Shown piece after piece: positions 1 through 64,000 of a stretch of 64,000 bases of DNA. A program made the position numbers and the translations under genes. The DNA is from Treponema sp. (GTDB lineage: Bacteria > Spirochaetota > Spirochaetia > Treponematales > Treponemataceae). Below the pieces are notes generated by a model. It was not told where the DNA came from, did no database searches, and saw nothing but the letters and a program-made list of their open reading frames with translations. Location: the NCBI GenBank assembly GCA_016287815.1, contig JAEEWW010000002.1:1-64000 (forward strand), given 5' to 3'. The stretch's first letter is position 1, and every line of letters starts with the position of its first letter.

Positions 1-410
1 AAATCGCTTCCCGTCCATAGGGTATGCGAAAAAGTTGCACCGCCAAAAGAACAGAATTGAATGTTAGATTCAAGAAGATTACAGTCTGTAAAAACTGAAA
101 ATTCCCAGACACTCATGCGGCTTCGCATTCCTTTTGATTTTATGTTGGAAAAATTGCAGTGCTGAAAGTTGCAGCCGTAAAATCGCTTTCCGGTGAAATC
201 AAGTCCTGTAAAAGAAAGTCCACAGGCATTCAATCCGACTATTTTTTCATTATTTACTATATAAAGAACAATATCCTTGATGGCTTTTTCCGGGTTTGGA
301 ATATGATCCAGACAGTAATTACCGGATTCAATAAGATTTCCGTCTGCTGAAAAAGAAGAAAGTGATACACCTTTGCAGGAAGCAACATTGCATGGATTTT
401 GAAGAAACAT
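1..410 (-). CDS. Pentapeptide-repeat protein, C-terminus cut by window edge
   Basis: Reading the minus strand from an ATG at 410 gives an open frame of about 136 codons that runs off the left edge. A 55-residue lead-in is followed by five-residue repeats with a central aromatic or Leu and Cys/Asn/Ala flanks (for example GCNFQ-HCNFS and, later, CNLLE-SNIQF-CSFGG-ATFSH), the signature of the pentapeptide-repeat beta-helix. A GAGGTG Shine-Dalgarno lies 5 bases before the ATG. The family is structural; members range from gyrase-protecting proteins to uncharacterised ones, so no specific role can be assigned. It is divergent from the zinc-ribbon gene at 490. Confidence 0.75.
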   Translation of the reverse strand, partial: MFLQNPCNVASCKGVSLSSFSADGNLIESGNYCLDHIPNPEKAIKDIVLYIVNNEKIVGLNACGLSFTGLDFTGKRFYGCNFQHCNFSNIKSKGMRSRMSVWEFSVFTDCNLLESNIQFCSFGGATFSHTLWTGSD

Positions 411-489
411 ATGCTCACCTCGAACTTGTTCTTATTATTATAATCATACGGTCTTGCACCGCTTTAGTCAAACGGATAAAATATTCTGT

Positions 490-897
490 ATGTGTTGGAA
501 ATGCGGAAGTACTATAGAAAAAGGAACTCTTATTTCAAGGACTTCAGAATGTCCGGTCTGCGGAAAAGATTTACATTCATGCAAAAACTGTAAGTTTTAT
601 TCACCGGGTTCTCATTATGACTGCCATGAAACAATTGATGAGCTTGTAAAAGATAAGGAAAAAGCCAATTTTTGCGACAGTTTTTCTGTACGGTTTGATT
701 TTTCTGTGTCTGGAGCAGGCAGCGCAAGCAATTCCGCTGCTTCCGATGATAATTCTGATTCTTCCTGTAATGCAGCACAGAAAGCCCGGAATGCTGCGGC
801 TGCATTATTCGGTGAATCTTCTGAATCCTGTGCTGACAGTCCGGATAAAGCCAGAGACGCATTTAACAGCCTTTTTGGAAGTCTTGTATGCCTTTAA
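490..897 (+). CDS. Small zinc-ribbon protein, function unknown
   Basis: A 135-residue protein beginning MCWKCG. The N-terminal half has paired Cys motifs (CWKC, CPVC, CKNC) plus a later His/Cys, typical of a zinc ribbon. The C-terminal half is low complexity, rich in Ser and Ala. An upstream ATG at 454 is possible, but a TATAAT at 439-444 would place the transcript start near 451, so 490 is the better start and it puts the Cys motif at the N-terminus. Its last 10 bases overlap murI, implying co-transcription and translational coupling. No function is recognised. Confidence 0.7.
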   Translation: MCWKCGSTIEKGTLISRTSECPVCGKDLHSCKNCKFYSPGSHYDCHETIDELVKDKEKANFCDSFSVRFDFSVSGAGSASNSAASDDNSDSSCNAAQKARNAAAALFGESSESCADSPDKARDAFNSLFGSLVCL

Positions 898-1751
898 AAT
901 TTGCTATTCTTGATTCCGGTACCGGTGGAATTCCATACATGCAGTATATTAAGCATGTTTGCAGTGATTCTTACTGTCTTTATCTTGCTGATACCCTTCA
1001 TTTTCCATATGGAACAAAAACAAAAGAAGAAGTTGCCTCCTGTGCATGTGATTGTGTTTCTCTTATTCTGTCAAAATGGAACCCTGATGCCATTGTTGTA
1101 GCCTGCAATACAATTTCTGTTACGGCATTGGATATTCTTAGAACGAAGTTTCCTGCTGTTCCGATTGTTGGTACTGTGCCTGCAATAAAACTTGCGGCTT
1201 CTGTTTCTAAAAAAAGAAATATTGGACTTCTTGCAACAGAAGGAACTGTTCGCCAGCCTTATATTAACTATTTAAAAGATAATTTTGCTTCAGATTGTAA
1301 GCTTGTTTTACGTGGTGATACAGAGCTTGTTGATTTTGTTGAACATAAGTTTTTTAAGGCAACGGAACAGGAATGTCTTGCAGCGGTAAAACCTGCCTGC
1401 GATTATTTTTTGTCTGAAGGTTGTGATGCCATAATCTTAGGCTGTACGCACTTTGTTCATCTGCGCTCTGTTTTTGAAAAATACGTTAAGGATAAAGCCT
1501 GTATAGTTGATTCACAGGAAGGCGTTGCCCGGCAAACTCTTAAGGTGGCTTCCCTTGCGCATGAACGTTCCTTGAACTCTAATGAAGAAAAAAATGATAA
1601 TCTTTTTTCTGCCATTGCTGATTTCCTTGACGATCATCCTTTAGATCAAAGCCTTTTTGTTACAGGTTTTCCGGGGGAAAATCTTTCTGCCCAATATGAA
1701 AAACTATGCCGCTGCCTTAATATTCCATGGGGTGGAATATTAAAACAATAG
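888..1751 (+). CDS. murI: Glutamate racemase
   Basis: A 287-residue enzyme that interconverts L- and D-glutamate to supply D-Glu for peptidoglycan in the cytoplasm. The N-terminus carries the DSGTGGIPYM motif. The two catalytic cysteines are visible in VACNT (about residue 71) and LGCTHF (about residue 184), which is the cofactor-independent Asp/Glu racemase pattern. Length is usual for the family. It overlaps the upstream zinc-ribbon gene by 10 bases and has no separate promoter that I can see. It ends 50 bases before the promoter of the response regulator. Confidence 0.93.
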   Translation: MPLKFAILDSGTGGIPYMQYIKHVCSDSYCLYLADTLHFPYGTKTKEEVASCACDCVSLILSKWNPDAIVVACNTISVTALDILRTKFPAVPIVGTVPAIKLAASVSKKRNIGLLATEGTVRQPYINYLKDNFASDCKLVLRGDTELVDFVEHKFFKATEQECLAAVKPACDYFLSEGCDAIILGCTHFVHLRSVFEKYVKDKACIVDSQEGVARQTLKVASLAHERSLNSNEEKNDNLFSAIADFLDDHPLDQSLFVTGFPGENLSAQYEKLCRCLNIPWGGILKQ

Positions 1752-1802
1752 AAAAAATCTTTTCTTAAATTCCTTGTAATAATTACAATTTTTTTAAGAT
1801 AC

Positions 1803-1831
1803 TTGAAAATCAGAATAATCTTATGTAAACT
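1803..1831 (+). promoter_or_regulatory. Sigma70-type promoter, leaderless configuration, for response regulator
   Basis: TTGAAA (1803-1808), 17-base spacer, TAAACT (1826-1831). Only 7 bases separate the -10 from the ATG at 1839, so the predicted transcript start coincides with the start codon. The in-frame TTG at 1803 is part of the -35 box and is unlikely to be the start codon. Confidence 0.65.
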
Positions 1832-1838
1832 AAGAAGC

Positions 1839-2534
1839 ATGAGAATATTACTTGTAGAAGATGAAGAACGCCTTTCGCAGGCTCTGGTAGAAATTTTTAA
1901 AGAAAATAAGTTTGTTATTGATGCCGTCTACAATGGAACAGACGGACTTGATGCAGCCCGTACTGGTATTTATGATTTAGTCATTCTTGATATCATGCTT
2001 CCCAAGATGGACGGTATTACAGTTCTTCGTACTTTGCGTGATGAAAAAAATGCAGTTCCGGTTTTATTGCTTACTGCAAAAGAAGAAATTTCAGATAAGG
2101 TTGAAGGACTTGACAGTGGTGCTGATGACTACATGACAAAGCCTTTTTCTACGGAAGAACTGCTTGCTCGTGTAAGGGCACTTACAAGAAGAAGGGGAGA
2201 AGTACGGGATGATAATCTTACTGTCGGCGACCTTTCCCTTAACCGTAAGAACTGCGAACTTGTTTCTAAAGAAACTGGTCAGGTTTTAAAACTTTCTTTA
2301 AAAGAATATCAGATACTTGAACTTTTGTTCCGTCACCCTCATGAAGTAATTACCAAGGAAGACATTATTGACCGTATCTGGGGCGATAAAAGCACAGCAG
2401 AATACAATAATGTTGAAGTTTATATTTCATTTATCCGTAAAAAAATGGAATTCCTTAAGGTAAAGACTGTTATCAGAACGGCAAGAGGAATCGGCTATTC
2501 TCTTGAAGAAAAAGAAACAGGGGCTGTCCTTTAA
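1839..2534 (+). CDS. OmpR-family response regulator
   Basis: A 231-residue DNA-binding response regulator. An N-terminal receiver (about 1-120) has the acidic pair in LLVEDEE, the phosphoacceptor Asp in VILDIMLPKMDG, a Thr in LLLTAK and the Lys of TKPF. A C-terminal winged helix (about 135-228) ends in the typical RTARGIGYSL wing. Start 1839 gives the canonical MRILLVEDE N-terminus. The partner kinase follows 36 bases downstream, so the two form a standard two-component operon. The signal and target genes are not evident. Confidence 0.92.
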   Translation: MRILLVEDEERLSQALVEIFKENKFVIDAVYNGTDGLDAARTGIYDLVILDIMLPKMDGITVLRTLRDEKNAVPVLLLTAKEEISDKVEGLDSGADDYMTKPFSTEELLARVRALTRRRGEVRDDNLTVGDLSLNRKNCELVSKETGQVLKLSLKEYQILELLFRHPHEVITKEDIIDRIWGDKSTAEYNNVEVYISFIRKKMEFLKVKTVIRTARGIGYSLEEKETGAVL

Positions 2535-2570
2535 GAATCTGCTTTGGTTGATTTATATTAGTTGGTTTAT

Positions 2571-3929
2571 ATGCGAAGAATAAAAATCAGTTCGTTTGCA
2601 AAAATCAGGCTCAGAATTATTTTCGTTACAATGCTGATTCATGCTACGATTTTTATCGGTCTGTTTTCAGTAATAAGAATTTCAAGCGAAGTAGCAAATA
2701 ACGAATGTTCTTTTAACTATATAGACAGCATTATAGAAAACCACGGGAATCCCGTATTTAACTTTTCATCAACTACGGATTTTAAAGAGGCCTATCCTAA
2801 TCTACCGTTTACTCCGCTTTTTCAGAATGTTTATCCTTATTCGCTAAAAGCGACGAAGCTATATTTTTCAGAAGGAATGTCATTAAGAAAATTCTGTTCC
2901 GTAAAGGTAAAATTTGACGGCGAAAATTTAAGGATTTTATCAACTTACAGCAAGTCTATTTCAGAAGACACGATACAAGATGTTACTCAAAACATTTTTA
3001 AAAAAGTTATTATTGGGGAACGACAGGGAAATTACAGAAGGTTTTTATGGAAATGTAAGGCTGTAGACAAAAACGGCACATACCTTCTTGTTTTTTTGGA
3101 TAATTCAATATTTTTTGACTATCTTCAAGCCTTACGGCAGATAAGAAGACATGTTCTGTTTATGGGACAGTTCTTTTCATTTTTATTTTCTTTTATCCTT
3201 TCTTCGTGGGCAATCCACATGTTTAAAATAGAATTCAACAGGCAGAAGCGTTTTCTTTCAGATGCAGGGCATGAATTAAAAACTCCGGTTTCTGTAATAA
3301 GTGCAAATGTTGATGTTCTTCTTTCTTCATATCCCGGAAATAAATGGCTTGGCTATATCCAGACAGAAACGGAACGTATGGCAGAGCTGACAAAAAAACT
3401 GCTTTATCTTGCCCGCTCCGATGCAAATGAAAACAAGTTTTTGATGCGTTCTTTTAATGTTTGTTCTTCTATTATGGAAGTTGTGCTTCCGTTTGAAAGC
3501 GTTGTCTTTGAACAGGGAAAAATCCTTGAAATGGATTTACCGCCGGAAGGTATTATGGTCTATGCCGATGAAGCTTCCGTAAAACAGGTTGCAGTAATTT
3601 TTCTGGATAACGCCCTTAAAAATACGGAAGAAAATGCACATATAAAAATTTCTGTTTCCTGCCAGAAAAACAAATGCCTTTTAAAAGTTTACAATACCGG
3701 CCTTGGAATAAAACCTGAAGACCTTAAAAAAATATTCCAGCGGTTTTATCGTTCAGACACTTCACGGAACCGCCTTACAGGCGGTTCCGGTCTTGGTCTT
3801 GCCATTGCCTCTTCTATTGCTGAAGCCCACAACACATCTGTTTATGCCCAGAGCGAATACGGAAAATATGCCGAATTTGTCTTTGAAATTCCTCTTGATA
3901 CAAAAAAAATTAAAAAAGCTATTGGCTAA
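2571..3929 (+). CDS. Two-component sensor histidine kinase
   Basis: A 452-residue membrane kinase. One membrane segment lies near residues 13-33 and a second near 195-220, bracketing an extracytoplasmic sensor of about 160 residues with no recognised family. The H box is HELKTPVSV, followed by an N box around FLDNALKNTEEN, then a G1-like LGIKPEDL, the F box FQRFYR, and G2 GGSGLGLAIA. I prefer the ATG at 2571 (MRRIKIS) over the TTG at 2562. It should phosphorylate the regulator encoded immediately upstream. The ligand is unknown. Confidence 0.9.
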   Translation: MRRIKISSFAKIRLRIIFVTMLIHATIFIGLFSVIRISSEVANNECSFNYIDSIIENHGNPVFNFSSTTDFKEAYPNLPFTPLFQNVYPYSLKATKLYFSEGMSLRKFCSVKVKFDGENLRILSTYSKSISEDTIQDVTQNIFKKVIIGERQGNYRRFLWKCKAVDKNGTYLLVFLDNSIFFDYLQALRQIRRHVLFMGQFFSFLFSFILSSWAIHMFKIEFNRQKRFLSDAGHELKTPVSVISANVDVLLSSYPGNKWLGYIQTETERMAELTKKLLYLARSDANENKFLMRSFNVCSSIMEVVLPFESVVFEQGKILEMDLPPEGIMVYADEASVKQVAVIFLDNALKNTEENAHIKISVSCQKNKCLLKVYNTGLGIKPEDLKKIFQRFYRSDTSRNRLTGGSGLGLAIASSIAEAHNTSVYAQSEYGKYAEFVFEIPLDTKKIKKAIG

Positions 3930-3951
3930 GTATGTTTATTTAGGCTAAACT
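3922..3951 (+). promoter_or_regulatory. Promoter for dapL, leaderless configuration
   Basis: TTGGCT (3922-3927), 18-base spacer, TAAACT (3946-3951), then only 6 bases (TTGCCT) to the ATG at 3958. The -35 overlaps the stop codon of the kinase gene. There is no Shine-Dalgarno upstream of the ATG. Confidence 0.55.
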
Positions 3952-3957
3952 TTGCCT

Positions 3958-5187
3958 ATGATAAATAGAAACAAAGGATTTTCAAACTTAACGGCCGGAT
4001 ATCTTTTTCCGGAAATTGCAAGAAGAAGAAGGGAATATGCAGAAAAGCATCCTGGTTCTTCTATAATAAGTCTTGGTATTGGTAATACTACAGAACCTCT
4101 TTCACCGCATATTGCAAAAGCTATGTCAGATTATGCATTGGCTCTTGCAACACCTGAAGGTTATTCAGGTTACGGCGATGAACAGGGACTAAAAGCCCTT
4201 CGTGAAAAAATTGCTCAGGTTTTGTACGCAGGTAAAGTAGACGCTTCCGAAGTATTTATTTCTGACGGTGCAAAATGCGATATTGCCCGCATCCAGACTT
4301 TGTTTGGTCGCGATGTAAAAGTTGCCGTACAGGATCCGGCATATCCGGTATACGTTGACGGTTCGGTTGTAGTTGGTGCTGCCGGCCAAATGAAAGCCGA
4401 TGGTTCCGGTTATGAAGGTATTGTTTATATGCCTTGTGTACCGGAAAATAATTTCTTCCCGGATTTGTCTGTTGTACCTGAAAATTCAATTATATATTTC
4501 TGCTCTCCAAATAATCCTACAGGTGCTGCATCAACAAAAGAAGAACTTACACGCCTTGTAGAATATGCACGCAAGCACGGATGTATAATCATCTTTGATG
4601 CTGCTTACATGGAATTTATACGTAATCCTGAACTTCCAAAAACAATATTTGAAATTCCTGGCGCAAAAGAATGTGCAATTGAAATTAATTCTTTCTCTAA
4701 ACCTGCCGGATTTACAGGTGTTCGTCTTGGCTGGTCAATTGTTCCAAATGAATTGAAATTTGCTGACGGTTCAAGCGTAAATAAAGACTGGAACCGTGTA
4801 ATGACAACTTTGTTCAACGGAGCTTCAAACATTGCTCAGGCAGGCGGGCTTGCCGCTCTTGACGAAGAAGGCCTTAAAGAAATGAAAGCCATCATCGATT
4901 ACTATCTTGAAAACGTAAAAACGATGGGTAAAGTTCTTAATGGTCAGAAATTTAAAGATGCCGGCGTAAAGGTTTACAGCACAGGAAATTCACCGTATCT
5001 TTGGGTTTATTTCCCTGGATATAAGAGCTGGGATATTTTCGATAAAATCCTGGAAGAATGTAATGTTGTTGTAACTCCGGGGTCCGGATTCGGTCCGGCA
5101 GGAGAAGGTTTTGTACGTTTCAGTGCATTTGGACATCATAAAGATGTAGAAGAAGCCTGTAAGCGTTTTGAAAATTTAAAATTATAG
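3958..5187 (+). CDS. dapL: LL-diaminopimelate aminotransferase
   Basis: A 409-residue fold-type I PLP aminotransferase. DapL converts tetrahydrodipicolinate directly to LL-diaminopimelate with glutamate as amino donor, feeding lysine and cell-wall precursor synthesis. Family signatures are strong: AGYLFPEIARRR at the N-terminus, LGIGNTTEPL, SDGAKCD, AVQDPAYPVYVD, CSPNNPTGA, and the PLP lysine in SFSKPAGFTGVR (about K248). Length matches the family. I start at ATG 3958 because the upstream TTG at 3952 lies between the -10 box and the ATG. The gene stands alone behind its own promoter; no other dap gene is in the window. Confidence 0.9.
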   Translation: MINRNKGFSNLTAGYLFPEIARRRREYAEKHPGSSIISLGIGNTTEPLSPHIAKAMSDYALALATPEGYSGYGDEQGLKALREKIAQVLYAGKVDASEVFISDGAKCDIARIQTLFGRDVKVAVQDPAYPVYVDGSVVVGAAGQMKADGSGYEGIVYMPCVPENNFFPDLSVVPENSIIYFCSPNNPTGAASTKEELTRLVEYARKHGCIIIFDAAYMEFIRNPELPKTIFEIPGAKECAIEINSFSKPAGFTGVRLGWSIVPNELKFADGSSVNKDWNRVMTTLFNGASNIAQAGGLAALDEEGLKEMKAIIDYYLENVKTMGKVLNGQKFKDAGVKVYSTGNSPYLWVYFPGYKSWDIFDKILEECNVVVTPGSGFGPAGEGFVRFSAFGHHKDVEEACKRFENLKL

Positions 5188-5208
5188 TTTTATGGACGGA
5201 ATGGGCTG

Positions 5209-5309
5209 GGACTACCGGCCTTCCGTTGCTCCGCTGTCAACGCAGCTTCGGTTCTGCGCCGCCTGATTTTGTTATAGCGGCGCAGAACGCCTTCGGCCAA
5301 CTACAGTCC
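5209..5309. repeat. Imperfect long inverted repeat with 12-bp perfect core
   Basis: GTTCTGCGCCGC at 5251-5262 pairs perfectly with GCGGCGCAGAAC at 5277-5288 around a 14-base loop. Outer arms GGACT (5209-5213) and AGTCC (5305-5309), with GGCC pairs inside them, extend the palindrome imperfectly to about 100 bp. There is no T-tract, so it is not an ordinary intrinsic terminator. It fills most of the gap between the convergent dapL and outer-membrane gene, and is more GC-rich than its surroundings. It is probably a dispersed palindromic element. Confidence 0.6.
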
Positions 5310-5375
5310 GGCGTATTCTGGCCGCGCTCACAAAAATTAGCGGTTGCAATTTCTAAAAGTTTTTCCTTTCTGGTA

Positions 5376-6620
5376 TTACAGATATTTCTGGTAGCTTAAA
5401 TCGACTCTTACAGAATGCTGCCAGTCGTTTGATAATTCACTTGTTATAATCTGAACCATTGCCTGAAATTTAGAAGAAACTCCGTCAACAATAATGTATG
5501 GCGAAACTTTTGCATCTGGATATTCAAATTCTGAACTGTCCGTATCATTTCTTATTAAAGTATCTAAATGCTTTATGCTTGTTCTATCCCATGAAAGTGT
5601 AAAATGTGAACCGAATGTGTAATTTAATTCCTTTGAATGGAAAAGATCGTTAAATATGTTTGCATCGATTCCAAGTGCATTGTCTACAAAAAACAGGTTT
5701 TCTACAGTTTTTTTAGGGAAGCTGAAAAAGCTTAAATTTAATTTGTAATATTCATCTACGAATCTTGGTTCTATAAGAAGATAAAGATTGTCAGAGCTGT
5801 AATCAAAATTTGCTCCGTTGCTCCTTGTAACCCTTAAATCCTGAATTCCAATTTCACCGAAAAGACCGCCTGAATATTTGTTTCCGATAAAGAATTCAGT
5901 TCCTCCATGTAAGAATAATTCATCTACTATAAGAAAACTTTCATCTGCATTAGTGTCATCTGAAGATTTTAAAGGTGCACCAAAACCGCCTGCTATGTCA
6001 AAGCAGAAATTATTAAATACACCTGCAAATCTGGTGTCTAAATTTAATTCATATTTGTTTGTGTTCCGGTGGTTTGCATAGATATAAATTCCGCCTGCTA
6101 TAGGAACTGCGTCTGCCTTTACAATGTACGAGCCGCCTGCTCCAAAGAAGGGTAGTACAGTAGAGCCTTTAAGTCCAAGCCAGCTTTGTGTTATTGCAGA
6201 ATCAATTTCTTCTATACCGAAAAGCCTTCTTAAAAATATATCTGAACCAATCGGTTCGTAAGTTCCAAAAAATAAACTGAAGTAATTTGCAAAACTTCCT
6301 AATAAAAAGTGCTTTGTTACAGAAATCTCGTCAATTCTAAAAACAGCTTCTGTATCTTCTGCAAGACCCGTTTCTATAATATCTGCTGTTTGAACAGAAA
6401 ATTCAGAACGTAATGTCATTTGATTTGAAAAATCAAACTGAGCAGAATAGAATCCCTGTACTTTTAAAATAGGTTCTATATCATCGTATTCAGGATTTGA
6501 TGTTCCTTCCAGTTTTGCACCGGCTTTTCCGCTGAAAGAAGCAGCCGTGATAGCATTTACCGTGCAGAACAATAGAGAAAAAAGTAAACAGGTTTGAAAA
6601 ACAGTTTTTTTCATGGGCAT
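5376..6620 (-). CDS. Exported beta-barrel-type protein, probably outer membrane
   Basis: A 414-residue protein with a signal peptide (Lys start, hydrophobic run, cut likely after NAITAA). The mature part is rich in alternating hydrophobic/aromatic residues and Gly, with repeated amphipathic strands such as YFSLFFGTY and YKLNLSFFSFP, and it finishes in short aromatic strands. This suggests an outer-membrane barrel or porin-like protein. I recognise no named family. A GGAG sits 4 bases before ATG 6620; an ATG at 6614 (MKKT) is also possible. It is divergent from cheA across a 180-bp gap. Confidence 0.65.
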   Translation of the reverse strand: MPMKKTVFQTCLLFSLLFCTVNAITAASFSGKAGAKLEGTSNPEYDDIEPILKVQGFYSAQFDFSNQMTLRSEFSVQTADIIETGLAEDTEAVFRIDEISVTKHFLLGSFANYFSLFFGTYEPIGSDIFLRRLFGIEEIDSAITQSWLGLKGSTVLPFFGAGGSYIVKADAVPIAGGIYIYANHRNTNKYELNLDTRFAGVFNNFCFDIAGGFGAPLKSSDDTNADESFLIVDELFLHGGTEFFIGNKYSGGLFGEIGIQDLRVTRSNGANFDYSSDNLYLLIEPRFVDEYYKLNLSFFSFPKKTVENLFFVDNALGIDANIFNDLFHSKELNYTFGSHFTLSWDRTSIKHLDTLIRNDTDSSEFEYPDAKVSPYIIVDGVSSKFQAMVQIITSELSNDWQHSVRVDLSYQKYL

Positions 6621-6765
6621 AAATCTCCACTTTATCTTATCGGCAGAAATGTTAAATTCGGCTAGTAAAAAGTTGAAAATTCCTGTTAAAAAAATCTAGT
6701 CCTGGTTTTCTATTTTAAATTCTTAAAGTAATTTTTAACAAGATTTGACTTTTGTTGATTTTAAC

Positions 6766-6793
6766 TTGACATCCATTTTGTTTCAGTTAAAAT
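6766..6793 (+). promoter_or_regulatory. Promoter of chemotaxis operon, leaderless configuration
   Basis: A perfect TTGACA (6766-6771), 16-base spacer and TAAAAT (6788-6793). Seven bases then precede the cheA ATG at 6801. No Shine-Dalgarno is present, so cheA is predicted to be translated from a leaderless mRNA. Confidence 0.7.
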
Positions 6794-6800
6794 ATTAAGT

Positions 6801-9212
6801 ATGAGTGATTATTTAGATGCGAGCAATGAAGAATTGTTAAAAGACTTCTTCTCAGAAGCCAGTCAACAAGTCGAAAATCTCGAAAGCAACATTCTTGTTA
6901 TAGAAAATGACCCTGAAAACCATGAAGCAATTGATGAAATTTTCAGGGCTGCGCATACATTGAAAGGTGGCTCTGCAACTGTGGAGATGAATGAACTGTC
7001 AAGTTTCACTCATACGGTTGAAGATGTGCTTGATGAATTGCGTTCTGATCGTCTGAAAGTTACGGAGAACGTTGTAGATGTTCTTCTTTCTGCTATAGAT
7101 GTTATTAAGAGCATGCTGGAATCCCGTTCCAACGGTTCTGTTTACAGTGAAGATGTTTCTGATTTGCTGGAAAAACTTCATTCGTTTATTCCTGCAAAAG
7201 AAAAGAAAAAGTCAAAACCGCCGGTTTCCCTTGCTTCTTTTGCACAGCCGGCTCCTGCCCCGGCACCTGCTGCTCCAGCTCCTGCCGCTTCAGCTGCTCC
7301 TGCTTTAACAGAAGAAGAATACAGCGAATTAAAACGCAATTGTGGAGCGGGACAGCACTTGTGGAGTGTAACCGTTCAGTTTGATGAAAATAATCCTATG
7401 AATTCTGTAGGTGGAATTCAGGTATTTGCGGCATTAAAAGCCTGCGGAACAGTATTAAAGACAGTTCCTGATTTTGATGCGCTTTACGAAGATGAATTCT
7501 ATCCTACGGTTGTATATTATCTTGTAAGTGATTCAAATGCAGATGCATTGGAAGACGCTGCATTTCTGAGCGATGTAACATTAAGTACAGACGCTAAGGA
7601 AGTTACAGGTCCTTCTGCCGGCGGAGCCGCTCCTGCTGCTGCAAAACCTGCACCTCAGGCAGCCCCGGCACCAACACCAGCTCCTGCCCCTGTTGCTGCT
7701 GCAGCCCCGGCACCTGCCCCTGCAGCACCTGCACCACAGGCTGCTGCTCCTGCAAAACCTGCTGAGGCCGCTAAACCTGCCGCTGATAAGCCGAAGCCGG
7801 CTGCGCCTGCAAATCATGCAAATGCTGCTGGTTCAATTCTGCGTGTAGATTCAAGACGTATCGATTCACTTTTGAATCTTGTCAGCGAAACAGTTATTAC
7901 AAAGGCTGCATTCAATCAGCAGGCAAATCAGCTTACAGAACAGCAGCTTCAGTTCCAGAGCCTTGATGTTGCTTTCAAAGAAAGAATTCACCGTCTGTTT
8001 GAACAGTTGCCGCAGTATCTTGAAGAAATAAACAATGGAAAATCTATAAAAGCCATTCAGTCAGAAATTACACAGGAATTTGGAGATATTTATTCAATCT
8101 TCGATCCTTATGAAGCAGCATTTAAGAGCCTTGCCCTTAAATTCCGTTCTTCTACACAGAACCTTGGTCGCATTACAAGCGAACTTCAGGAAGGTGTAAT
8201 GAAGATTCGAATGGTTCCTATCAGTCAGATTTTCAGCCGTTTCCCTCGTGTTATCCGCGATTTGCAGCGTGATTTGAATAAAAAAATCAATCTGGAAATT
8301 GAAGGTGAAGAAACAGAACTTGATAAGTCAGTAGTTGAAGATTTGCTCGACCCGATTATGCACTGTGTACGCAATTCTGTAGACCATGGAATTGAAGCAC
8401 CAAATGTGCGTGTTGCAGCCGGTAAACCTGAAACAGGTACCGTAAAACTTAAGGCTGCCAACGAAGGTAATATGATTAATATTGATATCAGCGATGATGG
8501 TGCCGGTATTGATGTTGATAAAGTTAAGGCAAAGGCTATTCAGAACGGACTTATCCATCCTGATAAGATTCTTACTGATCAGGAAGCATATCAGCTTATT
8601 TTCCAGCCGGGCTTTTCTACGGCGGAAAAAATTACAAATGTTTCAGGCCGTGGTGTAGGTCTTGATGTTGTTAAGACAATGATAGATAAGTTGAACGGTT
8701 CCGTAACGGTTTCTTCACAGAAAGGTGTTGGAACTACGTTCTGTATCCGTTTGCCTCTTACACTTGCAATTATTCAGGGCTTGCTTGTACGTGTTGGTAA
8801 AGAAGTTTACTCAATTCCGATTGTTTCGGTTATTGAAAGCCGCCGCGTACACTTGAGCGAAATTAATACAATTGATAATTACGAAGTTCTTAACGTTCGT
8901 AATGAAGTTATCAGTGTACTTAGATTAAGCCGGTTGTTTAATATTCCGGTAAATGAATCCGGCGAATACTGTTACATAGTTATTGTTGGATCTCAGAATA
9001 AAAAAATTGGTATCATGGTTGATGCTTTGATTGGTGAAGAAGATGTTGTAATTAAACCTCTTCGTGACCAGTTTACCAATTCACCTGGAATTGCTGGTGC
9101 TTCAATTTTGGGAGACGGTTCAGTTTCTCTTATTATTGATGTATCACAGTTGTTGGATTTGGGTGTGCGCCAGGAAATTGATGCACAACAGGCTGTACCG
9201 GAAGGGGTGTAA
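6801..9212 (+). CDS. cheA: Chemotaxis histidine kinase CheA
   Basis: An 803-residue kinase that receives receptor signals and phosphorylates CheY. Domains in order: P1 Hpt with the phospho-His in AAHTLKGGS (H52); an Ala/Pro linker (about 150-170); a P2-like domain (about 172-272); a long Ala/Pro linker (about 273-340); P3 dimerisation; P4 ATPase with the N box near DLLDPIMHCVRNSVDHG and a GRGVGLDVV G box; and P5 CheW-like at the C-terminus. It is first of four chemotaxis genes with spacings of 9, 21 and 16 bases. The two Ala/Pro linkers are long and may make the array partner flexible. Confidence 0.96.
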   Translation: MSDYLDASNEELLKDFFSEASQQVENLESNILVIENDPENHEAIDEIFRAAHTLKGGSATVEMNELSSFTHTVEDVLDELRSDRLKVTENVVDVLLSAIDVIKSMLESRSNGSVYSEDVSDLLEKLHSFIPAKEKKKSKPPVSLASFAQPAPAPAPAAPAPAASAAPALTEEEYSELKRNCGAGQHLWSVTVQFDENNPMNSVGGIQVFAALKACGTVLKTVPDFDALYEDEFYPTVVYYLVSDSNADALEDAAFLSDVTLSTDAKEVTGPSAGGAAPAAAKPAPQAAPAPTPAPAPVAAAAPAPAPAAPAPQAAAPAKPAEAAKPAADKPKPAAPANHANAAGSILRVDSRRIDSLLNLVSETVITKAAFNQQANQLTEQQLQFQSLDVAFKERIHRLFEQLPQYLEEINNGKSIKAIQSEITQEFGDIYSIFDPYEAAFKSLALKFRSSTQNLGRITSELQEGVMKIRMVPISQIFSRFPRVIRDLQRDLNKKINLEIEGEETELDKSVVEDLLDPIMHCVRNSVDHGIEAPNVRVAAGKPETGTVKLKAANEGNMINIDISDDGAGIDVDKVKAKAIQNGLIHPDKILTDQEAYQLIFQPGFSTAEKITNVSGRGVGLDVVKTMIDKLNGSVTVSSQKGVGTTFCIRLPLTLAIIQGLLVRVGKEVYSIPIVSVIESRRVHLSEINTIDNYEVLNVRNEVISVLRLSRLFNIPVNESGEYCYIVIVGSQNKKIGIMVDALIGEEDVVIKPLRDQFTNSPGIAGASILGDGSVSLIIDVSQLLDLGVRQEIDAQQAVPEGV

Positions 9213-9221
9213 GGAATACTT

Positions 9222-10661
9222 ATGGAAACTACTGCTGAAAAAATCGATGAACTTCGTATTGACACCGATTTACTGGAAAAAGGTGAAGAAAAAGACGAAA
9301 AAGAGAAGATGGCAATCATCGATTTTAAGATGATTACATTCTCTCTTGCCGGTAAAGATTATGCAATTGATATTATGAAAGTAAAGGAAATTGCTAAAGC
9401 CGGTAAATTTACCTATGTTCCTAATGTTATGCCATTTGTAATCGGAGTTTATAACCTCCGTGGAGATATTATTCCAATTATCGACTTCAGGCTTTTCTTT
9501 AACATTCCTGTTGCAGAAAGAAAGAATGATGATTTGGAAAATCTTCTTATTATAACAGTCGGTGAACAGACTTTTGGTGCCGTTGTTGATGAAATACATT
9601 CTGTTGTAGGTATTCAAAAAGATACTATTCAGCCGCCGCATCCTTTGTTTGGCGATATTAGTATCCGCTATATCTATGGCGTTGTAGAAAGTGGAAAACA
9701 GCTTTACATTTTGCTTGATATTGACCGAATCTTCTCAAGCAAGTTGAATATTGATGTAAAGAAAAATGTTCAGTCTGCAACAATGGCTCGTCCTATGCCT
9801 GTAAGACAGGTTACATCAGACGCAAATAAAGTTGCTGCTGCTCCTGCTGGTAAAGCAAGTGCAAAACCTGCTGAAGCTGCCGCTGCAGCAAGTGCAGCTC
9901 CTGCACCGGCTGTAGATAATACTCAGAAAGATTATAATTTTATTGTCCATGATTTGCAGGAAATCAGCCAGTTCTATGTATCTTCTTTGAATGAAACCTG
10001 GGTCAAACATCGTTTTGATGAATGGGCAGGTGCAAAGAAGGGTGAAACAACACAACTTCAGAATAAAGAAAAGGCTGATGAATTCCTTTCAACATTCTGG
10101 TCAAAATGCAACAATACCTGGTGGAGCCGTGCTTTAGCAGATAATTTCTATAAAGCTTTGCCGGATAATAGTGCAAAACAGATTGTTGTATGGAATATCG
10201 GTTGTGGTAAAGGATACGAAACTTACTCTATCGCATGTATCCTTCATAAACGTTACCCGGAAGCAAAAATCAGGGTTTATGCCCATGATAAAGATCTTTT
10301 GAATATTTCAAATGCGTCGTTATTGTCTATCGACCCGGCTTTTGCTAATGACTGGTATGCACCTTATGTAACTCATAAGGCAAATGGTGAGTACACATTT
10401 ACACAGGAAATAAAAGAATCCATAATGTTTGAATACCATGATTGTACAAACACTAATGCTCTGCCGTTAACAGACATTATTTTTGCACGTGATGTTCTTT
10501 CGTTGCTGCCAACAGATGCTCAGGCAAGCCTTATTGAAGACTTTACTGAAAAGCTGAAAGGTAATGGAATTGTTATTCTTGGTGAAAATGAAGCACTTGC
10601 AGATCGTAACACATGGCAAGAGAGAATGGTAGATTCCCTCTTGGTTTACAGTAAGCAATAA
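9222..10661 (+). CDS. CheW - CheR-like fusion protein
   Basis: A 479-residue fusion. Residues about 28-175 are a CheW adaptor (FSLAGKDYAIDIMKVKEI, NLRGDIIPIIDFR). An Ala/Pro linker (about 200-235) leads to a CheR-type domain. There the SAM-binding motif is changed from the usual pattern to WNIGCGKGYETYSIA, AHDKD replaces the usual acidic ATDID strand, and ARDVL replaces the CRNVL motif. Such CheW/CheR-like fusions are known from spirochete F2-class chemotaxis arrays, where the C-terminal domain is thought to be structural. Methyltransferase activity is therefore doubtful. The start has AAGGA 6 bases upstream. Confidence 0.88.
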   Translation: METTAEKIDELRIDTDLLEKGEEKDEKEKMAIIDFKMITFSLAGKDYAIDIMKVKEIAKAGKFTYVPNVMPFVIGVYNLRGDIIPIIDFRLFFNIPVAERKNDDLENLLIITVGEQTFGAVVDEIHSVVGIQKDTIQPPHPLFGDISIRYIYGVVESGKQLYILLDIDRIFSSKLNIDVKKNVQSATMARPMPVRQVTSDANKVAAAPAGKASAKPAEAAAAASAAPAPAVDNTQKDYNFIVHDLQEISQFYVSSLNETWVKHRFDEWAGAKKGETTQLQNKEKADEFLSTFWSKCNNTWWSRALADNFYKALPDNSAKQIVVWNIGCGKGYETYSIACILHKRYPEAKIRVYAHDKDLLNISNASLLSIDPAFANDWYAPYVTHKANGEYTFTQEIKESIMFEYHDCTNTNALPLTDIIFARDVLSLLPTDAQASLIEDFTEKLKGNGIVILGENEALADRNTWQERMVDSLLVYSKQ

Positions 10662-10682
10662 AAAATCTTATAAGGAGAAAAT

Positions 10683-11165
10683 ATGCGAGTAGAGTATATC
10701 AACCCATTTGTAGAAATTTCTTACAGAGTCTTAAAAGAGGTTCTTGACGGCTCTGAAGTAAAACGTGGGAATTTGTATTTGAAGTCTACCGCAATGCCTG
10801 TTATGGGTGTTGCTGCTTTGGTAGGTCTTGCAGGAGATGTTGAAGGTCGTGTATTATTTGACATGACTCTTGACACTGCGCTTAAGATTGCCTCTAAAAT
10901 GAATGGAGAAGATCTGCCGCAGTTCGATGATCTGGCAAAAGCTACTATTAGTGAGTTGGCAAATATGATAACAGCACAGGCTGTTACAAAATTGCATGAG
11001 TTGGGCTTTAAGTTCGACTTGACTCCACCAGCACTTTTTGCAGGTGAAAAAATGGAAATTGCTGCTTTAGGAAATACTTCTGAAAATATTGAAGCTCTTA
11101 TTGTGCCTCTTATTACAGAGTATGGAAAAGTAGAAATAAATGTTGCTATTCGGGAACGAGTATAG
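10683..11165 (+). CDS. cheX: CheY-P phosphatase CheX
   Basis: A 160-residue protein of the CheC/CheX family, which removes phosphate from CheY-P. The catalytic Glu-x-x-Asn pattern is visible in ISELANMITAQA. It begins MRVEYINPF and has an AAGGAG Shine-Dalgarno. CheX is the spirochete CheY-P phosphatase, and its place between the CheW/R fusion and CheY agrees with this. It is one of four genes transcribed together from the cheA promoter. Confidence 0.93.
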   Translation: MRVEYINPFVEISYRVLKEVLDGSEVKRGNLYLKSTAMPVMGVAALVGLAGDVEGRVLFDMTLDTALKIASKMNGEDLPQFDDLAKATISELANMITAQAVTKLHELGFKFDLTPPALFAGEKMEIAALGNTSENIEALIVPLITEYGKVEINVAIRERV

Positions 11166-11181
11166 CTAAGGGAGAGACAAT

Positions 11182-11619
11182 ATGAAAACAAAACAAGATT
11201 TTCCGTCAATTAATGAGCGTCCGCCTGAAGGAATTAAAGCTGACGGTACAAAATATCGGGTTCTAATTATTGACGATTCCTTATTTGTTGCAAAGCAACT
11301 TGGACAGATTCTAACCAGTGAAGGTTATGAAGTTGTCGCTACTGCTGCTGATGGTAAAGAAGGCTTAGATAAGTATAAAGAATTGTGCCCGAATGTTGAT
11401 TTGGTAACAATGGATATTACTATGCCAAAGATGGATGGTATTACAGCCCTTGAGCAGATTATGGCTTTTGATAAGAATGCAAAAGTAATCATGGTAAGTG
11501 CTCTTGGTAAGGAAGAATTGGTAAAAAAATCACTTCTTCTTGGTGCAAAGAACTATATCATCAAGCCATTGGATAGAAAGAAGGTTCTTGAAAGAATCTC
11601 TGCTTCTTTGAATAAGTAG
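11182..11619 (+). CDS. cheY: Chemotaxis response regulator CheY
   Basis: A 145-residue single-domain receiver. An N-terminal extension of about 25 residues precedes the receiver core. The acidic pair is in LIIDDS, the phosphoacceptor in LVTMDITMPKMDG, the switch Ser in VSALG and the Lys in IIKPL. There is no output domain, so it should act on the flagellar switch as CheY-P. A GGGAGAG Shine-Dalgarno precedes the ATG. It is the last gene of the operon, followed by a strong terminator. Confidence 0.93.
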   Translation: MKTKQDFPSINERPPEGIKADGTKYRVLIIDDSLFVAKQLGQILTSEGYEVVATAADGKEGLDKYKELCPNVDLVTMDITMPKMDGITALEQIMAFDKNAKVIMVSALGKEELVKKSLLLGAKNYIIKPLDRKKVLERISASLNK

Positions 11620-11648
11620 TAAAAACACTTCATTTCTCAAAGATACAC

Positions 11649-11701
11649 AAACACTGATTAACTCTATCATTAAACGGGTTAATCAGTGTTTTAAATTTTG
11701 T
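11649..11701. terminator. Intrinsic terminator of che operon, possibly bidirectional
   Basis: A perfect 14-bp stem: AAACACTGATTAAC (11649-11662) with GTTAATCAGTGTTT (11678-11691), loop of 15 bases, then a T-rich run. It lies between cheY and a convergent gene and could end both. Confidence 0.85.
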
Positions 11702-11738
11702 CATTCATTTCGGATGTTTTTCTCGGCTCATCCAAAAT

Positions 11739-12470
11739 TTAATAAATTATCAGTTTGTATCCTGCTGCTGAGCTTAATATCTCTATATTGTATTTTTTTA
11801 TTTTCTTTAAATAATAGCGTAACCTTGAAACATAAACACAGACGCTTCTGTCAGCAGCAACCCTGTCATGCATAAGAAGAACATCTTTTAATTCGTTACG
11901 ACTTATGTATGTATTGTATCTGTTTATAAATTTTATAAACAGATTAAAGATTGTTGGAGGCATTTTTACTTTTTTTCGTAATTCATAGATGTTTATGTTG
12001 TAGGGCAGAACAGGAGTTTTTTCAACCTGGCTGCATATATCTGCTTCGCCAAAAGGAAGTGGTTCCTGAATTAAAGGAATGTATGGTTTTATAGCGGGAG
12101 ATTCAACTGCATTTTGAATTGCATAAAGCAGTTCTTTTAATTCTGGCGAAATTTCCAGTTCTGTAAAATGTCTTGCCAGTTGAAAAAGCCAGTAAGTTAC
12201 CCTTTCTCCGTCGGACGGGTACGGGTCATTGTAAAAAATGAGGGGTACAATTACATTTAGTTCCCGCATGTATCTGTAGATATTCAGCATGTCATGCTGG
12301 AACATTGTGTAATCCATTACGAATAAATCCGGTAGTGTGACGTTGTTGTGTAAAATATGGAAGAAAAACTTTTGGCCATAGTGCGGTATAGCGCAAATTC
12401 CTGTCTTAGTAATTTTATCAACTATTTTTTCGCAAACGGCTATTTGTTTGGTAAAAAAATAAACTGTCAT
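11739..12470 (-). CDS. Atypical response regulator with pseudo-receiver and winged helix
   Basis: A 243-residue protein. The C-terminal part (about 145-243) matches an OmpR-type winged helix: RSVCVYVSRLRYYLKK followed by an AAGYKLII wing. The N-terminal half is receiver-sized and keeps one Asp in LFVMDYTMF (D53). However, the acidic pair is absent (VYFFTKQ), and the switch Thr/Ser and the conserved Lys are not visible. It is therefore probably not phosphorylated in the usual way. It is convergent with the chemotaxis operon and has its own leaderless-type promoter. Targets are unknown. Confidence 0.7.
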   Translation of the reverse strand: MTVYFFTKQIAVCEKIVDKITKTGICAIPHYGQKFFFHILHNNVTLPDLFVMDYTMFQHDMLNIYRYMRELNVIVPLIFYNDPYPSDGERVTYWLFQLARHFTELEISPELKELLYAIQNAVESPAIKPYIPLIQEPLPFGEADICSQVEKTPVLPYNINIYELRKKVKMPPTIFNLFIKFINRYNTYISRNELKDVLLMHDRVAADRSVCVYVSRLRYYLKKIKKYNIEILSSAAGYKLIIY

Positions 12471-12476
12471 ACTAGT

Positions 12477-12505
12477 ATTCTAAGGTTAAATTTAGTAAAA
12501 ATCAA
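12477..12505 (-). promoter_or_regulatory. Promoter of atypical regulator, leaderless configuration
   Basis: On the minus strand TTGATT (12505-12500), 17-base spacer, TAGAAT (12482-12477), then 6 bases (ACTAGT) to the ATG at 12470. No Shine-Dalgarno is present. Confidence 0.6.
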
Positions 12506-12587
12506 ATAAATTTATTGAAAATAACTTAAAATTTATAATCACTTAGAGATTCAACGATATAAACTGTATGACAAAGCAGAAAACTGT

Positions 12588-13583
12588 CTATAGTGTGAAC
12601 GGCAATGTTTCTGAAATTGAGGTTTTACCGGTTAAAAGACAGATTAGTCTGTCTAAACCGATTGAAGCGCTGGCACATTCAGGATAATTGCTATAGATTT
12701 TCCAGTAGCCTGCATCAACCGGATGGTTTATCTTTGATTTTCTGGCCTTTAGCTTTGACTGATTTTCAAAATAAAGGCGTACATTGTTTGCTGACGTTTC
12801 TTCAGATCTGAAGTCTGCAATTTTAATTCCGCCACAGAAAAGCTGACAACGCTCTTTTAATGCAACCGGGCGTTCTGGCGTTGGTACAATATTTTTTGAT
12901 AAATCAGAAATCTGCTGTGGGAAATCATAAATTACTGTTGCACCTTCATGCTGAAGTTTCGGAACAATGTGTTGGGAGAATATATATTCAAATAATTCTA
13001 CCCATTCCCAGGTAGCAAATGGCTTGTCCATTGATTCTGTAAGACCTAAATTTCTTGTGTGGTAAGCAAGACTTCCTGTATCCTGAGCGTCGGAAAGCTT
13101 AAAACCGGCATATTTTTCAAACGCGTTATCCATTGTAATGTATTTAAAAGGAGGTTTCACTGCTGCAAGAAAAGGTTCCGGTTTTAACTGGGAAATTAAA
13201 TTTGTTAATAATTCTTCAACTATTTTTGTAGCATGAAGATAATTATAGCCCATTAAATAGAATTGCAGCATTGAAAATTCAGGGTTGTGCATTTTAGTCA
13301 TTGCTTCCATATTTCTGAAGCATTTTGAAATTTGAAAAATATTGCATTTGTTCTGGGCGACAATCCTTTTCATAAAAAAATCCTGGTTCGGTGCCAGAAA
13401 TAAAGAGCGGCTAATTCCGCTCCATTGGTCTACATAGTCAGTTTTAAAAACTTCAAAATTGCAGTCCGGTATGAGTGTTGAAGACAAAACAGGAGTTTCT
13501 ACTTCAAGAAAACTTTTTTTTATAAAAAAATCACGTGTGCGCTGAATTATTGAAGCGCGCATTTTTAACATTTCCAAATTCAT
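12588..13583 (-). CDS. epmA: EpmA/GenX-type lysyl-tRNA synthetase paralogue
   Basis: A 331-residue class II synthetase core without the anticodon-binding domain. It resembles EpmA (PoxA/GenX), which attaches beta-lysine to a conserved Lys of elongation factor P. Motif 1 region FLEVETPVLSS, motif 2 region ISKCFRNMEAMTKMHNPEF and motif 3 GLDRLICLLTG are all visible. Length suits EpmA rather than a full LysRS of about 500 residues. No EF-P gene or lysine 2,3-aminomutase (EpmB) is in the window, so the substrate is inferred. It shares a 45-bp promoter region with the divergent TtcA-like gene. Confidence 0.8.
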   Translation of the reverse strand: MNLEMLKMRASIIQRTRDFFIKKSFLEVETPVLSSTLIPDCNFEVFKTDYVDQWSGISRSLFLAPNQDFFMKRIVAQNKCNIFQISKCFRNMEAMTKMHNPEFSMLQFYLMGYNYLHATKIVEELLTNLISQLKPEPFLAAVKPPFKYITMDNAFEKYAGFKLSDAQDTGSLAYHTRNLGLTESMDKPFATWEWVELFEYIFSQHIVPKLQHEGATVIYDFPQQISDLSKNIVPTPERPVALKERCQLFCGGIKIADFRSEETSANNVRLYFENQSKLKARKSKINHPVDAGYWKIYSNYPECASASIGLDRLICLLTGKTSISETLPFTL

Positions 13584-13628
13584 GCTTTTATTATAGCAAA
13601 TAGAATTGAAAAAGTGTATAGTTTTGTT
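13584..13628. promoter_or_regulatory. Overlapping divergent promoters, both leaderless
   Basis: The whole 45-bp gap holds two -10 boxes: TATAAT on the minus strand (13595-13590), 6 bases before the epmA ATG, and TATAGT on the plus strand (13617-13622), 6 bases before the ATG at 13629. The -35 regions must overlap the opposite promoter and are weak (TACACT for epmA). Neither gene has a Shine-Dalgarno. Confidence 0.55.
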
Positions 13629-14336
13629 ATGGGGCAGCCGCTGATTTTTCGCCTTATTGATAAGGCTGTTTATGAATATAATTTGATAGAAAACGGGGAT
13701 AAAATTTTAATTGGTGCTTCAGGCGGAAAAGATTCTACTGCTTTAATTGAATATTTTGCAAACCGCGTGCGCCGCCCAAGTGAAAATTTTACTTTTTCGG
13801 CTTTTCATGTTTCTTCAGAAATTACCAAGCCCCTTAATATTGAACTTGCAGAAATTTTTAAATCCTGGAATGTTGAAGTAATTGAAAAATATGTTGATGT
13901 GTTAGGCAGAATAAAAAAAGGCCATAAAATGAACTGCTGGTGGTGTTCTACGCAGCGGAGAACTGAACTTTTAGAGTATGCAATAAAAAATGGCTATAAT
14001 AAGATTGCCCTTGGGCATCACCTTGATGATATTCTTGAAACTTTTCTTATGAATGCAGTTGAACGCGGTGAATTTTCAACAATGCCTGTAAAACTTCAGT
14101 ATGAAAAATATCCGGTACAGATAATCAGACCTTTGTGCTATGTGCCGGTAAATTTAATAAAATCACATGTGGAAGAAGCAGGTTATAAAAGCGTAACGTG
14201 TACATGTAATTTTCAGGATAATTCAGCAAGAAAACTTGCCAGAGAAAAGTTGAATTTTTTAACTGATTTTATGGATGAAAAAAAACAGAGGCTTTTTGCG
14301 TCTTTGAAAAATATACAGATGCAGTATCTGCCTTAA
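13629..14336 (+). CDS. TtcA-family PP-loop tRNA thiolation enzyme
   Basis: A 235-residue adenylating enzyme with the PP-loop GASGGKDST near residue 30, a CWWCSTQRR motif (C103 and C106) and a later CTC motif (about 190-192), the positions where TtcA proteins hold cysteines for a 4Fe-4S cluster. GHHLDDILETF is also typical. TtcA makes 2-thiocytidine at tRNA position 32. The second Cys motif is CxC-like, so a related substrate is possible. The GTG at 13614 lies upstream of the -10 box; ATG 13629 is the better start. Confidence 0.8.
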   Translation: MGQPLIFRLIDKAVYEYNLIENGDKILIGASGGKDSTALIEYFANRVRRPSENFTFSAFHVSSEITKPLNIELAEIFKSWNVEVIEKYVDVLGRIKKGHKMNCWWCSTQRRTELLEYAIKNGYNKIALGHHLDDILETFLMNAVERGEFSTMPVKLQYEKYPVQIIRPLCYVPVNLIKSHVEEAGYKSVTCTCNFQDNSARKLAREKLNFLTDFMDEKKQRLFASLKNIQMQYLP

Positions 14337-14374
14337 AAAACGTTTATAATCGGTCTGTAAACACTAAAAAAACA

Positions 14375-15211
14375 TTAAAACGGATTTGAAGGGCGTTTGC
14401 TGAATTTATAAGTCATTTTTGCTCCGAAATATCTGCTTACAAAATGGCTTATGAATGCACTGAATTTCCATTTTGCAGCCATTATGGCAATGTGTTTTCC
14501 TTTTTTTGTTTTTTTAAGGCAGTGTGCAACAACTTTTTGTGCAGAAAGCCCGTGAAGAACTTCTTTTCTGGCTCCGTTTGAAGCAACGTTTGCAAATTCT
14601 GTGCTGACAGAGCCTGGACATAAGGCCATGACTTTTATGCCTTTATTTTCAACTTCGGCGGCAAGTGCAAGCGTAAAACTTAATACATAGGCTTTTGTAG
14701 CGGCATAAACTGCAAAATTGCCAAGCGGCATAAAAGCTGCAAGGCTTGCTACATTTATAATGATTGAATCTTTTTTCAAGTACGGAAGTGAAAATCCACA
14801 TATTCCGGTCAGGGAAGTGCAGTTCAGGTCAATCATTTCAAGCTGGCGTTCGGTTTTTGTATTTTCAAATGTTCCGTAAGTTCCAAAGCCTGCATTGTTG
14901 ATTAAGCAATCTATTTTAATCTGTTCGTTTTCTTTATTCTCTGCAGAATCGGATTTGATTTCATTTTCAAGCAGTGTTTTAAAAAGAAGGGCACCTTGTG
15001 TTCCGCATAAATCTATTTGAACAGGTTTTACTGCTATTGAAGAATTTTCAATTCTTTTTGTTTTCTGTAATTCATGCTTTAATTCTTCAAGCTTGTCTTT
15101 TCTGCGGGCAAGAAGCCAGAGTTCATCGCTTTTGCAGCTCGGGTAAATCTGTCTGGCAAATTCCATGCCCATGCCGGAACTAGCACCGGTAATTATGGTC
15201 AGTGTTTTCAT
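14375..15211 (-). CDS. Short-chain dehydrogenase/reductase
   Basis: A 278-residue Rossmann oxidoreductase of the classical SDR family. TGASSGMG binds the cofactor at the N-terminus, NNAG is present as INNAGFGTYG, a Ser lies in NVASLAA, and the catalytic Tyr/Lys are in YAATKAY. An ARRKDKLEEL segment after the second strand suggests NADP(H) preference. The substrate is not evident. It is convergent with the TtcA-like gene and preceded by a -10 box 6 bases from the ATG. Confidence 0.85.
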   Translation of the reverse strand: MKTLTIITGASSGMGMEFARQIYPSCKSDELWLLARRKDKLEELKHELQKTKRIENSSIAVKPVQIDLCGTQGALLFKTLLENEIKSDSAENKENEQIKIDCLINNAGFGTYGTFENTKTERQLEMIDLNCTSLTGICGFSLPYLKKDSIIINVASLAAFMPLGNFAVYAATKAYVLSFTLALAAEVENKGIKVMALCPGSVSTEFANVASNGARKEVLHGLSAQKVVAHCLKKTKKGKHIAIMAAKWKFSAFISHFVSRYFGAKMTYKFSKRPSNPF

Positions 15212-15217
15212 GGTTTT

Positions 15218-15223
15218 AATATA
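15218..15223 (-). promoter_or_regulatory. -10 box of SDR gene, leaderless configuration
   Basis: TATATT on the minus strand (15223-15218) ends 6 bases (AAAACC) before the ATG at 15211. The -35 region is GC-rich and poor (TTTCCG at 17 bases). No Shine-Dalgarno is present. Confidence 0.45.
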
Positions 15224-15248
15224 ATGAATTTGGCGCGGCGCGGAAAGA

Positions 15249-15370
15249 CTGCAGACAAGGGCAAGGCGTTATAACAGGAAGCCATTTTTGCATATAATAT
15301 TTTATAATGCGTTTGCCCTGGTCTGCAGACGGAAAGCCTATGCATAAAAGCCGCACTGTTATTGCATAGG
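15249..15370. repeat. Two adjacent inverted repeats (palindromic element)
   Basis: Arm CTGCAGACAAGGGCAA... (15249-15274) is an imperfect complement of ...TTTGCCCTGGTCTGCAG (15302-15328), about 22 of 26 positions, around a 27-base AT-rich centre. A second palindrome follows at once: CCTATGCA (15337-15344) with TGCATAGG (15363-15370). CGGAAAG occurs on both outer sides (15241-15247 and 15330-15336). No open frame is present. It lies just upstream of the tatT promoter. Confidence 0.6.
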
Positions 15371-15382
15371 ATAAATTGCTAA

Positions 15383-15411
15383 TTGTACTTTTTTTTTACA
15401 TGCCATATACT
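15383..15411 (+). promoter_or_regulatory. Promoter of tat TRAP operon, leaderless configuration
   Basis: TTGTAC (15383-15388), 17-base spacer, TATACT (15406-15411), then 6 bases (ATAACA) to the ATG at 15418. No Shine-Dalgarno. This argues for 15418 over the in-frame start at 15376, which lies upstream of the promoter. Confidence 0.65.
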
Positions 15412-15417
15412 ATAACA

Positions 15418-16392
15418 ATGAAAAAAATCGTTTATTTTCTTCTTATAACATTTGTACTCAGTTTAAATTCATGTTCATCTATTCAAAAAATGGGAACAAA
15501 CGCTGTCTCTGATATGATGTCCGGCTATGACAAAAAAGGACGCTTGATTGAAAAAAAGCAGGGGACTGCTGACCCTATGCTTGCCGTTATGGGCGAAACG
15601 GATACAATTCTTATAGGTGATTTTCTGCCGGTTACATTAAAGATGTGTGAAATTCTTCAGGCCGGTAATCCTGAACATCAGGGAATGGCAATTATGTGCG
15701 GACAGCTTAATGTTATGTATGCAAATGCATATATTCAAAGTCCTGCGGATGAAATTCCTGTCAGTGAATTTGATAAAAAAGATTCTGAATACCGCAGAGC
15801 CTATGCACATTATTTAAAAGGCAGTGAACAGATTTTTGCAGTCCTTGAAAAAAAATATCCGGGAATAAATGATATTCTTGTTTCTGCTGATGAAGATAAA
15901 ATCAGCACAGTTGTAAGCAAGTTAAAAAAGAACGATGTAAATGCCCTTTATTGGGCGGTTGCAGGAAGACTTGGGGCTTTTTCTTTGGATCCATTGAATC
16001 CAGATTTGATTACATCCCTTAGCGCATGTGTTGCTCTTTTGGAAAAAGCCTGTGAACTTGATGCTGAATATTCATCAGGTGCAATCTGGTCACTGCTGTT
16101 TACTTTTTATGTTTCAGCACCTGCTGATTTCTGCGGCAATATGGAGCGCGGGCTTGAATGTTACAGAATGGCACAGAAAGTTTCTGGCGGAAAACAGGCC
16201 GGAAATTATGTTGCCTATGCAGAAAGTTATTGTATTCCGCAGAATGATGAAGAAGGTTTTGTAAAAGCCTTGAATGATGCTCTTGCAATAAATCCTGATG
16301 AAGATCCTTCTTCAAGACTTATGACGGTGATTTATCAAAAGAAGGCAAGAAGGCTTCTTGCAGCCAAAGAAGATTATTTTCTTGAATGGTAA
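15418..16392 (+). CDS. tatT: TRAP-associated lipoprotein TatT
   Basis: A 324-residue lipoprotein with a lipobox ending LNSC (C19). It matches the TatT component known from Treponema, a TPR-like helical periplasmic protein that forms a trimer and docks the solute-binding protein TatP. The sequence is helical with repeated Ala/Leu patterns (for example CVALLEKACELD) consistent with degenerate TPRs. It is the first gene of tatT-tatP-tatQM. The ligand of the treponemal system is thought to be hydrophobic or organic acid-like; this window does not settle it. Confidence 0.85.
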   Translation: MKKIVYFLLITFVLSLNSCSSIQKMGTNAVSDMMSGYDKKGRLIEKKQGTADPMLAVMGETDTILIGDFLPVTLKMCEILQAGNPEHQGMAIMCGQLNVMYANAYIQSPADEIPVSEFDKKDSEYRRAYAHYLKGSEQIFAVLEKKYPGINDILVSADEDKISTVVSKLKKNDVNALYWAVAGRLGAFSLDPLNPDLITSLSACVALLEKACELDAEYSSGAIWSLLFTFYVSAPADFCGNMERGLECYRMAQKVSGGKQAGNYVAYAESYCIPQNDEEGFVKALNDALAINPDEDPSSRLMTVIYQKKARRLLAAKEDYFLEW

Positions 16393-16437
16393 TAAAAAAT
16401 AAAGACGGCATTTTTGCATGCCTGACAGGAGTTTGTT

Positions 16438-17472
16438 ATGAATAAAAAAACAGTTATATTCTTTACAGTTTTTTCCTTTTTATTGTTACCTGTCTTTTCG
16501 CAGGTTAAAAAAATAAAAGTTGCAACGATTGCTCCGGCTCGTTCTTCATGGGATATTGAAGAAAATTCAATGGCTCAGGAATGGGCAAGAATTACAAACG
16601 GAGAAATTTCATTGCAGTTTATGAATACTGTTGCGCTTGGCGGAGAAGGTGGAGTTGTTCAAAAGCTTAATTCGGTGCGCCCGGGGCAGAAACCTCCGAT
16701 AGGCGGGGCTATTTTTACAAGTCTTGGAATAAATGAACTTGTTCCGGATTCGTACATTATTACAATGAGTGTTCCAGGTCTTTTTAAGACACAAGACGAG
16801 GTTAATAAAAGTGTAGAAAAATTCTACGAAGATATTCAAAAGCCGATTCTTGATAAAGGCTATGTTGTGCTCGGCTGGTTTTCTGTAGGCTGGGTTTACT
16901 ATTTTACAAAATCAGAAGTAAGAACCCCGGAAAACTTAAAATCCCTGCGACTTTGCGTAGGAAGCCTTACAGCTCCGGCTTTAACAAATGCATTTAAGGC
17001 AGCCGGCTATACAACAATGGATGTTCCGGTTGATAAACTTTTGCAGAGCATAAAAACTCCTGGCGGAGTTGAAGGTTTGTACACACTTCCTATGTATGCT
17101 TATGCGGCTCAGTATTGTAAATCTGTTCCGTACATTCTTGACGTCCCGCTTTGTCCTATAATGGCAGGCTTTTTAATTTCAAAAGATGTGTGGGCAGAAA
17201 TTCCTGAAAAATATAAACCGGCTCTGATTGAATCGGTAAGAAAGGCAGAAAGAAAATTTGCTCTTTCTGCAGAAAAAGATACGGATGAGTATTTGAAACG
17301 ATGTCAGGAAGCAGGTGCTAAACTTGTTTCTTTATCTGAAGCAGAAAAAAAAGCATTCAGCGACAGTTTCTATAAAGATTCTAAAAAAATGTATGAAACT
17401 AAAGATCCTGTTGTAAGTAAGGTTTTATTTGATAAAATTTCAGATTATCTGAGAAAACTGAGAGGTGAATAA
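16438..17472 (+). CDS. tatP: TRAP transporter solute-binding protein (DctP family)
   Basis: A 344-residue exported protein with a signal peptide ending near VFSQ. The mature protein has the DctP fold pattern: KVATIAPARSSWD at the N-terminus, the LGWFSVGWVYYFTKSEVRTPENLKSLRLCVG segment around the ligand-binding Arg (described here in parts), and a C-terminal helix rich in Lys/Glu. It delivers ligand to the fused permease encoded downstream. An AGGAG Shine-Dalgarno lies 6 bases before the ATG. The stop codon is immediately followed by the TTG start of the permease. Confidence 0.9.
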   Translation: MNKKTVIFFTVFSFLLLPVFSQVKKIKVATIAPARSSWDIEENSMAQEWARITNGEISLQFMNTVALGGEGGVVQKLNSVRPGQKPPIGGAIFTSLGINELVPDSYIITMSVPGLFKTQDEVNKSVEKFYEDIQKPILDKGYVVLGWFSVGWVYYFTKSEVRTPENLKSLRLCVGSLTAPALTNAFKAAGYTTMDVPVDKLLQSIKTPGGVEGLYTLPMYAYAAQYCKSVPYILDVPLCPIMAGFLISKDVWAEIPEKYKPALIESVRKAERKFALSAEKDTDEYLKRCQEAGAKLVSLSEAEKKAFSDSFYKDSKKMYETKDPVVSKVLFDKISDYLRKLRGE

Positions 17473-19308
17473 TTGCTCCAGAAAATTCAAAAAATAGAGA
17501 ATAAGACAGTTGAATTATTAGTTGCACTTCTGGCCTGTCTCCCGCTGGCTGTAAAGATTCTTCAGGATTTTTTTCATGTAACGGTTTTAGATTCCGAAGC
17601 TGTTCTTGTAAATCTTATTTTTGTTTTTTCATGTTTTGCAGGAATTGTTACATATCAGAAAAATAAACACCTTAGCCTTGCTTCTTTATTGGATAACGCA
17701 CGACCTGAAGTAAAAAATGTCTTTTCAAAAATCAGGACTTTTGCAGTATGTACGGTTCTTACAGCTATTTTTTTTGATTCACTTTGTCAGCTTGTAAATC
17801 CTGTCCAGTTGCAAACTACAATATGGGGAATCCGCTTGCAGTATATTTTTGCTTTTTTGCCATTGTGCTACGGATGCCTTATTGTTTTTTCGTTCAAAGA
17901 AAACAAATTGTATGCGGTGCTGGGACTTGTTTTAGGAATCCTTATTTCTACCGGAACAATCGCAGGTGTTTTGTATTATGTTTTTAAATTAGAAAACACT
18001 TCGTTTTTATACTCAATAAGTGATGCCTGGATTTCTATTTCTGGAATTCTTATTCTGCCGCTTGTTTTGTTTTTTATAGCACTTGCATTTATTGGTGTGC
18101 CTCTTTTTATAGTAATTTCCGGAATAAGCTATATAGCATTTTCTCAGGCTGGTGGTTACGTTGATGTAATTCCTCTTGAAACATACCGTATTTTGACTGA
18201 CAACAGTGTTGCAGCTATTCCTTTGTTTACGATAGCAGGCTACATTCTTTCTAAAAGCAGTGCAGGTAAAAGATTTGTTGAATTGTTTGATGCGCTGTTC
18301 GGCTGGTTTAAGGGCGGAACGGTTGTAGCTTCTGTTTTAGTTATGGCATTCTTTTCAACTTTTACAGGGGTTTCCGGAGTTACGATTTTAGCCCTTGGTT
18401 CTTTGCTTTCATTTATACTTACGGGTTCCGGTTATAGTCAGGACAAGGCAGAATCCCTTGTTGTTTCATGTGGTGCGCTTGGTCTTCTTTTTCCACCGAG
18501 CGTAGCAATTATTGTTTTTGCAACTGTAAATTATTTTTCTGTTGATGTAATTCAGCTTTTTGTTGCTGCGCTTATCCCGGGACTTATAATGTCGCTTTCA
18601 ATGATTTTATTTGGAATTTTCTATGATAAAAGAAAAGTTCGTCCTGAGTTTTCGCTGAAAAAGATAATTCTTGCAGTAAAAAACAGTATCTGGGAACTTT
18701 TGCTTCCATGTATAATTTGTATCAGTTATTTTGCAGGATTCTTTGATTTATTTCAGGTTGCCTCTTTTGCGGTTTTGTATTCTTTCTGTATTGCAACTTT
18801 TATAAGAAAAGATTTTACGTTCAGCGAAGCCTGTACAATTATTGATGAAAGTGTTCCTGTTTCTGGCGGTGTTCTTTTTATCCTTGGTTCTGCCGTGGGG
18901 CTTTCTTATTTTATGCTGGATGCAGATGTCCCTGGAACTTTAACAGCGATAATTACATCGTATGTAACTAATAAATTTGTTTTTCTTATGCTTGTAAATA
19001 TCCTTCTGCTTATTGCAGGCTGCCTTATGGATATTTATTCTGCGATTCTAATAATTTCTCCGCTTCTTATTCCTCTGGCTGAATCATTTGGAATTTCTGC
19101 GGTTCAGACAGGTGTAATTTTCCTTATGAATCTTTCAATAGGATTTTTAACCCCGCCGATTGGAATGGATTTGTTTATTGCTTCTTACACGTTTAAAAAG
19201 CCGGTCGGAAAAATTATTCATGGAGTTCTGCCTTTCCTTTTAGTACAGTTTGCAGTCCTTCTTTTGATTACATATGTTCCTTGGTTTACATCTGTTCTTT
19301 TGCATTAG
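17473..19308 (+). CDS. tatQM: TRAP transporter fused small/large permease
   Basis: A 611-residue integral membrane protein. About the first 165 residues are a DctQ-like four-helix unit and the remainder a DctM-like large permease with motifs such as PLFTIAGYILSKSSAG and GLLFPPSVAIIVFA. The Q/M fusion is usual in treponemes. The chosen start is TTG at 17473, directly abutting the tatP stop, with GAGGTG 5 bases upstream. It uses the sodium or proton gradient to drive uptake together with TatP and TatT. Confidence 0.92.
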   Translation: MLQKIQKIENKTVELLVALLACLPLAVKILQDFFHVTVLDSEAVLVNLIFVFSCFAGIVTYQKNKHLSLASLLDNARPEVKNVFSKIRTFAVCTVLTAIFFDSLCQLVNPVQLQTTIWGIRLQYIFAFLPLCYGCLIVFSFKENKLYAVLGLVLGILISTGTIAGVLYYVFKLENTSFLYSISDAWISISGILILPLVLFFIALAFIGVPLFIVISGISYIAFSQAGGYVDVIPLETYRILTDNSVAAIPLFTIAGYILSKSSAGKRFVELFDALFGWFKGGTVVASVLVMAFFSTFTGVSGVTILALGSLLSFILTGSGYSQDKAESLVVSCGALGLLFPPSVAIIVFATVNYFSVDVIQLFVAALIPGLIMSLSMILFGIFYDKRKVRPEFSLKKIILAVKNSIWELLLPCIICISYFAGFFDLFQVASFAVLYSFCIATFIRKDFTFSEACTIIDESVPVSGGVLFILGSAVGLSYFMLDADVPGTLTAIITSYVTNKFVFLMLVNILLLIAGCLMDIYSAILIISPLLIPLAESFGISAVQTGVIFLMNLSIGFLTPPIGMDLFIASYTFKKPVGKIIHGVLPFLLVQFAVLLLITYVPWFTSVLLH

Positions 19309-19324
19309 GTATTTATAAAGAATT

Positions 19325-20686
19325 ATGATTAAAACGCACATCAGGTATATCTTTGCTTTTACTCTGCTGATTTCTGTCTTTTGTTTTTTTTCGTGTACTT
19401 CTTCTGCGGAAAAAAAAATAAGTAGAAAAGAAATTTTTACCAGAACTTCTGCAAGACTTGTTAATGATAAAATTCAGACAGAAAAAAAAGCACAGGAAAA
19501 TGCCGTCCGTGATTACGTTAAAAATTTACCGGTTGACCAGAAAATTTCCCAGCTATTCCTTGTAAATATAGTTGGTTGCGATAGTTTTATGCCTGTTGAA
19601 CATTCGGGTGCTCTGGAAGGAAACCCCGGCAAAGGCGAATATCTTGTTCCGGGCGGATGCCTGTTTTTTTCATATAATATTGCAGATACTCCTGAAAAGA
19701 TGCTTTCCTTTAATAAATCCATACGGGATTTTTGTCTTAAGCATAATATTGTTCCTCCTTATCTCGCAGTTGATCAGGAAGGCGGAAATGTAAACCGTCT
19801 GCGGCAGATTGCAGGTCCACTGCCATCTTCTGAGAAAGTTGCACAAAATTTTACTGTAGAAGAAGCTTACAGCCTTTATATGCTTCAGGCTGAACAGATG
19901 AAGGCTTTGGGCTTTAATTTAAATCTTGCGCCTGTTGTTGAAGTAAAAACTTCAGAAAATGCGGCTTTTTTAGGAAACAGAAGTTTTGGAACGCTTTCTG
20001 AAGTATTAACTTATGCACGTGCTGCCGTTAACGGGTATGAAAATTCCGGAATTGGTACGGTGTTAAAACACTTCCCCGGAAATACAAATACAGATCCTCA
20101 TACGGGGTTGCCGGAAATTTCCTGGAACGAAAAGCAGCTTGAAGAAAATGTAATGATTCCTTTTTTGGCTCTTTCGTCGATAAACAGTACAGGTATTTTG
20201 ATGTCGCATGCGCGACTTTCATTAAAAGACAGTAATACACCTGCATGCCTTTCTTCATATTGGGTAGATGAGGTCTTGCGTAAGCAGTTTGGCTATGAAG
20301 GTTTGATTTTTTCTGATGATATTTTTATGGCCGCTTTACAGGAAAATGGTTTTCCTCCAGAAAAAGCCTGTATAATGGCAATAGATTCTGGTGTTGACTG
20401 TATCATGCTTTCAGAAAAACGCTTTGCACCTGTTGCAAGAATTCTTTTGGAAAAAGCCGGAAAAGATTCTTCTTTTGCAGAAAAAATAGAAAATGCCGTT
20501 TTTCGTATTATAAACTGGAAGATTAAACAGAATATTCTTGAACTTTATACGAAGGATTCAAAATGGCTTATTCGTCCTGTAAAGTATGAAAATGATGAAC
20601 AATTGATGAATATGTATTCTGCGGCATTGTCAGAAAATATAGATTTGTACAGAAATGTTTTTAGTAAAATGCAGGCGGCAAACTGA
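19325..20686 (+). CDS. GH3 beta-N-acetylhexosaminidase-like lipoprotein
   Basis: A 453-residue glycoside hydrolase family 3 protein related to NagZ, which removes N-acetylglucosamine from muropeptides. It has a lipobox FFSC (C24), so it is probably an envelope lipoprotein rather than cytoplasmic like proteobacterial NagZ. The catalytic region shows VDQEGGNVNRL, KHFPGNTNTDPHTGLP and the Asp nucleophile in IFSDDIFMAAL. The NagZ His-dyad loop is altered from GHG..DSH to GNT..DPH. It follows tatQM by 16 bases and overlaps the next gene by one base. Confidence 0.85.
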   Translation: MIKTHIRYIFAFTLLISVFCFFSCTSSAEKKISRKEIFTRTSARLVNDKIQTEKKAQENAVRDYVKNLPVDQKISQLFLVNIVGCDSFMPVEHSGALEGNPGKGEYLVPGGCLFFSYNIADTPEKMLSFNKSIRDFCLKHNIVPPYLAVDQEGGNVNRLRQIAGPLPSSEKVAQNFTVEEAYSLYMLQAEQMKALGFNLNLAPVVEVKTSENAAFLGNRSFGTLSEVLTYARAAVNGYENSGIGTVLKHFPGNTNTDPHTGLPEISWNEKQLEENVMIPFLALSSINSTGILMSHARLSLKDSNTPACLSSYWVDEVLRKQFGYEGLIFSDDIFMAALQENGFPPEKACIMAIDSGVDCIMLSEKRFAPVARILLEKAGKDSSFAEKIENAVFRIINWKIKQNILELYTKDSKWLIRPVKYENDEQLMNMYSAALSENIDLYRNVFSKMQAAN

Positions 20687-21546
20687 TGGCAAAAACTGAA
20701 AAACTTCGCGGAAAAGAAGGCTTTGATAAATTTTATGAAAATCTGTTTGCCGGGCGCTGGGCTGATTTAAAAAAATCATTTTTTTCAGAAGTCTGCTATG
20801 CGCAATGGACTTGCGAAAATAAAAAGCCTTATTTTCTTGATACAGGAAGTGTTTTAGCTGCTTTAAATCTTCCTTTAAAAGGTGCAAAAAATATTCTGGA
20901 TTTATGTGCTGCGCCTGGCGGCAAAACACTGATTCTTGCTTCATTAATGGATGAAGATGCTATTTTAACTTCAAATGACCGTTCGCCAAATCGTAAACAA
21001 AGGCTTGTAAAAGTCTGCGATGAATCTCTTCCGCCTTCTGTACGCGAAAGGGTCACTGTTTCTTGCAGTGACGGTGCAAAATGGTGTACAAGACAGACTG
21101 AATGTTTCGACAGAATTCTTCTGGATGCACCATGTTCTTCAGAACGCCATGTTGCATTGGATTCTAAGTATCTTGATGAATGGACTCCTTCACGTATTAA
21201 GTCACTTTCTATGGAGCAATGGGCTCTTCTTTCTTCCGCATACCGAATGCTTGTTCCTGGCGGTTATCTTTTGTATTCAACCTGCGCCTTATCTCCTGCG
21301 GAAAATGACGAAGTCGTTTCCAGACTGTTTAAGAAATTTGATGATGTAAATGCTGTTTTTGAACAGATGACTGAACTTCCTGCGCTTTTGCAGGAAACAG
21401 CCGATAAAATTTCAGGTTTTACAGGTGGAATGCTTCCGGCACAGCTCCCTGGTGCTGAAAAAACAAAATATGGTTTTCATGTTTTGCCGGACAAACAGAA
21501 TGGGGCAGGACCTTTGTATTTTGCACTTATTCAAAAAAAACTGTAG
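20686..21546 (+). CDS. RNA 5-methylcytosine methyltransferase (RsmB/NSUN family)
   Basis: A 286-residue SAM methyltransferase. LDLCAAPGGKT binds SAM; DAPCSS (Cys near 149) and YSTCALSP (Cys near 200) are the two cysteines of m5C RNA methyltransferases. There is no N-terminal NusB-like domain, so it is shorter than RsmB, and the GFDKFYENLFAGRW lead-in resembles NSUN3/4-type enzymes. rRNA is the probable substrate, but the position is unknown. Its start overlaps the stop of the GH3 gene (TGATG). Confidence 0.85.
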   Translation: MAKTEKLRGKEGFDKFYENLFAGRWADLKKSFFSEVCYAQWTCENKKPYFLDTGSVLAALNLPLKGAKNILDLCAAPGGKTLILASLMDEDAILTSNDRSPNRKQRLVKVCDESLPPSVRERVTVSCSDGAKWCTRQTECFDRILLDAPCSSERHVALDSKYLDEWTPSRIKSLSMEQWALLSSAYRMLVPGGYLLYSTCALSPAENDEVVSRLFKKFDDVNAVFEQMTELPALLQETADKISGFTGGMLPAQLPGAEKTKYGFHVLPDKQNGAGPLYFALIQKKL

Positions 21547-21658
21547 CGGAGGAATGTGAAGATAAAACAAACAATAAAACAAAATGATAAAAACAACTAA
21601 TAGAACCAAATCGCCTTTAGAACAATACGAATATTATTTGATTTTATCAAAATAGCAA

Positions 21659-21687
21659 TTGCCTTTTTTTATCTTGCACTATATATT
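21659..21687 (+). promoter_or_regulatory. Promoter of GAF/HD-GYP gene, near-leaderless
   Basis: TTGCCT (21659-21664), 17-base spacer, TATATT (21682-21687), 8 bases to the ATG at 21696. No Shine-Dalgarno. Confidence 0.5.
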
Positions 21688-21695
21688 TCTACTAT

Positions 21696-22928
21696 ATGAA
21701 AAAGTATTCATTACAAGAAAAGCTACAAAATGTTTTAGAAGTTGCCAGACAAATTTCCTGTATAAATGATCTTGATGCTTTATTGGAGCACCTTTTAACT
21801 GAAGCAAGAAGTATTTCAAATGCGGATGCCGGTTCTATTTATATTGTTAAAGATGATAAAGTATGCATTAAATATGCACAGAATGATACTATTGCCAGTA
21901 GAATTCGTGGCGGGAAGCTGCCTTATACCTTTTTTTCTTATGATATTGATGATAAATCTATGGCAGGATATGCGGCTCTTACCGGAAAATCGGTTAACAT
22001 AGAAGACGCTTATAATCTTCCGCCTAGTGTTCCTTTTTCTTTTAATAAACAGACTGATGAAGCAACTTATTACAGAACAAAATCTGTATTTACTATGCCG
22101 TTAAAAGCGTATTCAGGCAGGGTACTGGGAGTTCTTCAGATAATAAATGCACAGGATGAAGACGGCAATGTAGTGCCGTTTGATTCGGATGCAGAAATGT
22201 TTCTGGAACAACTGGCTTCCAGTGCTACGCAGGTTTTTGAAAATGCCTATCTTTCTGACGAAATGATAAGCCGTATGCTTATGATGGCTGCGTTCCGGGA
22301 TCCTAAAGAAACATATCCTCATATTGAACGTGTTGCGCGTTTTGCTGTTGAAATTTATGACCGTTGGGCAGAAGAACATGGAGTTTCTGCAGAAGAGCAT
22401 TCTGCTTATCGTGATAATTTAAGAATTGCCGCTAAATTCCACGATGTCGGGAAGGTTGGAATTTCTGATTTAATCTTAAAAAAGACTTTTCCTCGTTTAG
22501 ACGAAAATGAACGCGCAATTATGAAAGGACATACTTTGATTGGTGCCCAGATGTTTATGAAAGGTACTACAGAAGCTGATAAAATGTCTTTTGATGTTGC
22601 TTTGCATCACCATGAACGCTGGGACGGTGGTTCCGGCGGTTATCCTGGAAAAGTTGATTTTTCTAAATTTGAACCTGGAATGCCGCTTCCGAAATTTGAA
22701 GCTTTAAAAGGCGAAGAAATTCCATTTTCAGCCCGAGTTGTGGCTGTTGCCGATGTTTTTGATGCATTATGCCATAGCCGCTCTTACAAAGCACCCTGGA
22801 AAGTTGAAGATGCTATTGAAGCTATAAAGGCTGATGCAGGACATCATTTTGATCCGGAAGTTGTAAAGAACTTTTTAGATGTAAAGACACGAATTCTTGC
22901 AATTCTGCGCCTGCATAATGATGAATAA
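21696..22928 (+). CDS. GAF - HD-GYP signalling protein
   Basis: A 410-residue cytoplasmic protein. A GAF sensor (about 12-175) precedes an HD-GYP-type domain with the metal-binding FHDVGK, HTLIGAQMF and HHHERWDGG motifs and the AVADVFDAL segment. HD-GYP enzymes usually hydrolyse cyclic di-GMP. Here the GYP loop reads DGGSGGYPG, and about 15 residues are inserted before LKGEEIPF, so activity may be altered. It has its own promoter and is convergent with the infC-zapA operon, leaving only 6 bp between stop codons. Confidence 0.85.
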   Translation: MKKYSLQEKLQNVLEVARQISCINDLDALLEHLLTEARSISNADAGSIYIVKDDKVCIKYAQNDTIASRIRGGKLPYTFFSYDIDDKSMAGYAALTGKSVNIEDAYNLPPSVPFSFNKQTDEATYYRTKSVFTMPLKAYSGRVLGVLQIINAQDEDGNVVPFDSDAEMFLEQLASSATQVFENAYLSDEMISRMLMMAAFRDPKETYPHIERVARFAVEIYDRWAEEHGVSAEEHSAYRDNLRIAAKFHDVGKVGISDLILKKTFPRLDENERAIMKGHTLIGAQMFMKGTTEADKMSFDVALHHHERWDGGSGGYPGKVDFSKFEPGMPLPKFEALKGEEIPFSARVVAVADVFDALCHSRSYKAPWKVEDAIEAIKADAGHHFDPEVVKNFLDVKTRILAILRLHNDE

Positions 22929-22934
22929 TTTTCG

Positions 22935-23411
22935 TCATTTATGTTTTAATGATTCGTTTCTTATAAGTGCATGTATCTGTTTATCAAAGCAGTTTGCAAA
23001 TTCTGAAAATTCTTTTTTACCGTAATAACTTTTTTTTGTTCCGCAAAGACCAATCTGGGCAAGCTGTAAATTAAAATCCCTTTCAGAAAGCCGCTGTTTT
23101 ATATTTTCTTTTGTATAAAGAGTACCGCGGTCATTCATTACGCAAATATTTTTGTTTACAAGCCTGTCTGCAAGTGGAATATCCCTTGTTACAACCAAAT
23201 CATTTTCTGAAACATTGTTTACGATGTAATCATCTGCTGCCTGACTTTCTTTATTGCAGATAATCATTTTAAAATTACTGTGTTTTTCGTCCTGCGGGAT
23301 TTCGTGATTTGCAACAAAAAATAGTTTTAGTGAAAGTTTTTCTGTATAAGAAACAAGGTACTGTCTTACGGTTTTCGGACAGGAATCTGCATCGATCCAG
23401 ACTGTAATCAT
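22935..23411 (-). CDS. YaiI/YqxD (UPF0178) family protein
   Basis: A 158-residue protein with the family hallmarks VWIDADSCPKTVRQ at the N-terminus and VVTRDIPLADRLV in the middle. These acidic clusters give the family a PIN/NYN-nuclease-like appearance, but its biochemical role is not established. It overlaps the zapA stop by 4 bases (ATGA), so it is the last gene of the infC-rpmI-rplT-coiled coil-zapA operon. Confidence 0.85.
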   Translation of the reverse strand: MITVWIDADSCPKTVRQYLVSYTEKLSLKLFFVANHEIPQDEKHSNFKMIICNKESQAADDYIVNNVSENDLVVTRDIPLADRLVNKNICVMNDRGTLYTKENIKQRLSERDFNLQLAQIGLCGTKKSYYGKKEFSEFANCFDKQIHALIRNESLKHK

Positions 23412-23710
23412 TGGCCTAATGCTTTGTCAATTTTTTGAATCATTTCAAGAGTAAGGCGTTCAGCTTCCTCATTTGAATCTATGTTTGTTTTTGTGTATTT
23501 TGCTATTTTAGATTTTTCTTTGTAAAGTTCGTCACAAATCATAAGTCCTGTTAGGATTGCTGTCTGCAACGGATTTTTTAATCCGGAAGTATTTTCAATT
23601 TCATCGGAAATTTTTTTATAATAATTTAAAAGGCGCTTAAGGTATTCGTCATCTTCTTTTGCCTGAATTGCAAAAGATGTTCCTAATAAATCAATTTTTA
23701 ATGCGCCCAT
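23408..23710 (-). CDS. zapA: Cell division protein ZapA-like
   Basis: A 100-residue protein with the ZapA pattern: a short N-terminal globular segment (KIDLLGTSFAIQA) followed by a helical region for dimerisation. ZapA bundles FtsZ filaments at the division ring. AAGGAA lies 7 bases before the ATG. It sits directly after a coiled-coil gene that may encode its ZapB-like partner, a pairing that fits the context. Confidence 0.75.
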   Translation of the reverse strand: MGALKIDLLGTSFAIQAKEDDEYLKRLLNYYKKISDEIENTSGLKNPLQTAILTGLMICDELYKEKSKIAKYTKTNIDSNEEAERLTLEMIQKIDKALGQ

Positions 23711-23734
23711 AGTGAACTTCCTTAAAAAAAGTTT

Positions 23735-24295
23735 CTAGAAAATATAAAACTGACCGTTGTCTTTGTCAGACTTTTCAGTATTATTTGGCTCCTGGGATGA
23801 ATTATCTTCAGAAATGTTATTTACAGCAGGTGCTGGCTGAGATTCAGGAATAACTGCTTCATTTACTGTGCTTTCAGTATTATTTTCTACTGTTTCCTGT
23901 GCTGCTGATGTTTGTAAATTGCCTGCAGGTGTTTCTGATGGAGCAGGGGAAAGTGAAGCAGAGACTTGTGCTGAAGGAGAAGCCTGTACGACACTTGTAT
24001 TCTGACCTGCGTTTATGTTTGCAGCAGTAGTTTGAATCTGCTGGTTAAGAGCGGCTGCTTTAAGAACAGAATGTTCTACTGAATTCAGCCGCTCCAAAGC
24101 TTTTAATATTCCTTCCTCGATCTTGTTTTGATCAGAAGAGAATGAAGAAAGCTGCTCCGTTTTCTCGGAAAGTGCTTTTGTGAGCTCGGAACATTTCATG
24201 CGCAGAGCATCATTTTCCTGATTCAGCTGTGCAATCTTCTGCACAGCGCTTTCAACCTTTTCTTCTAATAGTAAAACTTGATCGAGTGAAATCAT
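23735..24295 (-). CDS. Coiled-coil protein, possible ZapB-like division factor
   Basis: A 186-residue protein. Residues about 5-80 are a heptad-rich coiled coil (LLEEKVESAVQKIAQLNQEN and on). The rest is low complexity, rich in Ala, Ser, Pro, Glu and Asn, and ends in an aromatic tail NGQFYIF that could be a docking peptide. Its place between rplT and zapA suggests a division role like ZapB, but that is inference from context. Its ATG lies one base after the rplT stop, so translation is coupled. Confidence 0.6.
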   Translation of the reverse strand: MISLDQVLLLEEKVESAVQKIAQLNQENDALRMKCSELTKALSEKTEQLSSFSSDQNKIEEGILKALERLNSVEHSVLKAAALNQQIQTTAANINAGQNTSVVQASPSAQVSASLSPAPSETPAGNLQTSAAQETVENNTESTVNEAVIPESQPAPAVNNISEDNSSQEPNNTEKSDKDNGQFYIF

Positions 24296-24296
24296 A

Positions 24297-24656
24297 TTAT
24301 GCCTTTAATGCTTTTTTTGCAGCGTCTACAACAGCTTTGAAAGCAACCGGGTCTTCAATAGCCATGTTTGACAATGCTTTGCGGTTAAGCAAAATACCAG
24401 CTTTGTTTAATCCGTCGATAAAACGTGAATAGCTCAAACCTTCATCGCGAACTGCAGCGTTGATACGTGCAATCCACAACTGGCGGAAATTAGCTTTCTT
24501 ATCACGGCGGTCAACGTAAGCATGGTTCAAAGCTTTTGTAACAGCATCTTTTGCTGCTTTATAGTTTGTTGCGCGGCGTCCTCTAAAACCTGAAGCAAGT
24601 TTAAGAATCTTTACGCGGCGGTTCTTTCTTTTTGTTCCGTCTATTGCTCTTGACAT
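24297..24656 (-). CDS. rplT: 50S ribosomal protein L20
   Basis: A 119-residue basic protein with the L20 pattern ([34 protein letters not shown]). It binds 23S rRNA early in 50S assembly. In several bacteria L20 also represses the infC operon by binding its leader; whether that applies here is unknown. GAGGT lies 7 bases before the ATG. It is third in infC-rpmI-rplT. Confidence 0.97.
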
Positions 24657-24669
24657 TCTTTATACCTCA

Positions 24670-24870
24670 TCAACCGTATGGCAGTATCTGCTTGCGAATC
24701 TTTCTTGCATCAGCTTCTGCAAGAATTCCTGTTGCACGCAACTGTCTTTTGCGTTTTGGTGAACGCTTTGTCAAAATATGACGAAGGTTCATTTTCTTGT
24801 ACTTTACTTTACCAGTACCTGTAAGTGAAAACCGTTTAGATCCGGATTTCTTTGTCTTCATCTTAGGCAT
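24670..24870 (-). CDS. rpmI: 50S ribosomal protein L35
   Basis: A 66-residue, very basic protein beginning MPKMKTKKSGSKRF, the standard L35 opening, with HILTKRSPKRKRQLR in the centre. It is a structural protein of the large subunit. GAGGT precedes the ATG. It lies 13 bases after infC and 13 before rplT, the conserved order. Confidence 0.97.
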   Translation of the reverse strand: MPKMKTKKSGSKRFSLTGTGKVKYKKMNLRHILTKRSPKRKRQLRATGILAEADARKIRKQILPYG

Positions 24871-24883
24871 CTTTCTACCTCAA

Positions 24884-25405
24884 TTAGTTTTTGGCTTTTC
24901 CTGAAATTGTCATTGACATAAACCTTCCGTCCATTGCGGCCGGTTTTTCAACAACATACGCCGAAGTAAGCCTGTTCAAAACTTCTTTCAGGACATCAAA
25001 ACCGAGTTCTGTATGGGCAAGTTCACGTCCGCGGAAACGGATTGTTACTTTTACCTTATTTCCCTCGTTTAAAAATTCCTGTATATGTTTGACTTTTGTA
25101 TCAAGGTCGCCTGTGCCGATTTTTGGCTGCATGCGGATTTCCTTGATTTTTAATACCTTCTGGTTTTTCTTGGAATCACGGAGCTTTTTTTCCTGTTCAA
25201 ACCGGTATTTGCCAAAATTAAGTATTTTACAAACGGGCGGATTTGCCGTTGGTGCCACTTCAACAAGGTCAAGGTCTTTTTCCTTAGCCATTCTAAGCGC
25301 TTCCAAAGTAGGAACAATCCCTTTCTGGTTGCCCTCATCGTCTATTAATCTGACCTCTCTAATACGGATCATTTCATTAACCCGCAATCCTTTTGTGTCT
25401 GCCAA
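24884..25405 (-). CDS. infC: Translation initiation factor IF-3
   Basis: A 173-residue IF-3 with both domains: the N-terminal part ([15 protein letters not shown]) and the C-terminal part ([26 protein letters not shown]). It binds the 30S subunit and proofreads start codons. The best start is TTG at 25405-25403, with a full AAGGAGG only 4 bases upstream; the next in-frame ATG would remove conserved N-terminal residues. infC is known for rare start codons used in autoregulation (AUU in E. coli), so this non-ATG start is meaningful. Confidence 0.95.
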
Positions 25406-25501
25406 CTATCCTCCTTGAGAGCCCTGTTCTTACAGAACACTCGTAAAACACACATATAAAGCGTAGTTTCAAGTATAGCAGAAAATTAACTTGTGTGTAA
25501 A
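25406..25501 (-). promoter_or_regulatory. infC operon promoter and leader hairpin
   Basis: On the minus strand TTTACA (25501-25496), 18-base spacer, TATACT (25477-25472). The leader of about 60 bases holds the hairpin TGTTCT-GTA-AGAACA (25439-25425) and then the Shine-Dalgarno AAGGAGG (25416-25410). Repression by L20 or IF-3 through this leader is possible but not shown. Confidence 0.5.
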
Positions 25502-25574
25502 GATGATTGAAACGATTTCTGCGTGTTTAACATGCGGCATTTAATGCGTTTGCACTTGCCTGTATGAAGCCGTT

Positions 25575-26213
25575 ATGGTAAAAATAATTATGTTTCTTTT
25601 TCATGTTTTGATTCTTCCGGGAATTCTTTTAATTCCATGTTATTTTAGAAAATCGTATAAAGATATTGTTGTTCCTGCTTTTTTCGGTCTTTTTCTGGCC
25701 ATTATTTCTGCTTTATTTTATCATTTTTTTATATTTAAGCCTGAATATTTTGAATTTAATTTTTTAAAGATTATTCTTGGAATCTTTCTTAAAGGCTATG
25801 TTTTGCCTTTGGTTTTTACAGCTGCCGCTTACATGGTTTTTGTTAAAGGCGAATTAAAGAAAAAAATTAACAGCCTTTTTCCGCTTTGGATTTCGTTCTA
25901 TTCAATAATAATTCCGTTTTCGGTAATTTACGGCAAAACAGATTTTTCATTTTTTGAAGTTTTTCTAAGGCCGGTTCTTGCAGGTTGTCTTTTAATTCTT
26001 TTAAAAGGTTTTGCAATGATTATTGCCGCTTCTGGCTGTACTGAAAAAAAACGGATTGTTCTTGCCGGCTTTTTGATTTTTGCAAGCCTTTGCCTGTGTT
26101 CTCTTGTTGAAGCTTTATGGTTTGCAGGTTTTATCTGGCTTGTCTGGGCTTTGCCTTTTGCATTTACAGTTTTTTCTTCAGTAGTGTCCGTTTTAAAAAT
26201 TAAATCGTTGTAA
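25575..26213 (+). CDS. Multipass membrane protein, function unknown
   Basis: A 212-residue, strongly hydrophobic protein with six or seven predicted membrane segments (first near residues 4-20, last near 190-208) and short charged loops such as KGELKKK and CTEKKRIV. I recognise no family. It lies 29 bases upstream of the threonine aldolase gene on the same strand and may be co-transcribed with it. Its start region has no clear Shine-Dalgarno; a second ATG (M6) is possible. Confidence 0.6.
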   Translation: MVKIIMFLFHVLILPGILLIPCYFRKSYKDIVVPAFFGLFLAIISALFYHFFIFKPEYFEFNFLKIILGIFLKGYVLPLVFTAAAYMVFVKGELKKKINSLFPLWISFYSIIIPFSVIYGKTDFSFFEVFLRPVLAGCLLILLKGFAMIIAASGCTEKKRIVLAGFLIFASLCLCSLVEALWFAGFIWLVWALPFAFTVFSSVVSVLKIKSL

Positions 26214-26242
26214 ATTTATTAAATCTTTGTAAGAGGTTTTTT

Positions 26243-27268
26243 ATGCTGTCTTTTGAAAGTGATTATATTGAAGGCGCTCATCCGAAAATCCTTGAAAAGC
26301 TTGTTTCAACTAACATGGAACAGCTTTCAGGTTATGGTTCGGATAAATACTGCGAGAGCGCAAAACAGAGAATAAAAACAGCATGTGCGTGCCCGGATGC
26401 CGATGTCTGGTTTATTACCGGGGGAACTCAGACAAATCAGATTGTAATTGATTCAGTCCTTGCGCCTTACGAAGGAGTGGTTGCGGCTTTTACAGGTCAT
26501 GTTGCAGCACATGAAGCTGGCGCAATCGAATACACAGGTCATAAAGTTCTTACAATTCCTGCTCATAATGGCAAAATGAATGCTGAAGAACTTGATAAAT
26601 ATATCGAAACCTTTTATGCCGACGGAAATCATGAGCACATGGTTTTCCCTGGAATGGCATATATTTCTTTTCCGACTGAATACGGAACTTTATATTCTAA
26701 AAAAGAGCTGGAAGATATTCACAATGTCTGTCAGAAATACAAAATTCCGCTTTTTATTGACGGTGCGCGTTTAGGCTACGGTCTTGAAAGCAGTGAATGT
26801 GACATAACTTTACCGGAACTTGCAAAGTTTTGCGAAGTATTTTATATCGGCGGAACAAAGGTTGGTGCTTTATGCGGCGAAGCTGTTGTGTTTACTAAGA
26901 AAAATACACCGAAGCACTTTTTAAATCTTATTAAAAAACATGGGGCTTTGCTTGCAAAAGGCCGCCTTCTTGGAATTCAGTTTGACACGCTTTTTACGGA
27001 TAATCTTTATTTTGAAATCAGCCGTCATGCAATCAAAATGGCAGAAAAATTAAAAAAAGGATTTGCTGAGCGTGGTTATAAATTCTTTCTTGATTCGCCT
27101 ACAAACCAGCAGTTCATTGTATTAGACAATTCACAGATGGAAAAAATTGGAAAATCCGTACGCTTTGGCTTCTGGGAAAAATACGATGAAACACATACGG
27201 TTGTGCGCTTTGCTACAAGCTGGGCAACTACCGAGCAGGCAATAAATACCCTGTTTGATTTATTGTAA
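26243..27268 (+). CDS. ltaE: Low-specificity L-threonine aldolase
   Basis: A 341-residue PLP enzyme of the beta-eliminating lyase/threonine aldolase group, which splits threonine or allo-threonine to glycine and acetaldehyde. The N-terminus FESDYIEGAHPKIL, the ITGGTQTNQ phosphate-binding loop, PLFIDGARLGYGL and the PLP lysine in YIGGTKVGALCGEA are all family signatures. AAGAGG precedes the ATG by about 6 bases. Its length is usual. Related aldolases or tyrosine-phenol-lyase-like activities cannot be fully excluded. Confidence 0.85.
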   Translation: MLSFESDYIEGAHPKILEKLVSTNMEQLSGYGSDKYCESAKQRIKTACACPDADVWFITGGTQTNQIVIDSVLAPYEGVVAAFTGHVAAHEAGAIEYTGHKVLTIPAHNGKMNAEELDKYIETFYADGNHEHMVFPGMAYISFPTEYGTLYSKKELEDIHNVCQKYKIPLFIDGARLGYGLESSECDITLPELAKFCEVFYIGGTKVGALCGEAVVFTKKNTPKHFLNLIKKHGALLAKGRLLGIQFDTLFTDNLYFEISRHAIKMAEKLKKGFAERGYKFFLDSPTNQQFIVLDNSQMEKIGKSVRFGFWEKYDETHTVVRFATSWATTEQAINTLFDLL

Positions 27269-27279
27269 TTAATTCGCTC

Positions 27280-27440
27280 TTGACTGTTATTCACGATAGG
27301 ACTATATTATTGTCTTAATAAATACTGTTTTAACTTTAGTAATGCTAAAGAATTGTGATTCACCTGAATGTTTAATCACAATCAATTTACTATATCAGCT
27401 GTAAAAATAAGCTGTTAAATTACGGTTTTCGGGGGTAACT
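27280..27440 (+). promoter_or_regulatory. ilvD promoter and structured 130-nt leader
   Basis: TTGACT (27280-27285), 17-base spacer, TATATT (27303-27308). The leader holds three hairpins: CTTTAG/CTAAAG (27334-27350), a perfect 9-bp ATTGTGATT/AATCACAAT (27352-27360 with 27374-27382) and CAGCT/AGCTG (27396-27414). GGGGGT precedes the ATG. There is no T-box sequence and no Ile/Val/Leu-rich leader peptide. The 9-bp palindrome could be an RNA structure or a repressor site. Confidence 0.5.
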
Positions 27441-29120
27441 ATGAAAAGTGACAACGCAAAAAAGGGAGTTGCTCGTGCTCCTCATCGTTCATTATTTTAC
27501 GCATCAGGCTACACTGATGAAGAACTGGCTCAGCCTTTAGTCGGCATTATCTGTGCAAAAAATGAATTGATTCCAGGTCATATAGAACTTGACCGTATTT
27601 CTGAAGCCGTAAAAGCGGGTGTGCGCATGTGCGGCGGAACTCCAATTGAATTCCCTGCAATCGGTGTTTGTGACGGAATTGCCATGGGACACGAAGGAAT
27701 GAAATATTCTCTTGTTACCCGCGAACTTATTGCAGACAGCGTTGAATGTGTTGCAAAAGCCCATCAGTTTGACGCCCTTGTTATGATTCCAAATTGTGAC
27801 AAAATTGTTCCTGGTATGCTTATGGCAGCTGCCCGCCTGGATTTGCCTACAGTTTTTGTTTCAGGCGGTCCTATGATGCCTGGTCATGTAATGGATCGGA
27901 CTAATCCTTATTATGGAAAAGAGCTTTCTCTTTCTGATATGTTTGAGGCTGTAGGAACTTTTGCCGTAGGAAAGATTACAGAAGAGCAACTTAAAGAAAT
28001 GGAACACTCTGCCTGCCCTGGCTGCGGAGCATGTTCAGGTATGTTCACTGCAAATTCCATGAACTGTCTTACAGAAGTTTTAGGTCTTGGTCTTCCTGGT
28101 AACGGTACAATTCCTGCTGTAACAGGGGAGCGTATTGCGCTTGCAAAACATGCCGGTATGGCTGTAATGAATATGTATAAAAAAGGAATTACTGCGCGTC
28201 AGATGATGACTGCAGAAAATTTCCGCAACGGTCTTGCCGCAGACATGGCTTTGGGCTGTTCTTCAAATACAATGCTTCATCTTCCGGCAATTGCCCATGA
28301 AGCCGGCATAGAAATTGATCTGCATGAAGTAAACGAAATTTCTGAGCGTACACCGAATCTTTGCCACCTTGCTCCGGCCGGTCACACCTTTATGTGTGAA
28401 TTAAATGATGCCGGCGGTGTTCAGGCAGTTCTTGCAGAACTTGCAAAGAAAAACTTAATCAATACTTCTTTAATTACGGCAACAGGCAAAACTATTGCAG
28501 AAAACATTAAAAATGTACGCAATAAAAATCCTGAAGTTTTGCGACCGATTGAAAATCCTTATTCTGATAACGGCGGAATTGCAATCCTCTTCGGAAACCT
28601 TGCACCAAACGGAACTGTCGTAAAACGTTCAGCCTGTGCAAAAGAGCTGATGAAGCATACAGGTCCTGCACGCGTATTCAACGATGAAAGTGAAGCAATG
28701 GAAGCCGTTCAGGCAAGAAAAATCAATCCTGGTGATGTAGTTGTAATCCGCTACGAAGGTCCTAAAGGCGGTCCTGGTATGCGCGAAATGCTTGCCGTTA
28801 CTGCCGCTCTTGCAGGTCAGGGACTTGATAAGCAGGTTGCATTGATTACAGACGGAAGATTCAGTGGTGCTACACGCGGTGCTTCATTGGGACATTGCAG
28901 CCCTGAAGCTGCTAACGGTGGTCCGATTGCCCTTGTTGAAGAAGGCGATAAAATTACTCTTGATATTAACGCATACAAAATTACGCTTGAAGTAAGCGAT
29001 GAAGAACTCAGCCGTCGCCGTGCTGCATGGAAATGTCCTGAACCAAAGGTAAAAACAGGATACCTTGCCCGCTATGCAAAGTTAGTCAGCTCTGCTGATA
29101 AAGGCGCGATATTAGAATAG
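27441..29120 (+). CDS. ilvD: Dihydroxy-acid dehydratase
   Basis: A 559-residue iron-sulfur enzyme that dehydrates dihydroxy acids to the 2-keto acid precursors of valine, leucine and isoleucine. Cluster cysteines are in [10 protein letters not shown] and [10 protein letters not shown]; the C-terminal [14 protein letters not shown] is also diagnostic. Length is standard. It is followed 85 bases later by ilvB, with a strong hairpin in between, so the two are probably one operon with attenuated or processed expression. ilvC is not in the window. Confidence 0.96.
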
Positions 29121-29128
29121 TAGCGGGG

Positions 29129-29152
29129 CGGGTTTTGCATTTGCAAAGCCCG
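29129..29152 (+). other. Strong intercistronic hairpin between ilvD and ilvB
   Basis: CGGGTTTTGCA (29129-29139) pairs with TGCAAAGCCCG (29142-29152) with one G-T wobble. No T-tract follows, so it is more likely an mRNA-stabilising or processing structure than a terminator. Confidence 0.5.
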
Positions 29153-29205
29153 GAAATTTCGCGAAGCGACCGACCTATATTGGAATAGACTAGAGGCTTA
29201 TCGTA

Positions 29206-30918
29206 ATGAAAATTAGTGGATCACGTGTTGTAATAGAATGTCTGGTTGAACAGGGAGTTGATACCGTTTTCGGCTATCCTGGTGGTGCAATACTTAATAT
29301 TTATGATGAACTATATAAAAATGAAGACCGCATCCGCCACATTCTTACTGCTCATGAACAGGGCGCTGCTCATGCTGCTGACGGTTATGCACGTTCAACA
29401 GGAAAAGTTGGCGTTGTAATGGCAACCAGCGGTCCTGGTGCTACAAACCTTGTTACAGGCATTGCTACAGCATACATGGATTCAATTCCTATGGTAGCGA
29501 TTACATGTAATGTTATTATTCCGCAGCTTGGAAAAGACAGCTTTCAGGAAATTGACATTACAGGCGTTACAATGCCGATTACAAAGCATAATTACATAGT
29601 ACGCGATCCTAAAAAACTTGCCGAAACAATCCGCGAAGCTTTTGTCATTGCAAAAACCGGTCGTCCGGGGCCTGTTTTAATTGATATTCCGAAGGATATT
29701 ACTTCTGCAGAAATTGATTTTGAACCGGCTTCAAAAGAAGAATTGGAAAAGACTGCCGAAAATGCCGACAGGGTAAACCTTAAGCGGATTATGCATGTAA
29801 AATCTGTTTCTGATAAGGAAATAGAAAATGCCGCTAGATTGATTAATAAGGCAAAAAAGCCTGTAATTTATGCAGGCGGCGGAATAATCATTTCTGATGC
29901 TTTCAGCGAATTAAAAGCCCTTGCCGAAAAAGCCGACATTCCTGTTTCCATGAGTCTTATGGGAAAATCAGCCTTTCCTAATAAGCATGCACTTGCTCTT
30001 GGTATGATCGGCATGCACGGAACAAAGGCTGCAAACATGGCTGCTAATCAGTGCGATTTACTTATTGCCATTGGAACACGATTCAGCGACCGTGTAATTG
30101 GTGATCCTGAAAAATTTGCAGGAAGGGCAAAGGTCTTGCAGATTGATATTGACCCGGCAGAAGTAAACAAGAATATCCGCGTATTTTCTGCGATTGTAGG
30201 AAATATAAAAAATGTGCTTTCACGCATTGTTCCGCTTGTTGAAGAGCGAAAAAATGTTGAATGGCATGAACAGATTTCTCAATGGAAAAAAGAAATTCCT
30301 CCGAGCTGGAATAAAAAAGAAAGCCTTGCGCCAAAGTTTATTTATGAATATGTAAATTCTAAAGTTCCGGAAGATACTGTAATAACCACGGAAGTCGGGC
30401 AGCATCAGATGTGGGCAGCTCAGTTCTACGATTTTACTGTTCCGCGTACCTTCTTGACTTCAGGCGGTCTTGGAACAATGGGCTTTGGAACAGGAGCTGC
30501 AATCGGCGCGCAGATTGCAAATCCAAACCGTAAAGTTGTGCATTTTGCAGGCGACGGTTCGTTCCGCATGAACTGCAACGAGCTTGCAACAATCGATCAT
30601 TACAAATTGCCTCTAATAATTGTAGTAATAAATAACGGTGCCTTAGGAAATGTCCGCATGTGGCAGACTCTTTTTTACGAAAAACGCTATAGCCAGACAA
30701 CGCTTGATTTTGGTCCGGATTTTGTAAAGCTTGCAGAAGCGTACGGAATTTCAGGTTACAGGGCAACAACGGAAGAAGAATTTAAATCTGTTTTTGATAA
30801 GGCTTTAGCTTCTGGTAAAGCTGCCGTTATTGACGCTCACATTGAAATGGATGAAATGGTATTCCCGATGATTCCGCCTGGAAAGCCGGTAGAAAATCTG
30901 CTTCTGGATTTGAAATAG
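29206..30918 (+). CDS. ilvB: Acetolactate synthase, large subunit
   Basis: A 570-residue ThDP enzyme that condenses pyruvate with pyruvate or 2-ketobutyrate, the first common step of branched-chain synthesis. The ThDP Glu is in TAHEQGAAHAADGYAR, and the GDGSFRMNCNELAT...NN motif binds ThDP-Mg. GXPGG appears as FGYPGGAILN at the N-terminus. AGAGG lies 9 bases before the ATG. The small regulatory subunit gene (ilvN/ilvH) that normally follows is missing here; the next gene is rho. Confidence 0.95.
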   Translation: MKISGSRVVIECLVEQGVDTVFGYPGGAILNIYDELYKNEDRIRHILTAHEQGAAHAADGYARSTGKVGVVMATSGPGATNLVTGIATAYMDSIPMVAITCNVIIPQLGKDSFQEIDITGVTMPITKHNYIVRDPKKLAETIREAFVIAKTGRPGPVLIDIPKDITSAEIDFEPASKEELEKTAENADRVNLKRIMHVKSVSDKEIENAARLINKAKKPVIYAGGGIIISDAFSELKALAEKADIPVSMSLMGKSAFPNKHALALGMIGMHGTKAANMAANQCDLLIAIGTRFSDRVIGDPEKFAGRAKVLQIDIDPAEVNKNIRVFSAIVGNIKNVLSRIVPLVEERKNVEWHEQISQWKKEIPPSWNKKESLAPKFIYEYVNSKVPEDTVITTEVGQHQMWAAQFYDFTVPRTFLTSGGLGTMGFGTGAAIGAQIANPNRKVVHFAGDGSFRMNCNELATIDHYKLPLIIVVINNGALGNVRMWQTLFYEKRYSQTTLDFGPDFVKLAEAYGISGYRATTEEEFKSVFDKALASGKAAVIDAHIEMDEMVFPMIPPGKPVENLLLDLK

Positions 30919-31226
30919 ATAGAAAGAATGCTTTCGTCGCAATCAGCATTTTATCGCGGAAGCTTGAAGTGTGGAAAGCGCGCTGTGCGTTGCGCCTGCA
31001 TAGGCGCAACATTCTTCTTAGAAAAAGAACCCTTTTATGGTTTTATTGACAAAATGGAGCTTTTGATATAACATAAATTATATAAATAATAATTATTTAG
31101 TTCTTTTTTTGAAATTTTCCAGAACATTTTTGATTTTGTGTTTATAAGGGAATCACTAAGAACTTCAGTTTTTAGAGGTAACTTTGAAATATTTTAATAC
31201 CATTATGCCATTAGGAGTAATTTTAA
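30919..31226 (+). promoter_or_regulatory. ilvB-rho gap: hairpin, rho promoter and long leader
   Basis: No gene lies in these 308 bases. A perfect 8-bp hairpin GTTGCGCC/GGCGCAAC (30989-30996 with 31003-31010) followed by a T-containing stretch may end ilvB transcripts. TTGACA (31046-31051), 17 bases, TAACAT (31069-31074) is a plausible rho promoter, giving a leader of about 145 bases. AGGAG lies 9 bases before the rho ATG. A long leader fits rho autoregulation seen elsewhere. Confidence 0.5.
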
Positions 31227-33086
31227 ATGGGACCATTCCAGAGACGTCGTGCAACCGATGCATCGGAAGATCTTTCGCGGCAAAATGAAAGTCAGCCGCA
31301 ATTGGATCTTGACGCAACAAACGCTTCACTCGAAGCTCCTTCCTCTTCTGAATCAGAAAATCAATCAGACAACACAGAAAAAAATGATGAAACAGCTACG
31401 GCAAAAATTATTGTCCGTCCGAAAAGACGCCGCGTAGTAAAGGCAAAAACAGATAATTCTGAAAGCGGCGAAAATACAGAAAATACTTCAACTTCATCTA
31501 CTACAGTAGAACAGAATGTTTCAGAATCCTCAGATGCCGGTGCCGCATCTGCAAATACAGCATCAGCTGCTGCAAGTGCTTCTCAGGAAAATACTTTGAA
31601 TACTTCAAATTTTGCGAATGCTCCGACTGAATATATTCCGGATGTTCCTGTTCGCGAAAAAAATAAGTGGGGCGGTGCAATGCCTAATTTTTCCGGCGGA
31701 AGAAAGTTTTCCCGCAACGGATATCACAGAACTTCTGCTACCCGTGAAGCCCGCGATGCAGAAGTTCGTGCAGCCCAGATTATAGAAAATCCTGAAGAAT
31801 ATGAATCAAAACCACGTCTTTTGATAAATGACCTTACAAAAATGGGTATGCATGAACTTCGCGATCTGGCAACCCAGTATGGTTTTTCAAGTGACGACCT
31901 TGCTCCTATGAAAAAACAGGAGCTTATCTTTGTAATTTTGAAGGCTCATACAGAGCACGGCGGAATTATTTTTGCTTCCGGTGCTTTGGAAATCCTTCCT
32001 GACGGTTATGGTTTCCTTCGTTCTCCGCAGAACAGTTATTTACCTGGCCCTGATGATATTTATATTTCTCCAAGTCAGATTCGTCTTTTCAATTTGAAAA
32101 CAGGTGATACAGTTTATGGTCAGACACGTTCGCCAAAAGAAGGAGAACGCTTCTTTGCTTTGCTCCGTATTGAATCTGTAAACTTTGACGAACCTCGTGT
32201 AGCTCAGACACGTATTCCGTTTGAAAATTTAACTCCACTTTATCCTAATGAAAAGCTTCATCTTGAAACTGTTTCTACAGAACTTTCTACACGTATTGTT
32301 GATTTGTTCAGCCCGATTGGAAAAGGTCAGCGTCTTTTGATTGTTGCTCCTCCAAAAGCAGGAAAAACAATTTTGATGCAGAAGGTTGCTAATGCAATTA
32401 CTGCAAATCATCCGGAAGTTTATCTTATCGTATTGTTAATTGATGAACGTCCTGAAGAAGTTACCGAAATGGAACGTTCTATAAAGGCAGAAGTTATTTC
32501 TTCTACTTTTGATGAGCAGGCTACACGTCACGTTCAGGTTGCTGAAATGGTTCTTGAAAAGGCTAAGCGCCTTGTAGAACACAAACGCGATGTTGTAATT
32601 TTCCTTGATTCTATTACACGTCTTGCACGTGCCTACAACCAGACTGTTCCAACTTCCGGTAAAGTTCTTTCCGGTGGTGTTGATTCAAACGCACTTCATA
32701 AGCCGAAGAGATTCTTTGGTGCAGCCCGCAATGTTGAAGAAGGCGGAAGCCTTACAATTATTTCTACCGCATTGATTGAAACCGGCAGCCGCATGGATGA
32801 AGTTATCTTTGAAGAATTCAAAGGAACTGGAAACAGTGAAATTGACCTTGACAGAAAACTTGCCGAGCGTCGTCTGTTCCCGGCAATCAATATCAAAAAA
32901 TCCGGTACAAGAAAGGAAGAGCTTTTGCTTACAGAAAACGAACTTCAGAAGCTTTGGGTTCTGCGCAAAGTTCTTAACCCGATGGAAGATACAGAAATCC
33001 TTGAACTTTTGCTTGACCGCATGAAGAAATCTAAGGATAACGATGCATTCCTTGCTTCTATGAATACTGGAACTGCAGGAATGTAA
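31227..33086 (+). CDS. rho: Transcription termination factor Rho
   Basis: A 619-residue hexameric RNA helicase, about 200 residues longer than E. coli Rho. The extra length is at the N-terminus: about 145 residues rich in Ser, Asn, Thr, Glu and Ala with a basic patch [10 protein letters not shown]. The conserved part starts with the helical RNA-binding lead-in ([14 protein letters not shown]), then the cold-shock-like fold ([15 protein letters not shown]), then the ATPase with Walker A APPKAGKT near residue 376 and [13 protein letters not shown]. The insertion may bind RNA or cause self-association. Confidence 0.96.
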
Positions 33087-33102
33087 AATCTCTAGCCGGC
33101 TA

Positions 33103-33131
33103 TTGATTAAGTTTGCTAAATTTTGTATATT
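33103..33131 (+). promoter_or_regulatory. Probable rpmE promoter
   Basis: TTGATT (33103-33108), 17-base spacer, TATATT (33126-33131). This predicts a 5' leader of about 90 bases before the rpmE ATG at 33228, which has TTGGAGG 5 bases upstream. Confidence 0.5.
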
Positions 33132-33227
33132 CTTAAAACATTATTTTGAATTTGCTGATTTTGTGGCAATGGCTTGAACGTAGTTCCGCATTGCAGGGCA
33201 AAATCTGTAGATATATTGGAGGTTGTT

Positions 33228-33437
33228 ATGAAAAAGGGTATTCATCCTGACTATAATCTGACAAAGATTACCTGCGTTTGTGGAAACGTAATTGAAACAC
33301 GTTCAACAGCAAAGGACATCCACGTTGAAATTTGTTCTGCCTGCCACCCGTTCTATACTGGCAAGCAGAAACTTGTTGATACAGCAGGACGTATCGAACG
33401 CTTTAACAAACGTTACGGCATTAAAGACGCAAAATAA
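33228..33437 (+). CDS. rpmE: 50S ribosomal protein L31, zinc-binding type
   Basis: A 69-residue ribosomal protein beginning [11 protein letters not shown]. The CVCG and [12 protein letters not shown] motifs give the four-cysteine zinc-binding form of L31, as opposed to the zinc-free paralogue induced by zinc starvation. I start at 33228 because it has TTGGAGG at 5 bases and the canonical N-terminus; the in-frame upstream codons from 33174 are not conserved-looking. It follows rho and is closed by a terminator. Confidence 0.96.
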
Positions 33438-33462
33438 TTACTTAATTGTGTCTGTTATAGAA

Positions 33463-33501
33463 GACTGCCTTGCAGGGAAATCCCGCGGGCAGTTTTTTTT
33501 T
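33463..33501 (+). terminator. rpmE intrinsic terminator
   Basis: GACTGCC...GGCAGT stem (33464-33469 with 33488-33493), inner GGG/CCC pairing, followed by a run of nine T. The 190 bases downstream hold no gene, only short repeats such as GATTTTTAGCG (twice) and an 11-bp copy of AGCCGGCTATT (33554-33564) that also occurs before rpmE (33094-33104). Confidence 0.85.
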
Positions 33502-33692
33502 GCCTGGTGATTTTTAGCGGTGTTGATTCTGCTCTTGATGTTAGCCATGTTAGAGCCGGCTATTCTGATTTTTAGCGTCTTGGCCGCATGTTAGCGGTTA
33601 AAAAAAACTTTAATAAGTCTAAATTGTTTTTTTATTACAGATGGATAGTCACTAAAATTATAAAAGAAGTCAAAAATGTCAAATGTTTTTTA

Positions 33693-33720
33693 TTGACAAA
33701 ATTTCGGAAAGTGTTAAAAT
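33693..33720 (+). promoter_or_regulatory. Lipoprotein promoter, near-leaderless
   Basis: Perfect TTGACA (33693-33698), 16-base spacer, TAAAAT (33715-33720), 9 bases to the ATG at 33730. No Shine-Dalgarno. Confidence 0.65.
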
Positions 33721-33729
33721 CGCTGTCCT

Positions 33730-34983
33730 ATGTTAAAAAAGATTTTAATAATAAATATAAGTATAATTACGATTTTATTAAGTTCATGTCGTTTTGTAAT
33801 TGGAAATCCTGACGAAGGCGAAACAGCTGCCGGGGTTAATCTTTCTGGCGGATCTGAAAAGGCAGAGACATATAATACATCTACGGATATTTCTGTTTCT
33901 GGTGGTACAGGTTCTTCTGAAAACACTGGCAAAACAGAAATCTCTGGGGGGGCGAGCGAAGAATCATCTGCTTCCGGTAATTCAGAAAATTCTGGGGAAA
34001 TACAAGGCGCTGGCGACTCTCAAGGTTCTGGTGAATCACAGGAAGCAGGCAGCTCAGAAAATTCTGGTGAAGGTTCTGCAGGTTTTGAACCTTCCAGAGG
34101 TTCTTCAAGATCTTCTGAAAAATCGGCAGAAGATACCACAGCTGAAACTTCATCTGATGTAACAGGTAATGCTGAGGTAGCTTCAGGTTCAGAACAGGTT
34201 TCTTCTGAAGTTTCTGATTCTTCGGCTCAGAGCGGTCAGACTGCTGACAATAATGCAGGAAACATTTCAGACGGTGCTAACCAGTCGGTAAATGAATCGT
34301 CGGCTGAACAGACTGCTGATGAAAGTTCGGCTGAAGAAACTGCCCGTGCTGCAGCCGAGGCCGCACAGAAAGCTGCTGAAGAAGAAGCAGAACGTGCTGC
34401 AGCTGAAGCTGCACAGAAAGCTGCTGAAGAAGAAGCTAAGCAGTATGCTGAACAGGCAAGGGAAGCTGCTGAAAAAGCTTCTAATGCATCAAACGCAAAA
34501 GAAGCATCTGAATATGCAAATCAGGCTGCAGAAGCCAGCCGCAAAGCCAAAGAGGCCGCAGAAAAAGCCGGAACTGATTCTGCAAAAGAAGCCGCAGAAA
34601 CTGCTTCTGATTACAAGAATAATTCTGAGTCTGCAGCATTAGACAAGCAGGCTTCTGAACAGGATGACAAACACGGAATTCCTGATGAAATTATTTATAT
34701 TCAGCCGGAACCTGAAAAATATAAGTTCAAATTAGGAAGCTGGCAATACTCTGTAACTTTTAAGGAAAATGATGTTGTAGATGTTGATGTCCGTGAATCT
34801 TTTACAGGATTAAACTATAAGAAAACGTACTTTAAAAAAGGCGGACGCTGCTATAAGCGGGTTAGCATAGGTTTTATACATTATGAAATTCATTCTATTG
34901 TTTTGGATTGCCTTGTAGACGGCGACCTTCAGCCATTCTTTAAGTCAATAGTTCAGGATAATAAAATTCAGCAGACATTCTGA
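33730..34983 (+). CDS. Low-complexity lipoprotein with Ala/Glu coiled coil
   Basis: A 417-residue lipoprotein (lipobox LLSSC, C20). Residues about 25-205 are rich in Ser, Gly, Glu and Asn and look disordered. Residues about 208-305 form an Ala/Glu/Lys coiled coil that includes a near-exact 16-residue duplication (RAAAEAAQKAAEEEA twice). A compact C-terminal domain of about 100 residues (EPEKYKFKLGSWQYSV onward) looks folded. No family is recognised. A surface or periplasmic spacer role is inference only. It has its own promoter and terminator. Confidence 0.75.
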   Translation: MLKKILIINISIITILLSSCRFVIGNPDEGETAAGVNLSGGSEKAETYNTSTDISVSGGTGSSENTGKTEISGGASEESSASGNSENSGEIQGAGDSQGSGESQEAGSSENSGEGSAGFEPSRGSSRSSEKSAEDTTAETSSDVTGNAEVASGSEQVSSEVSDSSAQSGQTADNNAGNISDGANQSVNESSAEQTADESSAEETARAAAEAAQKAAEEEAERAAAEAAQKAAEEEAKQYAEQAREAAEKASNASNAKEASEYANQAAEASRKAKEAAEKAGTDSAKEAAETASDYKNNSESAALDKQASEQDDKHGIPDEIIYIQPEPEKYKFKLGSWQYSVTFKENDVVDVDVRESFTGLNYKKTYFKKGGRCYKRVSIGFIHYEIHSIVLDCLVDGDLQPFFKSIVQDNKIQQTF

Positions 34984-34990
34984 TAAGTAT

Positions 34991-35027
34991 AAAAAAGGCT
35001 ATCCCGGATTAAGGAACAGCCTTTTTT
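34991..35027. terminator. Bidirectional intrinsic terminator
   Basis: AAAAAAGGCT (34991-35000) pairs perfectly with AGCCTTTTTT (35018-35027). It lies between two convergent genes, with a T-run on each strand. Confidence 0.88.
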
Positions 35028-35031
35028 CTTT

Positions 35032-35430
35032 CTATAAGTTTATAACTTTAGGTGAATCTGTAAAACTTGAAATTGTTGCAACAGCATTCTTGAAATATAG
35101 TACTTCAGTATTGTCATCATCGGCAGAATACATGCTCTTTAAGTCCGGATAGTGTTCAAGCATGTCAGCTTTAGGCTCGCGTCTTTCATCGCGAACAAGT
35201 TCTCCTGCAAGGCGCAGCCACTTACCGCTGGAAGTATCAAAACAGCAAAGCTCAACTTTCGGATTTTTCTGAATCTGTTTTGAAACATCTTTAACTTTTC
35301 CTGTCTGAATGTAAAGTTTGCCTTCAAAAAGGTTTATTGTTCCGAAAGGTCTGTTTCTTGGCTGACCGTCTTCTACAGTAGCTAAAAAATAAGTACCGCA
35401 TTTTTTGATAAAATTAAAAACCTCATCCAT
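35032..35430 (-). CDS. Pyridoxamine 5'-phosphate oxidase-like flavin protein
   Basis: A 132-residue single-domain split-barrel protein. GTYFLATVEDGQPRNRPFG and the strand-rich centre ending KWLRLAGELV match the general pyridoxamine-phosphate-oxidase/FMN-binding family found in anaerobes. It probably binds FMN or a related flavin; the substrate is not known. AGGAG lies 6 bases before the ATG. It stands alone, convergent with the lipoprotein gene. Confidence 0.78.
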   Translation of the reverse strand: MDEVFNFIKKCGTYFLATVEDGQPRNRPFGTINLFEGKLYIQTGKVKDVSKQIQKNPKVELCCFDTSSGKWLRLAGELVRDERREPKADMLEHYPDLKSMYSADDDNTEVLYFKNAVATISSFTDSPKVINL

Positions 35431-35593
35431 TGTTTACTCCTATTAACTTGGTTGGTTATAATATAAAATAACTTCGGGTAATCTAATCGTCAATAAAATA
35501 ATGTTATTTATTAAAATTTTTTATTGATGGCTTTAAATAGTTTATATGCTGTGTTATTTTTTTAAATAGCTGAATTTTTAGGAAGGTAAACCT

Positions 35594-37663
35594 ATGAAAA
35601 AAATAGTAAAATACTTAATCATTCTTGCATCACTTTGCGTTTTCATTGCTGCGGATTTTTTTATTGTAAATAAAATAGCACGAAATTCATTTTCAGAAGC
35701 TGCAAATGATGAAATGAATCTTCATGCACAGCTTAGAACTGTTGAGTTTGAAGCAAGCATGAATGAACAGCTTACCTTAGTCCGGCAGATGGTAAAAACA
35801 CCTTCTATCGTTCAGTTTCTAAAAAATCCTAAAAATCAGGAAATAAGAAAGGTTGCTTTTGAAGAATTTGAATCCTATCAAAAATCTTTTTTAAGTAAAT
35901 CCGTATTCTGGACAAGTGATTTAGATAAGGAATTCTGGAGTGATATGAAATATTCATATACGGTAAATCCAGATTCTCCTAACGATTACTGGTATAATAT
36001 GACTCTTTATGAGACTGAAGAATACAATTTCAACATTAACTATAACGAAGCACTCAATGCAACAATGCTTTGGGTAAATGCTGTAGTCCGCAATGAAAGC
36101 GGTAAGCCTATTGGTATGGCCGGAACGGGAATTCCTTTGCAGAGTTTTATTGATACAATGTTTAACGGGTTGTCAGAGTCTACTACTATGTATCTTTTTA
36201 ATGATAAGGATGAAATTACCGGTGCTCTTGATTCTTCTATATTGAAGGATAAACTGAATATCTTTGATACGTTCCCGTATCTTAAAGAAATTGAATCAAA
36301 GCCTACAGAGCTTACAACAATACGAACACCAGAAGGAGATTACCTTCTTTCTCCTTTAAATCTTGTAAAATGGCATATGGCTTTGTTTACACCGTATACA
36401 TTAAAGGATCATCTGCACTATGCAACATTACCGCTTATTCTAAGTATAGGAATTATAGTAATAGTCATAGCACTTGTTACAACAATCTTAAGTATTATTA
36501 ACAGACTTAAAGTTCTTAAAAGCGCAATTCAGGAACTTTCAAGTGGAAATGCAGATTTAACAAAACGTGTAATTGTAAAAGGACATTCAACTTTTAAAGT
36601 ATTTGATGAACTTGTAACAGAAGTAAACCGTTTTATTATAAAATTCCAGGAAATAATCGGCACGGTTAAAGAATCTGAAAAGAAACTTACAGTGGTTGGA
36701 GCTGATATGTCTTCAACTATGGAAAATACATCAAGTTCAATTAATGGAATTATTTCAAATATAGAAAGTGTACATTCTCAGATTGAGCGTCAGGCAGAGA
36801 ATGTTCAGAATACGGCAACTGTTGTAAGTGAAATTGCAAATAATATAGAAAATCTTGAAAGAATGATTCAGGGGCAGTCAGGAGGAGTTTCTTCGGCCTC
36901 AAGTGCTGTAGAAGAAATGGTTGCAAACATAAAGAGCGTAAACAAATCTGTGGACAGTATGGCAGACTCGTTCACTTCACTTGAAACTGAGTCGCAGCTT
37001 GGCCAGCAGAAGCAGAAAGCCGTAAATGAAAAGATTCAGCAGATTGAAGAAAAGTCAATTATGCTTCAGGAAGCTAATACTGCAATTGCAAGCATTGCAA
37101 GTCAGACAAATCTTCTTGCCATGAATGCGGCAATCGAAGCTGCCCACGCAGGCGAAGCCGGAAAAGGTTTTGCCGTTGTTGCTGACGAAATCCGTAAACT
37201 TTCAGAAACGTCTTCAACTCAGTCAAAGACAATCGGAGAACAGCTTAAAAGCATACAGACTTCCATTATTGAAGTTGTTACTGCATCTCAGGAATCAAGT
37301 AAAAGTTTCAATGCAGTCTCAAGCGAAATTGCACGTACTAATGACCTTGTAAAGCAGATAAAAATTGCAATGGAAGAGCAGAATGAAGGCAGTAAGCAGG
37401 TAATGGAAACGCTCCATACAATGAATGAAAGTACGGAAGCAGTAAGTGAAGCAGCTCTGAAAATGACAGAAGGAAGTAAAGTAATTCTTTCTAATATAGA
37501 TGGTCTGCAGGATTCAAGCCGTATGATTAAAGAAAGTATGGACGGTATGGCTTCCGGGGCAGATAAAATCAGTTCTTCAAGTTCAGAACTTTCTGCGGTT
37601 TCAGAAAGAATGAAAGGTTCTATTGCTGAAATCGGCGGTCAGATGGATCAGTTTACGGTATAG
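35594..37663 (+). CDS. Methyl-accepting chemotaxis protein
   Basis: A 689-residue receptor. Membrane segments near residues 5-28 and 278-302 flank a periplasmic sensor of about 250 residues that looks like a double-Cache type. A HAMP region follows, then a long coiled-coil signalling domain whose tip contains [23 protein letters not shown] (the conserved CheA/CheW contact, given here in its key part). There is no CheR-tethering pentapeptide at the C-terminus. GGAAGG precedes the ATG. It should feed the cheA array encoded at 6.8-11.6 kb. Confidence 0.93.
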
Positions 37664-37676
37664 TAACTCAATCATC

Positions 37677-37727
37677 TGCGCTAAAATCTGCGCGCGTATC
37701 CGCGCTTATGCGGCAGATTTTAGCGCA
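37677..37727. terminator. 15-bp perfect hairpin overlapping a convergent stop codon
   Basis: TGCGCTAAAATCTGC (37677-37691) pairs perfectly with GCAGATTTTAGCGCA (37713-37727). The stop codon of the opposite gene (37720-37722) lies inside the right arm. It can act on transcripts from both sides, although no long T-run follows. Confidence 0.6.
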
Positions 37728-38892
37728 CATTCTCATTTATGCGGCAAATCTTCCAGCAGCGGTGCGGTTTTGCATTCTTGTAATCTTCAGGAATTGTCTG
37801 TGCGGTTATGTCATGGACAGTAACTTCTGAGTCTATTCCGTTTATAAGGCTTTCATCAAAACTTAAGCGGCGGCTATTGGTTGAAAAATACAAAATTCCT
37901 TTTGGCGTAAGAAGAGAAACACATTTATTTACAAGTTCGCTCCAGTCGCGGTTAATGTCGAGTGTGTTTCGTGTTTTTTTAGAATTGCTGAAAGTCGGCG
38001 GATCTAAAATGATTATGTCAAAGCGGTTTGTGCCGTCTACTTTCCCGCTTGCCGTAAGGCTTGGAACTTCCGCATTTTTCTGATTTAAAAAGCCTGTTAC
38101 GTCAGCGCGTGTAAAAACGTATTTGCTTTCGTTTGAAATGTCAAAGCCGTTTAACTGCATGTTCTGTTTTGCCCTTTCAAGATATGTGTTGCTTAAATCA
38201 ACCGATTCAACGCGCTTTGCTTTTCCTTCCGCGGCATAAACAGAAAAAGAAGCCGTATAACAGAAAAGATTTAAAACTGATTTTCCGCTGCATGTTTCGC
38301 GGATTGTATTTCTTAAAGGCCGATGGTCAAAAAATAAGCCTGAATCAAGATAATCAGAAAGATTTACGGTAAAAATCTGTCCCTGTTCCTGTACAATGCC
38401 TGAAACTGTTTTTTCAGGTGAAAAATAAGTTTTTACGCCGTTTTCTTCTGCCTTTCCATACTGGCTTCCGCCTTTGGCATGGCATCTTGCCTTTACGATT
38501 ATGTGATTTTCGTCTAAGTGAAGAACGTCGCTGGCAGCTTTTGTCATAGTTAAAAGCCATTGTTTTTCTTCTTCTTCGGATTTTTCGTAAGGGCGTTCAT
38601 ATAAAAAAATGGTAAGATACTGGCGGCTTTGCGCTTCTTTTATTGCCGTCTGGTCATTTGCAGATTCTGCTTCCCGCTGGTTGTTCATAAACATTGCGCA
38701 GGAAACGGTGTCCGTTATGTCGGACGGAAGAAACTCATATAAATCGCAGGCTAAAGGAATCTCCGGGATGTCGCGGTCGTAAAGACGGAAACAGGTTACG
38801 CGCTGTTTTCGTGCCCATTTACGCAAAAGCCGGTATTTTTTTGAAAGCCGGTTTGAAAAAAGTTCCGCCTGATATGTATTTGAATTGTTCAT
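37720..38892 (-). CDS. Class I SAM methyltransferase, RlmI-like
   Basis: A 390-residue protein of the RlmI/RlmK group (23S rRNA 5-methylcytosine or related). The C-terminal Rossmann half shows VLNLFCYTASFSVYAA for SAM binding, then DIIILDPPTFSNSKKTR as the catalytic DPP motif. The N-terminal half has the RFRLYDRDIPEIP-type RNA-binding lead-in. I start at 38892: GGAG lies 6 bases upstream and a TATAAT just before it, whereas the longer start at 38946 precedes that promoter. It is divergent from the DEAD-box helicase. Confidence 0.82.
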   Translation of the reverse strand: MNNSNTYQAELFSNRLSKKYRLLRKWARKQRVTCFRLYDRDIPEIPLACDLYEFLPSDITDTVSCAMFMNNQREAESANDQTAIKEAQSRQYLTIFLYERPYEKSEEEEKQWLLTMTKAASDVLHLDENHIIVKARCHAKGGSQYGKAEENGVKTYFSPEKTVSGIVQEQGQIFTVNLSDYLDSGLFFDHRPLRNTIRETCSGKSVLNLFCYTASFSVYAAEGKAKRVESVDLSNTYLERAKQNMQLNGFDISNESKYVFTRADVTGFLNQKNAEVPSLTASGKVDGTNRFDIIILDPPTFSNSKKTRNTLDINRDWSELVNKCVSLLTPKGILYFSTNSRRLSFDESLINGIDSEVTVHDITAQTIPEDYKNAKPHRCWKICRINENVR

Positions 38893-38946
38893 TAAAAGCT
38901 CCGGGATATTTAGAATAACCTCATTATAACGAATCTTTCTGTACAA

Positions 38947-38984
38947 TTTTGTGTACTATCACAAAAGCCCGTGACACATGTCAC
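38947..38984. promoter_or_regulatory. Two CRP/FNR-like inverted repeats
   Basis: TTTTGTG-N6-CACAAAA (38947-38966) and GTGACA-CA-TGTCAC (38971-38984) lie side by side between the divergent methyltransferase and helicase genes. The first has the TGTG-N6-CACA geometry of CRP/FNR-family operators. No such regulator is in the window. Confidence 0.45.
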
Positions 38985-39160
38985 AAGAGAACCGGTGTCG
39001 TTGGTTTGCAAGCATGTTTTTCTTAATTTAATTCCGGTTCTATTGTGCATGGTCACTGTCTTTTGTTTTCGTACCCAAAATCTCTGCGACAGTTGGTTAT
39101 AATGCGTTTATACTCGTATACTATACATAAATCCATATAAAGTATATACTTTGCGACTAT

Positions 39161-40858
39161 ATGGATTTCTTAGAATTTTCCCTGCATGAGGATTTACAGA
39201 AAGGCATAACTGCTGCAGGTTATGTTTCATGCACTCCTGTTCAGGAACAGGTTTTAAAGACAGCGTCAGACGGTGCCGACTTGTATGTTCAGTCCCAGAC
39301 CGGCACAGGGAAAACTGCAGCGTATCTTATTTCAGTTTCGCAGGAAATGCTTGCAAAAGAAGAAAATGCAGGAAAGAAACTGTTGATTTTGGTTCCTACC
39401 CGTGAACTTGCCGTTCAGGTTGAGGAAGAAGCAAAAACTCTGTTAGGTGCAACAAAACTTAAGGCCTATAGTTTTTACGGTGGAGTAGGTTACGAAAAAC
39501 AGGTTGCCGCATTAAAAAGAGATGTAGACATTATTATCGGTACACCTGGCCGTGTAATTGATTTAATCGAAGGCGGACAGATGTCACTTGAAAAAGTCGG
39601 CTTCCTTGTAGTTGATGAAGCAGACCGTATGTTCGATATGGGCTTTTATCCGGATTTAAGAAAACTTTTAAAGCATTTGCCGGAAGCCGAAAACCGTCAG
39701 ACAATGCTTTTTTCTGCCACACTCAATTCTTACGTAAAAAATCTTGCATGGGAATATACCCGTGATGCAAAAGAAATTACTATTGAAGCAGAAAATATTG
39801 TTGTTTCAGAAATTGATCAGGAACTTCTTCATGTTTCAAGCGATGAAAAAGTAAAGCTTTTAATCGGAATTATGAACAGGGAAAAGCCTGTAAGCTGTAT
39901 TATCTTCTGTAATACAAAGCGGGGCTGCGAAGTTCTTGGAAAGCGCCTAAAAATTAACGGAATTGAAAGTGACTATTTAATCGGTGATATGCCGCAGTCT
40001 AAACGTCTTAAGGTTCTTGAAAATTTCAAAGAAGGGAAGGTTCCTGTTCTTGTTGCAACTGATGTCGCAGCGCGCGGAATCGACGTTTCTGACCTTCAGA
40101 TGGTAGTTAATTACGATTTGCCTAATGAAGCAGAAAATTATGTTCACCGCATCGGTCGTACAGCCAGAGCAGGAAAATCCGGCAAAGCCTATACATTCTG
40201 CAGTGAACAGGATGTTTACAATCTTCCAGCAATTGAACGTTTTATTGACATGCAGATTCCTGCAAATGTTGCAGATCCTGCCTTGCTTGGTGAAGATAAA
40301 AGCGAAGGCATTTATATTAAAACCGAAAACTGGCATGAAGATTCCTATGATGAAGATTCACGCTATGGTGCAAGAGGCCGCAGAGGCCGCTCAGATTCTG
40401 CCAGAGGTGGAAGACGTGGACGCGATTCTGAACGTGCAGGAAGAAGTGACCGCCGCTCAAGCCGCTTAAGCCGTGATGAAAAAATGGCAGGCCGCAGAAC
40501 CCGTTCCGGCGATGAAAAGAATAATGATCGCAGGCAGAGCCGCCGCATGACATCTCCTGAAGAGCTTAAAGCACTTGAAAACCTTTCTTTTGAAGAGCGC
40601 ATGAAGCTCTATAAAGAAAAATACGCATCAAAATCTTCTGAAGCAGAATCAGGAAATGCAAAATCCGGCAAGGCTCGATATGATAAAAATTCAAGCCGTA
40701 AGCGTCCGGATAAAAAATATGCAGACAAAAATTACCGGTTCGATAGAAACGGAACAAACCGCAACGGACAAAATCGAAATGGACAGAAATCTGCCCGTGG
40801 TCTTGATTCACGCAAAGGCTTGTTTTCAAAAATTCTTTCATTTTTTAAGGGAAAGTAG
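39161..40858 (+). CDS. DEAD-box RNA helicase with basic C-terminal tail
   Basis: A 565-residue ATP-dependent RNA helicase. All core motifs are present: QTGTGKT, PTREL, GTPGR, VVDEADRMFDMGF (about 150), SAT and HRIGRTAR. Residues about 405-560 are a long tail rich in Arg, Gly, Ser and Lys (RGRRGR repeats, then NRNGQNRNGQ), expected to bind RNA non-specifically. It resembles RhlE/DeaD proteins of ribosome assembly and cold response. TATACT at 39145-39150 is 10 bases before the ATG with no Shine-Dalgarno. ABC-F and exonuclease genes follow. Confidence 0.93.
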   Translation: MDFLEFSLHEDLQKGITAAGYVSCTPVQEQVLKTASDGADLYVQSQTGTGKTAAYLISVSQEMLAKEENAGKKLLILVPTRELAVQVEEEAKTLLGATKLKAYSFYGGVGYEKQVAALKRDVDIIIGTPGRVIDLIEGGQMSLEKVGFLVVDEADRMFDMGFYPDLRKLLKHLPEAENRQTMLFSATLNSYVKNLAWEYTRDAKEITIEAENIVVSEIDQELLHVSSDEKVKLLIGIMNREKPVSCIIFCNTKRGCEVLGKRLKINGIESDYLIGDMPQSKRLKVLENFKEGKVPVLVATDVAARGIDVSDLQMVVNYDLPNEAENYVHRIGRTARAGKSGKAYTFCSEQDVYNLPAIERFIDMQIPANVADPALLGEDKSEGIYIKTENWHEDSYDEDSRYGARGRRGRSDSARGGRRGRDSERAGRSDRRSSRLSRDEKMAGRRTRSGDEKNNDRRQSRRMTSPEELKALENLSFEERMKLYKEKYASKSSEAESGNAKSGKARYDKNSSRKRPDKKYADKNYRFDRNGTNRNGQNRNGQKSARGLDSRKGLFSKILSFFKGK

Positions 40859-40893
40859 CCTTTATGCAATTCTGTACTGCCTGCAACAAACCT

Positions 40894-40911
40894 CGCTAGA
40901 AACTTGCGAAT
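40894..40911 (-). repeat. Partial copy of the 43.5-kb palindromic repeat
   Basis: CGCTAGAAACTTGCGAAT is the reverse complement of the core of the 36-bp repeat at 43565 and 43674, with CGA deleted. It lies between the helicase and ABC-F genes. Confidence 0.5.
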
Positions 40912-40944
40912 GCGGGCGCGCGGATTCTTTATAGGAGAAATTAA

Positions 40945-42597
40945 TTGATTACAGTTTCAGACGTTAGTGTACACTTTAGCGAAAAACCGCTTTTCAAAGA
41001 CGTAAACTTAAAATTTACCAACGGTAACTGTTATGGAATTACAGGTGCCAATGGAGCCGGAAAATCAACTTTTTTGAAGGTGCTTTCAGGTGAACTTGAG
41101 CATGATTCTGGTACTATCAACATAACTACCGGCGAGCGCATGGCTGTATTAAAGCAGGATCACTTTGCTTACGACAAATATTCTGTAAAAGATACAGTAA
41201 TGATGGGCTTCCCGAAACTTTATGAGCTTACCAAAGCCATTGATGAAATTTATGCAAAGCCTGATTTTTCTGACGAAGACGGAATGAAAGCCGCTGACAT
41301 GCAGGCAGAATTCGGTGAGCTCGGCGGATACGAAGCAGAAAATCAGATTGAACAGATGCTTTCAGGCCTTGGTCTGGAAGAAGAATTCCATGACAAGATG
41401 ATGAGCGACCTTGATGAATCTCAGAAGGTTCGTGTATTGCTTGCACAGGCAATTTTCGGAAATCCTGACATTCTTTTATTGGATGAACCTACAAACGGTC
41501 TTGATATTGAATCTATCACCTGGCTTGAAAACTTCCTTCTGGAATTTGAAAATACGGTAATCGTTGTAAGCCACGACCGCCACTTCTTGAATACGGTTTG
41601 TACATTTATCTGCGATATCGACTACGGAAAAATTACTCAGTTTGCCGGAAACTATGATTTCTGGTATCAGATGACTCAGGTATTGCAGCGTCAGGCAAAA
41701 GAAGCTCAGAAAAAAGCTGAAGACAAGATGAAGGACTTAAAGGAATTTATCCTCCGGTTCAGTTCAAATGCTGCAAAATCAAAGCAGGCCACAAGCCGCA
41801 AAAAGATTTACGATAAAATTGCTCAGTCAATTGAAGACTTGCCTGTTTCTACGCGCAAATTCCCTTATGTAAACTTTAAGGCAGACCGTGAAATTGGTAA
41901 CAATGTTCTTGAAATCCGTAACCTTAATTATAAGGATGAAGAAGGAACTCAGCTTTTAAAGGATTTCAGCCTTACGGTTCAGCGTACAGACAAAATTGCT
42001 TTTGTTGGAATTGAACATAATTCAATTTCTGCTTTGTTCGATATTATTAACGAAGTTAAAAAGCCTGAATCAGGTGAATTTTTCTGGGGACAGACAACAA
42101 GCCATACTTATTTGCCGCGTGATAATTCTTCATATTTTGCAAATGATTACAATATTACGGACTGGCTTAAACAGTATTCAAAAGAACAGGATGATGCTTA
42201 CGTTCGCGGCTTCCTTGGCCGAATGCTTTTTTCCGGTGATGAATCACTTAAAAAGGTAAAGGTTCTTTCCGGTGGTGAAAAAGTGCGCTGTATGCTTTCT
42301 AAGCTCATGTTGAGCGGAGCCAACGTAATCACTTTGGATGACCCGACAAACCATCTTGACCTTGAAGCAATTCAGTCTTTGAACGAAGCCTTAACTGATT
42401 TTTCCGGCGTTGTATTGTTTGAAAGCCACGACCATGAATTTATTCAGTCGATTGCAAATAGAATCGTTGAAATTACACCGAACGGTATAATTGACCGTAT
42501 GATGAGTTTTGATGATTATATTAAAGATGAGCAGGTTCTTGAACTCCGAAAGAAACTTTACGAAGGAACCGGCAAAAAGCTGAAATTCAGAATTTAG
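40945..42597 (+). CDS. ABC-F ATPase, YbiT-like
   Basis: A 550-residue soluble protein with two ABC domains and the charged linker typical of ABC-F translation factors, closest in pattern to YbiT. NBD1 has a perfect Walker A (GANGAGKST, 34-42) and DEPTNGLD, but its signature is degenerate (MSDLDESQKVR). NBD2 has an intact LSGGEKVR signature, but its Walker A is lost (VGIEHNSISA, about 354-363) and the catalytic Glu is Asp (DDPTNHLD). One ATP site should therefore work and the other should be dead. The start is TTG with GGAGA 7 bases upstream. Confidence 0.93.
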   Translation: MITVSDVSVHFSEKPLFKDVNLKFTNGNCYGITGANGAGKSTFLKVLSGELEHDSGTINITTGERMAVLKQDHFAYDKYSVKDTVMMGFPKLYELTKAIDEIYAKPDFSDEDGMKAADMQAEFGELGGYEAENQIEQMLSGLGLEEEFHDKMMSDLDESQKVRVLLAQAIFGNPDILLLDEPTNGLDIESITWLENFLLEFENTVIVVSHDRHFLNTVCTFICDIDYGKITQFAGNYDFWYQMTQVLQRQAKEAQKKAEDKMKDLKEFILRFSSNAAKSKQATSRKKIYDKIAQSIEDLPVSTRKFPYVNFKADREIGNNVLEIRNLNYKDEEGTQLLKDFSLTVQRTDKIAFVGIEHNSISALFDIINEVKKPESGEFFWGQTTSHTYLPRDNSSYFANDYNITDWLKQYSKEQDDAYVRGFLGRMLFSGDESLKKVKVLSGGEKVRCMLSKLMLSGANVITLDDPTNHLDLEAIQSLNEALTDFSGVVLFESHDHEFIQSIANRIVEITPNGIIDRMMSFDDYIKDEQVLELRKKLYEGTGKKLKFRI

Positions 42598-42610
42598 TTT
42601 TTGGAAAAAA

Positions 42611-43528
42611 ATGGCAAAATCATATTTATTTTTTGACATTGAATGTGCCAACATGTTTGACGGTGTCGGCAAAATGTGCTCTTTCGGTTATGTTCTCACT
42701 GACGAGGAATTCAATATTTTGGATTCTGACGATGTTGTAATGAACCCCGAAACAGAGTTTGACTGGTATCTTTTTTCGCCAAAAAATAAATGTCCGCTTG
42801 CCTATTCAAAAGATTATTTCCGTTCAAAGCCAAGTTTCCCGGCTTTTTACAAGCCTATAAAAAATCTTATGGAAGCTCCAGGAAGAAAAATCATAGGTTT
42901 TGGTTCTGCCGGCGACTTAGGTTTCGTTGTAAGTGCCTGCGAGCGTTACGGACTTCCTGACATAAATTTTTCTGTTTACGATATTGCGACGATTGTAAAT
43001 CAGGCTAAAAATGACAAAAAAGGTCTTGTTGACTGGTGTGCTGCTTACAACGTTGATGTTTCAAAATTAACGGCACATAAAAGCAGTGACGATGCCATGA
43101 TGACAATGCTTCTGGCAAAGGCTTTTTGTGCTGAACAGAATCTTACAATGGAAGAAGTTCTTGAACAAAACAAAGGCATAAAACTTTCTGTAGAAAAGTA
43201 TCTGGAACAGAGAGAATATAAACTTTACGTTGACGATTTAACTAAAAAAATAAATGAGCTTTACGGCAAAAAAAGCCGTGCTCCGCTTACTCACCGTTTA
43301 AAAGGCGAATACGCATTCGGTTTTAAGGTGAAATCTGAAATTGACGAAGCATTCAGGCTTGCAAACCTTGTTTACAAGCACGGCGGAATGCTTATGAAAA
43401 ACCTTAAAAAATCAGGCACAGTTATAATGAAGGATGATTCTTTGGACGAAGTAATTTCCGGCATGAAAAAGCGCGGCCTTTCTGTTCTTACGATTTCAGA
43501 ATTTGATGAACTTGTAAGAATGGAATAG
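42611..43528 (+). CDS. DEDD-type exonuclease-like protein
   Basis: A 305-residue protein. The N-terminal half matches the RNase T/DnaQ fold: the Exo I motif FFDIECANM supplies Asp and Glu, and HKSSDDAMM supplies the Exo III His and Asp. The C-terminal half (about 195-305) is Lys-rich and has no recognised family. It may be a 3'-5' RNA or DNA exonuclease. It begins 13 bases after the ABC-F stop, so it probably shares its mRNA and may act in RNA or ribosome turnover. Confidence 0.72.
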   Translation: MAKSYLFFDIECANMFDGVGKMCSFGYVLTDEEFNILDSDDVVMNPETEFDWYLFSPKNKCPLAYSKDYFRSKPSFPAFYKPIKNLMEAPGRKIIGFGSAGDLGFVVSACERYGLPDINFSVYDIATIVNQAKNDKKGLVDWCAAYNVDVSKLTAHKSSDDAMMTMLLAKAFCAEQNLTMEEVLEQNKGIKLSVEKYLEQREYKLYVDDLTKKINELYGKKSRAPLTHRLKGEYAFGFKVKSEIDEAFRLANLVYKHGGMLMKNLKKSGTVIMKDDSLDEVISGMKKRGLSVLTISEFDELVRME

Positions 43529-43540
43529 GGCAGTTTCCCC

Positions 43541-43740
43541 TGTCACCCCGCACTTGCCTGTCCTCCGGATTCGCAACGAAGTTTCTAGCGCTTGATCCGG
43601 GGTTTCATAATGACTTCATCCAACCTAAATCAGGAGATGCTGAATCAAGTTCAGCATGACGCCCTCTGTCACCCCGGATTCGCAACGAAGTTTCTAGCGC
43701 TTGATCCGGAATCTCCTAATGACTTCATTCAACCTATAAA
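43541..43740. repeat. Mosaic of palindromic repeats (two 36-bp exact copies)
   Basis: Two exact 36-bp copies at 43565-43600 and 43674-43709 start CCGGATTCGCAACG and end CTTGATCCGG, so their ends are inverted repeats. Each follows a TGTCACCCCG block and is followed by a related TAATGACTTCAT..CAACCTA block. Between them is a perfect hairpin ATGCTGAA/TTCAGCAT (43638-43658). No open frame is present. It fills the gap before the SpoIIE-type gene. Confidence 0.8.
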
Positions 43741-43817
43741 AAATACAAAGCCCTTTTTTTTGCAAAAATAAAAATAGTGTTATAATTATTAACAGGAATT
43801 ATTCAGGAGAACTCAGA

Positions 43818-46283
43818 TTGGCTAGCATGATTCTAAAAATGTCCGGAGTAACTATGCTGTATATCGTACTTACAGCATCCATTTGGCTCTGGGCTAAAGA
43901 TCAGAAATTGTCAGGATTTAAGCAAACCATTATTGGAATCATCTTTGGCCTTAGTTCTGTTTTATCTACACATTTTGGTGTTCCTTATGAACACATGGTA
44001 ATCAATGTACGCGATATTGGACCACTTGCTGCCGGGCTGTTTTTTTCTCCGGCTTCCGGTGTTATTGCAGGGCTTATTGGCGGTATTGAACGGTATATCG
44101 TAGGTACATATTTTGGCATAGGTTCATATACAAGAATAGCCTGTAGCGTTTCTACGTGCCTTGCAGGATTTGTTGCCCTTATTATGCGTACAAAAATATT
44201 TAAGGGCAGAAAGCCTTCTCCGTTTTATGCATTTTTTATGGGTTCAGTTATGGAAGTTTTCCATATGAACACTGTGTTTATCACTCATCAAGCTGATATG
44301 AGGATGGCTTTTTCCGTTGTAAGTATATCTTCAATTCCTATGATAATATTTACCGGAATAGGGCTGGCGCTTTCTTCACTTTTATTGCAGGTTCTTACAG
44401 GTGAGTGGAATAATCCTTTAAGAAAGCAAAGGGAAGAAGAAGTTTCTTTATCACAGAAATTCCAGAGATGGCTTTTTATAATAACTTCAATCGTAATTCT
44501 TGGAAATTTTATATTTTCGTTTATGGTACAAAGCCGTTCTGCCTATCAGAATGGAAAAGTCCTTCTTGAAGAAAATTCTAAAAATATAAAAGCCGGTTAT
44601 TTAAATGGTGAAAAAATTATAAGTGCGGACAGCAATATTATCTATGCAATTATTTCTGAAGACGGCACGGTTATTAAAGGAAATAATCCACGTATAAGTG
44701 CAGTTTTTGATGATTATAAAAATATAGAAAAAGATGCGGGAACGACAAAAAATACGGTATTGTGGGGAGTAAAATCTCTGGTTTATATAAACAAACTTGA
44801 TGATAATTCCCTGATAATAACTTCAATTGATAAAAGCGAAGCTTACTGGTACAGAGATGCTCAGGCATATGAAACTGCATTTGCTGATATTCTGCTCTTT
44901 ACGGTAATTTACGTGCTTATAGCTTATCTTGTAAATCAGATTGTCGTTAATAATATTCAGCTTATAAATGCTTCTCTTTCAAAGATTACAAACGGAAATT
45001 TGAACGAAGTCGTTACTGTAAGGAATTCTTCGGAGTTTGCGTCTTTATCAGATGATATAAATCAGACTGTTGTAACTTTAAAAGGATATATCGAGGCAGC
45101 TGAAAAACGAATAGAACAGGAACTTTTGCTTGCGCGGACGATTCAACTTTCTGCTCTTCCGCAGAATTTTAATTTCCCTGAAAGAAATGAATTTGAATTG
45201 TATGCGACCATGAAGCCTGCCAAAGAAGTTGGCGGTGACTTTTATGATTTTTTCTTTGTAAAACGTGATAAGATTGCGCTTGTAATTGCGGATGTTTCAG
45301 ACAAAGGAATTCCTGCGGCTTTATTTATGATGCGCAGTAAAACTGCAATAAGAAGTTTTGCAGAAGGCGGCGGGACTCTTGAAGATGTAATGACAAGGGT
45401 GAATAAAGCCTTGTATGAAGGTAACGATGCAGAAATGTTTGTTACCGCCTGGATTGGAATATTGGATTTAAAGACCGGTATAATGCAGTGTGCCAATGCT
45501 GGTCATGAGTATCCTGCAATTATGCGTTCAAACGGCCGGTATGAACTTTTCAAGGATAAGCACGGTATTCCGCTTGCCGCAATGGATGAAATAAAAGTAA
45601 AAACCTACGAACTTCAGCTTTATCCCGGAGACAGATTATTTGTTTATACGGACGGAGTTCCTGAAGCCATAAATGAAAATAAAGAACAGTATGGTACGGA
45701 CAGAATGATAGAAGCTTTAAACCGTACAACCGATAAAACTGTTTCTGAAACCTTAGCTGCTGTGGCAGAAGACATAAATAATTATAAAGGAAAAGCTGAT
45801 CAGTTTGATGATATAACTATGCTTGGATTTGATTTTATAAGATTTGCAAAATTTATACGCAGCGGAGAAAAATATAAAAAGCAGCTTACTATAGAAGCTT
45901 CAACCGATAATCTTCAGAAGGTTATGGACTTTATAGGTTCAAATCTGAATGAAATAAGGTGTGATGCAAAAAATAAAACAAAAATTGAAGTTTCCGTTGA
46001 AGAATTGTTTGTAAATATTGCAAGTTACGCTTATTCTAATAAGGAAGGAAGTGCAGAAATTTCTTTTGATTTTGATGCAGCTTCAAGAACTGTTTCGATA
46101 GTTTTTGCAGACAGCGGTATCCGCTATAATCCGCTTGAAAAAGAAGATCCTGATATAACTCTTTCTGCTGAAGAGAGACAAATCGGAGGTCTTGGAATAT
46201 TTATGGTTAAAAAATATATGGATGAAGTCCTGTATGATTTTGTGGAAAACAAAAACATCGTGACTATCATCAAAAAAATATGA
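43818..46283 (+). CDS. Membrane PP2C phosphatase fused to RsbW-like kinase
   Basis: An 821-residue signalling protein. Domains in order: a 5TMR-LytS-type membrane region (about 1-190, with the NVRDIGPLAAGLFFSP signature), another membrane helix (about 216-236), an extracytoplasmic loop, a last helix (about 354-376), HAMP, a SpoIIE/PP2C phosphatase (GGDFYDFF, ADVSDKGIPAALFM, NAGHEYP, YTDGVPEA) and a C-terminal HATPase with GGLGIFMVKKYMD. The start is TTG with AGGAGA 7 bases upstream. With the STAS protein encoded 15 bases later it forms a partner-switching unit in which phosphatase and kinase are one polypeptide. Confidence 0.9.
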   Translation: MASMILKMSGVTMLYIVLTASIWLWAKDQKLSGFKQTIIGIIFGLSSVLSTHFGVPYEHMVINVRDIGPLAAGLFFSPASGVIAGLIGGIERYIVGTYFGIGSYTRIACSVSTCLAGFVALIMRTKIFKGRKPSPFYAFFMGSVMEVFHMNTVFITHQADMRMAFSVVSISSIPMIIFTGIGLALSSLLLQVLTGEWNNPLRKQREEEVSLSQKFQRWLFIITSIVILGNFIFSFMVQSRSAYQNGKVLLEENSKNIKAGYLNGEKIISADSNIIYAIISEDGTVIKGNNPRISAVFDDYKNIEKDAGTTKNTVLWGVKSLVYINKLDDNSLIITSIDKSEAYWYRDAQAYETAFADILLFTVIYVLIAYLVNQIVVNNIQLINASLSKITNGNLNEVVTVRNSSEFASLSDDINQTVVTLKGYIEAAEKRIEQELLLARTIQLSALPQNFNFPERNEFELYATMKPAKEVGGDFYDFFFVKRDKIALVIADVSDKGIPAALFMMRSKTAIRSFAEGGGTLEDVMTRVNKALYEGNDAEMFVTAWIGILDLKTGIMQCANAGHEYPAIMRSNGRYELFKDKHGIPLAAMDEIKVKTYELQLYPGDRLFVYTDGVPEAINENKEQYGTDRMIEALNRTTDKTVSETLAAVAEDINNYKGKADQFDDITMLGFDFIRFAKFIRSGEKYKKQLTIEASTDNLQKVMDFIGSNLNEIRCDAKNKTKIEVSVEELFVNIASYAYSNKEGSAEISFDFDAASRTVSIVFADSGIRYNPLEKEDPDITLSAEERQIGGLGIFMVKKYMDEVLYDFVENKNIVTIIKKI

Positions 46284-46298
46284 TGGAGGAAAAAATCT

Positions 46299-46598
46299 AT
46301 GTTAAACATCACAAAGGAAACTAATGATGGCAATTTGAAATTTGTTCTGGAAGGCAGACTTGATACAACTACTGCCCCTCAGCTTGAAGAAGCTGTTAAT
46401 TCCAGCATTACGGGAATTACAAATCTTTGCTTTGATTTTGCAAAACTTGAATATATTTCAAGTGCGGGATTACGTGTTCTTCTTTCTACTCAGAAAAAAA
46501 TGAATACGCAGGGAAAAATGAATATAGTAAATGTTCCTGAATCGATTGTAGAAGTTTTTGAAGTTACAGGTTTTGCGGATATTCTTAATATCCAATAA
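46299..46598 (+). CDS. STAS-domain anti-sigma factor antagonist
   Basis: A 99-residue single STAS domain. The phosphorylation loop YISSAGLRVLL carries the acceptor Ser (54 or 55), as in SpoIIAA/RsbV. GGAGG lies 9 bases before the ATG. The upstream gene encodes both a PP2C phosphatase and an RsbW-like kinase, so this protein is the likely substrate of both. The final target, a sigma factor or another protein, is not in the window. Confidence 0.92.
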   Translation: MLNITKETNDGNLKFVLEGRLDTTTAPQLEEAVNSSITGITNLCFDFAKLEYISSAGLRVLLSTQKKMNTQGKMNIVNVPESIVEVFEVTGFADILNIQ

Positions 46599-46624
46599 GA
46601 TTTATAAGGAACTTTTTAACGCAC

Positions 46625-47719
46625 ATGGCAGGAAGACTTGGAATAATCGCGCTGGAATCTGCTAAAGAAGCGGGAGCGAAAATTGACTCCATTCTTTCAG
46701 AATGGAGAGGAGGCGAGCATTTTCTTTTGCACGCTCAGTGTCCGCGTTTTGGAAGTGGGGAAGCAAAAGGAATTATAAAAGAAAGTGTACGTGACCGGGA
46801 TTTGTATATAATTGTTGATGTGTGCAATCCCTCGGTTACATACATGATGGACGGTAGTGAAAACCGCATGTCGCCTGATGATCATTATCAGGATTTAAAG
46901 CGGGTAATTGCCGCTGCCAACGGCAAAGCCGACAGGATTACGGTTGTCATGCCGTTTTTATACGAAAGCCGCCAGCATCGCCGTACGGGGCGCGAAAGCC
47001 TGGACTGTGCACTCATGCTTCGTGAATTGGAAAACATGGGGGTACATGACATCATTACTTTTGATGCCCATGATCCAAGGGTTCAGAATTCAATTCCGTT
47101 GAGCGGATTTGAAGATGTTTCTCCTGCGTTACAGTTTGCCCAGGCTCTTTTAACGGAATATGAGGATTTACAGATAGATCCCGAACATATGATGTTTATT
47201 TCGCCTGATGAAGGGGCCATGCAAAGAGTTGTTTTTATGGCATCTTTGTTTGGCGTAAACATCGGAATGTTTTACAAAAGACGTGATTACGCCACGATTG
47301 TAAACGGTGTAAATCCTATTGTAGCCCATGATTTCTGCGGTGAATCTGTAGAAGGCAAGGATGTTATTGTAATTGATGACATGATTGCATCCGGCGGCAG
47401 CATGGTTGATACAGCCACAAAGCTAAAATCAATGGGCGCAAACCGTGTATTTGTTTTTTCTACGTTTGGACTTTTTACGCATGGCTTTAAGAAATTTGAT
47501 GAAGCATACAGTAAAGGTATGTTTGACCGTATTTTTACTACAAATTTGATTTACCAGAAAAGTGAACTTCTGGAAAAGCCATGGTATTTTTCTGTAGGTC
47601 TGAACCGTTATATAGCAGCCATTATAGACACGCTTAATAAAGGCAACAGTCTTGAAGAACTTATTCGTCCTGCAAAGCGCATAAAGGAAATGGTGGAAGT
47701 TTATAGGAAAAAGAAATGA
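46625..47719 (+). CDS. prs: Ribose-phosphate pyrophosphokinase
   Basis: A 364-residue enzyme making PRPP from ribose 5-phosphate and ATP for nucleotide, His and Trp synthesis. The flexible-loop and catalytic region ESRQHRRTGRESL, DAHDPRVQ and the PRPP loop VIVIDDMIASGGSM are visible. It is about 50 residues longer than standard Prs, with extra sequence in the N-terminal half and at the C-terminus. It lies 26 bases after the STAS gene on the same strand, though a separate promoter cannot be excluded. Confidence 0.93.
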   Translation: MAGRLGIIALESAKEAGAKIDSILSEWRGGEHFLLHAQCPRFGSGEAKGIIKESVRDRDLYIIVDVCNPSVTYMMDGSENRMSPDDHYQDLKRVIAAANGKADRITVVMPFLYESRQHRRTGRESLDCALMLRELENMGVHDIITFDAHDPRVQNSIPLSGFEDVSPALQFAQALLTEYEDLQIDPEHMMFISPDEGAMQRVVFMASLFGVNIGMFYKRRDYATIVNGVNPIVAHDFCGESVEGKDVIVIDDMIASGGSMVDTATKLKSMGANRVFVFSTFGLFTHGFKKFDEAYSKGMFDRIFTTNLIYQKSELLEKPWYFSVGLNRYIAAIIDTLNKGNSLEELIRPAKRIKEMVEVYRKKK

Positions 47720-47725
47720 AGTATT

Positions 47726-47757
47726 GCGGCATTTATGTTTTTATGCATAACTGCCGC
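47726..47757. terminator. Hairpin between convergent genes
   Basis: GCGGCA-T-TTATG (47726-47737) pairs with CATAA-C-TGCCGC (47746-47757). It is a plausible bidirectional terminator, although the T-run is short. Confidence 0.55.
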
Positions 47758-47765
47758 GTTTAAAC

Positions 47766-48212
47766 TTATTCTGCTGAACCTTCGGCTGTGCGCTCTGCAG
47801 CACCCTTTGTAAATTCAGAGATTTTTTCTGCTGCAGAACTGCCTGCTTTTTTAATTTTTTTACCGGCACTTTTCATGCTTTTCTTAAATTTGCCGTCTTC
47901 TTTTTTTTCTGATTTTTTATCAGCTTCTTCGGAATCTTTTTCATCACTCGCTTTTTCTGATTTATCAGTTTTTTCGTTTTCGGATTTTTCGTCTGCAGAT
48001 TTTACGGATTCCTTTTTATCAGACTCCGTACTTTCTGCTTCGGTGCTGCTTTCCGAATGATCACCTTCTTTTGTGCGTTCAACAACCTGAGATGTTTTAG
48101 ACTTTATTTTAGTAAATAAACCTTCTTTTTTTTCTGCTTCTTCTTTTGCAAAGCATAAAGAAAGGGCAGCAAATAATAACATTGCAATAGAAATAATATT
48201 TTTCGTTTTCAT
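47766..48212 (-). CDS. Exported Lys/Glu/Ser-rich low-complexity protein
   Basis: A 148-residue protein with a signal peptide (MKTKNIISIAMLLFAAL, cut likely after CFA). The mature part is almost wholly Lys, Glu, Ser and Asp in short repeats (KSENEKTDKSEKASDEKD), with a more hydrophobic amphipathic C-terminal segment (AGSSAAEKISEFTKGAAE). It is probably disordered and periplasmic. No family is recognised. It has its own -10 box 6 bases from the ATG. The 22-bp tandem array lies behind its promoter. Confidence 0.7.
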   Translation of the reverse strand: MKTKNIISIAMLLFAALSLCFAKEEAEKKEGLFTKIKSKTSQVVERTKEGDHSESSTEAESTESDKKESVKSADEKSENEKTDKSEKASDEKDSEEADKKSEKKEDGKFKKSMKSAGKKIKKAGSSAAEKISEFTKGAAERTAEGSAE

Positions 48213-48218
48213 GCTGAT

Positions 48219-48224
48219 AGTATA
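48219..48224 (-). promoter_or_regulatory. -10 box of Lys/Glu-rich gene, leaderless configuration
   Basis: TATACT on the minus strand (48224-48219) ends 6 bases (ATCAGC) before the ATG at 48212. The -35 (TAGATT at 17 bases) is weak. No Shine-Dalgarno. Confidence 0.5.
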
Positions 48225-48286
48225 GACCTAAGGCATAAAAAAATCTATTGATTCCATACTATGCCCCAGAGTTTTAGTACGAGCAC

Positions 48287-48507
48287 ACAAAAGTCAATTT
48301 TACGGCCGTATAAAAGTTAATTTACGGTCGTACAAAAGTTAATTTACGACCGTACCAGAGTTAATTTACGACCGTACAAAAGTTAATTTACGGCCGTGCA
48401 AAAGTTAATTTCCGACCGTACATGAGATAATTTACGGCCGTGCAAAAGTTAATTTACGACCGTATAAAAGTTAATTTACGACCGTACATGAGATAATTTC
48501 CGACCGT
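48287..48507. repeat. Ten-unit 22-bp tandem repeat array
   Basis: Ten head-to-tail units of 22 bp (the first 23 bp) with consensus two-base lead RY then AAAAGTTAATTTACGRCCGT. Units begin at 48287, 48310, 48332, 48354, 48376, 48398, 48420, 48442, 48464 and 48486. Units 4, 7 and 10 carry CAGAG or ATGAG variants, so every third unit differs (66-bp higher-order period). The core ACGGCCGT is palindromic. 22 is not a multiple of 3, and no open frame crosses the array. It is not CRISPR: there are no spacers. Confidence 0.9.
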
Positions 48508-48521
48508 AAGCAAAGCGTTAT

Positions 48522-48623
48522 TTTGTGTACTGGAATAAAAGCCAGTGTCTATGAAAGTACACAAATGGTATATCGTACTTCTTTCAGATTGCATTGCATG
48601 GAATCTTCCTTTTCTGATAAAAT
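48522..48623 (+). promoter_or_regulatory. Inverted repeat and MFS gene promoter, near-leaderless
   Basis: TTTGTGTACT (48522-48531) is perfectly inverted as AGTACACAAA (48556-48565). TTGCAT (48594-48599), 18-base spacer and TAAAAT (48618-48623) then form a promoter ending 9 bases before the ATG at 48633. No Shine-Dalgarno. Together with the array this fills the 420-bp gap before the MFS gene. Confidence 0.55.
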
Positions 48624-48632
48624 CGCCTTAAT

Positions 48633-49823
48633 ATGAATAAACTATCATCTATTTTTAAAGAATCATCAAAGTACAAAATGCTTTTTCTTTCTATCTTTAT
48701 GATGGCAATCGGTTATGGGCTTCATAAAGGAATTCTGGACAACTATCTTGCTGAAGTTGTTAAAATGAACGGCATGGATCGTGGCATTACAGAGTTTTTC
48801 CGCGAAATACCGGGCTTTCTTTTAATTTTTATTCTTGCCATTCTATATAAGTTTTCCGCAGAAAACATTTATAAAATCGGCGGAGTTTTTATGGTTATAG
48901 GAATGGCTTTACTGGCTTTTATTGCTCCTGTAAAAACGCTCATTATCCTTTCAATCTGTATCTATTCTACCGGCGAACACATTCAGCTTGGAATGAAAAA
49001 CACGCTTACGCTGGAATATTCAAAGGAAGGTTCAGGCGGAAGAGGACTCGGCTGGCAAAATGCAATTCACCAGATTGGAACTTTAATCGGATACATTGCA
49101 ATAATAATTGTCTTTTCTGCAATAACTGCTAACAAGCCGTACAAGAGCGTTTATATTGTTTCCACAGTATTTATGATTTTTGCCCTGATTTTTGGTCTGC
49201 ATCTTACAGCTAACAGTAAAACGGACAAATCTAAAAACCGCTTTTATTTTAGAAAGAAATTTACAAAGTATTACATGCTCGAAGTTTTCTACGGGGCACG
49301 CAAACAGGTTTTCTTTACCTTTGGACCTTACGTACTTATTCTGTTTTACGGCGCAAAAGCTTCTGTTATAAGCCTTCTTTTTGCAGTTTCTGCAATTTCG
49401 TGCTTTTTGATTTCTCCGCTGATTGGAAAAATCATTGATAAAATAGGCTACAAAACCGTAATGATAAGTGACACATTGATTTTAGTTATAGTCTGCTTTT
49501 TCTACGGCTTTGCGCATCATATTTTTCCAAAAAACATTGCGTTTATCGTCTGCTGCGTAAACTACGTACTTGATTCAATTATTTCGCTTGCAGCAATGGC
49601 TTCCAATGTTTACGTTCAGGATATTTCAGACAGCGCAGAAGAAATCCGTGCTACAATTTCTACAGGAATAAGCGTTAACCATGCAATTACAATTTTGATT
49701 GCGCTTTTTGGCGGATGGATATGGCAGAGATTGGGAATTGAAACATTGTTTGTAATTTCGGCCGTTCTTGGTCTTTGCAACAGCGCTTACGCTGCTTCTA
49801 TAAAATTGCCGAAGCAAAGCTGA
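48633..49823 (+). CDS. Major facilitator superfamily transporter
   Basis: A 396-residue membrane protein with about 11-12 hydrophobic segments and the typical central break (loop NSKTDKSKNRFYFRKKF near residue 200) separating two six-helix bundles. The substrate cannot be read from sequence. An FtsH-like AAA gene follows 41 bases downstream on the same strand and may be co-transcribed. The promoter is preceded by the 22-bp tandem array and a long inverted repeat, so its expression may be specially controlled. Confidence 0.8.
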   Translation: MNKLSSIFKESSKYKMLFLSIFMMAIGYGLHKGILDNYLAEVVKMNGMDRGITEFFREIPGFLLIFILAILYKFSAENIYKIGGVFMVIGMALLAFIAPVKTLIILSICIYSTGEHIQLGMKNTLTLEYSKEGSGGRGLGWQNAIHQIGTLIGYIAIIIVFSAITANKPYKSVYIVSTVFMIFALIFGLHLTANSKTDKSKNRFYFRKKFTKYYMLEVFYGARKQVFFTFGPYVLILFYGAKASVISLLFAVSAISCFLISPLIGKIIDKIGYKTVMISDTLILVIVCFFYGFAHHIFPKNIAFIVCCVNYVLDSIISLAAMASNVYVQDISDSAEEIRATISTGISVNHAITILIALFGGWIWQRLGIETLFVISAVLGLCNSAYAASIKLPKQS

Positions 49824-49864
49824 TTTTATACTGATTTTTATAAAAAAAATACCAGAGGTGAAAA

Positions 49865-51010
49865 ATGAAAGCAAAAAATAAAATGATTTACATTACGGCT
49901 ATTATTGCAGTTCTTGCAGCAGCGGCTTATTTTGCATTTGATTATTTTTCACCGAAGGCAGAATTTGTAACCTATGCAGATTTCTATAAAAAAGTTGAAA
50001 ACGGTGACATAGCATCGGTAAAAATTAGCGGCGAAAAAATCAATTATTTAACAAAGGACAGTGAAGTCCTGTTTGAAACAGAAAATCCTGATTCACCTTT
50101 TTTGAAAGAATTTTTAATGCGGAACGGTGTAAAGGTTTCTATAGAAAAAGATGTTTCTGATATTATTTCGCTCGTTCTTGATTCTGTGTTTTATCTGTTT
50201 TTCTTTTCTGTATTTTTCTTTGTTTTCAGAAAATTTATCAGTCCGAATACTTTTAAAGTGGTTCATAAAACTGGTGTAAAATTTGATGACGTTGTAGGCA
50301 TGGAAAGCCTTAAAAAAGACATGCAGACCGTTATGGAAATTATGAAAAATCCTCTGTTCTATGCAAAAAAAGGAATCCGCATGCCGAAAGGAATTTTACT
50401 TGAAGGTGAACCAGGAAACGGAAAAACCCTTTTTGCAAAAGCACTGGCAGGCGAAGCAAAGGTTAATTTTATTCCTGCAAAAGCTACGGATTTTGAAAGC
50501 ATGTTCATGGCAATCGGGCCGATGAAAGTTAAGCTGCTTTTTAGAAAAGCCCGTCGCCGCGCTCCATGCATTGTTTTTATAGACGAATTTGACGGAATCG
50601 GGACAAGACGGAATTATTCAGGCTCTGCAATAGAAACAGAAAATACAAGAATTGTTACGGCGCTGCTTAACGAGCTTGACGGTTTTGAAGCAACAAATGG
50701 AGTTCTTGTTCTTGCTGCAACAAACAGTATTCAGGCTTTAGACCCGGCTCTAATCCGCCCGGGACGTTTTGATGCAAGATTTAAAGTACCTTATCCGGAT
50801 GAAAAAGACCGAATCCTTTTATGTAAAATGTATCTGCGCGGAAAAAGCCCTGCATCAGATTGTACTCCGGAAAATCTTGCAAAACTGTTTAACGGTTTCA
50901 GCTGTGCAAAAATAGAAAGCACGCTAAACAGGGCAAGCCTTTTAAGCATTCAAAACGGAAAAGACAGTTTTTCTATAGAAGATGTAAAAACTGCCGCCCG
51001 CGAAGTCTAG
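49865..51010 (+). CDS. FtsH-like AAA ATPase lacking the protease domain
   Basis: A 381-residue membrane AAA protein. Two membrane helices (about 8-28 and 102-122) flank an FtsH-type extracytoplasmic domain. The AAA module has Walker A EGEPGNGKT (about 180), Walker B IVFIDEFDGIG and the second region of homology AATNSIQALDPALIRPGRFD. It ends at the AAA lid; the M41 peptidase with HEXXH, normally about 200 more residues, is absent. The pore loop keeps Phe but reads FMAIGPM instead of FVGVGAS. It may unfold or extract membrane proteins without cutting them. AGAGGTG precedes the ATG. Confidence 0.88.
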   Translation: MKAKNKMIYITAIIAVLAAAAYFAFDYFSPKAEFVTYADFYKKVENGDIASVKISGEKINYLTKDSEVLFETENPDSPFLKEFLMRNGVKVSIEKDVSDIISLVLDSVFYLFFFSVFFFVFRKFISPNTFKVVHKTGVKFDDVVGMESLKKDMQTVMEIMKNPLFYAKKGIRMPKGILLEGEPGNGKTLFAKALAGEAKVNFIPAKATDFESMFMAIGPMKVKLLFRKARRRAPCIVFIDEFDGIGTRRNYSGSAIETENTRIVTALLNELDGFEATNGVLVLAATNSIQALDPALIRPGRFDARFKVPYPDEKDRILLCKMYLRGKSPASDCTPENLAKLFNGFSCAKIESTLNRASLLSIQNGKDSFSIEDVKTAAREV

Positions 51011-51018
51011 CTTTTCTG

Positions 51019-52002
51019 TCAGTTTGCGGCTTTTTTGAATTTTCCTGCAAGCTGTGAAACTATGATTGCAAAAAACATTATTGCGCAGCCTGTAATTTCG
51101 CGGGCGGAAAGAGTTTCGTGAATATAGATTGCCCCTGAAATTGCTGCAAAAACAGATTCCATGCACATCAAAAGCGAAGCAATTGTTGCTTCGCAGTATT
51201 TTTGGCCTATAACCTGCATTGTGTAGGCAAAGCCGCAGCTTAGTATACCCGAATACAAAATAGGAAAAATAGCAGAACGAATCTGTTCGATTTTTGGTTC
51301 TTCAAAAATAAACATTAAAACTGTAGAAATTATTCCGCATGTAAAAAACTGAACGCATGAAAGTTTTACTCCGTCGCAGTCTGGTGCCCAGCGTTCTATT
51401 GCTAGAATCTGAAAAGAAAAGAAAACAGCACATACCAATGCAAGAAAATCTCCTTTACCTGTGAACGAAACGGAAGATTTTTCAAAACACAAAAAATAAA
51501 GTCCGATAAACCCAAGTGCTATACAAAGCCATGTTAAAACAGGAATTCTTTTGTTCAGTATAAATAAGCCGAGAATCGGAACAAAGAACATGTACATTGC
51601 CGTTATAAAGGCAATCTTTCCTGCTGTCATTCCCGGTTCATAAAATGCAAACTGCTGAAGGTTTGTGGCGATGCACAAAAATATTCCTATTATAATTCCG
51701 TGCTTTATTGTCTTTCTGTTTTTTATACGGTTTTCCCTGCGTTCTGATTCATTCATTCTGGAAGTAAGATATCTTTCCTGAATAAAAATAAATGGCATAA
51801 GAAAAATAGAGCCTATAAGCGTTCTGCAGCCCATAAAGGTAAATGCCTGTACTGAATTGCTTCCAAGACTTTGTGAAACAAAAGAAGTACCCCAGATAAA
51901 TGCGGTTGCAAGAAGCATTATTACGCCTTTTGTCTGAGTTTTGATTTTTAGTTCTGCCTGATTTGTTGAAAATGGGCTTTGTTCTTTATCGATTTTATTC
52001 AT
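51019..52002 (-). CDS. EamA/DMT-family transporter
   Basis: A 327-residue protein with ten membrane segments in two EamA repeats, the drug/metabolite transporter pattern (ATAFIWGTSFVSQ in the first repeat, SVFAAISGAIYIHETLS in the second). Such proteins export amino acids, metabolites or drugs. The direction and substrate are unknown. Its stop is 8 bp from the convergent FtsH-like gene, and it has a good leaderless-type promoter. Confidence 0.87.
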   Translation of the reverse strand: MNKIDKEQSPFSTNQAELKIKTQTKGVIMLLATAFIWGTSFVSQSLGSNSVQAFTFMGCRTLIGSIFLMPFIFIQERYLTSRMNESERRENRIKNRKTIKHGIIIGIFLCIATNLQQFAFYEPGMTAGKIAFITAMYMFFVPILGLFILNKRIPVLTWLCIALGFIGLYFLCFEKSSVSFTGKGDFLALVCAVFFSFQILAIERWAPDCDGVKLSCVQFFTCGIISTVLMFIFEEPKIEQIRSAIFPILYSGILSCGFAYTMQVIGQKYCEATIASLLMCMESVFAAISGAIYIHETLSAREITGCAIMFFAIIVSQLAGKFKKAAN

Positions 52003-52010
52003 GTCTACGG

Positions 52011-52039
52011 ATAATAAAATCTTGCCGTAAAAAATTCAA
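52011..52039 (-). promoter_or_regulatory. EamA gene promoter, near-leaderless
   Basis: On the minus strand TTGAAT (52039-52034), 17-base spacer, TATTAT (52016-52011), 8 bases to the ATG at 52002. No Shine-Dalgarno. Confidence 0.55.
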
Positions 52040-52165
52040 TCATTTATGTGCTTGAGCTATTTATATATTTGACCAGGCGGGAGCTGCGATTTATACTAAA
52101 CCAATATTTTATTCTTAAATTTGTTTTAAGAAATACGATTATGCGTTATAATGGTTTAACATAAC

Positions 52166-55100
52166 ATGGCAAAAGCAAAGCAAGCAGACTTAGAAAAAAT
52201 TGAAGACATTTTATCTAATCCGATTCTCGCAGCAGTTAAAAATATATGGAATTCTGCATTTCTGTTTGATTTAGAAACTTCTGAATATGAAGTTTATTTT
52301 GCGCCAGAATATTACAACAAGCTAGCAACACAGTTTAAAACACCGGCACAGTATTTTGAAGCATTCGCTTCCATCATGTCTTCTCAGTTTCAGAACAGGG
52401 TAAGTGATTTTCTTGATTTTTCAACAATGGAAGACAGGCTAAAAGGAAAACCCTACATTTCTACTGAAGCAAGAACTGAAAAACTTGGCTGGATTCGTAT
52501 TTTCTTAATTCCGCTAAATCCGGTTAGCCGGAAGAAAATAAAAAAAATCCTTTTTGCAACGCAAAGCATCAATGAAGAAGTTCAAAAGCAGGCGGATATT
52601 CAAAACCGCGGTATTGAATATCTTCGTATAATGGCAAATTTAAGTGCTGAATATGAAGATGTTTATCTTGTAGATTTAGATAACGACACTTTTGAAACAA
52701 TGGCTTTCAGCAATATAATCCAGTATGAAAACAATGATATTGTTATGCACACTAAGTATTCTTCTCAGCATGATGAATATATAAATAATTTTGTTCTGCC
52801 GGAATACAGGAAGCCTGTGCTTGAGGCCGTAAAACTTGAAAATCTGAGGGAATATTTTAAAACAAAAAAAGACCTTTTTGTCCGCTATAAGGTTTATGCT
52901 GGACCAAACGGGCAGACTAACTATGAAATTCACATGGTAAAAGTAGACCACATGTCCGGTAATTTCATGGTTATGGGATTCCGCTGTATAGACGAAATTA
53001 TTGCCAGAGAAGCAGAAATCCAAAGGCAGTTAAAACAGTCTCCTGCAAAAAAAGAACATCTTCTATCCCAGCTTACTAGGCTTCTTTACGGATTCAACCT
53101 TTCAATAGATATGGAAAGCGGAACTTTTACCCTGATTGAAGGTTCCGGTATGGAAAAGACTGTTGAATATTTAAAAACACAAACTTCGTATCAGAAAATT
53201 CAAAAAAATGCCATGCGAACGCTTCATCCTTCCTACAGGGAACTGTTCATGGTTCTTACAGATTTAGAAATCCTCAGGAACCGCAAGGAAATGCCTGGTA
53301 TTATAGGTTCCCTGCGCTATCAGGTTATTCAGGAAGAAGAGCAGAAATACGAATGGCATGAAATAAATGTATTTTCCGGGATTGATGAAAATGAGCGCTG
53401 GGTTGTAAATATTCTTTGCCGTGACATTACAGAAAGCCATGAACGCCATAAACGGCATGAACGGGAACTGCGTGTTGCTTCCGAAAAAAACTTAATTCTT
53501 TCAGAACTTACACGCATGCTGTTCAGCTATAATATTTCTGTAAATCTGAATACAGGTAAATATAACGTTATAATCGGCAATGATGAAAATTCGCTTTATT
53601 CGTTTGTAAAAGAAACTGACGATTATGTTTCTACGCTTGAGCGCAAGGCAGGATATGTTTTACCGGAATATAGAAAAGATTATCTTACGCTTTTAAATCT
53701 TGATTCTCTTAGAGTGCGAAGAAACATTGCAGGTTTTATAGGCTCTCTTGAATATGCGACAAATTCCGGCAATGGAATTGAATGGCGCGAAATAAATGTA
53801 TTTATTACTATCGATGAATTTGGAAATTCCTTTGCAAATATTTTAGGAAAGGACATTACCGAAGTTCATAAGCAGAAAGAGCGGAAGATTCTTGAACAGC
53901 AGGCAGCCATTGCCCATGACCAGTTACTTTCAGGCATTACAAAAATGATTTACGGTCTTAATGCTACCGTTAATCTGGTTTCATGGAAGTACAGCCTGAT
54001 TGTCGGAACAGGCATGGAACCTGTTGTTGAAATTATTTCAAAAACCGATGACTACATAATTACTCTGGCAAAAGTAAAAAATCTTATTGTAAAAGAGTAT
54101 CTGGATGACTTTGAAAATCTTTTTGGCATAGATTCCCTGCTTAGCGTTAAAAACTCAGTAGGTTTTATAGGCTCTGTAATCACGGCTGCTTATCGCGAAA
54201 ATAAAATCCGCTGGCAGGAAACAAGCCTTTTTATGGGAAAGAATGAAAGCGGCGAGCCAGTTGCAAATATTCTTAGCCGCGACATTACCGAAAAACATGA
54301 GCAGCAGGAGCGCCGAGAACGGGAATTAAAGGCTTCCATGGCAAAGGATCAGCTTCTTTCCGGTGTTACAAAGCTTCTTTACGGCTACAACCTTACTGTT
54401 GATTTGCAGACAATGGAAGCAAACCTGATTGAAGGTTCTCCAAAGATGAAGTCTGCGATTAACTTCTTTGACGACTGCAAGAATTATTATCAGCTATATG
54501 AAAAAGCCCTGTCGATTGTAGACAAAGAAGATGAAGCAAAGCTTAAAGAGTTTCTGTCGCCCGAAAAACTTCTTACACACACAGGAAAAAGCGGTTTTAT
54601 AAATACAATAGAAATCCGCTGTAAGCTTTATGGCCTTTTATTCTGGGAAGAAGTAAATATTTTTGCAGGCTTTAATGAAAAAGGCGAAAGCATAATAAAC
54701 ATGCTGGGCCGTAACACGTCCGAAGCCCATGAAAAAGAAGAAACTGAACGCCGCCTTTCAATTGAAAAAGCCACAAATGAAGCAAAGTCTCAGTTCCTTT
54801 CTAAAATTTCGCATGATATACGTACGCCTATTAACGGAATAATGGGTATGCTGACCATCGCAAGAAACTACAGCCATGATAAAGAGCGTGTAGATGAATG
54901 TTTTAAAAAGATTGACATTTCTTCAAACTATCTTCTTGAACTGATTGATGATGTTCTGGATTTGGGCAAACTTGAAAGCGGAAAAATGGTTCTTTCTTCT
55001 GAGCCTATTGATATAAAAGAAAGCCTGGAACAGTTGAGTACGATTATTATTTCAATGGCAAAGGATCTGGGAATACAGTTGATTCAAAATAAGCCTGAAA

Positions 55101-55909
55101 TACAGCATAGGTATGTTTTGGGCAGTTCCCTGCATATAAGGCGAATCCTTATCAACATCATCACAAATGCAATTAAGTATAATAAAAAAGACGGTTCTGT
55201 TTCTCTTTCATTAAAAGAAATAAAATCTGATTCAGAATATGCAACCTATCAGTTTATTATAAGCGATACCGGTATAGGAATGTCCGAAGAATTTCAGGCA
55301 ACTATGTTTGATTCTTTTGTGCAGGAACGCCGTAAAAATGTAGATAAATATCGAAGTTCAGGGCTTGGTCTTGCAATCGTAAAGCATCTTGTAGATTTAA
55401 TGAACGGTACGATAAACGTAAAAAGCAAAATCGGTGAAGGTTCGGAATTTATTATAGAGTTACCATTGAAGATAGACAGAAATCCTAAACCTAAGAAGAA
55501 AAATGAAAAAATAGAAATCAACCTGAAGGGAATGAAAATTCTTCTGGTTGAAGATATAGAAATAAACATGGAAATTGCCAGAATTCTTCTTACAGATGCC
55601 GGATGTAATGTTGTAACGGCTGAAAACGGAAAAATAGCGGTTGACCTGTTCAGTAAATCAAAGCCAAATGAATTTGACGTTATTTTAATGGACGTTATGA
55701 TGCCGGTGATGGACGGTTATCAGGCAACTTCGGCAATCCGTGCACTAAAACGCAGCGATTCTGATGTTCCTATAATTGCAATGACGGCAAACGCCTTTGC
55801 GGATGATATTCAAAAATGCCTGAGTTCCGGAATGAACGGACATGTTGCAAAGCCGTTTAAAATCGAAAATCTTGTTGCAGAATTAGTAAAATATAAATCA
55901 GCCGAATAG
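52166..55909 (+). CDS. Hybrid histidine kinase with four tandem sensory modules
   Basis: A 1247-residue cytoplasmic hybrid kinase with no obvious membrane segment. After an N-terminal PAS-like region, four related modules begin near residues 295, 441, 584 and 726 (spacing about 144). Each opens with a pattern like LLSxLTRLLYGFNL, then a short strand pair and an IxGxxM element, and ends in an N-I-L-x-R-D-I-T-E motif like a PAS/PAC exit. The kinase follows: H box ISHDIRTPINGIM (about 882), N box and G box (GLGLAIVKHL). A receiver with Asp in VILMDVMMPVMDG (about 1173) ends the protein. TATAAT (52147-52152) lies 13 bases before the ATG. Confidence 0.9.
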   Translation: MAKAKQADLEKIEDILSNPILAAVKNIWNSAFLFDLETSEYEVYFAPEYYNKLATQFKTPAQYFEAFASIMSSQFQNRVSDFLDFSTMEDRLKGKPYISTEARTEKLGWIRIFLIPLNPVSRKKIKKILFATQSINEEVQKQADIQNRGIEYLRIMANLSAEYEDVYLVDLDNDTFETMAFSNIIQYENNDIVMHTKYSSQHDEYINNFVLPEYRKPVLEAVKLENLREYFKTKKDLFVRYKVYAGPNGQTNYEIHMVKVDHMSGNFMVMGFRCIDEIIAREAEIQRQLKQSPAKKEHLLSQLTRLLYGFNLSIDMESGTFTLIEGSGMEKTVEYLKTQTSYQKIQKNAMRTLHPSYRELFMVLTDLEILRNRKEMPGIIGSLRYQVIQEEEQKYEWHEINVFSGIDENERWVVNILCRDITESHERHKRHERELRVASEKNLILSELTRMLFSYNISVNLNTGKYNVIIGNDENSLYSFVKETDDYVSTLERKAGYVLPEYRKDYLTLLNLDSLRVRRNIAGFIGSLEYATNSGNGIEWREINVFITIDEFGNSFANILGKDITEVHKQKERKILEQQAAIAHDQLLSGITKMIYGLNATVNLVSWKYSLIVGTGMEPVVEIISKTDDYIITLAKVKNLIVKEYLDDFENLFGIDSLLSVKNSVGFIGSVITAAYRENKIRWQETSLFMGKNESGEPVANILSRDITEKHEQQERRERELKASMAKDQLLSGVTKLLYGYNLTVDLQTMEANLIEGSPKMKSAINFFDDCKNYYQLYEKALSIVDKEDEAKLKEFLSPEKLLTHTGKSGFINTIEIRCKLYGLLFWEEVNIFAGFNEKGESIINMLGRNTSEAHEKEETERRLSIEKATNEAKSQFLSKISHDIRTPINGIMGMLTIARNYSHDKERVDECFKKIDISSNYLLELIDDVLDLGKLESGKMVLSSEPIDIKESLEQLSTIIISMAKDLGIQLIQNKPEIQHRYVLGSSLHIRRILINIITNAIKYNKKDGSVSLSLKEIKSDSEYATYQFIISDTGIGMSEEFQATMFDSFVQERRKNVDKYRSSGLGLAIVKHLVDLMNGTINVKSKIGEGSEFIIELPLKIDRNPKPKKKNEKIEINLKGMKILLVEDIEINMEIARILLTDAGCNVVTAENGKIAVDLFSKSKPNEFDVILMDVMMPVMDGYQATSAIRALKRSDSDVPIIAMTANAFADDIQKCLSSGMNGHVAKPFKIENLVAELVKYKSAE

Positions 55910-55979
55910 ACGGATAGCCGGATAATTGCAAAAAAATCAGTAAAATTACACTGTTTCTATAAAAAGATACAAATTTTGC

Positions 55980-56008
55980 TTGACTTATTTTTTCCCCTGC
56001 GGTATAAA
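55980..56008 (+). promoter_or_regulatory. Promoter of ABC importer operon
   Basis: TTGACT (55980-55985), 17-base spacer, TATAAA (56003-56008). The leader is about 28 bases and GGAG lies 10 bases before the ATG at 56044, a conventional leadered start. Confidence 0.65.
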
Positions 56009-56043
56009 ATAAATATAACGTTTCTATTTGGAGATACAGAGAT

Positions 56044-57036
56044 ATGAAAAAAGCAGTTGTAACATTATTTGCCGCAGTTTTTGCAGCATCGGTTTTTGCA
56101 GGCGGCGCAAAAGATTCTAACAATGGAAAAGTAAAGATTGGTATTGCAAAAATTGTACAGCATGTTGCGCTTGATGAAGTAGAGAAGGGTATTATTGATT
56201 CAATTGAAGCAGCTGGAATTGAAGCTGATTTTGACCTTCAGAATGCTAACGGCGATGTAAATACTGCAGCACAGATAGCAAATAAATATAAAGCAGAAAA
56301 AGTTGATGTTGCAGTTGGTATTGCAACACCGGTTGCAATGGCTCTTGCAAATGCAATAAAAGATAAGCCTGTTGTATTCGGCACAGTTACTGATCCTCTT
56401 GCTGCAGGTCTTGTTACAACTCTTGACCATGGCGAAGGCAATGTTACCGGAATGTCTGACGCAATTCCGACAGGCGAGCACATTAAACTATTTAAGAAAA
56501 TTGCAGGAATTAAAACTTTAGGGTATATTTATACAAGCAACGAAGCAAACTCTGTTTCTTCGCTCAAACTTGTAGAAGATGCATGTAAAGAAAACGGAAT
56601 GTCACTTGTAACTCAGTCAATTACAACTTCTGCAGAAGTTAAACAGGCTGCTGAAGCAATTATCAACAGAGTAGACGGTATTTACCTTACAACTGACAAC
56701 ACAGTATTTTCAGCTCTTCCGGCACTTGTAAGCGTTTTTGAAAACGCAAAAAAGCCTGTTTTCTCCGGCGACGTAACAGGAGCACTTTCTGGCGGATGTT
56801 TTATGGCTTCAGGCTTTAACTATTACAAGGCAGGACGCGCAACAGGCGATATGGTTGTTTCAATTTTGAAAGGTGCAAAACCTGCTGAAATTCCGGTAAG
56901 GTTTATGACAGAACCTTCTGATTCTGACCTTTTGTTTGACCTTGACGCTGCTAAAAACTGCGGAATTAAGATTCCGGAAGAATATCTTAAAGCTGCAAAC
57001 TATATCTTTGAAAACGGAAAATTAACAAAGAAATAG
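56044..57036 (+). CDS. ABC transporter substrate-binding protein, TrpX type
   Basis: A 330-residue exported protein of the ABC substrate-binding family often called TrpX or DUF534. The signal peptide ends near SVFA. Family features include KIGIAKIVQHVALDEVEKG at the N-terminus, the VGIATPVAMALAN segment and YLTTDNTVFSALPALV in the second lobe. Homologues bind tryptophan or other aromatic or small molecules; the ligand here is inferred only. No lipobox Cys follows the signal, so it may be free periplasmic or tethered by an uncut signal. Confidence 0.85.
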   Translation: MKKAVVTLFAAVFAASVFAGGAKDSNNGKVKIGIAKIVQHVALDEVEKGIIDSIEAAGIEADFDLQNANGDVNTAAQIANKYKAEKVDVAVGIATPVAMALANAIKDKPVVFGTVTDPLAAGLVTTLDHGEGNVTGMSDAIPTGEHIKLFKKIAGIKTLGYIYTSNEANSVSSLKLVEDACKENGMSLVTQSITTSAEVKQAAEAIINRVDGIYLTTDNTVFSALPALVSVFENAKKPVFSGDVTGALSGGCFMASGFNYYKAGRATGDMVVSILKGAKPAEIPVRFMTEPSDSDLLFDLDAAKNCGIKIPEEYLKAANYIFENGKLTKK

Positions 57037-57107
57037 GCTGACTTTATTAAGATTAACTCTATTAAATAGATTGATTAACAAATTATAAGGAGAACCTTAA
57101 AAATACA

Positions 57108-57137
57108 ATGCCGCGGTACGGGAAACGCATCGCGGCA
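57108..57137 (+). other. Intercistronic hairpin with ATGCCGCG/CGCGGCA arms
   Basis: TGCCGCG (57109-57115) pairs with CGCGGCA (57131-57137), followed by a T6 run at 57143. It could reduce read-through from the binding-protein gene into the permease gene, the usual way to keep more binding protein than permease. The same arm sequence recurs at 60879-60951. Confidence 0.5.
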
Positions 57138-57159
57138 AAACTATTTTTTAAGCGGAAAA

Positions 57160-58125
57160 ATGATTGAAGGTATTTTAATAGAAGGTTTGATTTACGGCCT
57201 TATGGTAATGGGGCTTTTCATCACCTTCCGTGTATTGAATTTCTGTGACATGACTGTTGACGGTACTTTCCCGATGGGCGGTGCCGTCATGGCGTCTTTA
57301 CTGATTAAAGGCGTAAATCCTGTTCTGGCGTTGCTTGCAGCATTTTTCTTTGGAATGCTTGCAGGCCTTGTAACGGCAATAATCCACAATAAGTTTAAAT
57401 TGCCGGATTTGCTTTCCGGTATTTTAACAATGACAATGCTTTACTCTGTAAATCTCCGCATAATGTCTAACCGTGCAAACATCCAGCTGCTTCGCGTAAA
57501 TACACTTTTTACAGGAATTACGGCACGTTTTTCAGGCGTTTTAAGCCATGAAGCTTCAATCCTTGTTTTTATGGTAATTTTTGCCATTGTACTGAAATTC
57601 ATTCTTGATGTTTTTTTTCATACGGATTTCGGACTTTCGATGGGAGTTCTTGGAAGCAATGTTCAGCTTATAATTTCTCAGGGAATGAACCCTGCTGTAA
57701 TTAAAACAATAGGAATCTGCCTTGGCAACGGCCTTACAGCAGTTGCCGGTGCTCTTGGCGCAATGTATCAGGGATTTGCCGATGTCGGTTCTGGAACAGG
57801 AATTATAGTTTCGGGGCTTGCATCTTTAATGCTAGGCGAATTTATTGTCCGTTCAAATAAAATTGAATTGCAGACTTTCCGCGTGCTTTTAGGTTCTATC
57901 GTTTACCGTACGTTAATGTATCTTGCACGAAGTTACGGTTACGTAATCGGAATGACAGCAAACGATTTAAAACTTATTACGGGGCTTTTAATAATCATCT
58001 GTCTTTTGCTTTCTAAAACGGATATTGCCGCAAAAATAAGAATCGGGCAGAGCCGACTGGAACGCCGTCGGGACATGGGGGCGGACAGCAATTCAGCTTC
58101 CGGAAAGCAAGGAGTTCAGCAATGA
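57160..58125 (+). CDS. ABC transporter permease, TrpY type
   Basis: A 321-residue permease with about eight to nine membrane segments, related to the branched-chain/ribose-type permeases that pair with TrpX-type binding proteins. LNFCDMTVDGTFPMGG near residue 28 is characteristic of this group. It overlaps the ATPase gene by 4 bases (ATGA), showing tight coupling. No good Shine-Dalgarno lies close to the ATG at 57160; translation may be coupled to a short upstream frame (57108-57167). Confidence 0.85.
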   Translation: MIEGILIEGLIYGLMVMGLFITFRVLNFCDMTVDGTFPMGGAVMASLLIKGVNPVLALLAAFFFGMLAGLVTAIIHNKFKLPDLLSGILTMTMLYSVNLRIMSNRANIQLLRVNTLFTGITARFSGVLSHEASILVFMVIFAIVLKFILDVFFHTDFGLSMGVLGSNVQLIISQGMNPAVIKTIGICLGNGLTAVAGALGAMYQGFADVGSGTGIIVSGLASLMLGEFIVRSNKIELQTFRVLLGSIVYRTLMYLARSYGYVIGMTANDLKLITGLLIIICLLLSKTDIAAKIRIGQSRLERRRDMGADSNSASGKQGVQQ

Positions 58126-58910
58126 TTGAATTAAAAAATATAGGAATTGTTTTTAATGAAGGGACTCCTGACGAAAATATTGCCTTGCGCGATATAAACC
58201 TTACTATAAATAAAGGTGATTTTATCACTGTAATCGGCTCTAACGGAGCCGGAAAATCAACTTTATATAATATAATAGCAGGAACTTTGCATCCGACTTC
58301 AGGTTCAATCACTTTAGACGGAAAAAATATTACGCATGTTCCTGAATACAAAAGGGCAAATTACATTGGACGCATTTTCCAGAATCCGCTGTTGGGAACG
58401 GCCGGCAAAATGTCGCTCGAAGACAATATGATTATCTGCGAAAAAAAAGGCTACAAGGCTTTAAAAATCAGCCTTAACCGCAAAAAACGCGAGCAGTTTA
58501 AAAGTCAGCTTTCTGTTCTTGGCATGGGGCTTGAAGACCGGCTTAGCGATAACGTTGAACAGTTTTCCGGCGGACAGCGGCAGGCACTTACGCTTTTAAT
58601 GGCCGTTATGTCACATCCGGATTTGCTTCTGCTTGATGAACACACGGCAGCTCTTGATCCTGCCAATGCCGAAACAATTATGGAACTTACCAAAAAGTTT
58701 GCAGAAGAATACAACCTTACTGTAATGATGGTAACTCATAACATGAGCCATGCGCTTTCTTACGGAAACCGTCTTTTAATGATGGACGGAGGAAAAATCA
58801 TTTCGGATTTATCCGGCGAAGAAAAGCAGGAACTTACGTTTGATTCAATCGTTGAACGTTTCAGACAGATAAAAAACGGAACTTTGAGCGACGGACTGTT
58901 ATTGCACTGA
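58122..58910 (+). CDS. ABC transporter ATP-binding protein, TrpZ type
   Basis: A 262-residue ATPase. Walker A GSNGAGKST, Q-loop FQNPLLGTAGKMS, signature FSGGQRQAL, Walker B LLLLDEHTAALDP and a His switch in VTHNMSHAL are all intact. In Walker B the usual DEPTAALD reads DEHTAALD, which is common in this subgroup. It completes a binding protein-permease-ATPase importer with the two genes upstream, and is convergent with the RNase gene, 2 bp apart. Confidence 0.93.
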   Translation: MIELKNIGIVFNEGTPDENIALRDINLTINKGDFITVIGSNGAGKSTLYNIIAGTLHPTSGSITLDGKNITHVPEYKRANYIGRIFQNPLLGTAGKMSLEDNMIICEKKGYKALKISLNRKKREQFKSQLSVLGMGLEDRLSDNVEQFSGGQRQALTLLMAVMSHPDLLLLDEHTAALDPANAETIMELTKKFAEEYNLTVMMVTHNMSHALSYGNRLLMMDGGKIISDLSGEEKQELTFDSIVERFRQIKNGTLSDGLLLH

Positions 58911-58912
58911 TA

Positions 58913-60841
58913 TTAAATCTGGTGGAAAACAACTGCCAGGTTTACAATGTCAATTTTGCCGACGGTTACGGTAATTTCTTCGTTTAAGGCAACTTCTTTT
59001 GCAGGCGCCATAAGAGTTTCCTGTGCAATTTCAGGAATAAGGAAAACAGCCTGCTTGCCTTTCTTTTCTACACAAACAGCTTTTCCCTGCCATTCAGGAT
59101 TCTGCAAAAGATAAACGAGTGTCCAGTGCATGTTGCTGTTCCGCTCAGCTTTTTTACATGCAGAAAAAGCCGCGTCGCCTGCGCTGATTCGCTCAAGCAT
59201 TGTATCTTTGTCTAAAAGTTCACGGCCGGCTAAAAAGGCGCGCAGCTGCTGGTGTGCAACAAGGTCACTGTAGCGGCGCAACGGGCTTGTAACCTGAGAA
59301 TACATGCTTATTCCAAGACCTGCATGAGGAGCAGGGGTTATGCCTACGCTTCGTTTTCTCATGCAGCGGCGTAACCTGTACTGTCCTGCAAGAGCTTCCG
59401 GCAAATCGGAAGGAATATCAGGTTTTTCCTGACTTACATAAGGGAAGGCTATATTGTTTTTGAATGCAAACTTTGCAGATCCTTCGCCTGCTAAAAGCAT
59501 TGCTTCGCGAACGACTTCGTTGCTTTCAAGCATCTGCTCCGGTGTAATGCTTACTTTTTTTGTTTCTTTATCAACGCTTATGTGAACTTCCGGCAGCGAA
59601 ATTGAAACAGCGCCTGCATTTGTCCTTCTTGCAGCGTTTCTGCGTGCAATTTCAAAAAGAGGCTTTAATTCAGGACTTTCCTTTAATTCTTCTGCTTTTT
59701 TATAGGAAAGCCGTTTTACTTCGACAAGAGTTTTTAAAACCGTACAGTCTTTTATGGAACCGTTTTCATCAAATTCTATTTTAAAAGAAAGGGCACGGCT
59801 AATTTCTGAAAGTCCAAGTGCATAATCAGCAAGAGAAGATTCTGAAAGCATGCGGCTTGCACCTTCCGGAATGTAAAGAGTTGCTCCACGGGAACGTGCG
59901 TTTTTGTCTATTGAACTGTCCGGCAAAACCGTGGAAGCAGGGTCTGCAATATGTACCCAAAGATATTTTCCGTCCCAGGCAATTGCATCATCCGGGTCGG
60001 TAGAAAATTCGCTGTCTATTGCATAAGAAATGCCGGGCACTTTATAGCGTTCTTCTTCAGGCGGACAGGAAAGTCCTTCGCTTGCAGACTGCATGGAAAG
60101 TCCCCAGCGTACAGGATAAGGGTTTCTTGTAACTTCCCAGATTCCTGTTTCTAAAAGAATTTTGTGTGCGTTTTCCGGGGTCTGGGCAATTTTTGCATCC
60201 TGCAATGTTTTTGATTTATCAGTTTTGCCAAGTGCAAGAGCTTCTACATCAACCATGAATTTTGCATCTTCCGGCAGATTAAGTTTTTTCTGTTTCAGGC
60301 GTTTTAAGAATTCTTCGCGGATTGCACCGGCTTTTTCTTTTTCTTCGGATTTTTTCTTTAATTCTTCTATGGATTCAAGTGAGCGGGGGATAAAAACAAT
60401 GTTTCCCTGCTTGAACTCTTCTTCGTCTAATGAAAATTCAAGGCAGCCTGTTAAAACCGAATACAAAAGCCAGAGTTTGTCCGCCTGAACTGAAGAATCA
60501 ATTAAATCAATTAAATCCTTAAAGGAAACTGGAGCACCCGCGGTTTCGTCGTCAGAAAGCAAAAGCTCGTGGGTTTCTTTTATCTGGGCTTTCAGGCCTG
60601 CTAAAGTTGAGCCGTCACTAAGTATTTTTTCTGTTGCTTCAAGTACATTTTGAATGGAAGTCACTTTGTCGGATAAAAGTACAATATCCTTACTTCGCAC
60701 TTTCTGCGTTGCGTACTGGGCTTTTTTGCCTGTGCTGGTAGCCGGTACAGAACAGTATTCGATTACGAATTTTTCCCCTTCAATTTCTGTAACTACGGCA
60801 GGCTGTTTTTTATAAAGTACAAGTGAATTCTTTCCAATCAT
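58913..60841 (-). CDS. RNase II/RNB-family exoribonuclease
   Basis: A 642-residue 3'-5' exoribonuclease with the length of RNase II rather than RNase R. The RNB catalytic centre is in YAIDSEFSTDPDDAIAW, with the conserved Asp cluster, and VHIADPASTV follows. SPLRRYSDLVAHQQLRAFL is the usual C-terminal RNB motif. A short S1-like C-terminal part remains (about 580-642). The N-terminus (GKNSLVLYKKQPAVV) looks like a small beta-barrel rather than a full cold-shock pair. The start is ATG at 60841. Confidence 0.88.
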   Translation of the reverse strand: MIGKNSLVLYKKQPAVVTEIEGEKFVIEYCSVPATSTGKKAQYATQKVRSKDIVLLSDKVTSIQNVLEATEKILSDGSTLAGLKAQIKETHELLLSDDETAGAPVSFKDLIDLIDSSVQADKLWLLYSVLTGCLEFSLDEEEFKQGNIVFIPRSLESIEELKKKSEEKEKAGAIREEFLKRLKQKKLNLPEDAKFMVDVEALALGKTDKSKTLQDAKIAQTPENAHKILLETGIWEVTRNPYPVRWGLSMQSASEGLSCPPEEERYKVPGISYAIDSEFSTDPDDAIAWDGKYLWVHIADPASTVLPDSSIDKNARSRGATLYIPEGASRMLSESSLADYALGLSEISRALSFKIEFDENGSIKDCTVLKTLVEVKRLSYKKAEELKESPELKPLFEIARRNAARRTNAGAVSISLPEVHISVDKETKKVSITPEQMLESNEVVREAMLLAGEGSAKFAFKNNIAFPYVSQEKPDIPSDLPEALAGQYRLRRCMRKRSVGITPAPHAGLGISMYSQVTSPLRRYSDLVAHQQLRAFLAGRELLDKDTMLERISAGDAAFSACKKAERNSNMHWTLVYLLQNPEWQGKAVCVEKKGKQAVFLIPEIAQETLMAPAKEVALNEEITVTVGKIDIVNLAVVFHQI

Positions 60842-61016
60842 AGGCGAATAATAGCTTTAAACTTATGGCTTTTTCAATATGCCGCGGCTTCCTGTGTCAT
60901 GCTGACGAAAGACAGCATCTCCTGTCCTGGTTGTGTCCAATAACGCGGCATGTCCACGACTATTTAATACGGCGTTTCAAACTACAGAACGCTTTGTCTA
61001 ATTTTAAGCAGGTGTA
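60842..61016. repeat. Nested palindromic element in RNase-oadG gap
   Basis: Outer arms ATGCCGCG (60879-60886) and CGCGGCAT (60944-60951) enclose an inner hairpin ATGCTG/CAGCAT (60899-60904 with 60913-60918). The CATGCTGA..CAGCATCTCCTG wording resembles the hairpin at 43638, and the outer arms match those at 57108-57137. There is no gene here. The rest of the gap is plain sequence up to the oadG promoter. Confidence 0.6.
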
Positions 61017-61151
61017 TTGAAACTGAATGCCTGATTCTTTATAATAGAAGTAATCGGCTTTTTTCTGAAAGCTGAGGTTATTTGTGTAAAAGAAGGTTTT
61101 TTAAGTGATGAATCTAAAAAGCCTGATGAAATTATACCTTTAGGGGGGCAT
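61017..61151 (+). promoter_or_regulatory. oad operon promoter and leader with competing stems
   Basis: TTGAAA (61017-61022), 17-base spacer, perfect TATAAT (61040-61045). In the leader of about 100 bases, AAAAAGCC (61116-61123) can pair either with GGCTTTTT (61056-61063, perfect) or with GGTTTTTT (61095-61102, one wobble), so the two structures exclude each other. A small frame MNLKSLMKLYL (61108-61143) ends just before the GGGGGG Shine-Dalgarno of oadG. Confidence 0.5.
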
Positions 61152-61385
61152 ATGACAATTATAGAAATGCTGGGACAGAGTGCTATTCTTACTGTTCTCG
61201 GTATCGGTGTTGTGTTCTTTTTCCTGATAGTCATGATTATTTGTATGAATATTCTGCACGCAGTTCTTCATGCATTAAAACTTGATGAAGAAAAGAAAGA
61301 AGTTGTTCAGAACCAGGTACAGCCTGCAGGTTCAAATGGTTCAGTTATAGCTGCAATTGCTGCGGCTCTTCATGATAAGCAATAA
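61152..61385 (+). CDS. oadG: Decarboxylase sodium pump gamma subunit
   Basis: A 77-residue protein with one N-terminal membrane helix (about 10-36) and a charged, Ala-rich C-terminal tail, the OadG pattern. In Na+-translocating decarboxylases the gamma subunit holds the alpha and beta subunits together. A G-rich Shine-Dalgarno (TAGGGGGG) lies 3 bases before the ATG. It is first in oadG-oadA-oadB. Confidence 0.85.
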   Translation: MTIIEMLGQSAILTVLGIGVVFFFLIVMIICMNILHAVLHALKLDEEKKEVVQNQVQPAGSNGSVIAAIAAALHDKQ

Positions 61386-61402
61386 TTTACAGGAGAGAAT
61401 AA

Positions 61403-63448
61403 ATGGCTAACAAAGTTCAGATTTCAGAACTGGTATTGCGCGATGCTCACCAGTCACTTCATGCAACACGCATGACAACAGCAGATATGCTTCCAATCGC
61501 TTCAAAGCTCGATAAAATCGGTTATTTTGCAGCAGAAGCCTGGGGTGGAGCAACTTATGACAGTTGTATCCGCTTCTTGAACGAAGATCCGTGGGAACGC
61601 CTTCGCAAACTTCATGCAGCTATGCCGAATACAAAACTTATGATGCTTCTTCGTGGTCAGAACCTTTTAGGTTATCGCCACTACGCAGATGATGTTGTTG
61701 ATAAGTTTGTTGAATATGCTGCAAAGAACGGAATTGATGTTTTCCGTATTTTCGATGCCTGCAACGACCCGCGCAACCTTGAACGTGCTACAAAAGCTGC
61801 TAAAAAAACCGGCAAACATGTTCAGATGGCTATTTCTTATGCCGTAACCCCATATCACACAATTGAAAAATATGCAGACCTTGCAAAAACTTATGCAGAC
61901 TTTGGTGCAGATTCAATCTGTATTAAAGATATGTCTGGTTTGCTTAAACCATATGCTGCTTATGATTTGGTAAAAGCAATCAAAGCAAAAGTTGACCTTC
62001 CTGTAGAAATTCATACACATGCTACAACAGGTCTTTCTGTTGCAACATTGCTCAAATCTGCTGAAGCAGGTGCAGATATTCTTGATACAGCTATTTCTTC
62101 AATGGCTATGGGAACTTCTCATTCTCCAACAGAAACAGTTGTAGAAATGCTCAAAGGCACAGAATATGATACAGGCCTTGATATTTCTGCCCTTCTTGAA
62201 ATTGCAGCTTACTTCCGCGAAGTTCGCAAACACTATGCTTCCCTTGAATCAAAATTCCTTGGAGCTGATACACGTATCCTTAAATCACAGGTTCCGGGCG
62301 GTATGCTTTCTAACCTTGAAAGCCAGCTTAAACAGCAGGGTGCTGCAGACAAGATGGATGACGTTCTTAAAGAACTTGAAGGAGTTCACAAGGATGTTGG
62401 TTATGTTCCTCTTGTTACACCAACTTCTCAGATTGTTGGTACACAGGCAGTATTCAATGTATTGTTCGGCCGCTATGAACGTATGACAGGAGAATTCTGT
62501 GACCTTCTTACAGGTAAATACGGCAAACTTCCTGCTGAACCAAACAAAGACCTTGTTAAAAAAGCTCTTGAACAGAACAAGATGGAAGAAGCTATTACCT
62601 GCCGTCCTGCAGACAAGATTGCTCCGGAATGGGACAAAATGGTTGCAGAAGCAAAAGAAAACGGCGGTAACGGTTCTGTAGAAGATGTTCTTACATATGC
62701 TATGTTCCCGAAAGTTGCAAAGAACTTCTTTGAAACACGTGCAAACGGTCCTGTTAATGCTGAAGAAAAATTCGGAATCAAAGAAGCTCCAAAGGCAGCT
62801 GCTAACGGCGCTTATACAGTTACAGTTAACGGACAGGCTTATCAGGTTACAACAAACGGTTCTAACATCACTGTTGATGGAACTGCTTACAATGTAACAT
62901 TCGGTGCAGCAGGTTCAGCTCCTGCAGCTGCTCCGGCTGCAACTGTTTCTGGCGGAGAAGATATTAAGGCTCCTGTTGCAGGTACATTGCTCAAACACGT
63001 TGTTCCGGCTGGTTCAAAAGTAACAAAAGGCCAGACAATCATCATGGTTGAATCTATGAAGATGGAACTTGAAGTTAAAGCTCCTTGCGACGGAACAGTA
63101 AATTACACAGTACAGCCTGGTACACAGATTACAGCCGGTATGGTACTTGGTAACATCGGCGGTGTTGTACAGGCAGCTCCAGTTGCAGCCGCTCCGGCAG
63201 CTCCTGCCGCTGCTCCGGCACCTGCAGCTTCAGCAGGCGGTAAGGCTGTAAATGCTCCTGTTGCAGGTACATTGCTTAAATATGTAGTTGCAGAAGGTGC
63301 TTCAGTTAAAGCTGATACAACAATCATTATGATTGAATCAATGAAGATGGAACTTGAAATTAAGGCAGGAGCTGCCGGTTCAGTTCACTTTATCGTACCA
63401 ACAGGAACTCAGGTAAATGCCGGACAGGCAGTTGCTGAAATTAAATAG
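61403..63448 (+). CDS. oadA: Decarboxylase alpha subunit with two biotin carrier domains
   Basis: A 681-residue carboxyltransferase of the oxaloacetate decarboxylase/pyruvate carboxylase B type. The TIM-barrel part (about 5-290) shows LRDAHQSLHATRM, the active-site Lys in CIKDMSG and metal-binding HTHATTG. After the conserved C-terminal part there are two biotinyl domains in tandem, each with ESMKMELE; the biotinylated lysines are about K553 and K648, separated by an Ala/Pro linker. One carrier domain is normal. It transfers the carboxyl group to biotin, and the beta subunit then decarboxylates it while pumping Na+. Confidence 0.93.
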   Translation: MANKVQISELVLRDAHQSLHATRMTTADMLPIASKLDKIGYFAAEAWGGATYDSCIRFLNEDPWERLRKLHAAMPNTKLMMLLRGQNLLGYRHYADDVVDKFVEYAAKNGIDVFRIFDACNDPRNLERATKAAKKTGKHVQMAISYAVTPYHTIEKYADLAKTYADFGADSICIKDMSGLLKPYAAYDLVKAIKAKVDLPVEIHTHATTGLSVATLLKSAEAGADILDTAISSMAMGTSHSPTETVVEMLKGTEYDTGLDISALLEIAAYFREVRKHYASLESKFLGADTRILKSQVPGGMLSNLESQLKQQGAADKMDDVLKELEGVHKDVGYVPLVTPTSQIVGTQAVFNVLFGRYERMTGEFCDLLTGKYGKLPAEPNKDLVKKALEQNKMEEAITCRPADKIAPEWDKMVAEAKENGGNGSVEDVLTYAMFPKVAKNFFETRANGPVNAEEKFGIKEAPKAAANGAYTVTVNGQAYQVTTNGSNITVDGTAYNVTFGAAGSAPAAAPAATVSGGEDIKAPVAGTLLKHVVPAGSKVTKGQTIIMVESMKMELEVKAPCDGTVNYTVQPGTQITAGMVLGNIGGVVQAAPVAAAPAAPAAAPAPAASAGGKAVNAPVAGTLLKYVVAEGASVKADTTIIMIESMKMELEIKAGAAGSVHFIVPTGTQVNAGQAVAEIK

Positions 63449-63458
63449 GAATATACTG

Positions 63459-64000
63459 ATGAATAGTTTGACAAACAAAAAAGGTACACAGGTTATGAAG
63501 GCCTGTCTGGTTCTTTTTGGAATTTCATTGGCTTTGTCTTTTGCAGGAACTGTCTTTGCTGCTGATTCAAATAGTCAGAGTGGAGTAGGTTCAAAAATTA
63601 TCAAAGGCTCAGAAAATATCCCGGATGTTTCTGTTTCTAAGTTTTTGAAAAATATCGGTAAAAGTACCGGTATTTACAAAATCATTCATACAGAAACACC
63701 TGAAGAAGTAGCTCAGGCAAAGGCAGATGAAGAAGCAAAACTTGCTGCAGAAGCTTATGACCCGTTTGCAGGAATTATTGTTCCTGGCTGGCAGAAGCTT
63801 TTGATGATGGCTGTAGGTTTCCTCATCGTTTACCTTGCCGTTGTAAAAGGTTTTGAACCTCTTCTTCTTATTCCGATTGGATTCGGTACAATTCTTGTAA
63901 ACGTTCCTGGCGCCGGCATGGCCGATGCTCCTCACGGAATGCTTCATATTATCTACAGCGCAGGTGTAGGAAACGAATTCTTCCCTATGCTTATCTTTAT
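63459..64000 (+). CDS. oadB: Decarboxylase sodium pump beta subunit, C-terminus cut by window edge
   Basis: An open frame from ATG 63459 (AGGAA 7 bases upstream) to the right edge, about 180 codons. The segment EPLLLIPIGFGTILVNVP is the start of the conserved OadB membrane core, the Na+ channel of the pump. The first 110 residues are an extension: a signal-like hydrophobic stretch ending FAADS, then a polar region with an Ala/Glu-rich run (AQAKADEEAKLAAEA). The 10-base gap to oadA shows operon structure. Confidence 0.88.
   Translation, partial: MNSLTNKKGTQVMKACLVLFGISLALSFAGTVFAADSNSQSGVGSKIIKGSENIPDVSVSKFLKNIGKSTGIYKIIHTETPEEVAQAKADEEAKLAAEAYDPFAGIIVPGWQKLLMMAVGFLIVYLAVVKGFEPLLLIPIGFGTILVNVPGAGMADAPHGMLHIIYSAGVGNEFFPMLIF

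Follow-up and report, generated by a model that had tools for sequence, protein, structure and literature searches.

How does translation begin on a gene whose start codon lies almost directly behind a promoter? The question is raised by the 64-kb window, by which we mean the whole stretch of Treponema sp. DNA that was analysed. According to the original prediction, at least twelve first genes in it carry a -10 hexamer that ends 6–9 bases upstream of the ATG and lack a Shine-Dalgarno (SD) site. Most also have a -35 box, and their mRNAs would begin at or near the start codon.

Promoter-like boxes next to start codons in the window

All 13 named starts carry a TAnnnT hexamer that matches TATAAT at 4–6 of 6 positions and ends 6–9 bases 5′ of the ATG (6 bases in seven cases, and 7, 8 and 9 bases in two cases each; Table 1). 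Eleven of them lack any match of at least 4 bases to the anti-SD complement inside 20 bases. The 4-base matches at 48212 (AGGT) and 48633 (TGAT) lie 13–14 bases off and overlap the hexamer or stand upstream of it, which leaves none of the 13 with a credible SD site. SD sites were scored against the anti-SD complement, the 16S rRNA gene of this genome being present only as a fragment.

Two details of the prediction have to be softened. A -35 box with at least 4 of 6 matches to TTGACA at 16–18 bases is present in 7 of the 13 cases (1839, 3958, 6801, 12470, 21696, 33730 and 52002), fewer than the claimed majority suggested, although the match is 6 of 6 at 6801 and 33730. Moreover, the description as first genes needs a caveat for 3958, which lies 28 bases past the end of the preceding ORF on the same strand.

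Among 51 curated starts in the window, 15 have the hexamer at 6–9 bases, namely the 13 named ones together with 490 and 60841. None of the other 36 shows a hexamer with at least 4 matches at these distances, and 25 of those 36 have an SD match of at least 4 bases. Curation of the window starts was not blind, and an upstream in-frame alternative start exists for 1839, 3958, 13629 and 15418. One of the other 36 starts, 39161, has a TACTTT with 3 of 6 matches at distance 8.

Table 1. Start codons of the window with an adjacent promoter-like hexamer, and one SD-led start for contrast
ATG	Boxes (-35, spacer, -10)	Bases to ATG	Coordinates	Strand	Gene and remarks
490	TAAAAT	7	477..492	+	-35 not good; absent from the original prediction
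1839	TTGAAA-17-TAAACT	7	1803..1841	+	response regulator with Trans_reg_C domain
3958	TTGGCT-18-TAAACT	6	3922..3960	+	class I/II aminotransferase
6801	TTGACA-16-TAAAAT	7	6766..6803	+	cheA
10683	AAGGAG (SD)	5	10672..10685	+	cheX, operon-internal; contrast
12470	TTGATT-17-TAGAAT	6	12468..12505	-	Trans_reg_C protein
13583	TATAAT	6	13581..13595	-	class II tRNA-synthetase-like; -35 not good
13629	TATAGT	6	13617..13631	+	PP-loop family; divergent from 13583; -35 not good
15211	TATATT	6	15209..15223	-	short-chain dehydrogenase
15418	TATACT	6	15406..15420	+	TatT, TRAP transporter T-component
21696	TTGCCT-17-TATATT	8	21659..21698	+	GAF-HD (HD-GYP) protein
33730	TTGACA-16-TAAAAT	9	33693..33732	+	417-aa protein, no Pfam match
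48212	TATACT	6	48210..48224	-	-35 not good
48633	TAAAAT	9	48594..48635	+	MFS transporter; weak -35 TTGCAT
52002	TTGAAT-17-TATTAT	8	52000..52039	-	EamA transporter
60841	TTGAAA-18-TATTAT	6	60839..60877	-	RNB-domain exoribonuclease; absent from the original prediction

Frequency of the pattern in the genome

For a wider count, 555 kb of this genome was sampled and genes were called blind to the motif (220 promoter-proximal and 108 operon-internal genes). The hexamer stands at 6–8 bases in 32 of the 220 promoter-proximal genes, while shuffled sequences gave 5.6 ± 2.4 (maximum of 300 shuffles, 13), so the pattern is neither chance nor a result of base composition. The distance distribution, whose inspection had been proposed as a check, has a sharp peak at 6–8 bases, with 14, 13, 5, 4 and 3 genes at distances of 6, 7, 8, 9 and 10 bases. 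Equal hexamer frequency before operon-internal genes would have spoken against the interpretation, but only 1 of the 108 has it (Fisher p 2e-5, odds ratio 18).

Control ATGs gave low counts as well: the hexamer preceded 8 of 180 further ATGs from the upstream regions of these genes and 5 of 300 lying within the first 60 bases of genes. In E. coli MG1655 the same script found 2 of 123 against a background of 1.3. The window itself is ordinary, the hexamer occurring at 6–9 bases in 8 of its 31 promoter-proximal genes versus 27 of 189 elsewhere in the sample.

All 32 genes with the hexamer belong to the 130 promoter-proximal genes that lack an SD motif, and none to the 90 that have one; this mutual exclusion is partly forced, because both motifs sit on the same bases. 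Above background, the excess amounts to 26 of 220 promoter-proximal genes (about 12%), or about 6.6% of the 392 called genes. Thus, the wide use that had been proposed corresponds to a real excess, but not to most of the promoter-proximal genes. Trinucleotide counts over the whole sample gave a weak signal for ATG (z 2.8 in the genome's own DNA; 1.7 and 1.4 in relatives) because coding DNA diluted it. The fraction of A in codons 2–8 differs slightly, at 0.414 in 27 leaderless-type genes versus 0.383 in 380 ATG genes.

Coupling to a -35 box and specificity for ATG

At least 4 of 6 matches to TTGACA were found at a spacer of 16–18 bases in 21 of 35 genes, versus 3, 3, 3, 0 and 4 of the 35 at five other spacer windows. 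Both boxes together, with the -10 box at 6–8 bases, occur in 27 of 413 genes versus 5, 1, 2 and 3 at decoy distances. The family-library scan covered 24 of these 27 genes, cheA being identified by orthologues alone.

Of nine codons tried as the start, ATG alone showed an excess. Matches to both boxes numbered 27 for ATG versus 4, 1, 2 and 2 at the decoys, 2 for GTG (0, 1, 2, 0), 3 for ATT (1, 3, 3, 3), 3 for ATA (1, 3, 2, 3), 1 for ATC (1, 2, 2, 2) and none for TTG or CTG. That RNA polymerase generally prefers to start on A is therefore no explanation. The -35 coupling and the ATG specificity argue for a promoter whose transcript would start at the ATG.

Conservation among relatives

We surveyed 146 genomes of the order and counted a promoter followed by an ATG at 6–8 bases 2475 times, versus 960 and 902 times at longer spacings; reversed-pattern controls gave 277, 314 and 273. 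The 6–8 spacing exceeded both longer ones in 127 of the 146 genomes. In four pooled genomes of the same genus the hexamer stands at 6–8 bases in 15 of 145 promoter-proximal versus 4 of 112 internal genes.

The effect is uneven. One genome (G030) has 12 of 163 with about 6 expected (p 0.024), and the hexamer at 6–8 bases is present in 0 of 18 genes in G109, 1 of 40 in G004 and 0 of 26 in G020 (70% GC). In G027 both boxes were found once, versus 2, 1, 1 and 2 times at decoy distances. Leaderless-type starts are predicted for a sizeable minority of genes, in many relatives too.

For cheA, the distance is 7–8 bases and the spacer 16 in every relative of the same genus (17 of 17) as well as in all four further named relatives. 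The layout count covers 33 of 35 loci, since L051 and L052 are weak, unaligned matches to other genes; L053, the same contig as L024, was not recounted as a named relative but belongs to the 34 loci of the decoy-rule count. Across ten genomes from other families, the cheA distances run from 7 to 12 bases and the boxes are weaker, with GGAGG in one. An SD-like GAGGT overlaps or abuts the -10 box in 2 of the 17 same-genus loci. The promoter rule at 5–10 bases holds for a single cheX locus out of 11 and for none of the 31 cheW/cheR loci.

The same layout precedes dnaA in this genome and in all 14 same-genus relatives read out of 17, at 6–9 bases (nothing matched in G002 or G008, and the match in G012 was split). 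An SD-like AGGA overlaps or abuts the -10 box in 5 of these 14 loci. In other families dnaA lacks the layout, and an SD-like match is present in 4 of 5 readable loci. The upstream DNA was too short at one dnaA locus (L287), and two others (L283 and L284) have an uncertain start.

Several other starts of the window were compared as well. The layout of the response regulator at 1839 is found in 5 of 5 relatives (decoys, 1–2 of 5), with matches below 50% identity dropped. For TatT (15418) it is present in this genome and in all five relatives whose N-terminus aligned, at 6–10 bases (decoys, 0–1 of 6); the 7 of 13 loci without such an alignment were dropped. T. parvum shares the hexamer and distance of 13583, where the rule holds in 5 of 11 loci including our own (decoys, 1–2 of 11). 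It shares those of 13629 as well and has TATACT at distance 7 for 15211, as the sole relative read in both cases. For 12470, with alignments beginning past residue 10 dropped, the distance is 6 in T. parvum (L056) and 5 in L055. The search for relatives of 33730 among the other 29 genomes gave none, and 48633 has only distant ones.

Two candidates were rejected as conserved leaderless starts: 21696 (5 of 27 loci including our own versus 8, 8 and 7 at decoys) and 3958 (3 of 12 including our own versus 2, 2 and 4). The 12 aminotransferase loci of 3958, from which those below 55% identity were dropped, comprise 3 of the promoter type without SD and 9 with SD and no promoter. This split is no more than suggestive.

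Proposed mechanism and alternative explanations

From these sequence patterns we consider it very likely that about 12% of promoter-proximal genes, having a -10 box 6–8 bases from the ATG and no SD site, give leaderless mRNAs that would begin with the A of the ATG. By the geometry of sigma-70-type promoters, transcription would start 7–9 bases past the -10 box. This would place +1 on the ATG at distances of 6–8 and leave a leader of 1–3 bases at distance 9 (33730, 48633). By analogy with other bacteria, such an mRNA would be read by a ribosome with fMet-tRNA recognising the 5′-terminal AUG, favoured by IF2, as is stated in PMC10783764. Operon-internal genes and those with longer leaders would mostly rely on SD pairing, and the genome would therefore run two modes of initiation. 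The original reading of mRNAs beginning at or near the start codon thus gains support from the distance peak, the -35 coupling and the ATG specificity.

It is rather unlikely that the promoters are real but transcripts start 2–6 bases 5′ of the ATG, so that a very short leader would be handled in a leaderless-like way or by another non-SD route. Distances of 9–10 bases at 33730, 48633 and 39161, and of 9–12 bases for cheA in 8 of the 10 genomes of other families, would fit this. However, the peak at 6–7 bases puts +1 on the ATG by the usual geometry, and the both-box count drops from 27 to 5 at 10–12 bases.

We regard it as very unlikely that the hexamers are A/T-rich translation signals (for example S1-binding or Bacteroidetes-like sites) on mRNAs with normal leaders, although PMC5397173 discusses A/T-rich upstream signals of a non-SD type in other phyla. 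Such signals would not account for a TTGACA-like box that is frequent at 16–18 bases and rare at other spacings, for a cheA spacer fixed at 16 in 21 of 21 distinct relatives, or for the near absence of the hexamer before internal genes of this genome.

Misplaced start codons, with the true starts downstream behind SD sites, are extremely unlikely. Many of the ORFs do have more than one in-frame start, but N-termini are conserved (all 33 CheA loci align from their first residue, and the response regulator is conserved likewise in 5 of 5), and 26 of the 27 both-box matches fall on the start that was called without any motif. Chance hexamers chosen by eye in A/T-rich intergenic DNA are practically dismissed for the set by the shuffles, the spacing contrast in 146 genomes and the E. 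coli control. At 38% GC, however, TAnnnT occurs often, with a background of 2.1 strict hexamers at each position across the 220 genes. This rate would account for about 6 of the 32, and single genes such as 48212 and 21696 may be chance.

Returning to leaderless initiation as the preferred reading, one may speculate, with considerable doubt, that in treponemes selection has conserved it at key control genes. The promoter-ATG distance is held genus-wide at cheA and dnaA; chemotaxis and chromosome replication would be set by direct recognition of a 5′-terminal AUG, and the IF2/IF3 balance or stress could adjust the two jointly and separately from SD-led genes.

If about one in ten promoter-proximal genes is leaderless, dnaA and cheA included, gene finders that seek SD sites would misplace starts, and reporters with added SD leaders would misreport expression. 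Treponemes would also offer a bacterium in which both modes of initiation can be compared on orthologous genes.

Comparison with known systems

Leaderless genes are already known in bacteria, one spirochaete included; for Treponema, the available portions of the literature yielded no description. In Deinococcus deserti and mycobacteria, the -10 box of leaderless genes lies a few bases upstream of the start codon. Leptospira belongs to another spirochaete order.

The leaderless numbers of D. deserti and mycobacteria are larger than ours; for D. deserti, PMC5243855 cites 1174 leaderless mRNAs. That 2017 paper reports for Leptospira interrogans 430–450 genes with a primary start at most 10 bases from the start codon and 170–184 primary starts exactly on it. 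There, RNA ends were measured and no promoter motif besides sigma-54 was found, whereas here the -35 and -10 boxes are clear.

No genome-wide map of transcript starts in Treponema was found in the literature on leaderless genes, spirochaetes and Treponema, and few mapped starts for treponemes were found at all. One T. denticola start is mapped 14 bases before TDE1716 (PMC9481697), so leadered sigma-70 genes occur there. The word leaderless is absent from the accessible text of a Borrelia transcript paper (PMC10319736). Two T. pallidum papers are, in their available parts, off topic: PMC12687308 only cites GeneMarkS-2, and PMC9200625 concerns leaderless antimicrobial peptides. No description of wide use in Treponema was found in these sources, but spirochaetes do offer precedents (PMC3160421 and PMC5243855).

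The GeneMarkS-2 classes, for which PMC9581028 gives leaderless transcription as predicted in 21.6% of bacterial species, likewise combine both kinds of gene, leaderless and leadered, within a genome; its main text has no words beginning with Spirochaet, Treponema or Leptospira. Zheng et al. 2011 (PMC3160421) described, in the main text, TA-led genes with a TANNNT signal some 12 bases upstream of the start codon, validated by shuffling and argued to be operon-proximal. They predicted leaderless genes in 6 of 18 Spirochaetes genomes, with a mean of 3.9% of genes (1.8–6.9); the word Treponema is absent from that main text, the genome list being in a supplement or web page. The signal is the same as ours, and our share of called genes, 6.6%, falls at the upper end of their Spirochaetes range. 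To it, the present analysis adds the -35 coupling, the specificity for ATG, decoy distances and conservation among orthologues.

Promoter-like hexamers at gene starts in the window

On re-reading, all 13 starts named in the original prediction carry a -10 hexamer (TAnnnT, compared with TATAAT) 6–9 bases 5′ of the ATG and lack a credible Shine-Dalgarno (SD) site. The accompanying claim that most also have a -35 was only partly borne out, as a -35 matching at least 4/6 at 16–18 bases was seen in only seven of them. The hexamer is also present at two further starts (see table). Among the 51 curated window starts, a hexamer matching at least 4/6 at 6–9 bases occurs in 15 and is absent from 36; of the latter, 25 have an SD match of at least 4 bases and one, the DEAD-box helicase start, has a weak hexamer. 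At this helicase start and a second one, -10-like hexamers lie at 10 and 11 bases, respectively, and leaders of 2–5 bases are possible. Additionally, a perfect TTGACA-16-TAAAAT promoter-like sequence precedes the gene of the 417-aa protein, which has no Pfam match and for which a search of the other 29 genomes gave no relative.

Gene starts and intervals discussed, by position in the window
Position	Product	Remark
490		further start with hexamer
1839	response regulator	named start
2571		hexamer at 11 bases
3922–3960	aminotransferase	named start at 3958
6801	cheA	named start
12470	Trans_reg_C protein	named start
13581–13631		divergent pair
13583	class II tRNA-synthetase-like	named start
13629	PP-loop family	named start
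15211	short-chain dehydrogenase	named start
15418	TatT	named start
21696	HD-GYP	named start
33693–34983	417-aa protein
39161	DEAD-box helicase	hexamer at 10 bases
60841	RNB-domain exoribonuclease	further start with hexamer

Excess over chance in the genome

For the own-genome sample (41 pieces, 555,177 bases, window included), genes were called by a script that relies only on coding statistics and start-codon type and uses no start-region motifs. Promoter-proximal genes (n = 220) have a divergent neighbour with a gap above 20 bases or a same-strand gap of at least 80, and internal genes (n = 108) a same-strand gap of at most 40. Strict, near-consensus hexamers were found 6, 7 and 8 bases from the start codon in 14, 13 and 5 promoter-proximal genes, against a background of 2.1 per position. 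The total of 32/220 stands against 1/108 internal genes and against 5.6 ± 2.4 over 300 dinucleotide shuffles, none of which exceeded 13; both the expected peak in distance and the contrast with internal genes were recovered. SD motifs show the opposite trend (90/220 promoter-proximal, 65/108 internal). The same script gave 2/123 in E. coli MG1655, with a background of 1.3.

A -35-like box (at least 4/6 to TTGACA) at a spacer of 16–18 accompanies 21 of the 35 strict hexamers at 6–9 bases, compared with 3, 3, 3, 0 and 4 in five other spacer windows. Both boxes 6–8 bases from an ATG were observed in 27/413 genes (5, 1, 2 and 3 at decoy distances), and 26 of these 27 ATGs are starts called without the motif. 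The set includes dnaA, DNA polymerase III alpha subunit, smpB, dut, phosphoribosylformylglycinamidine synthase, an RsmE-family methylase, an XPB-type helicase, two GGDEF proteins, an MCP, an ABC ATPase, a MatE transporter and a Bmp-family substrate-binding protein. Samples of eight relatives summed to 18 such cases, against 6, 2, 1 and 5 at decoys; among them one genome (G027) showed no excess, and no case was found in another (G020).

The own-genome excess is restricted to ATG and is absent for ATT, ATA, ATC, GTG, TTG and CTG, which rules out as its cause a bias of RNA polymerase towards initiating at A.

Conservation among relatives

The cheA layout is kept in 17/17 same-genus relatives and in 4/4 further named ones (T. 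parvum, Treponema sp. UBA1798 and RUI140, and an uncultured Spirochaetaceae bacterium; one duplicate contig was left out). Its conserved elements are a -35 of TTGACA, TTGACT or TTGAAA and, after a 16-base spacer, a near-consensus -10 that lies 7–8 bases from the ATG. Ten genomes of other families show distances of 7–12, and one of them carries GGAGG.

The gene dnaA, found in the own-genome sample, has the promoter-adjacent layout there and in 14/14 same-genus relatives read (of 17). It is missing in other families, where four of the five readable loci have an SD-like match. At the dnaA loci L282 and L284–L286 of other families, TGTGGATAA-like boxes upstream and mostly SD-like sites replace the adjacent promoter. 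A switch in the initiation mode of dnaA seems to have taken place within the order.

The layout is also kept at the response regulator (5/5 relatives) and TatT (5/5 alignable relatives), and T. parvum keeps it at the divergent pair, the short-chain dehydrogenase and the Trans_reg_C protein. Nine genes combined, own loci included, gave 56/99 loci, against 15, 23 and 25 at decoy distances; within this total, HD-GYP and the aminotransferase show no excess. Internal-gene controls had the layout in 0/31 cheW/cheR loci and 1/11 cheX loci.

The aminotransferase (loci L197–L210) is promoter-adjacent in three loci, SD-led in nine and both in none, which makes it a candidate for an initiation-mode switch, though by rule it does not exceed the decoys. 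In the divergent pair, just 45 bases separate the two start codons, and each gene has a separate -10-like hexamer at a distance of six bases from its ATG. Hexamers and distances are identical in T. parvum (L056). The two overlapping promoter regions would probably be mutually exclusive.

Spread across the order

Over 146 genomes, the pattern TTGA, 18–20 bases, TAWAAT and an ATG after a set gap was counted 2475 times at 6–8 bases, 960 at 10–12 and 902 at 14–16 (reversed-pattern control: 277, 314 and 273); these are pattern counts, with ATGs not confirmed as gene starts. The 6–8 count exceeded both other spacings in 27/28 genomes of the genus (own included), 19/20 of other genera of the family, 41/44 of a further family (f5) and 40/54 of three others (f2–f4). 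The strength varies among DNA samples in which genes were called: four same-genus genomes pooled gave 15/145 against 4.8 expected, and three other samples 5/29 (G041), 12/163 against about 6 (G030) and 0/18 (G109).

Predicted leaderless initiation

Under sigma-70 geometry, transcription from a hexamer at 6–8 bases would begin at the A of the ATG. From this geometry we predict leaderless mRNAs at these starts, which would need a route without SD pairing. The 26 genes above background amount to 11.8% of the 220 promoter-proximal genes and 6.6% of all 392 that were called. Since near-consensus hexamers alone were counted, these shares are probably minimum values.

Leaderless genes are already a known kind. 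Zheng et al. (PMC3160421) predicted them for 6/18 Spirochaetes genomes, at 1.8–6.9%, and a dRNA-seq study of Leptospira interrogans (PMC5243855) gives 430–450 genes with a primary start at most 10 bases from the start codon. The literature searched, with most subscription papers outside its scope, yielded no report for Treponema; the lists of genomes analysed by Zheng et al. and with GeneMarkS-2, which lay outside the search, may include a predicted case from Treponema. Added to this knowledge here are the coupling to a -35, the specificity for ATG, the order-wide contrast in spacing and, within the genus, the conserved layout at cheA and dnaA.
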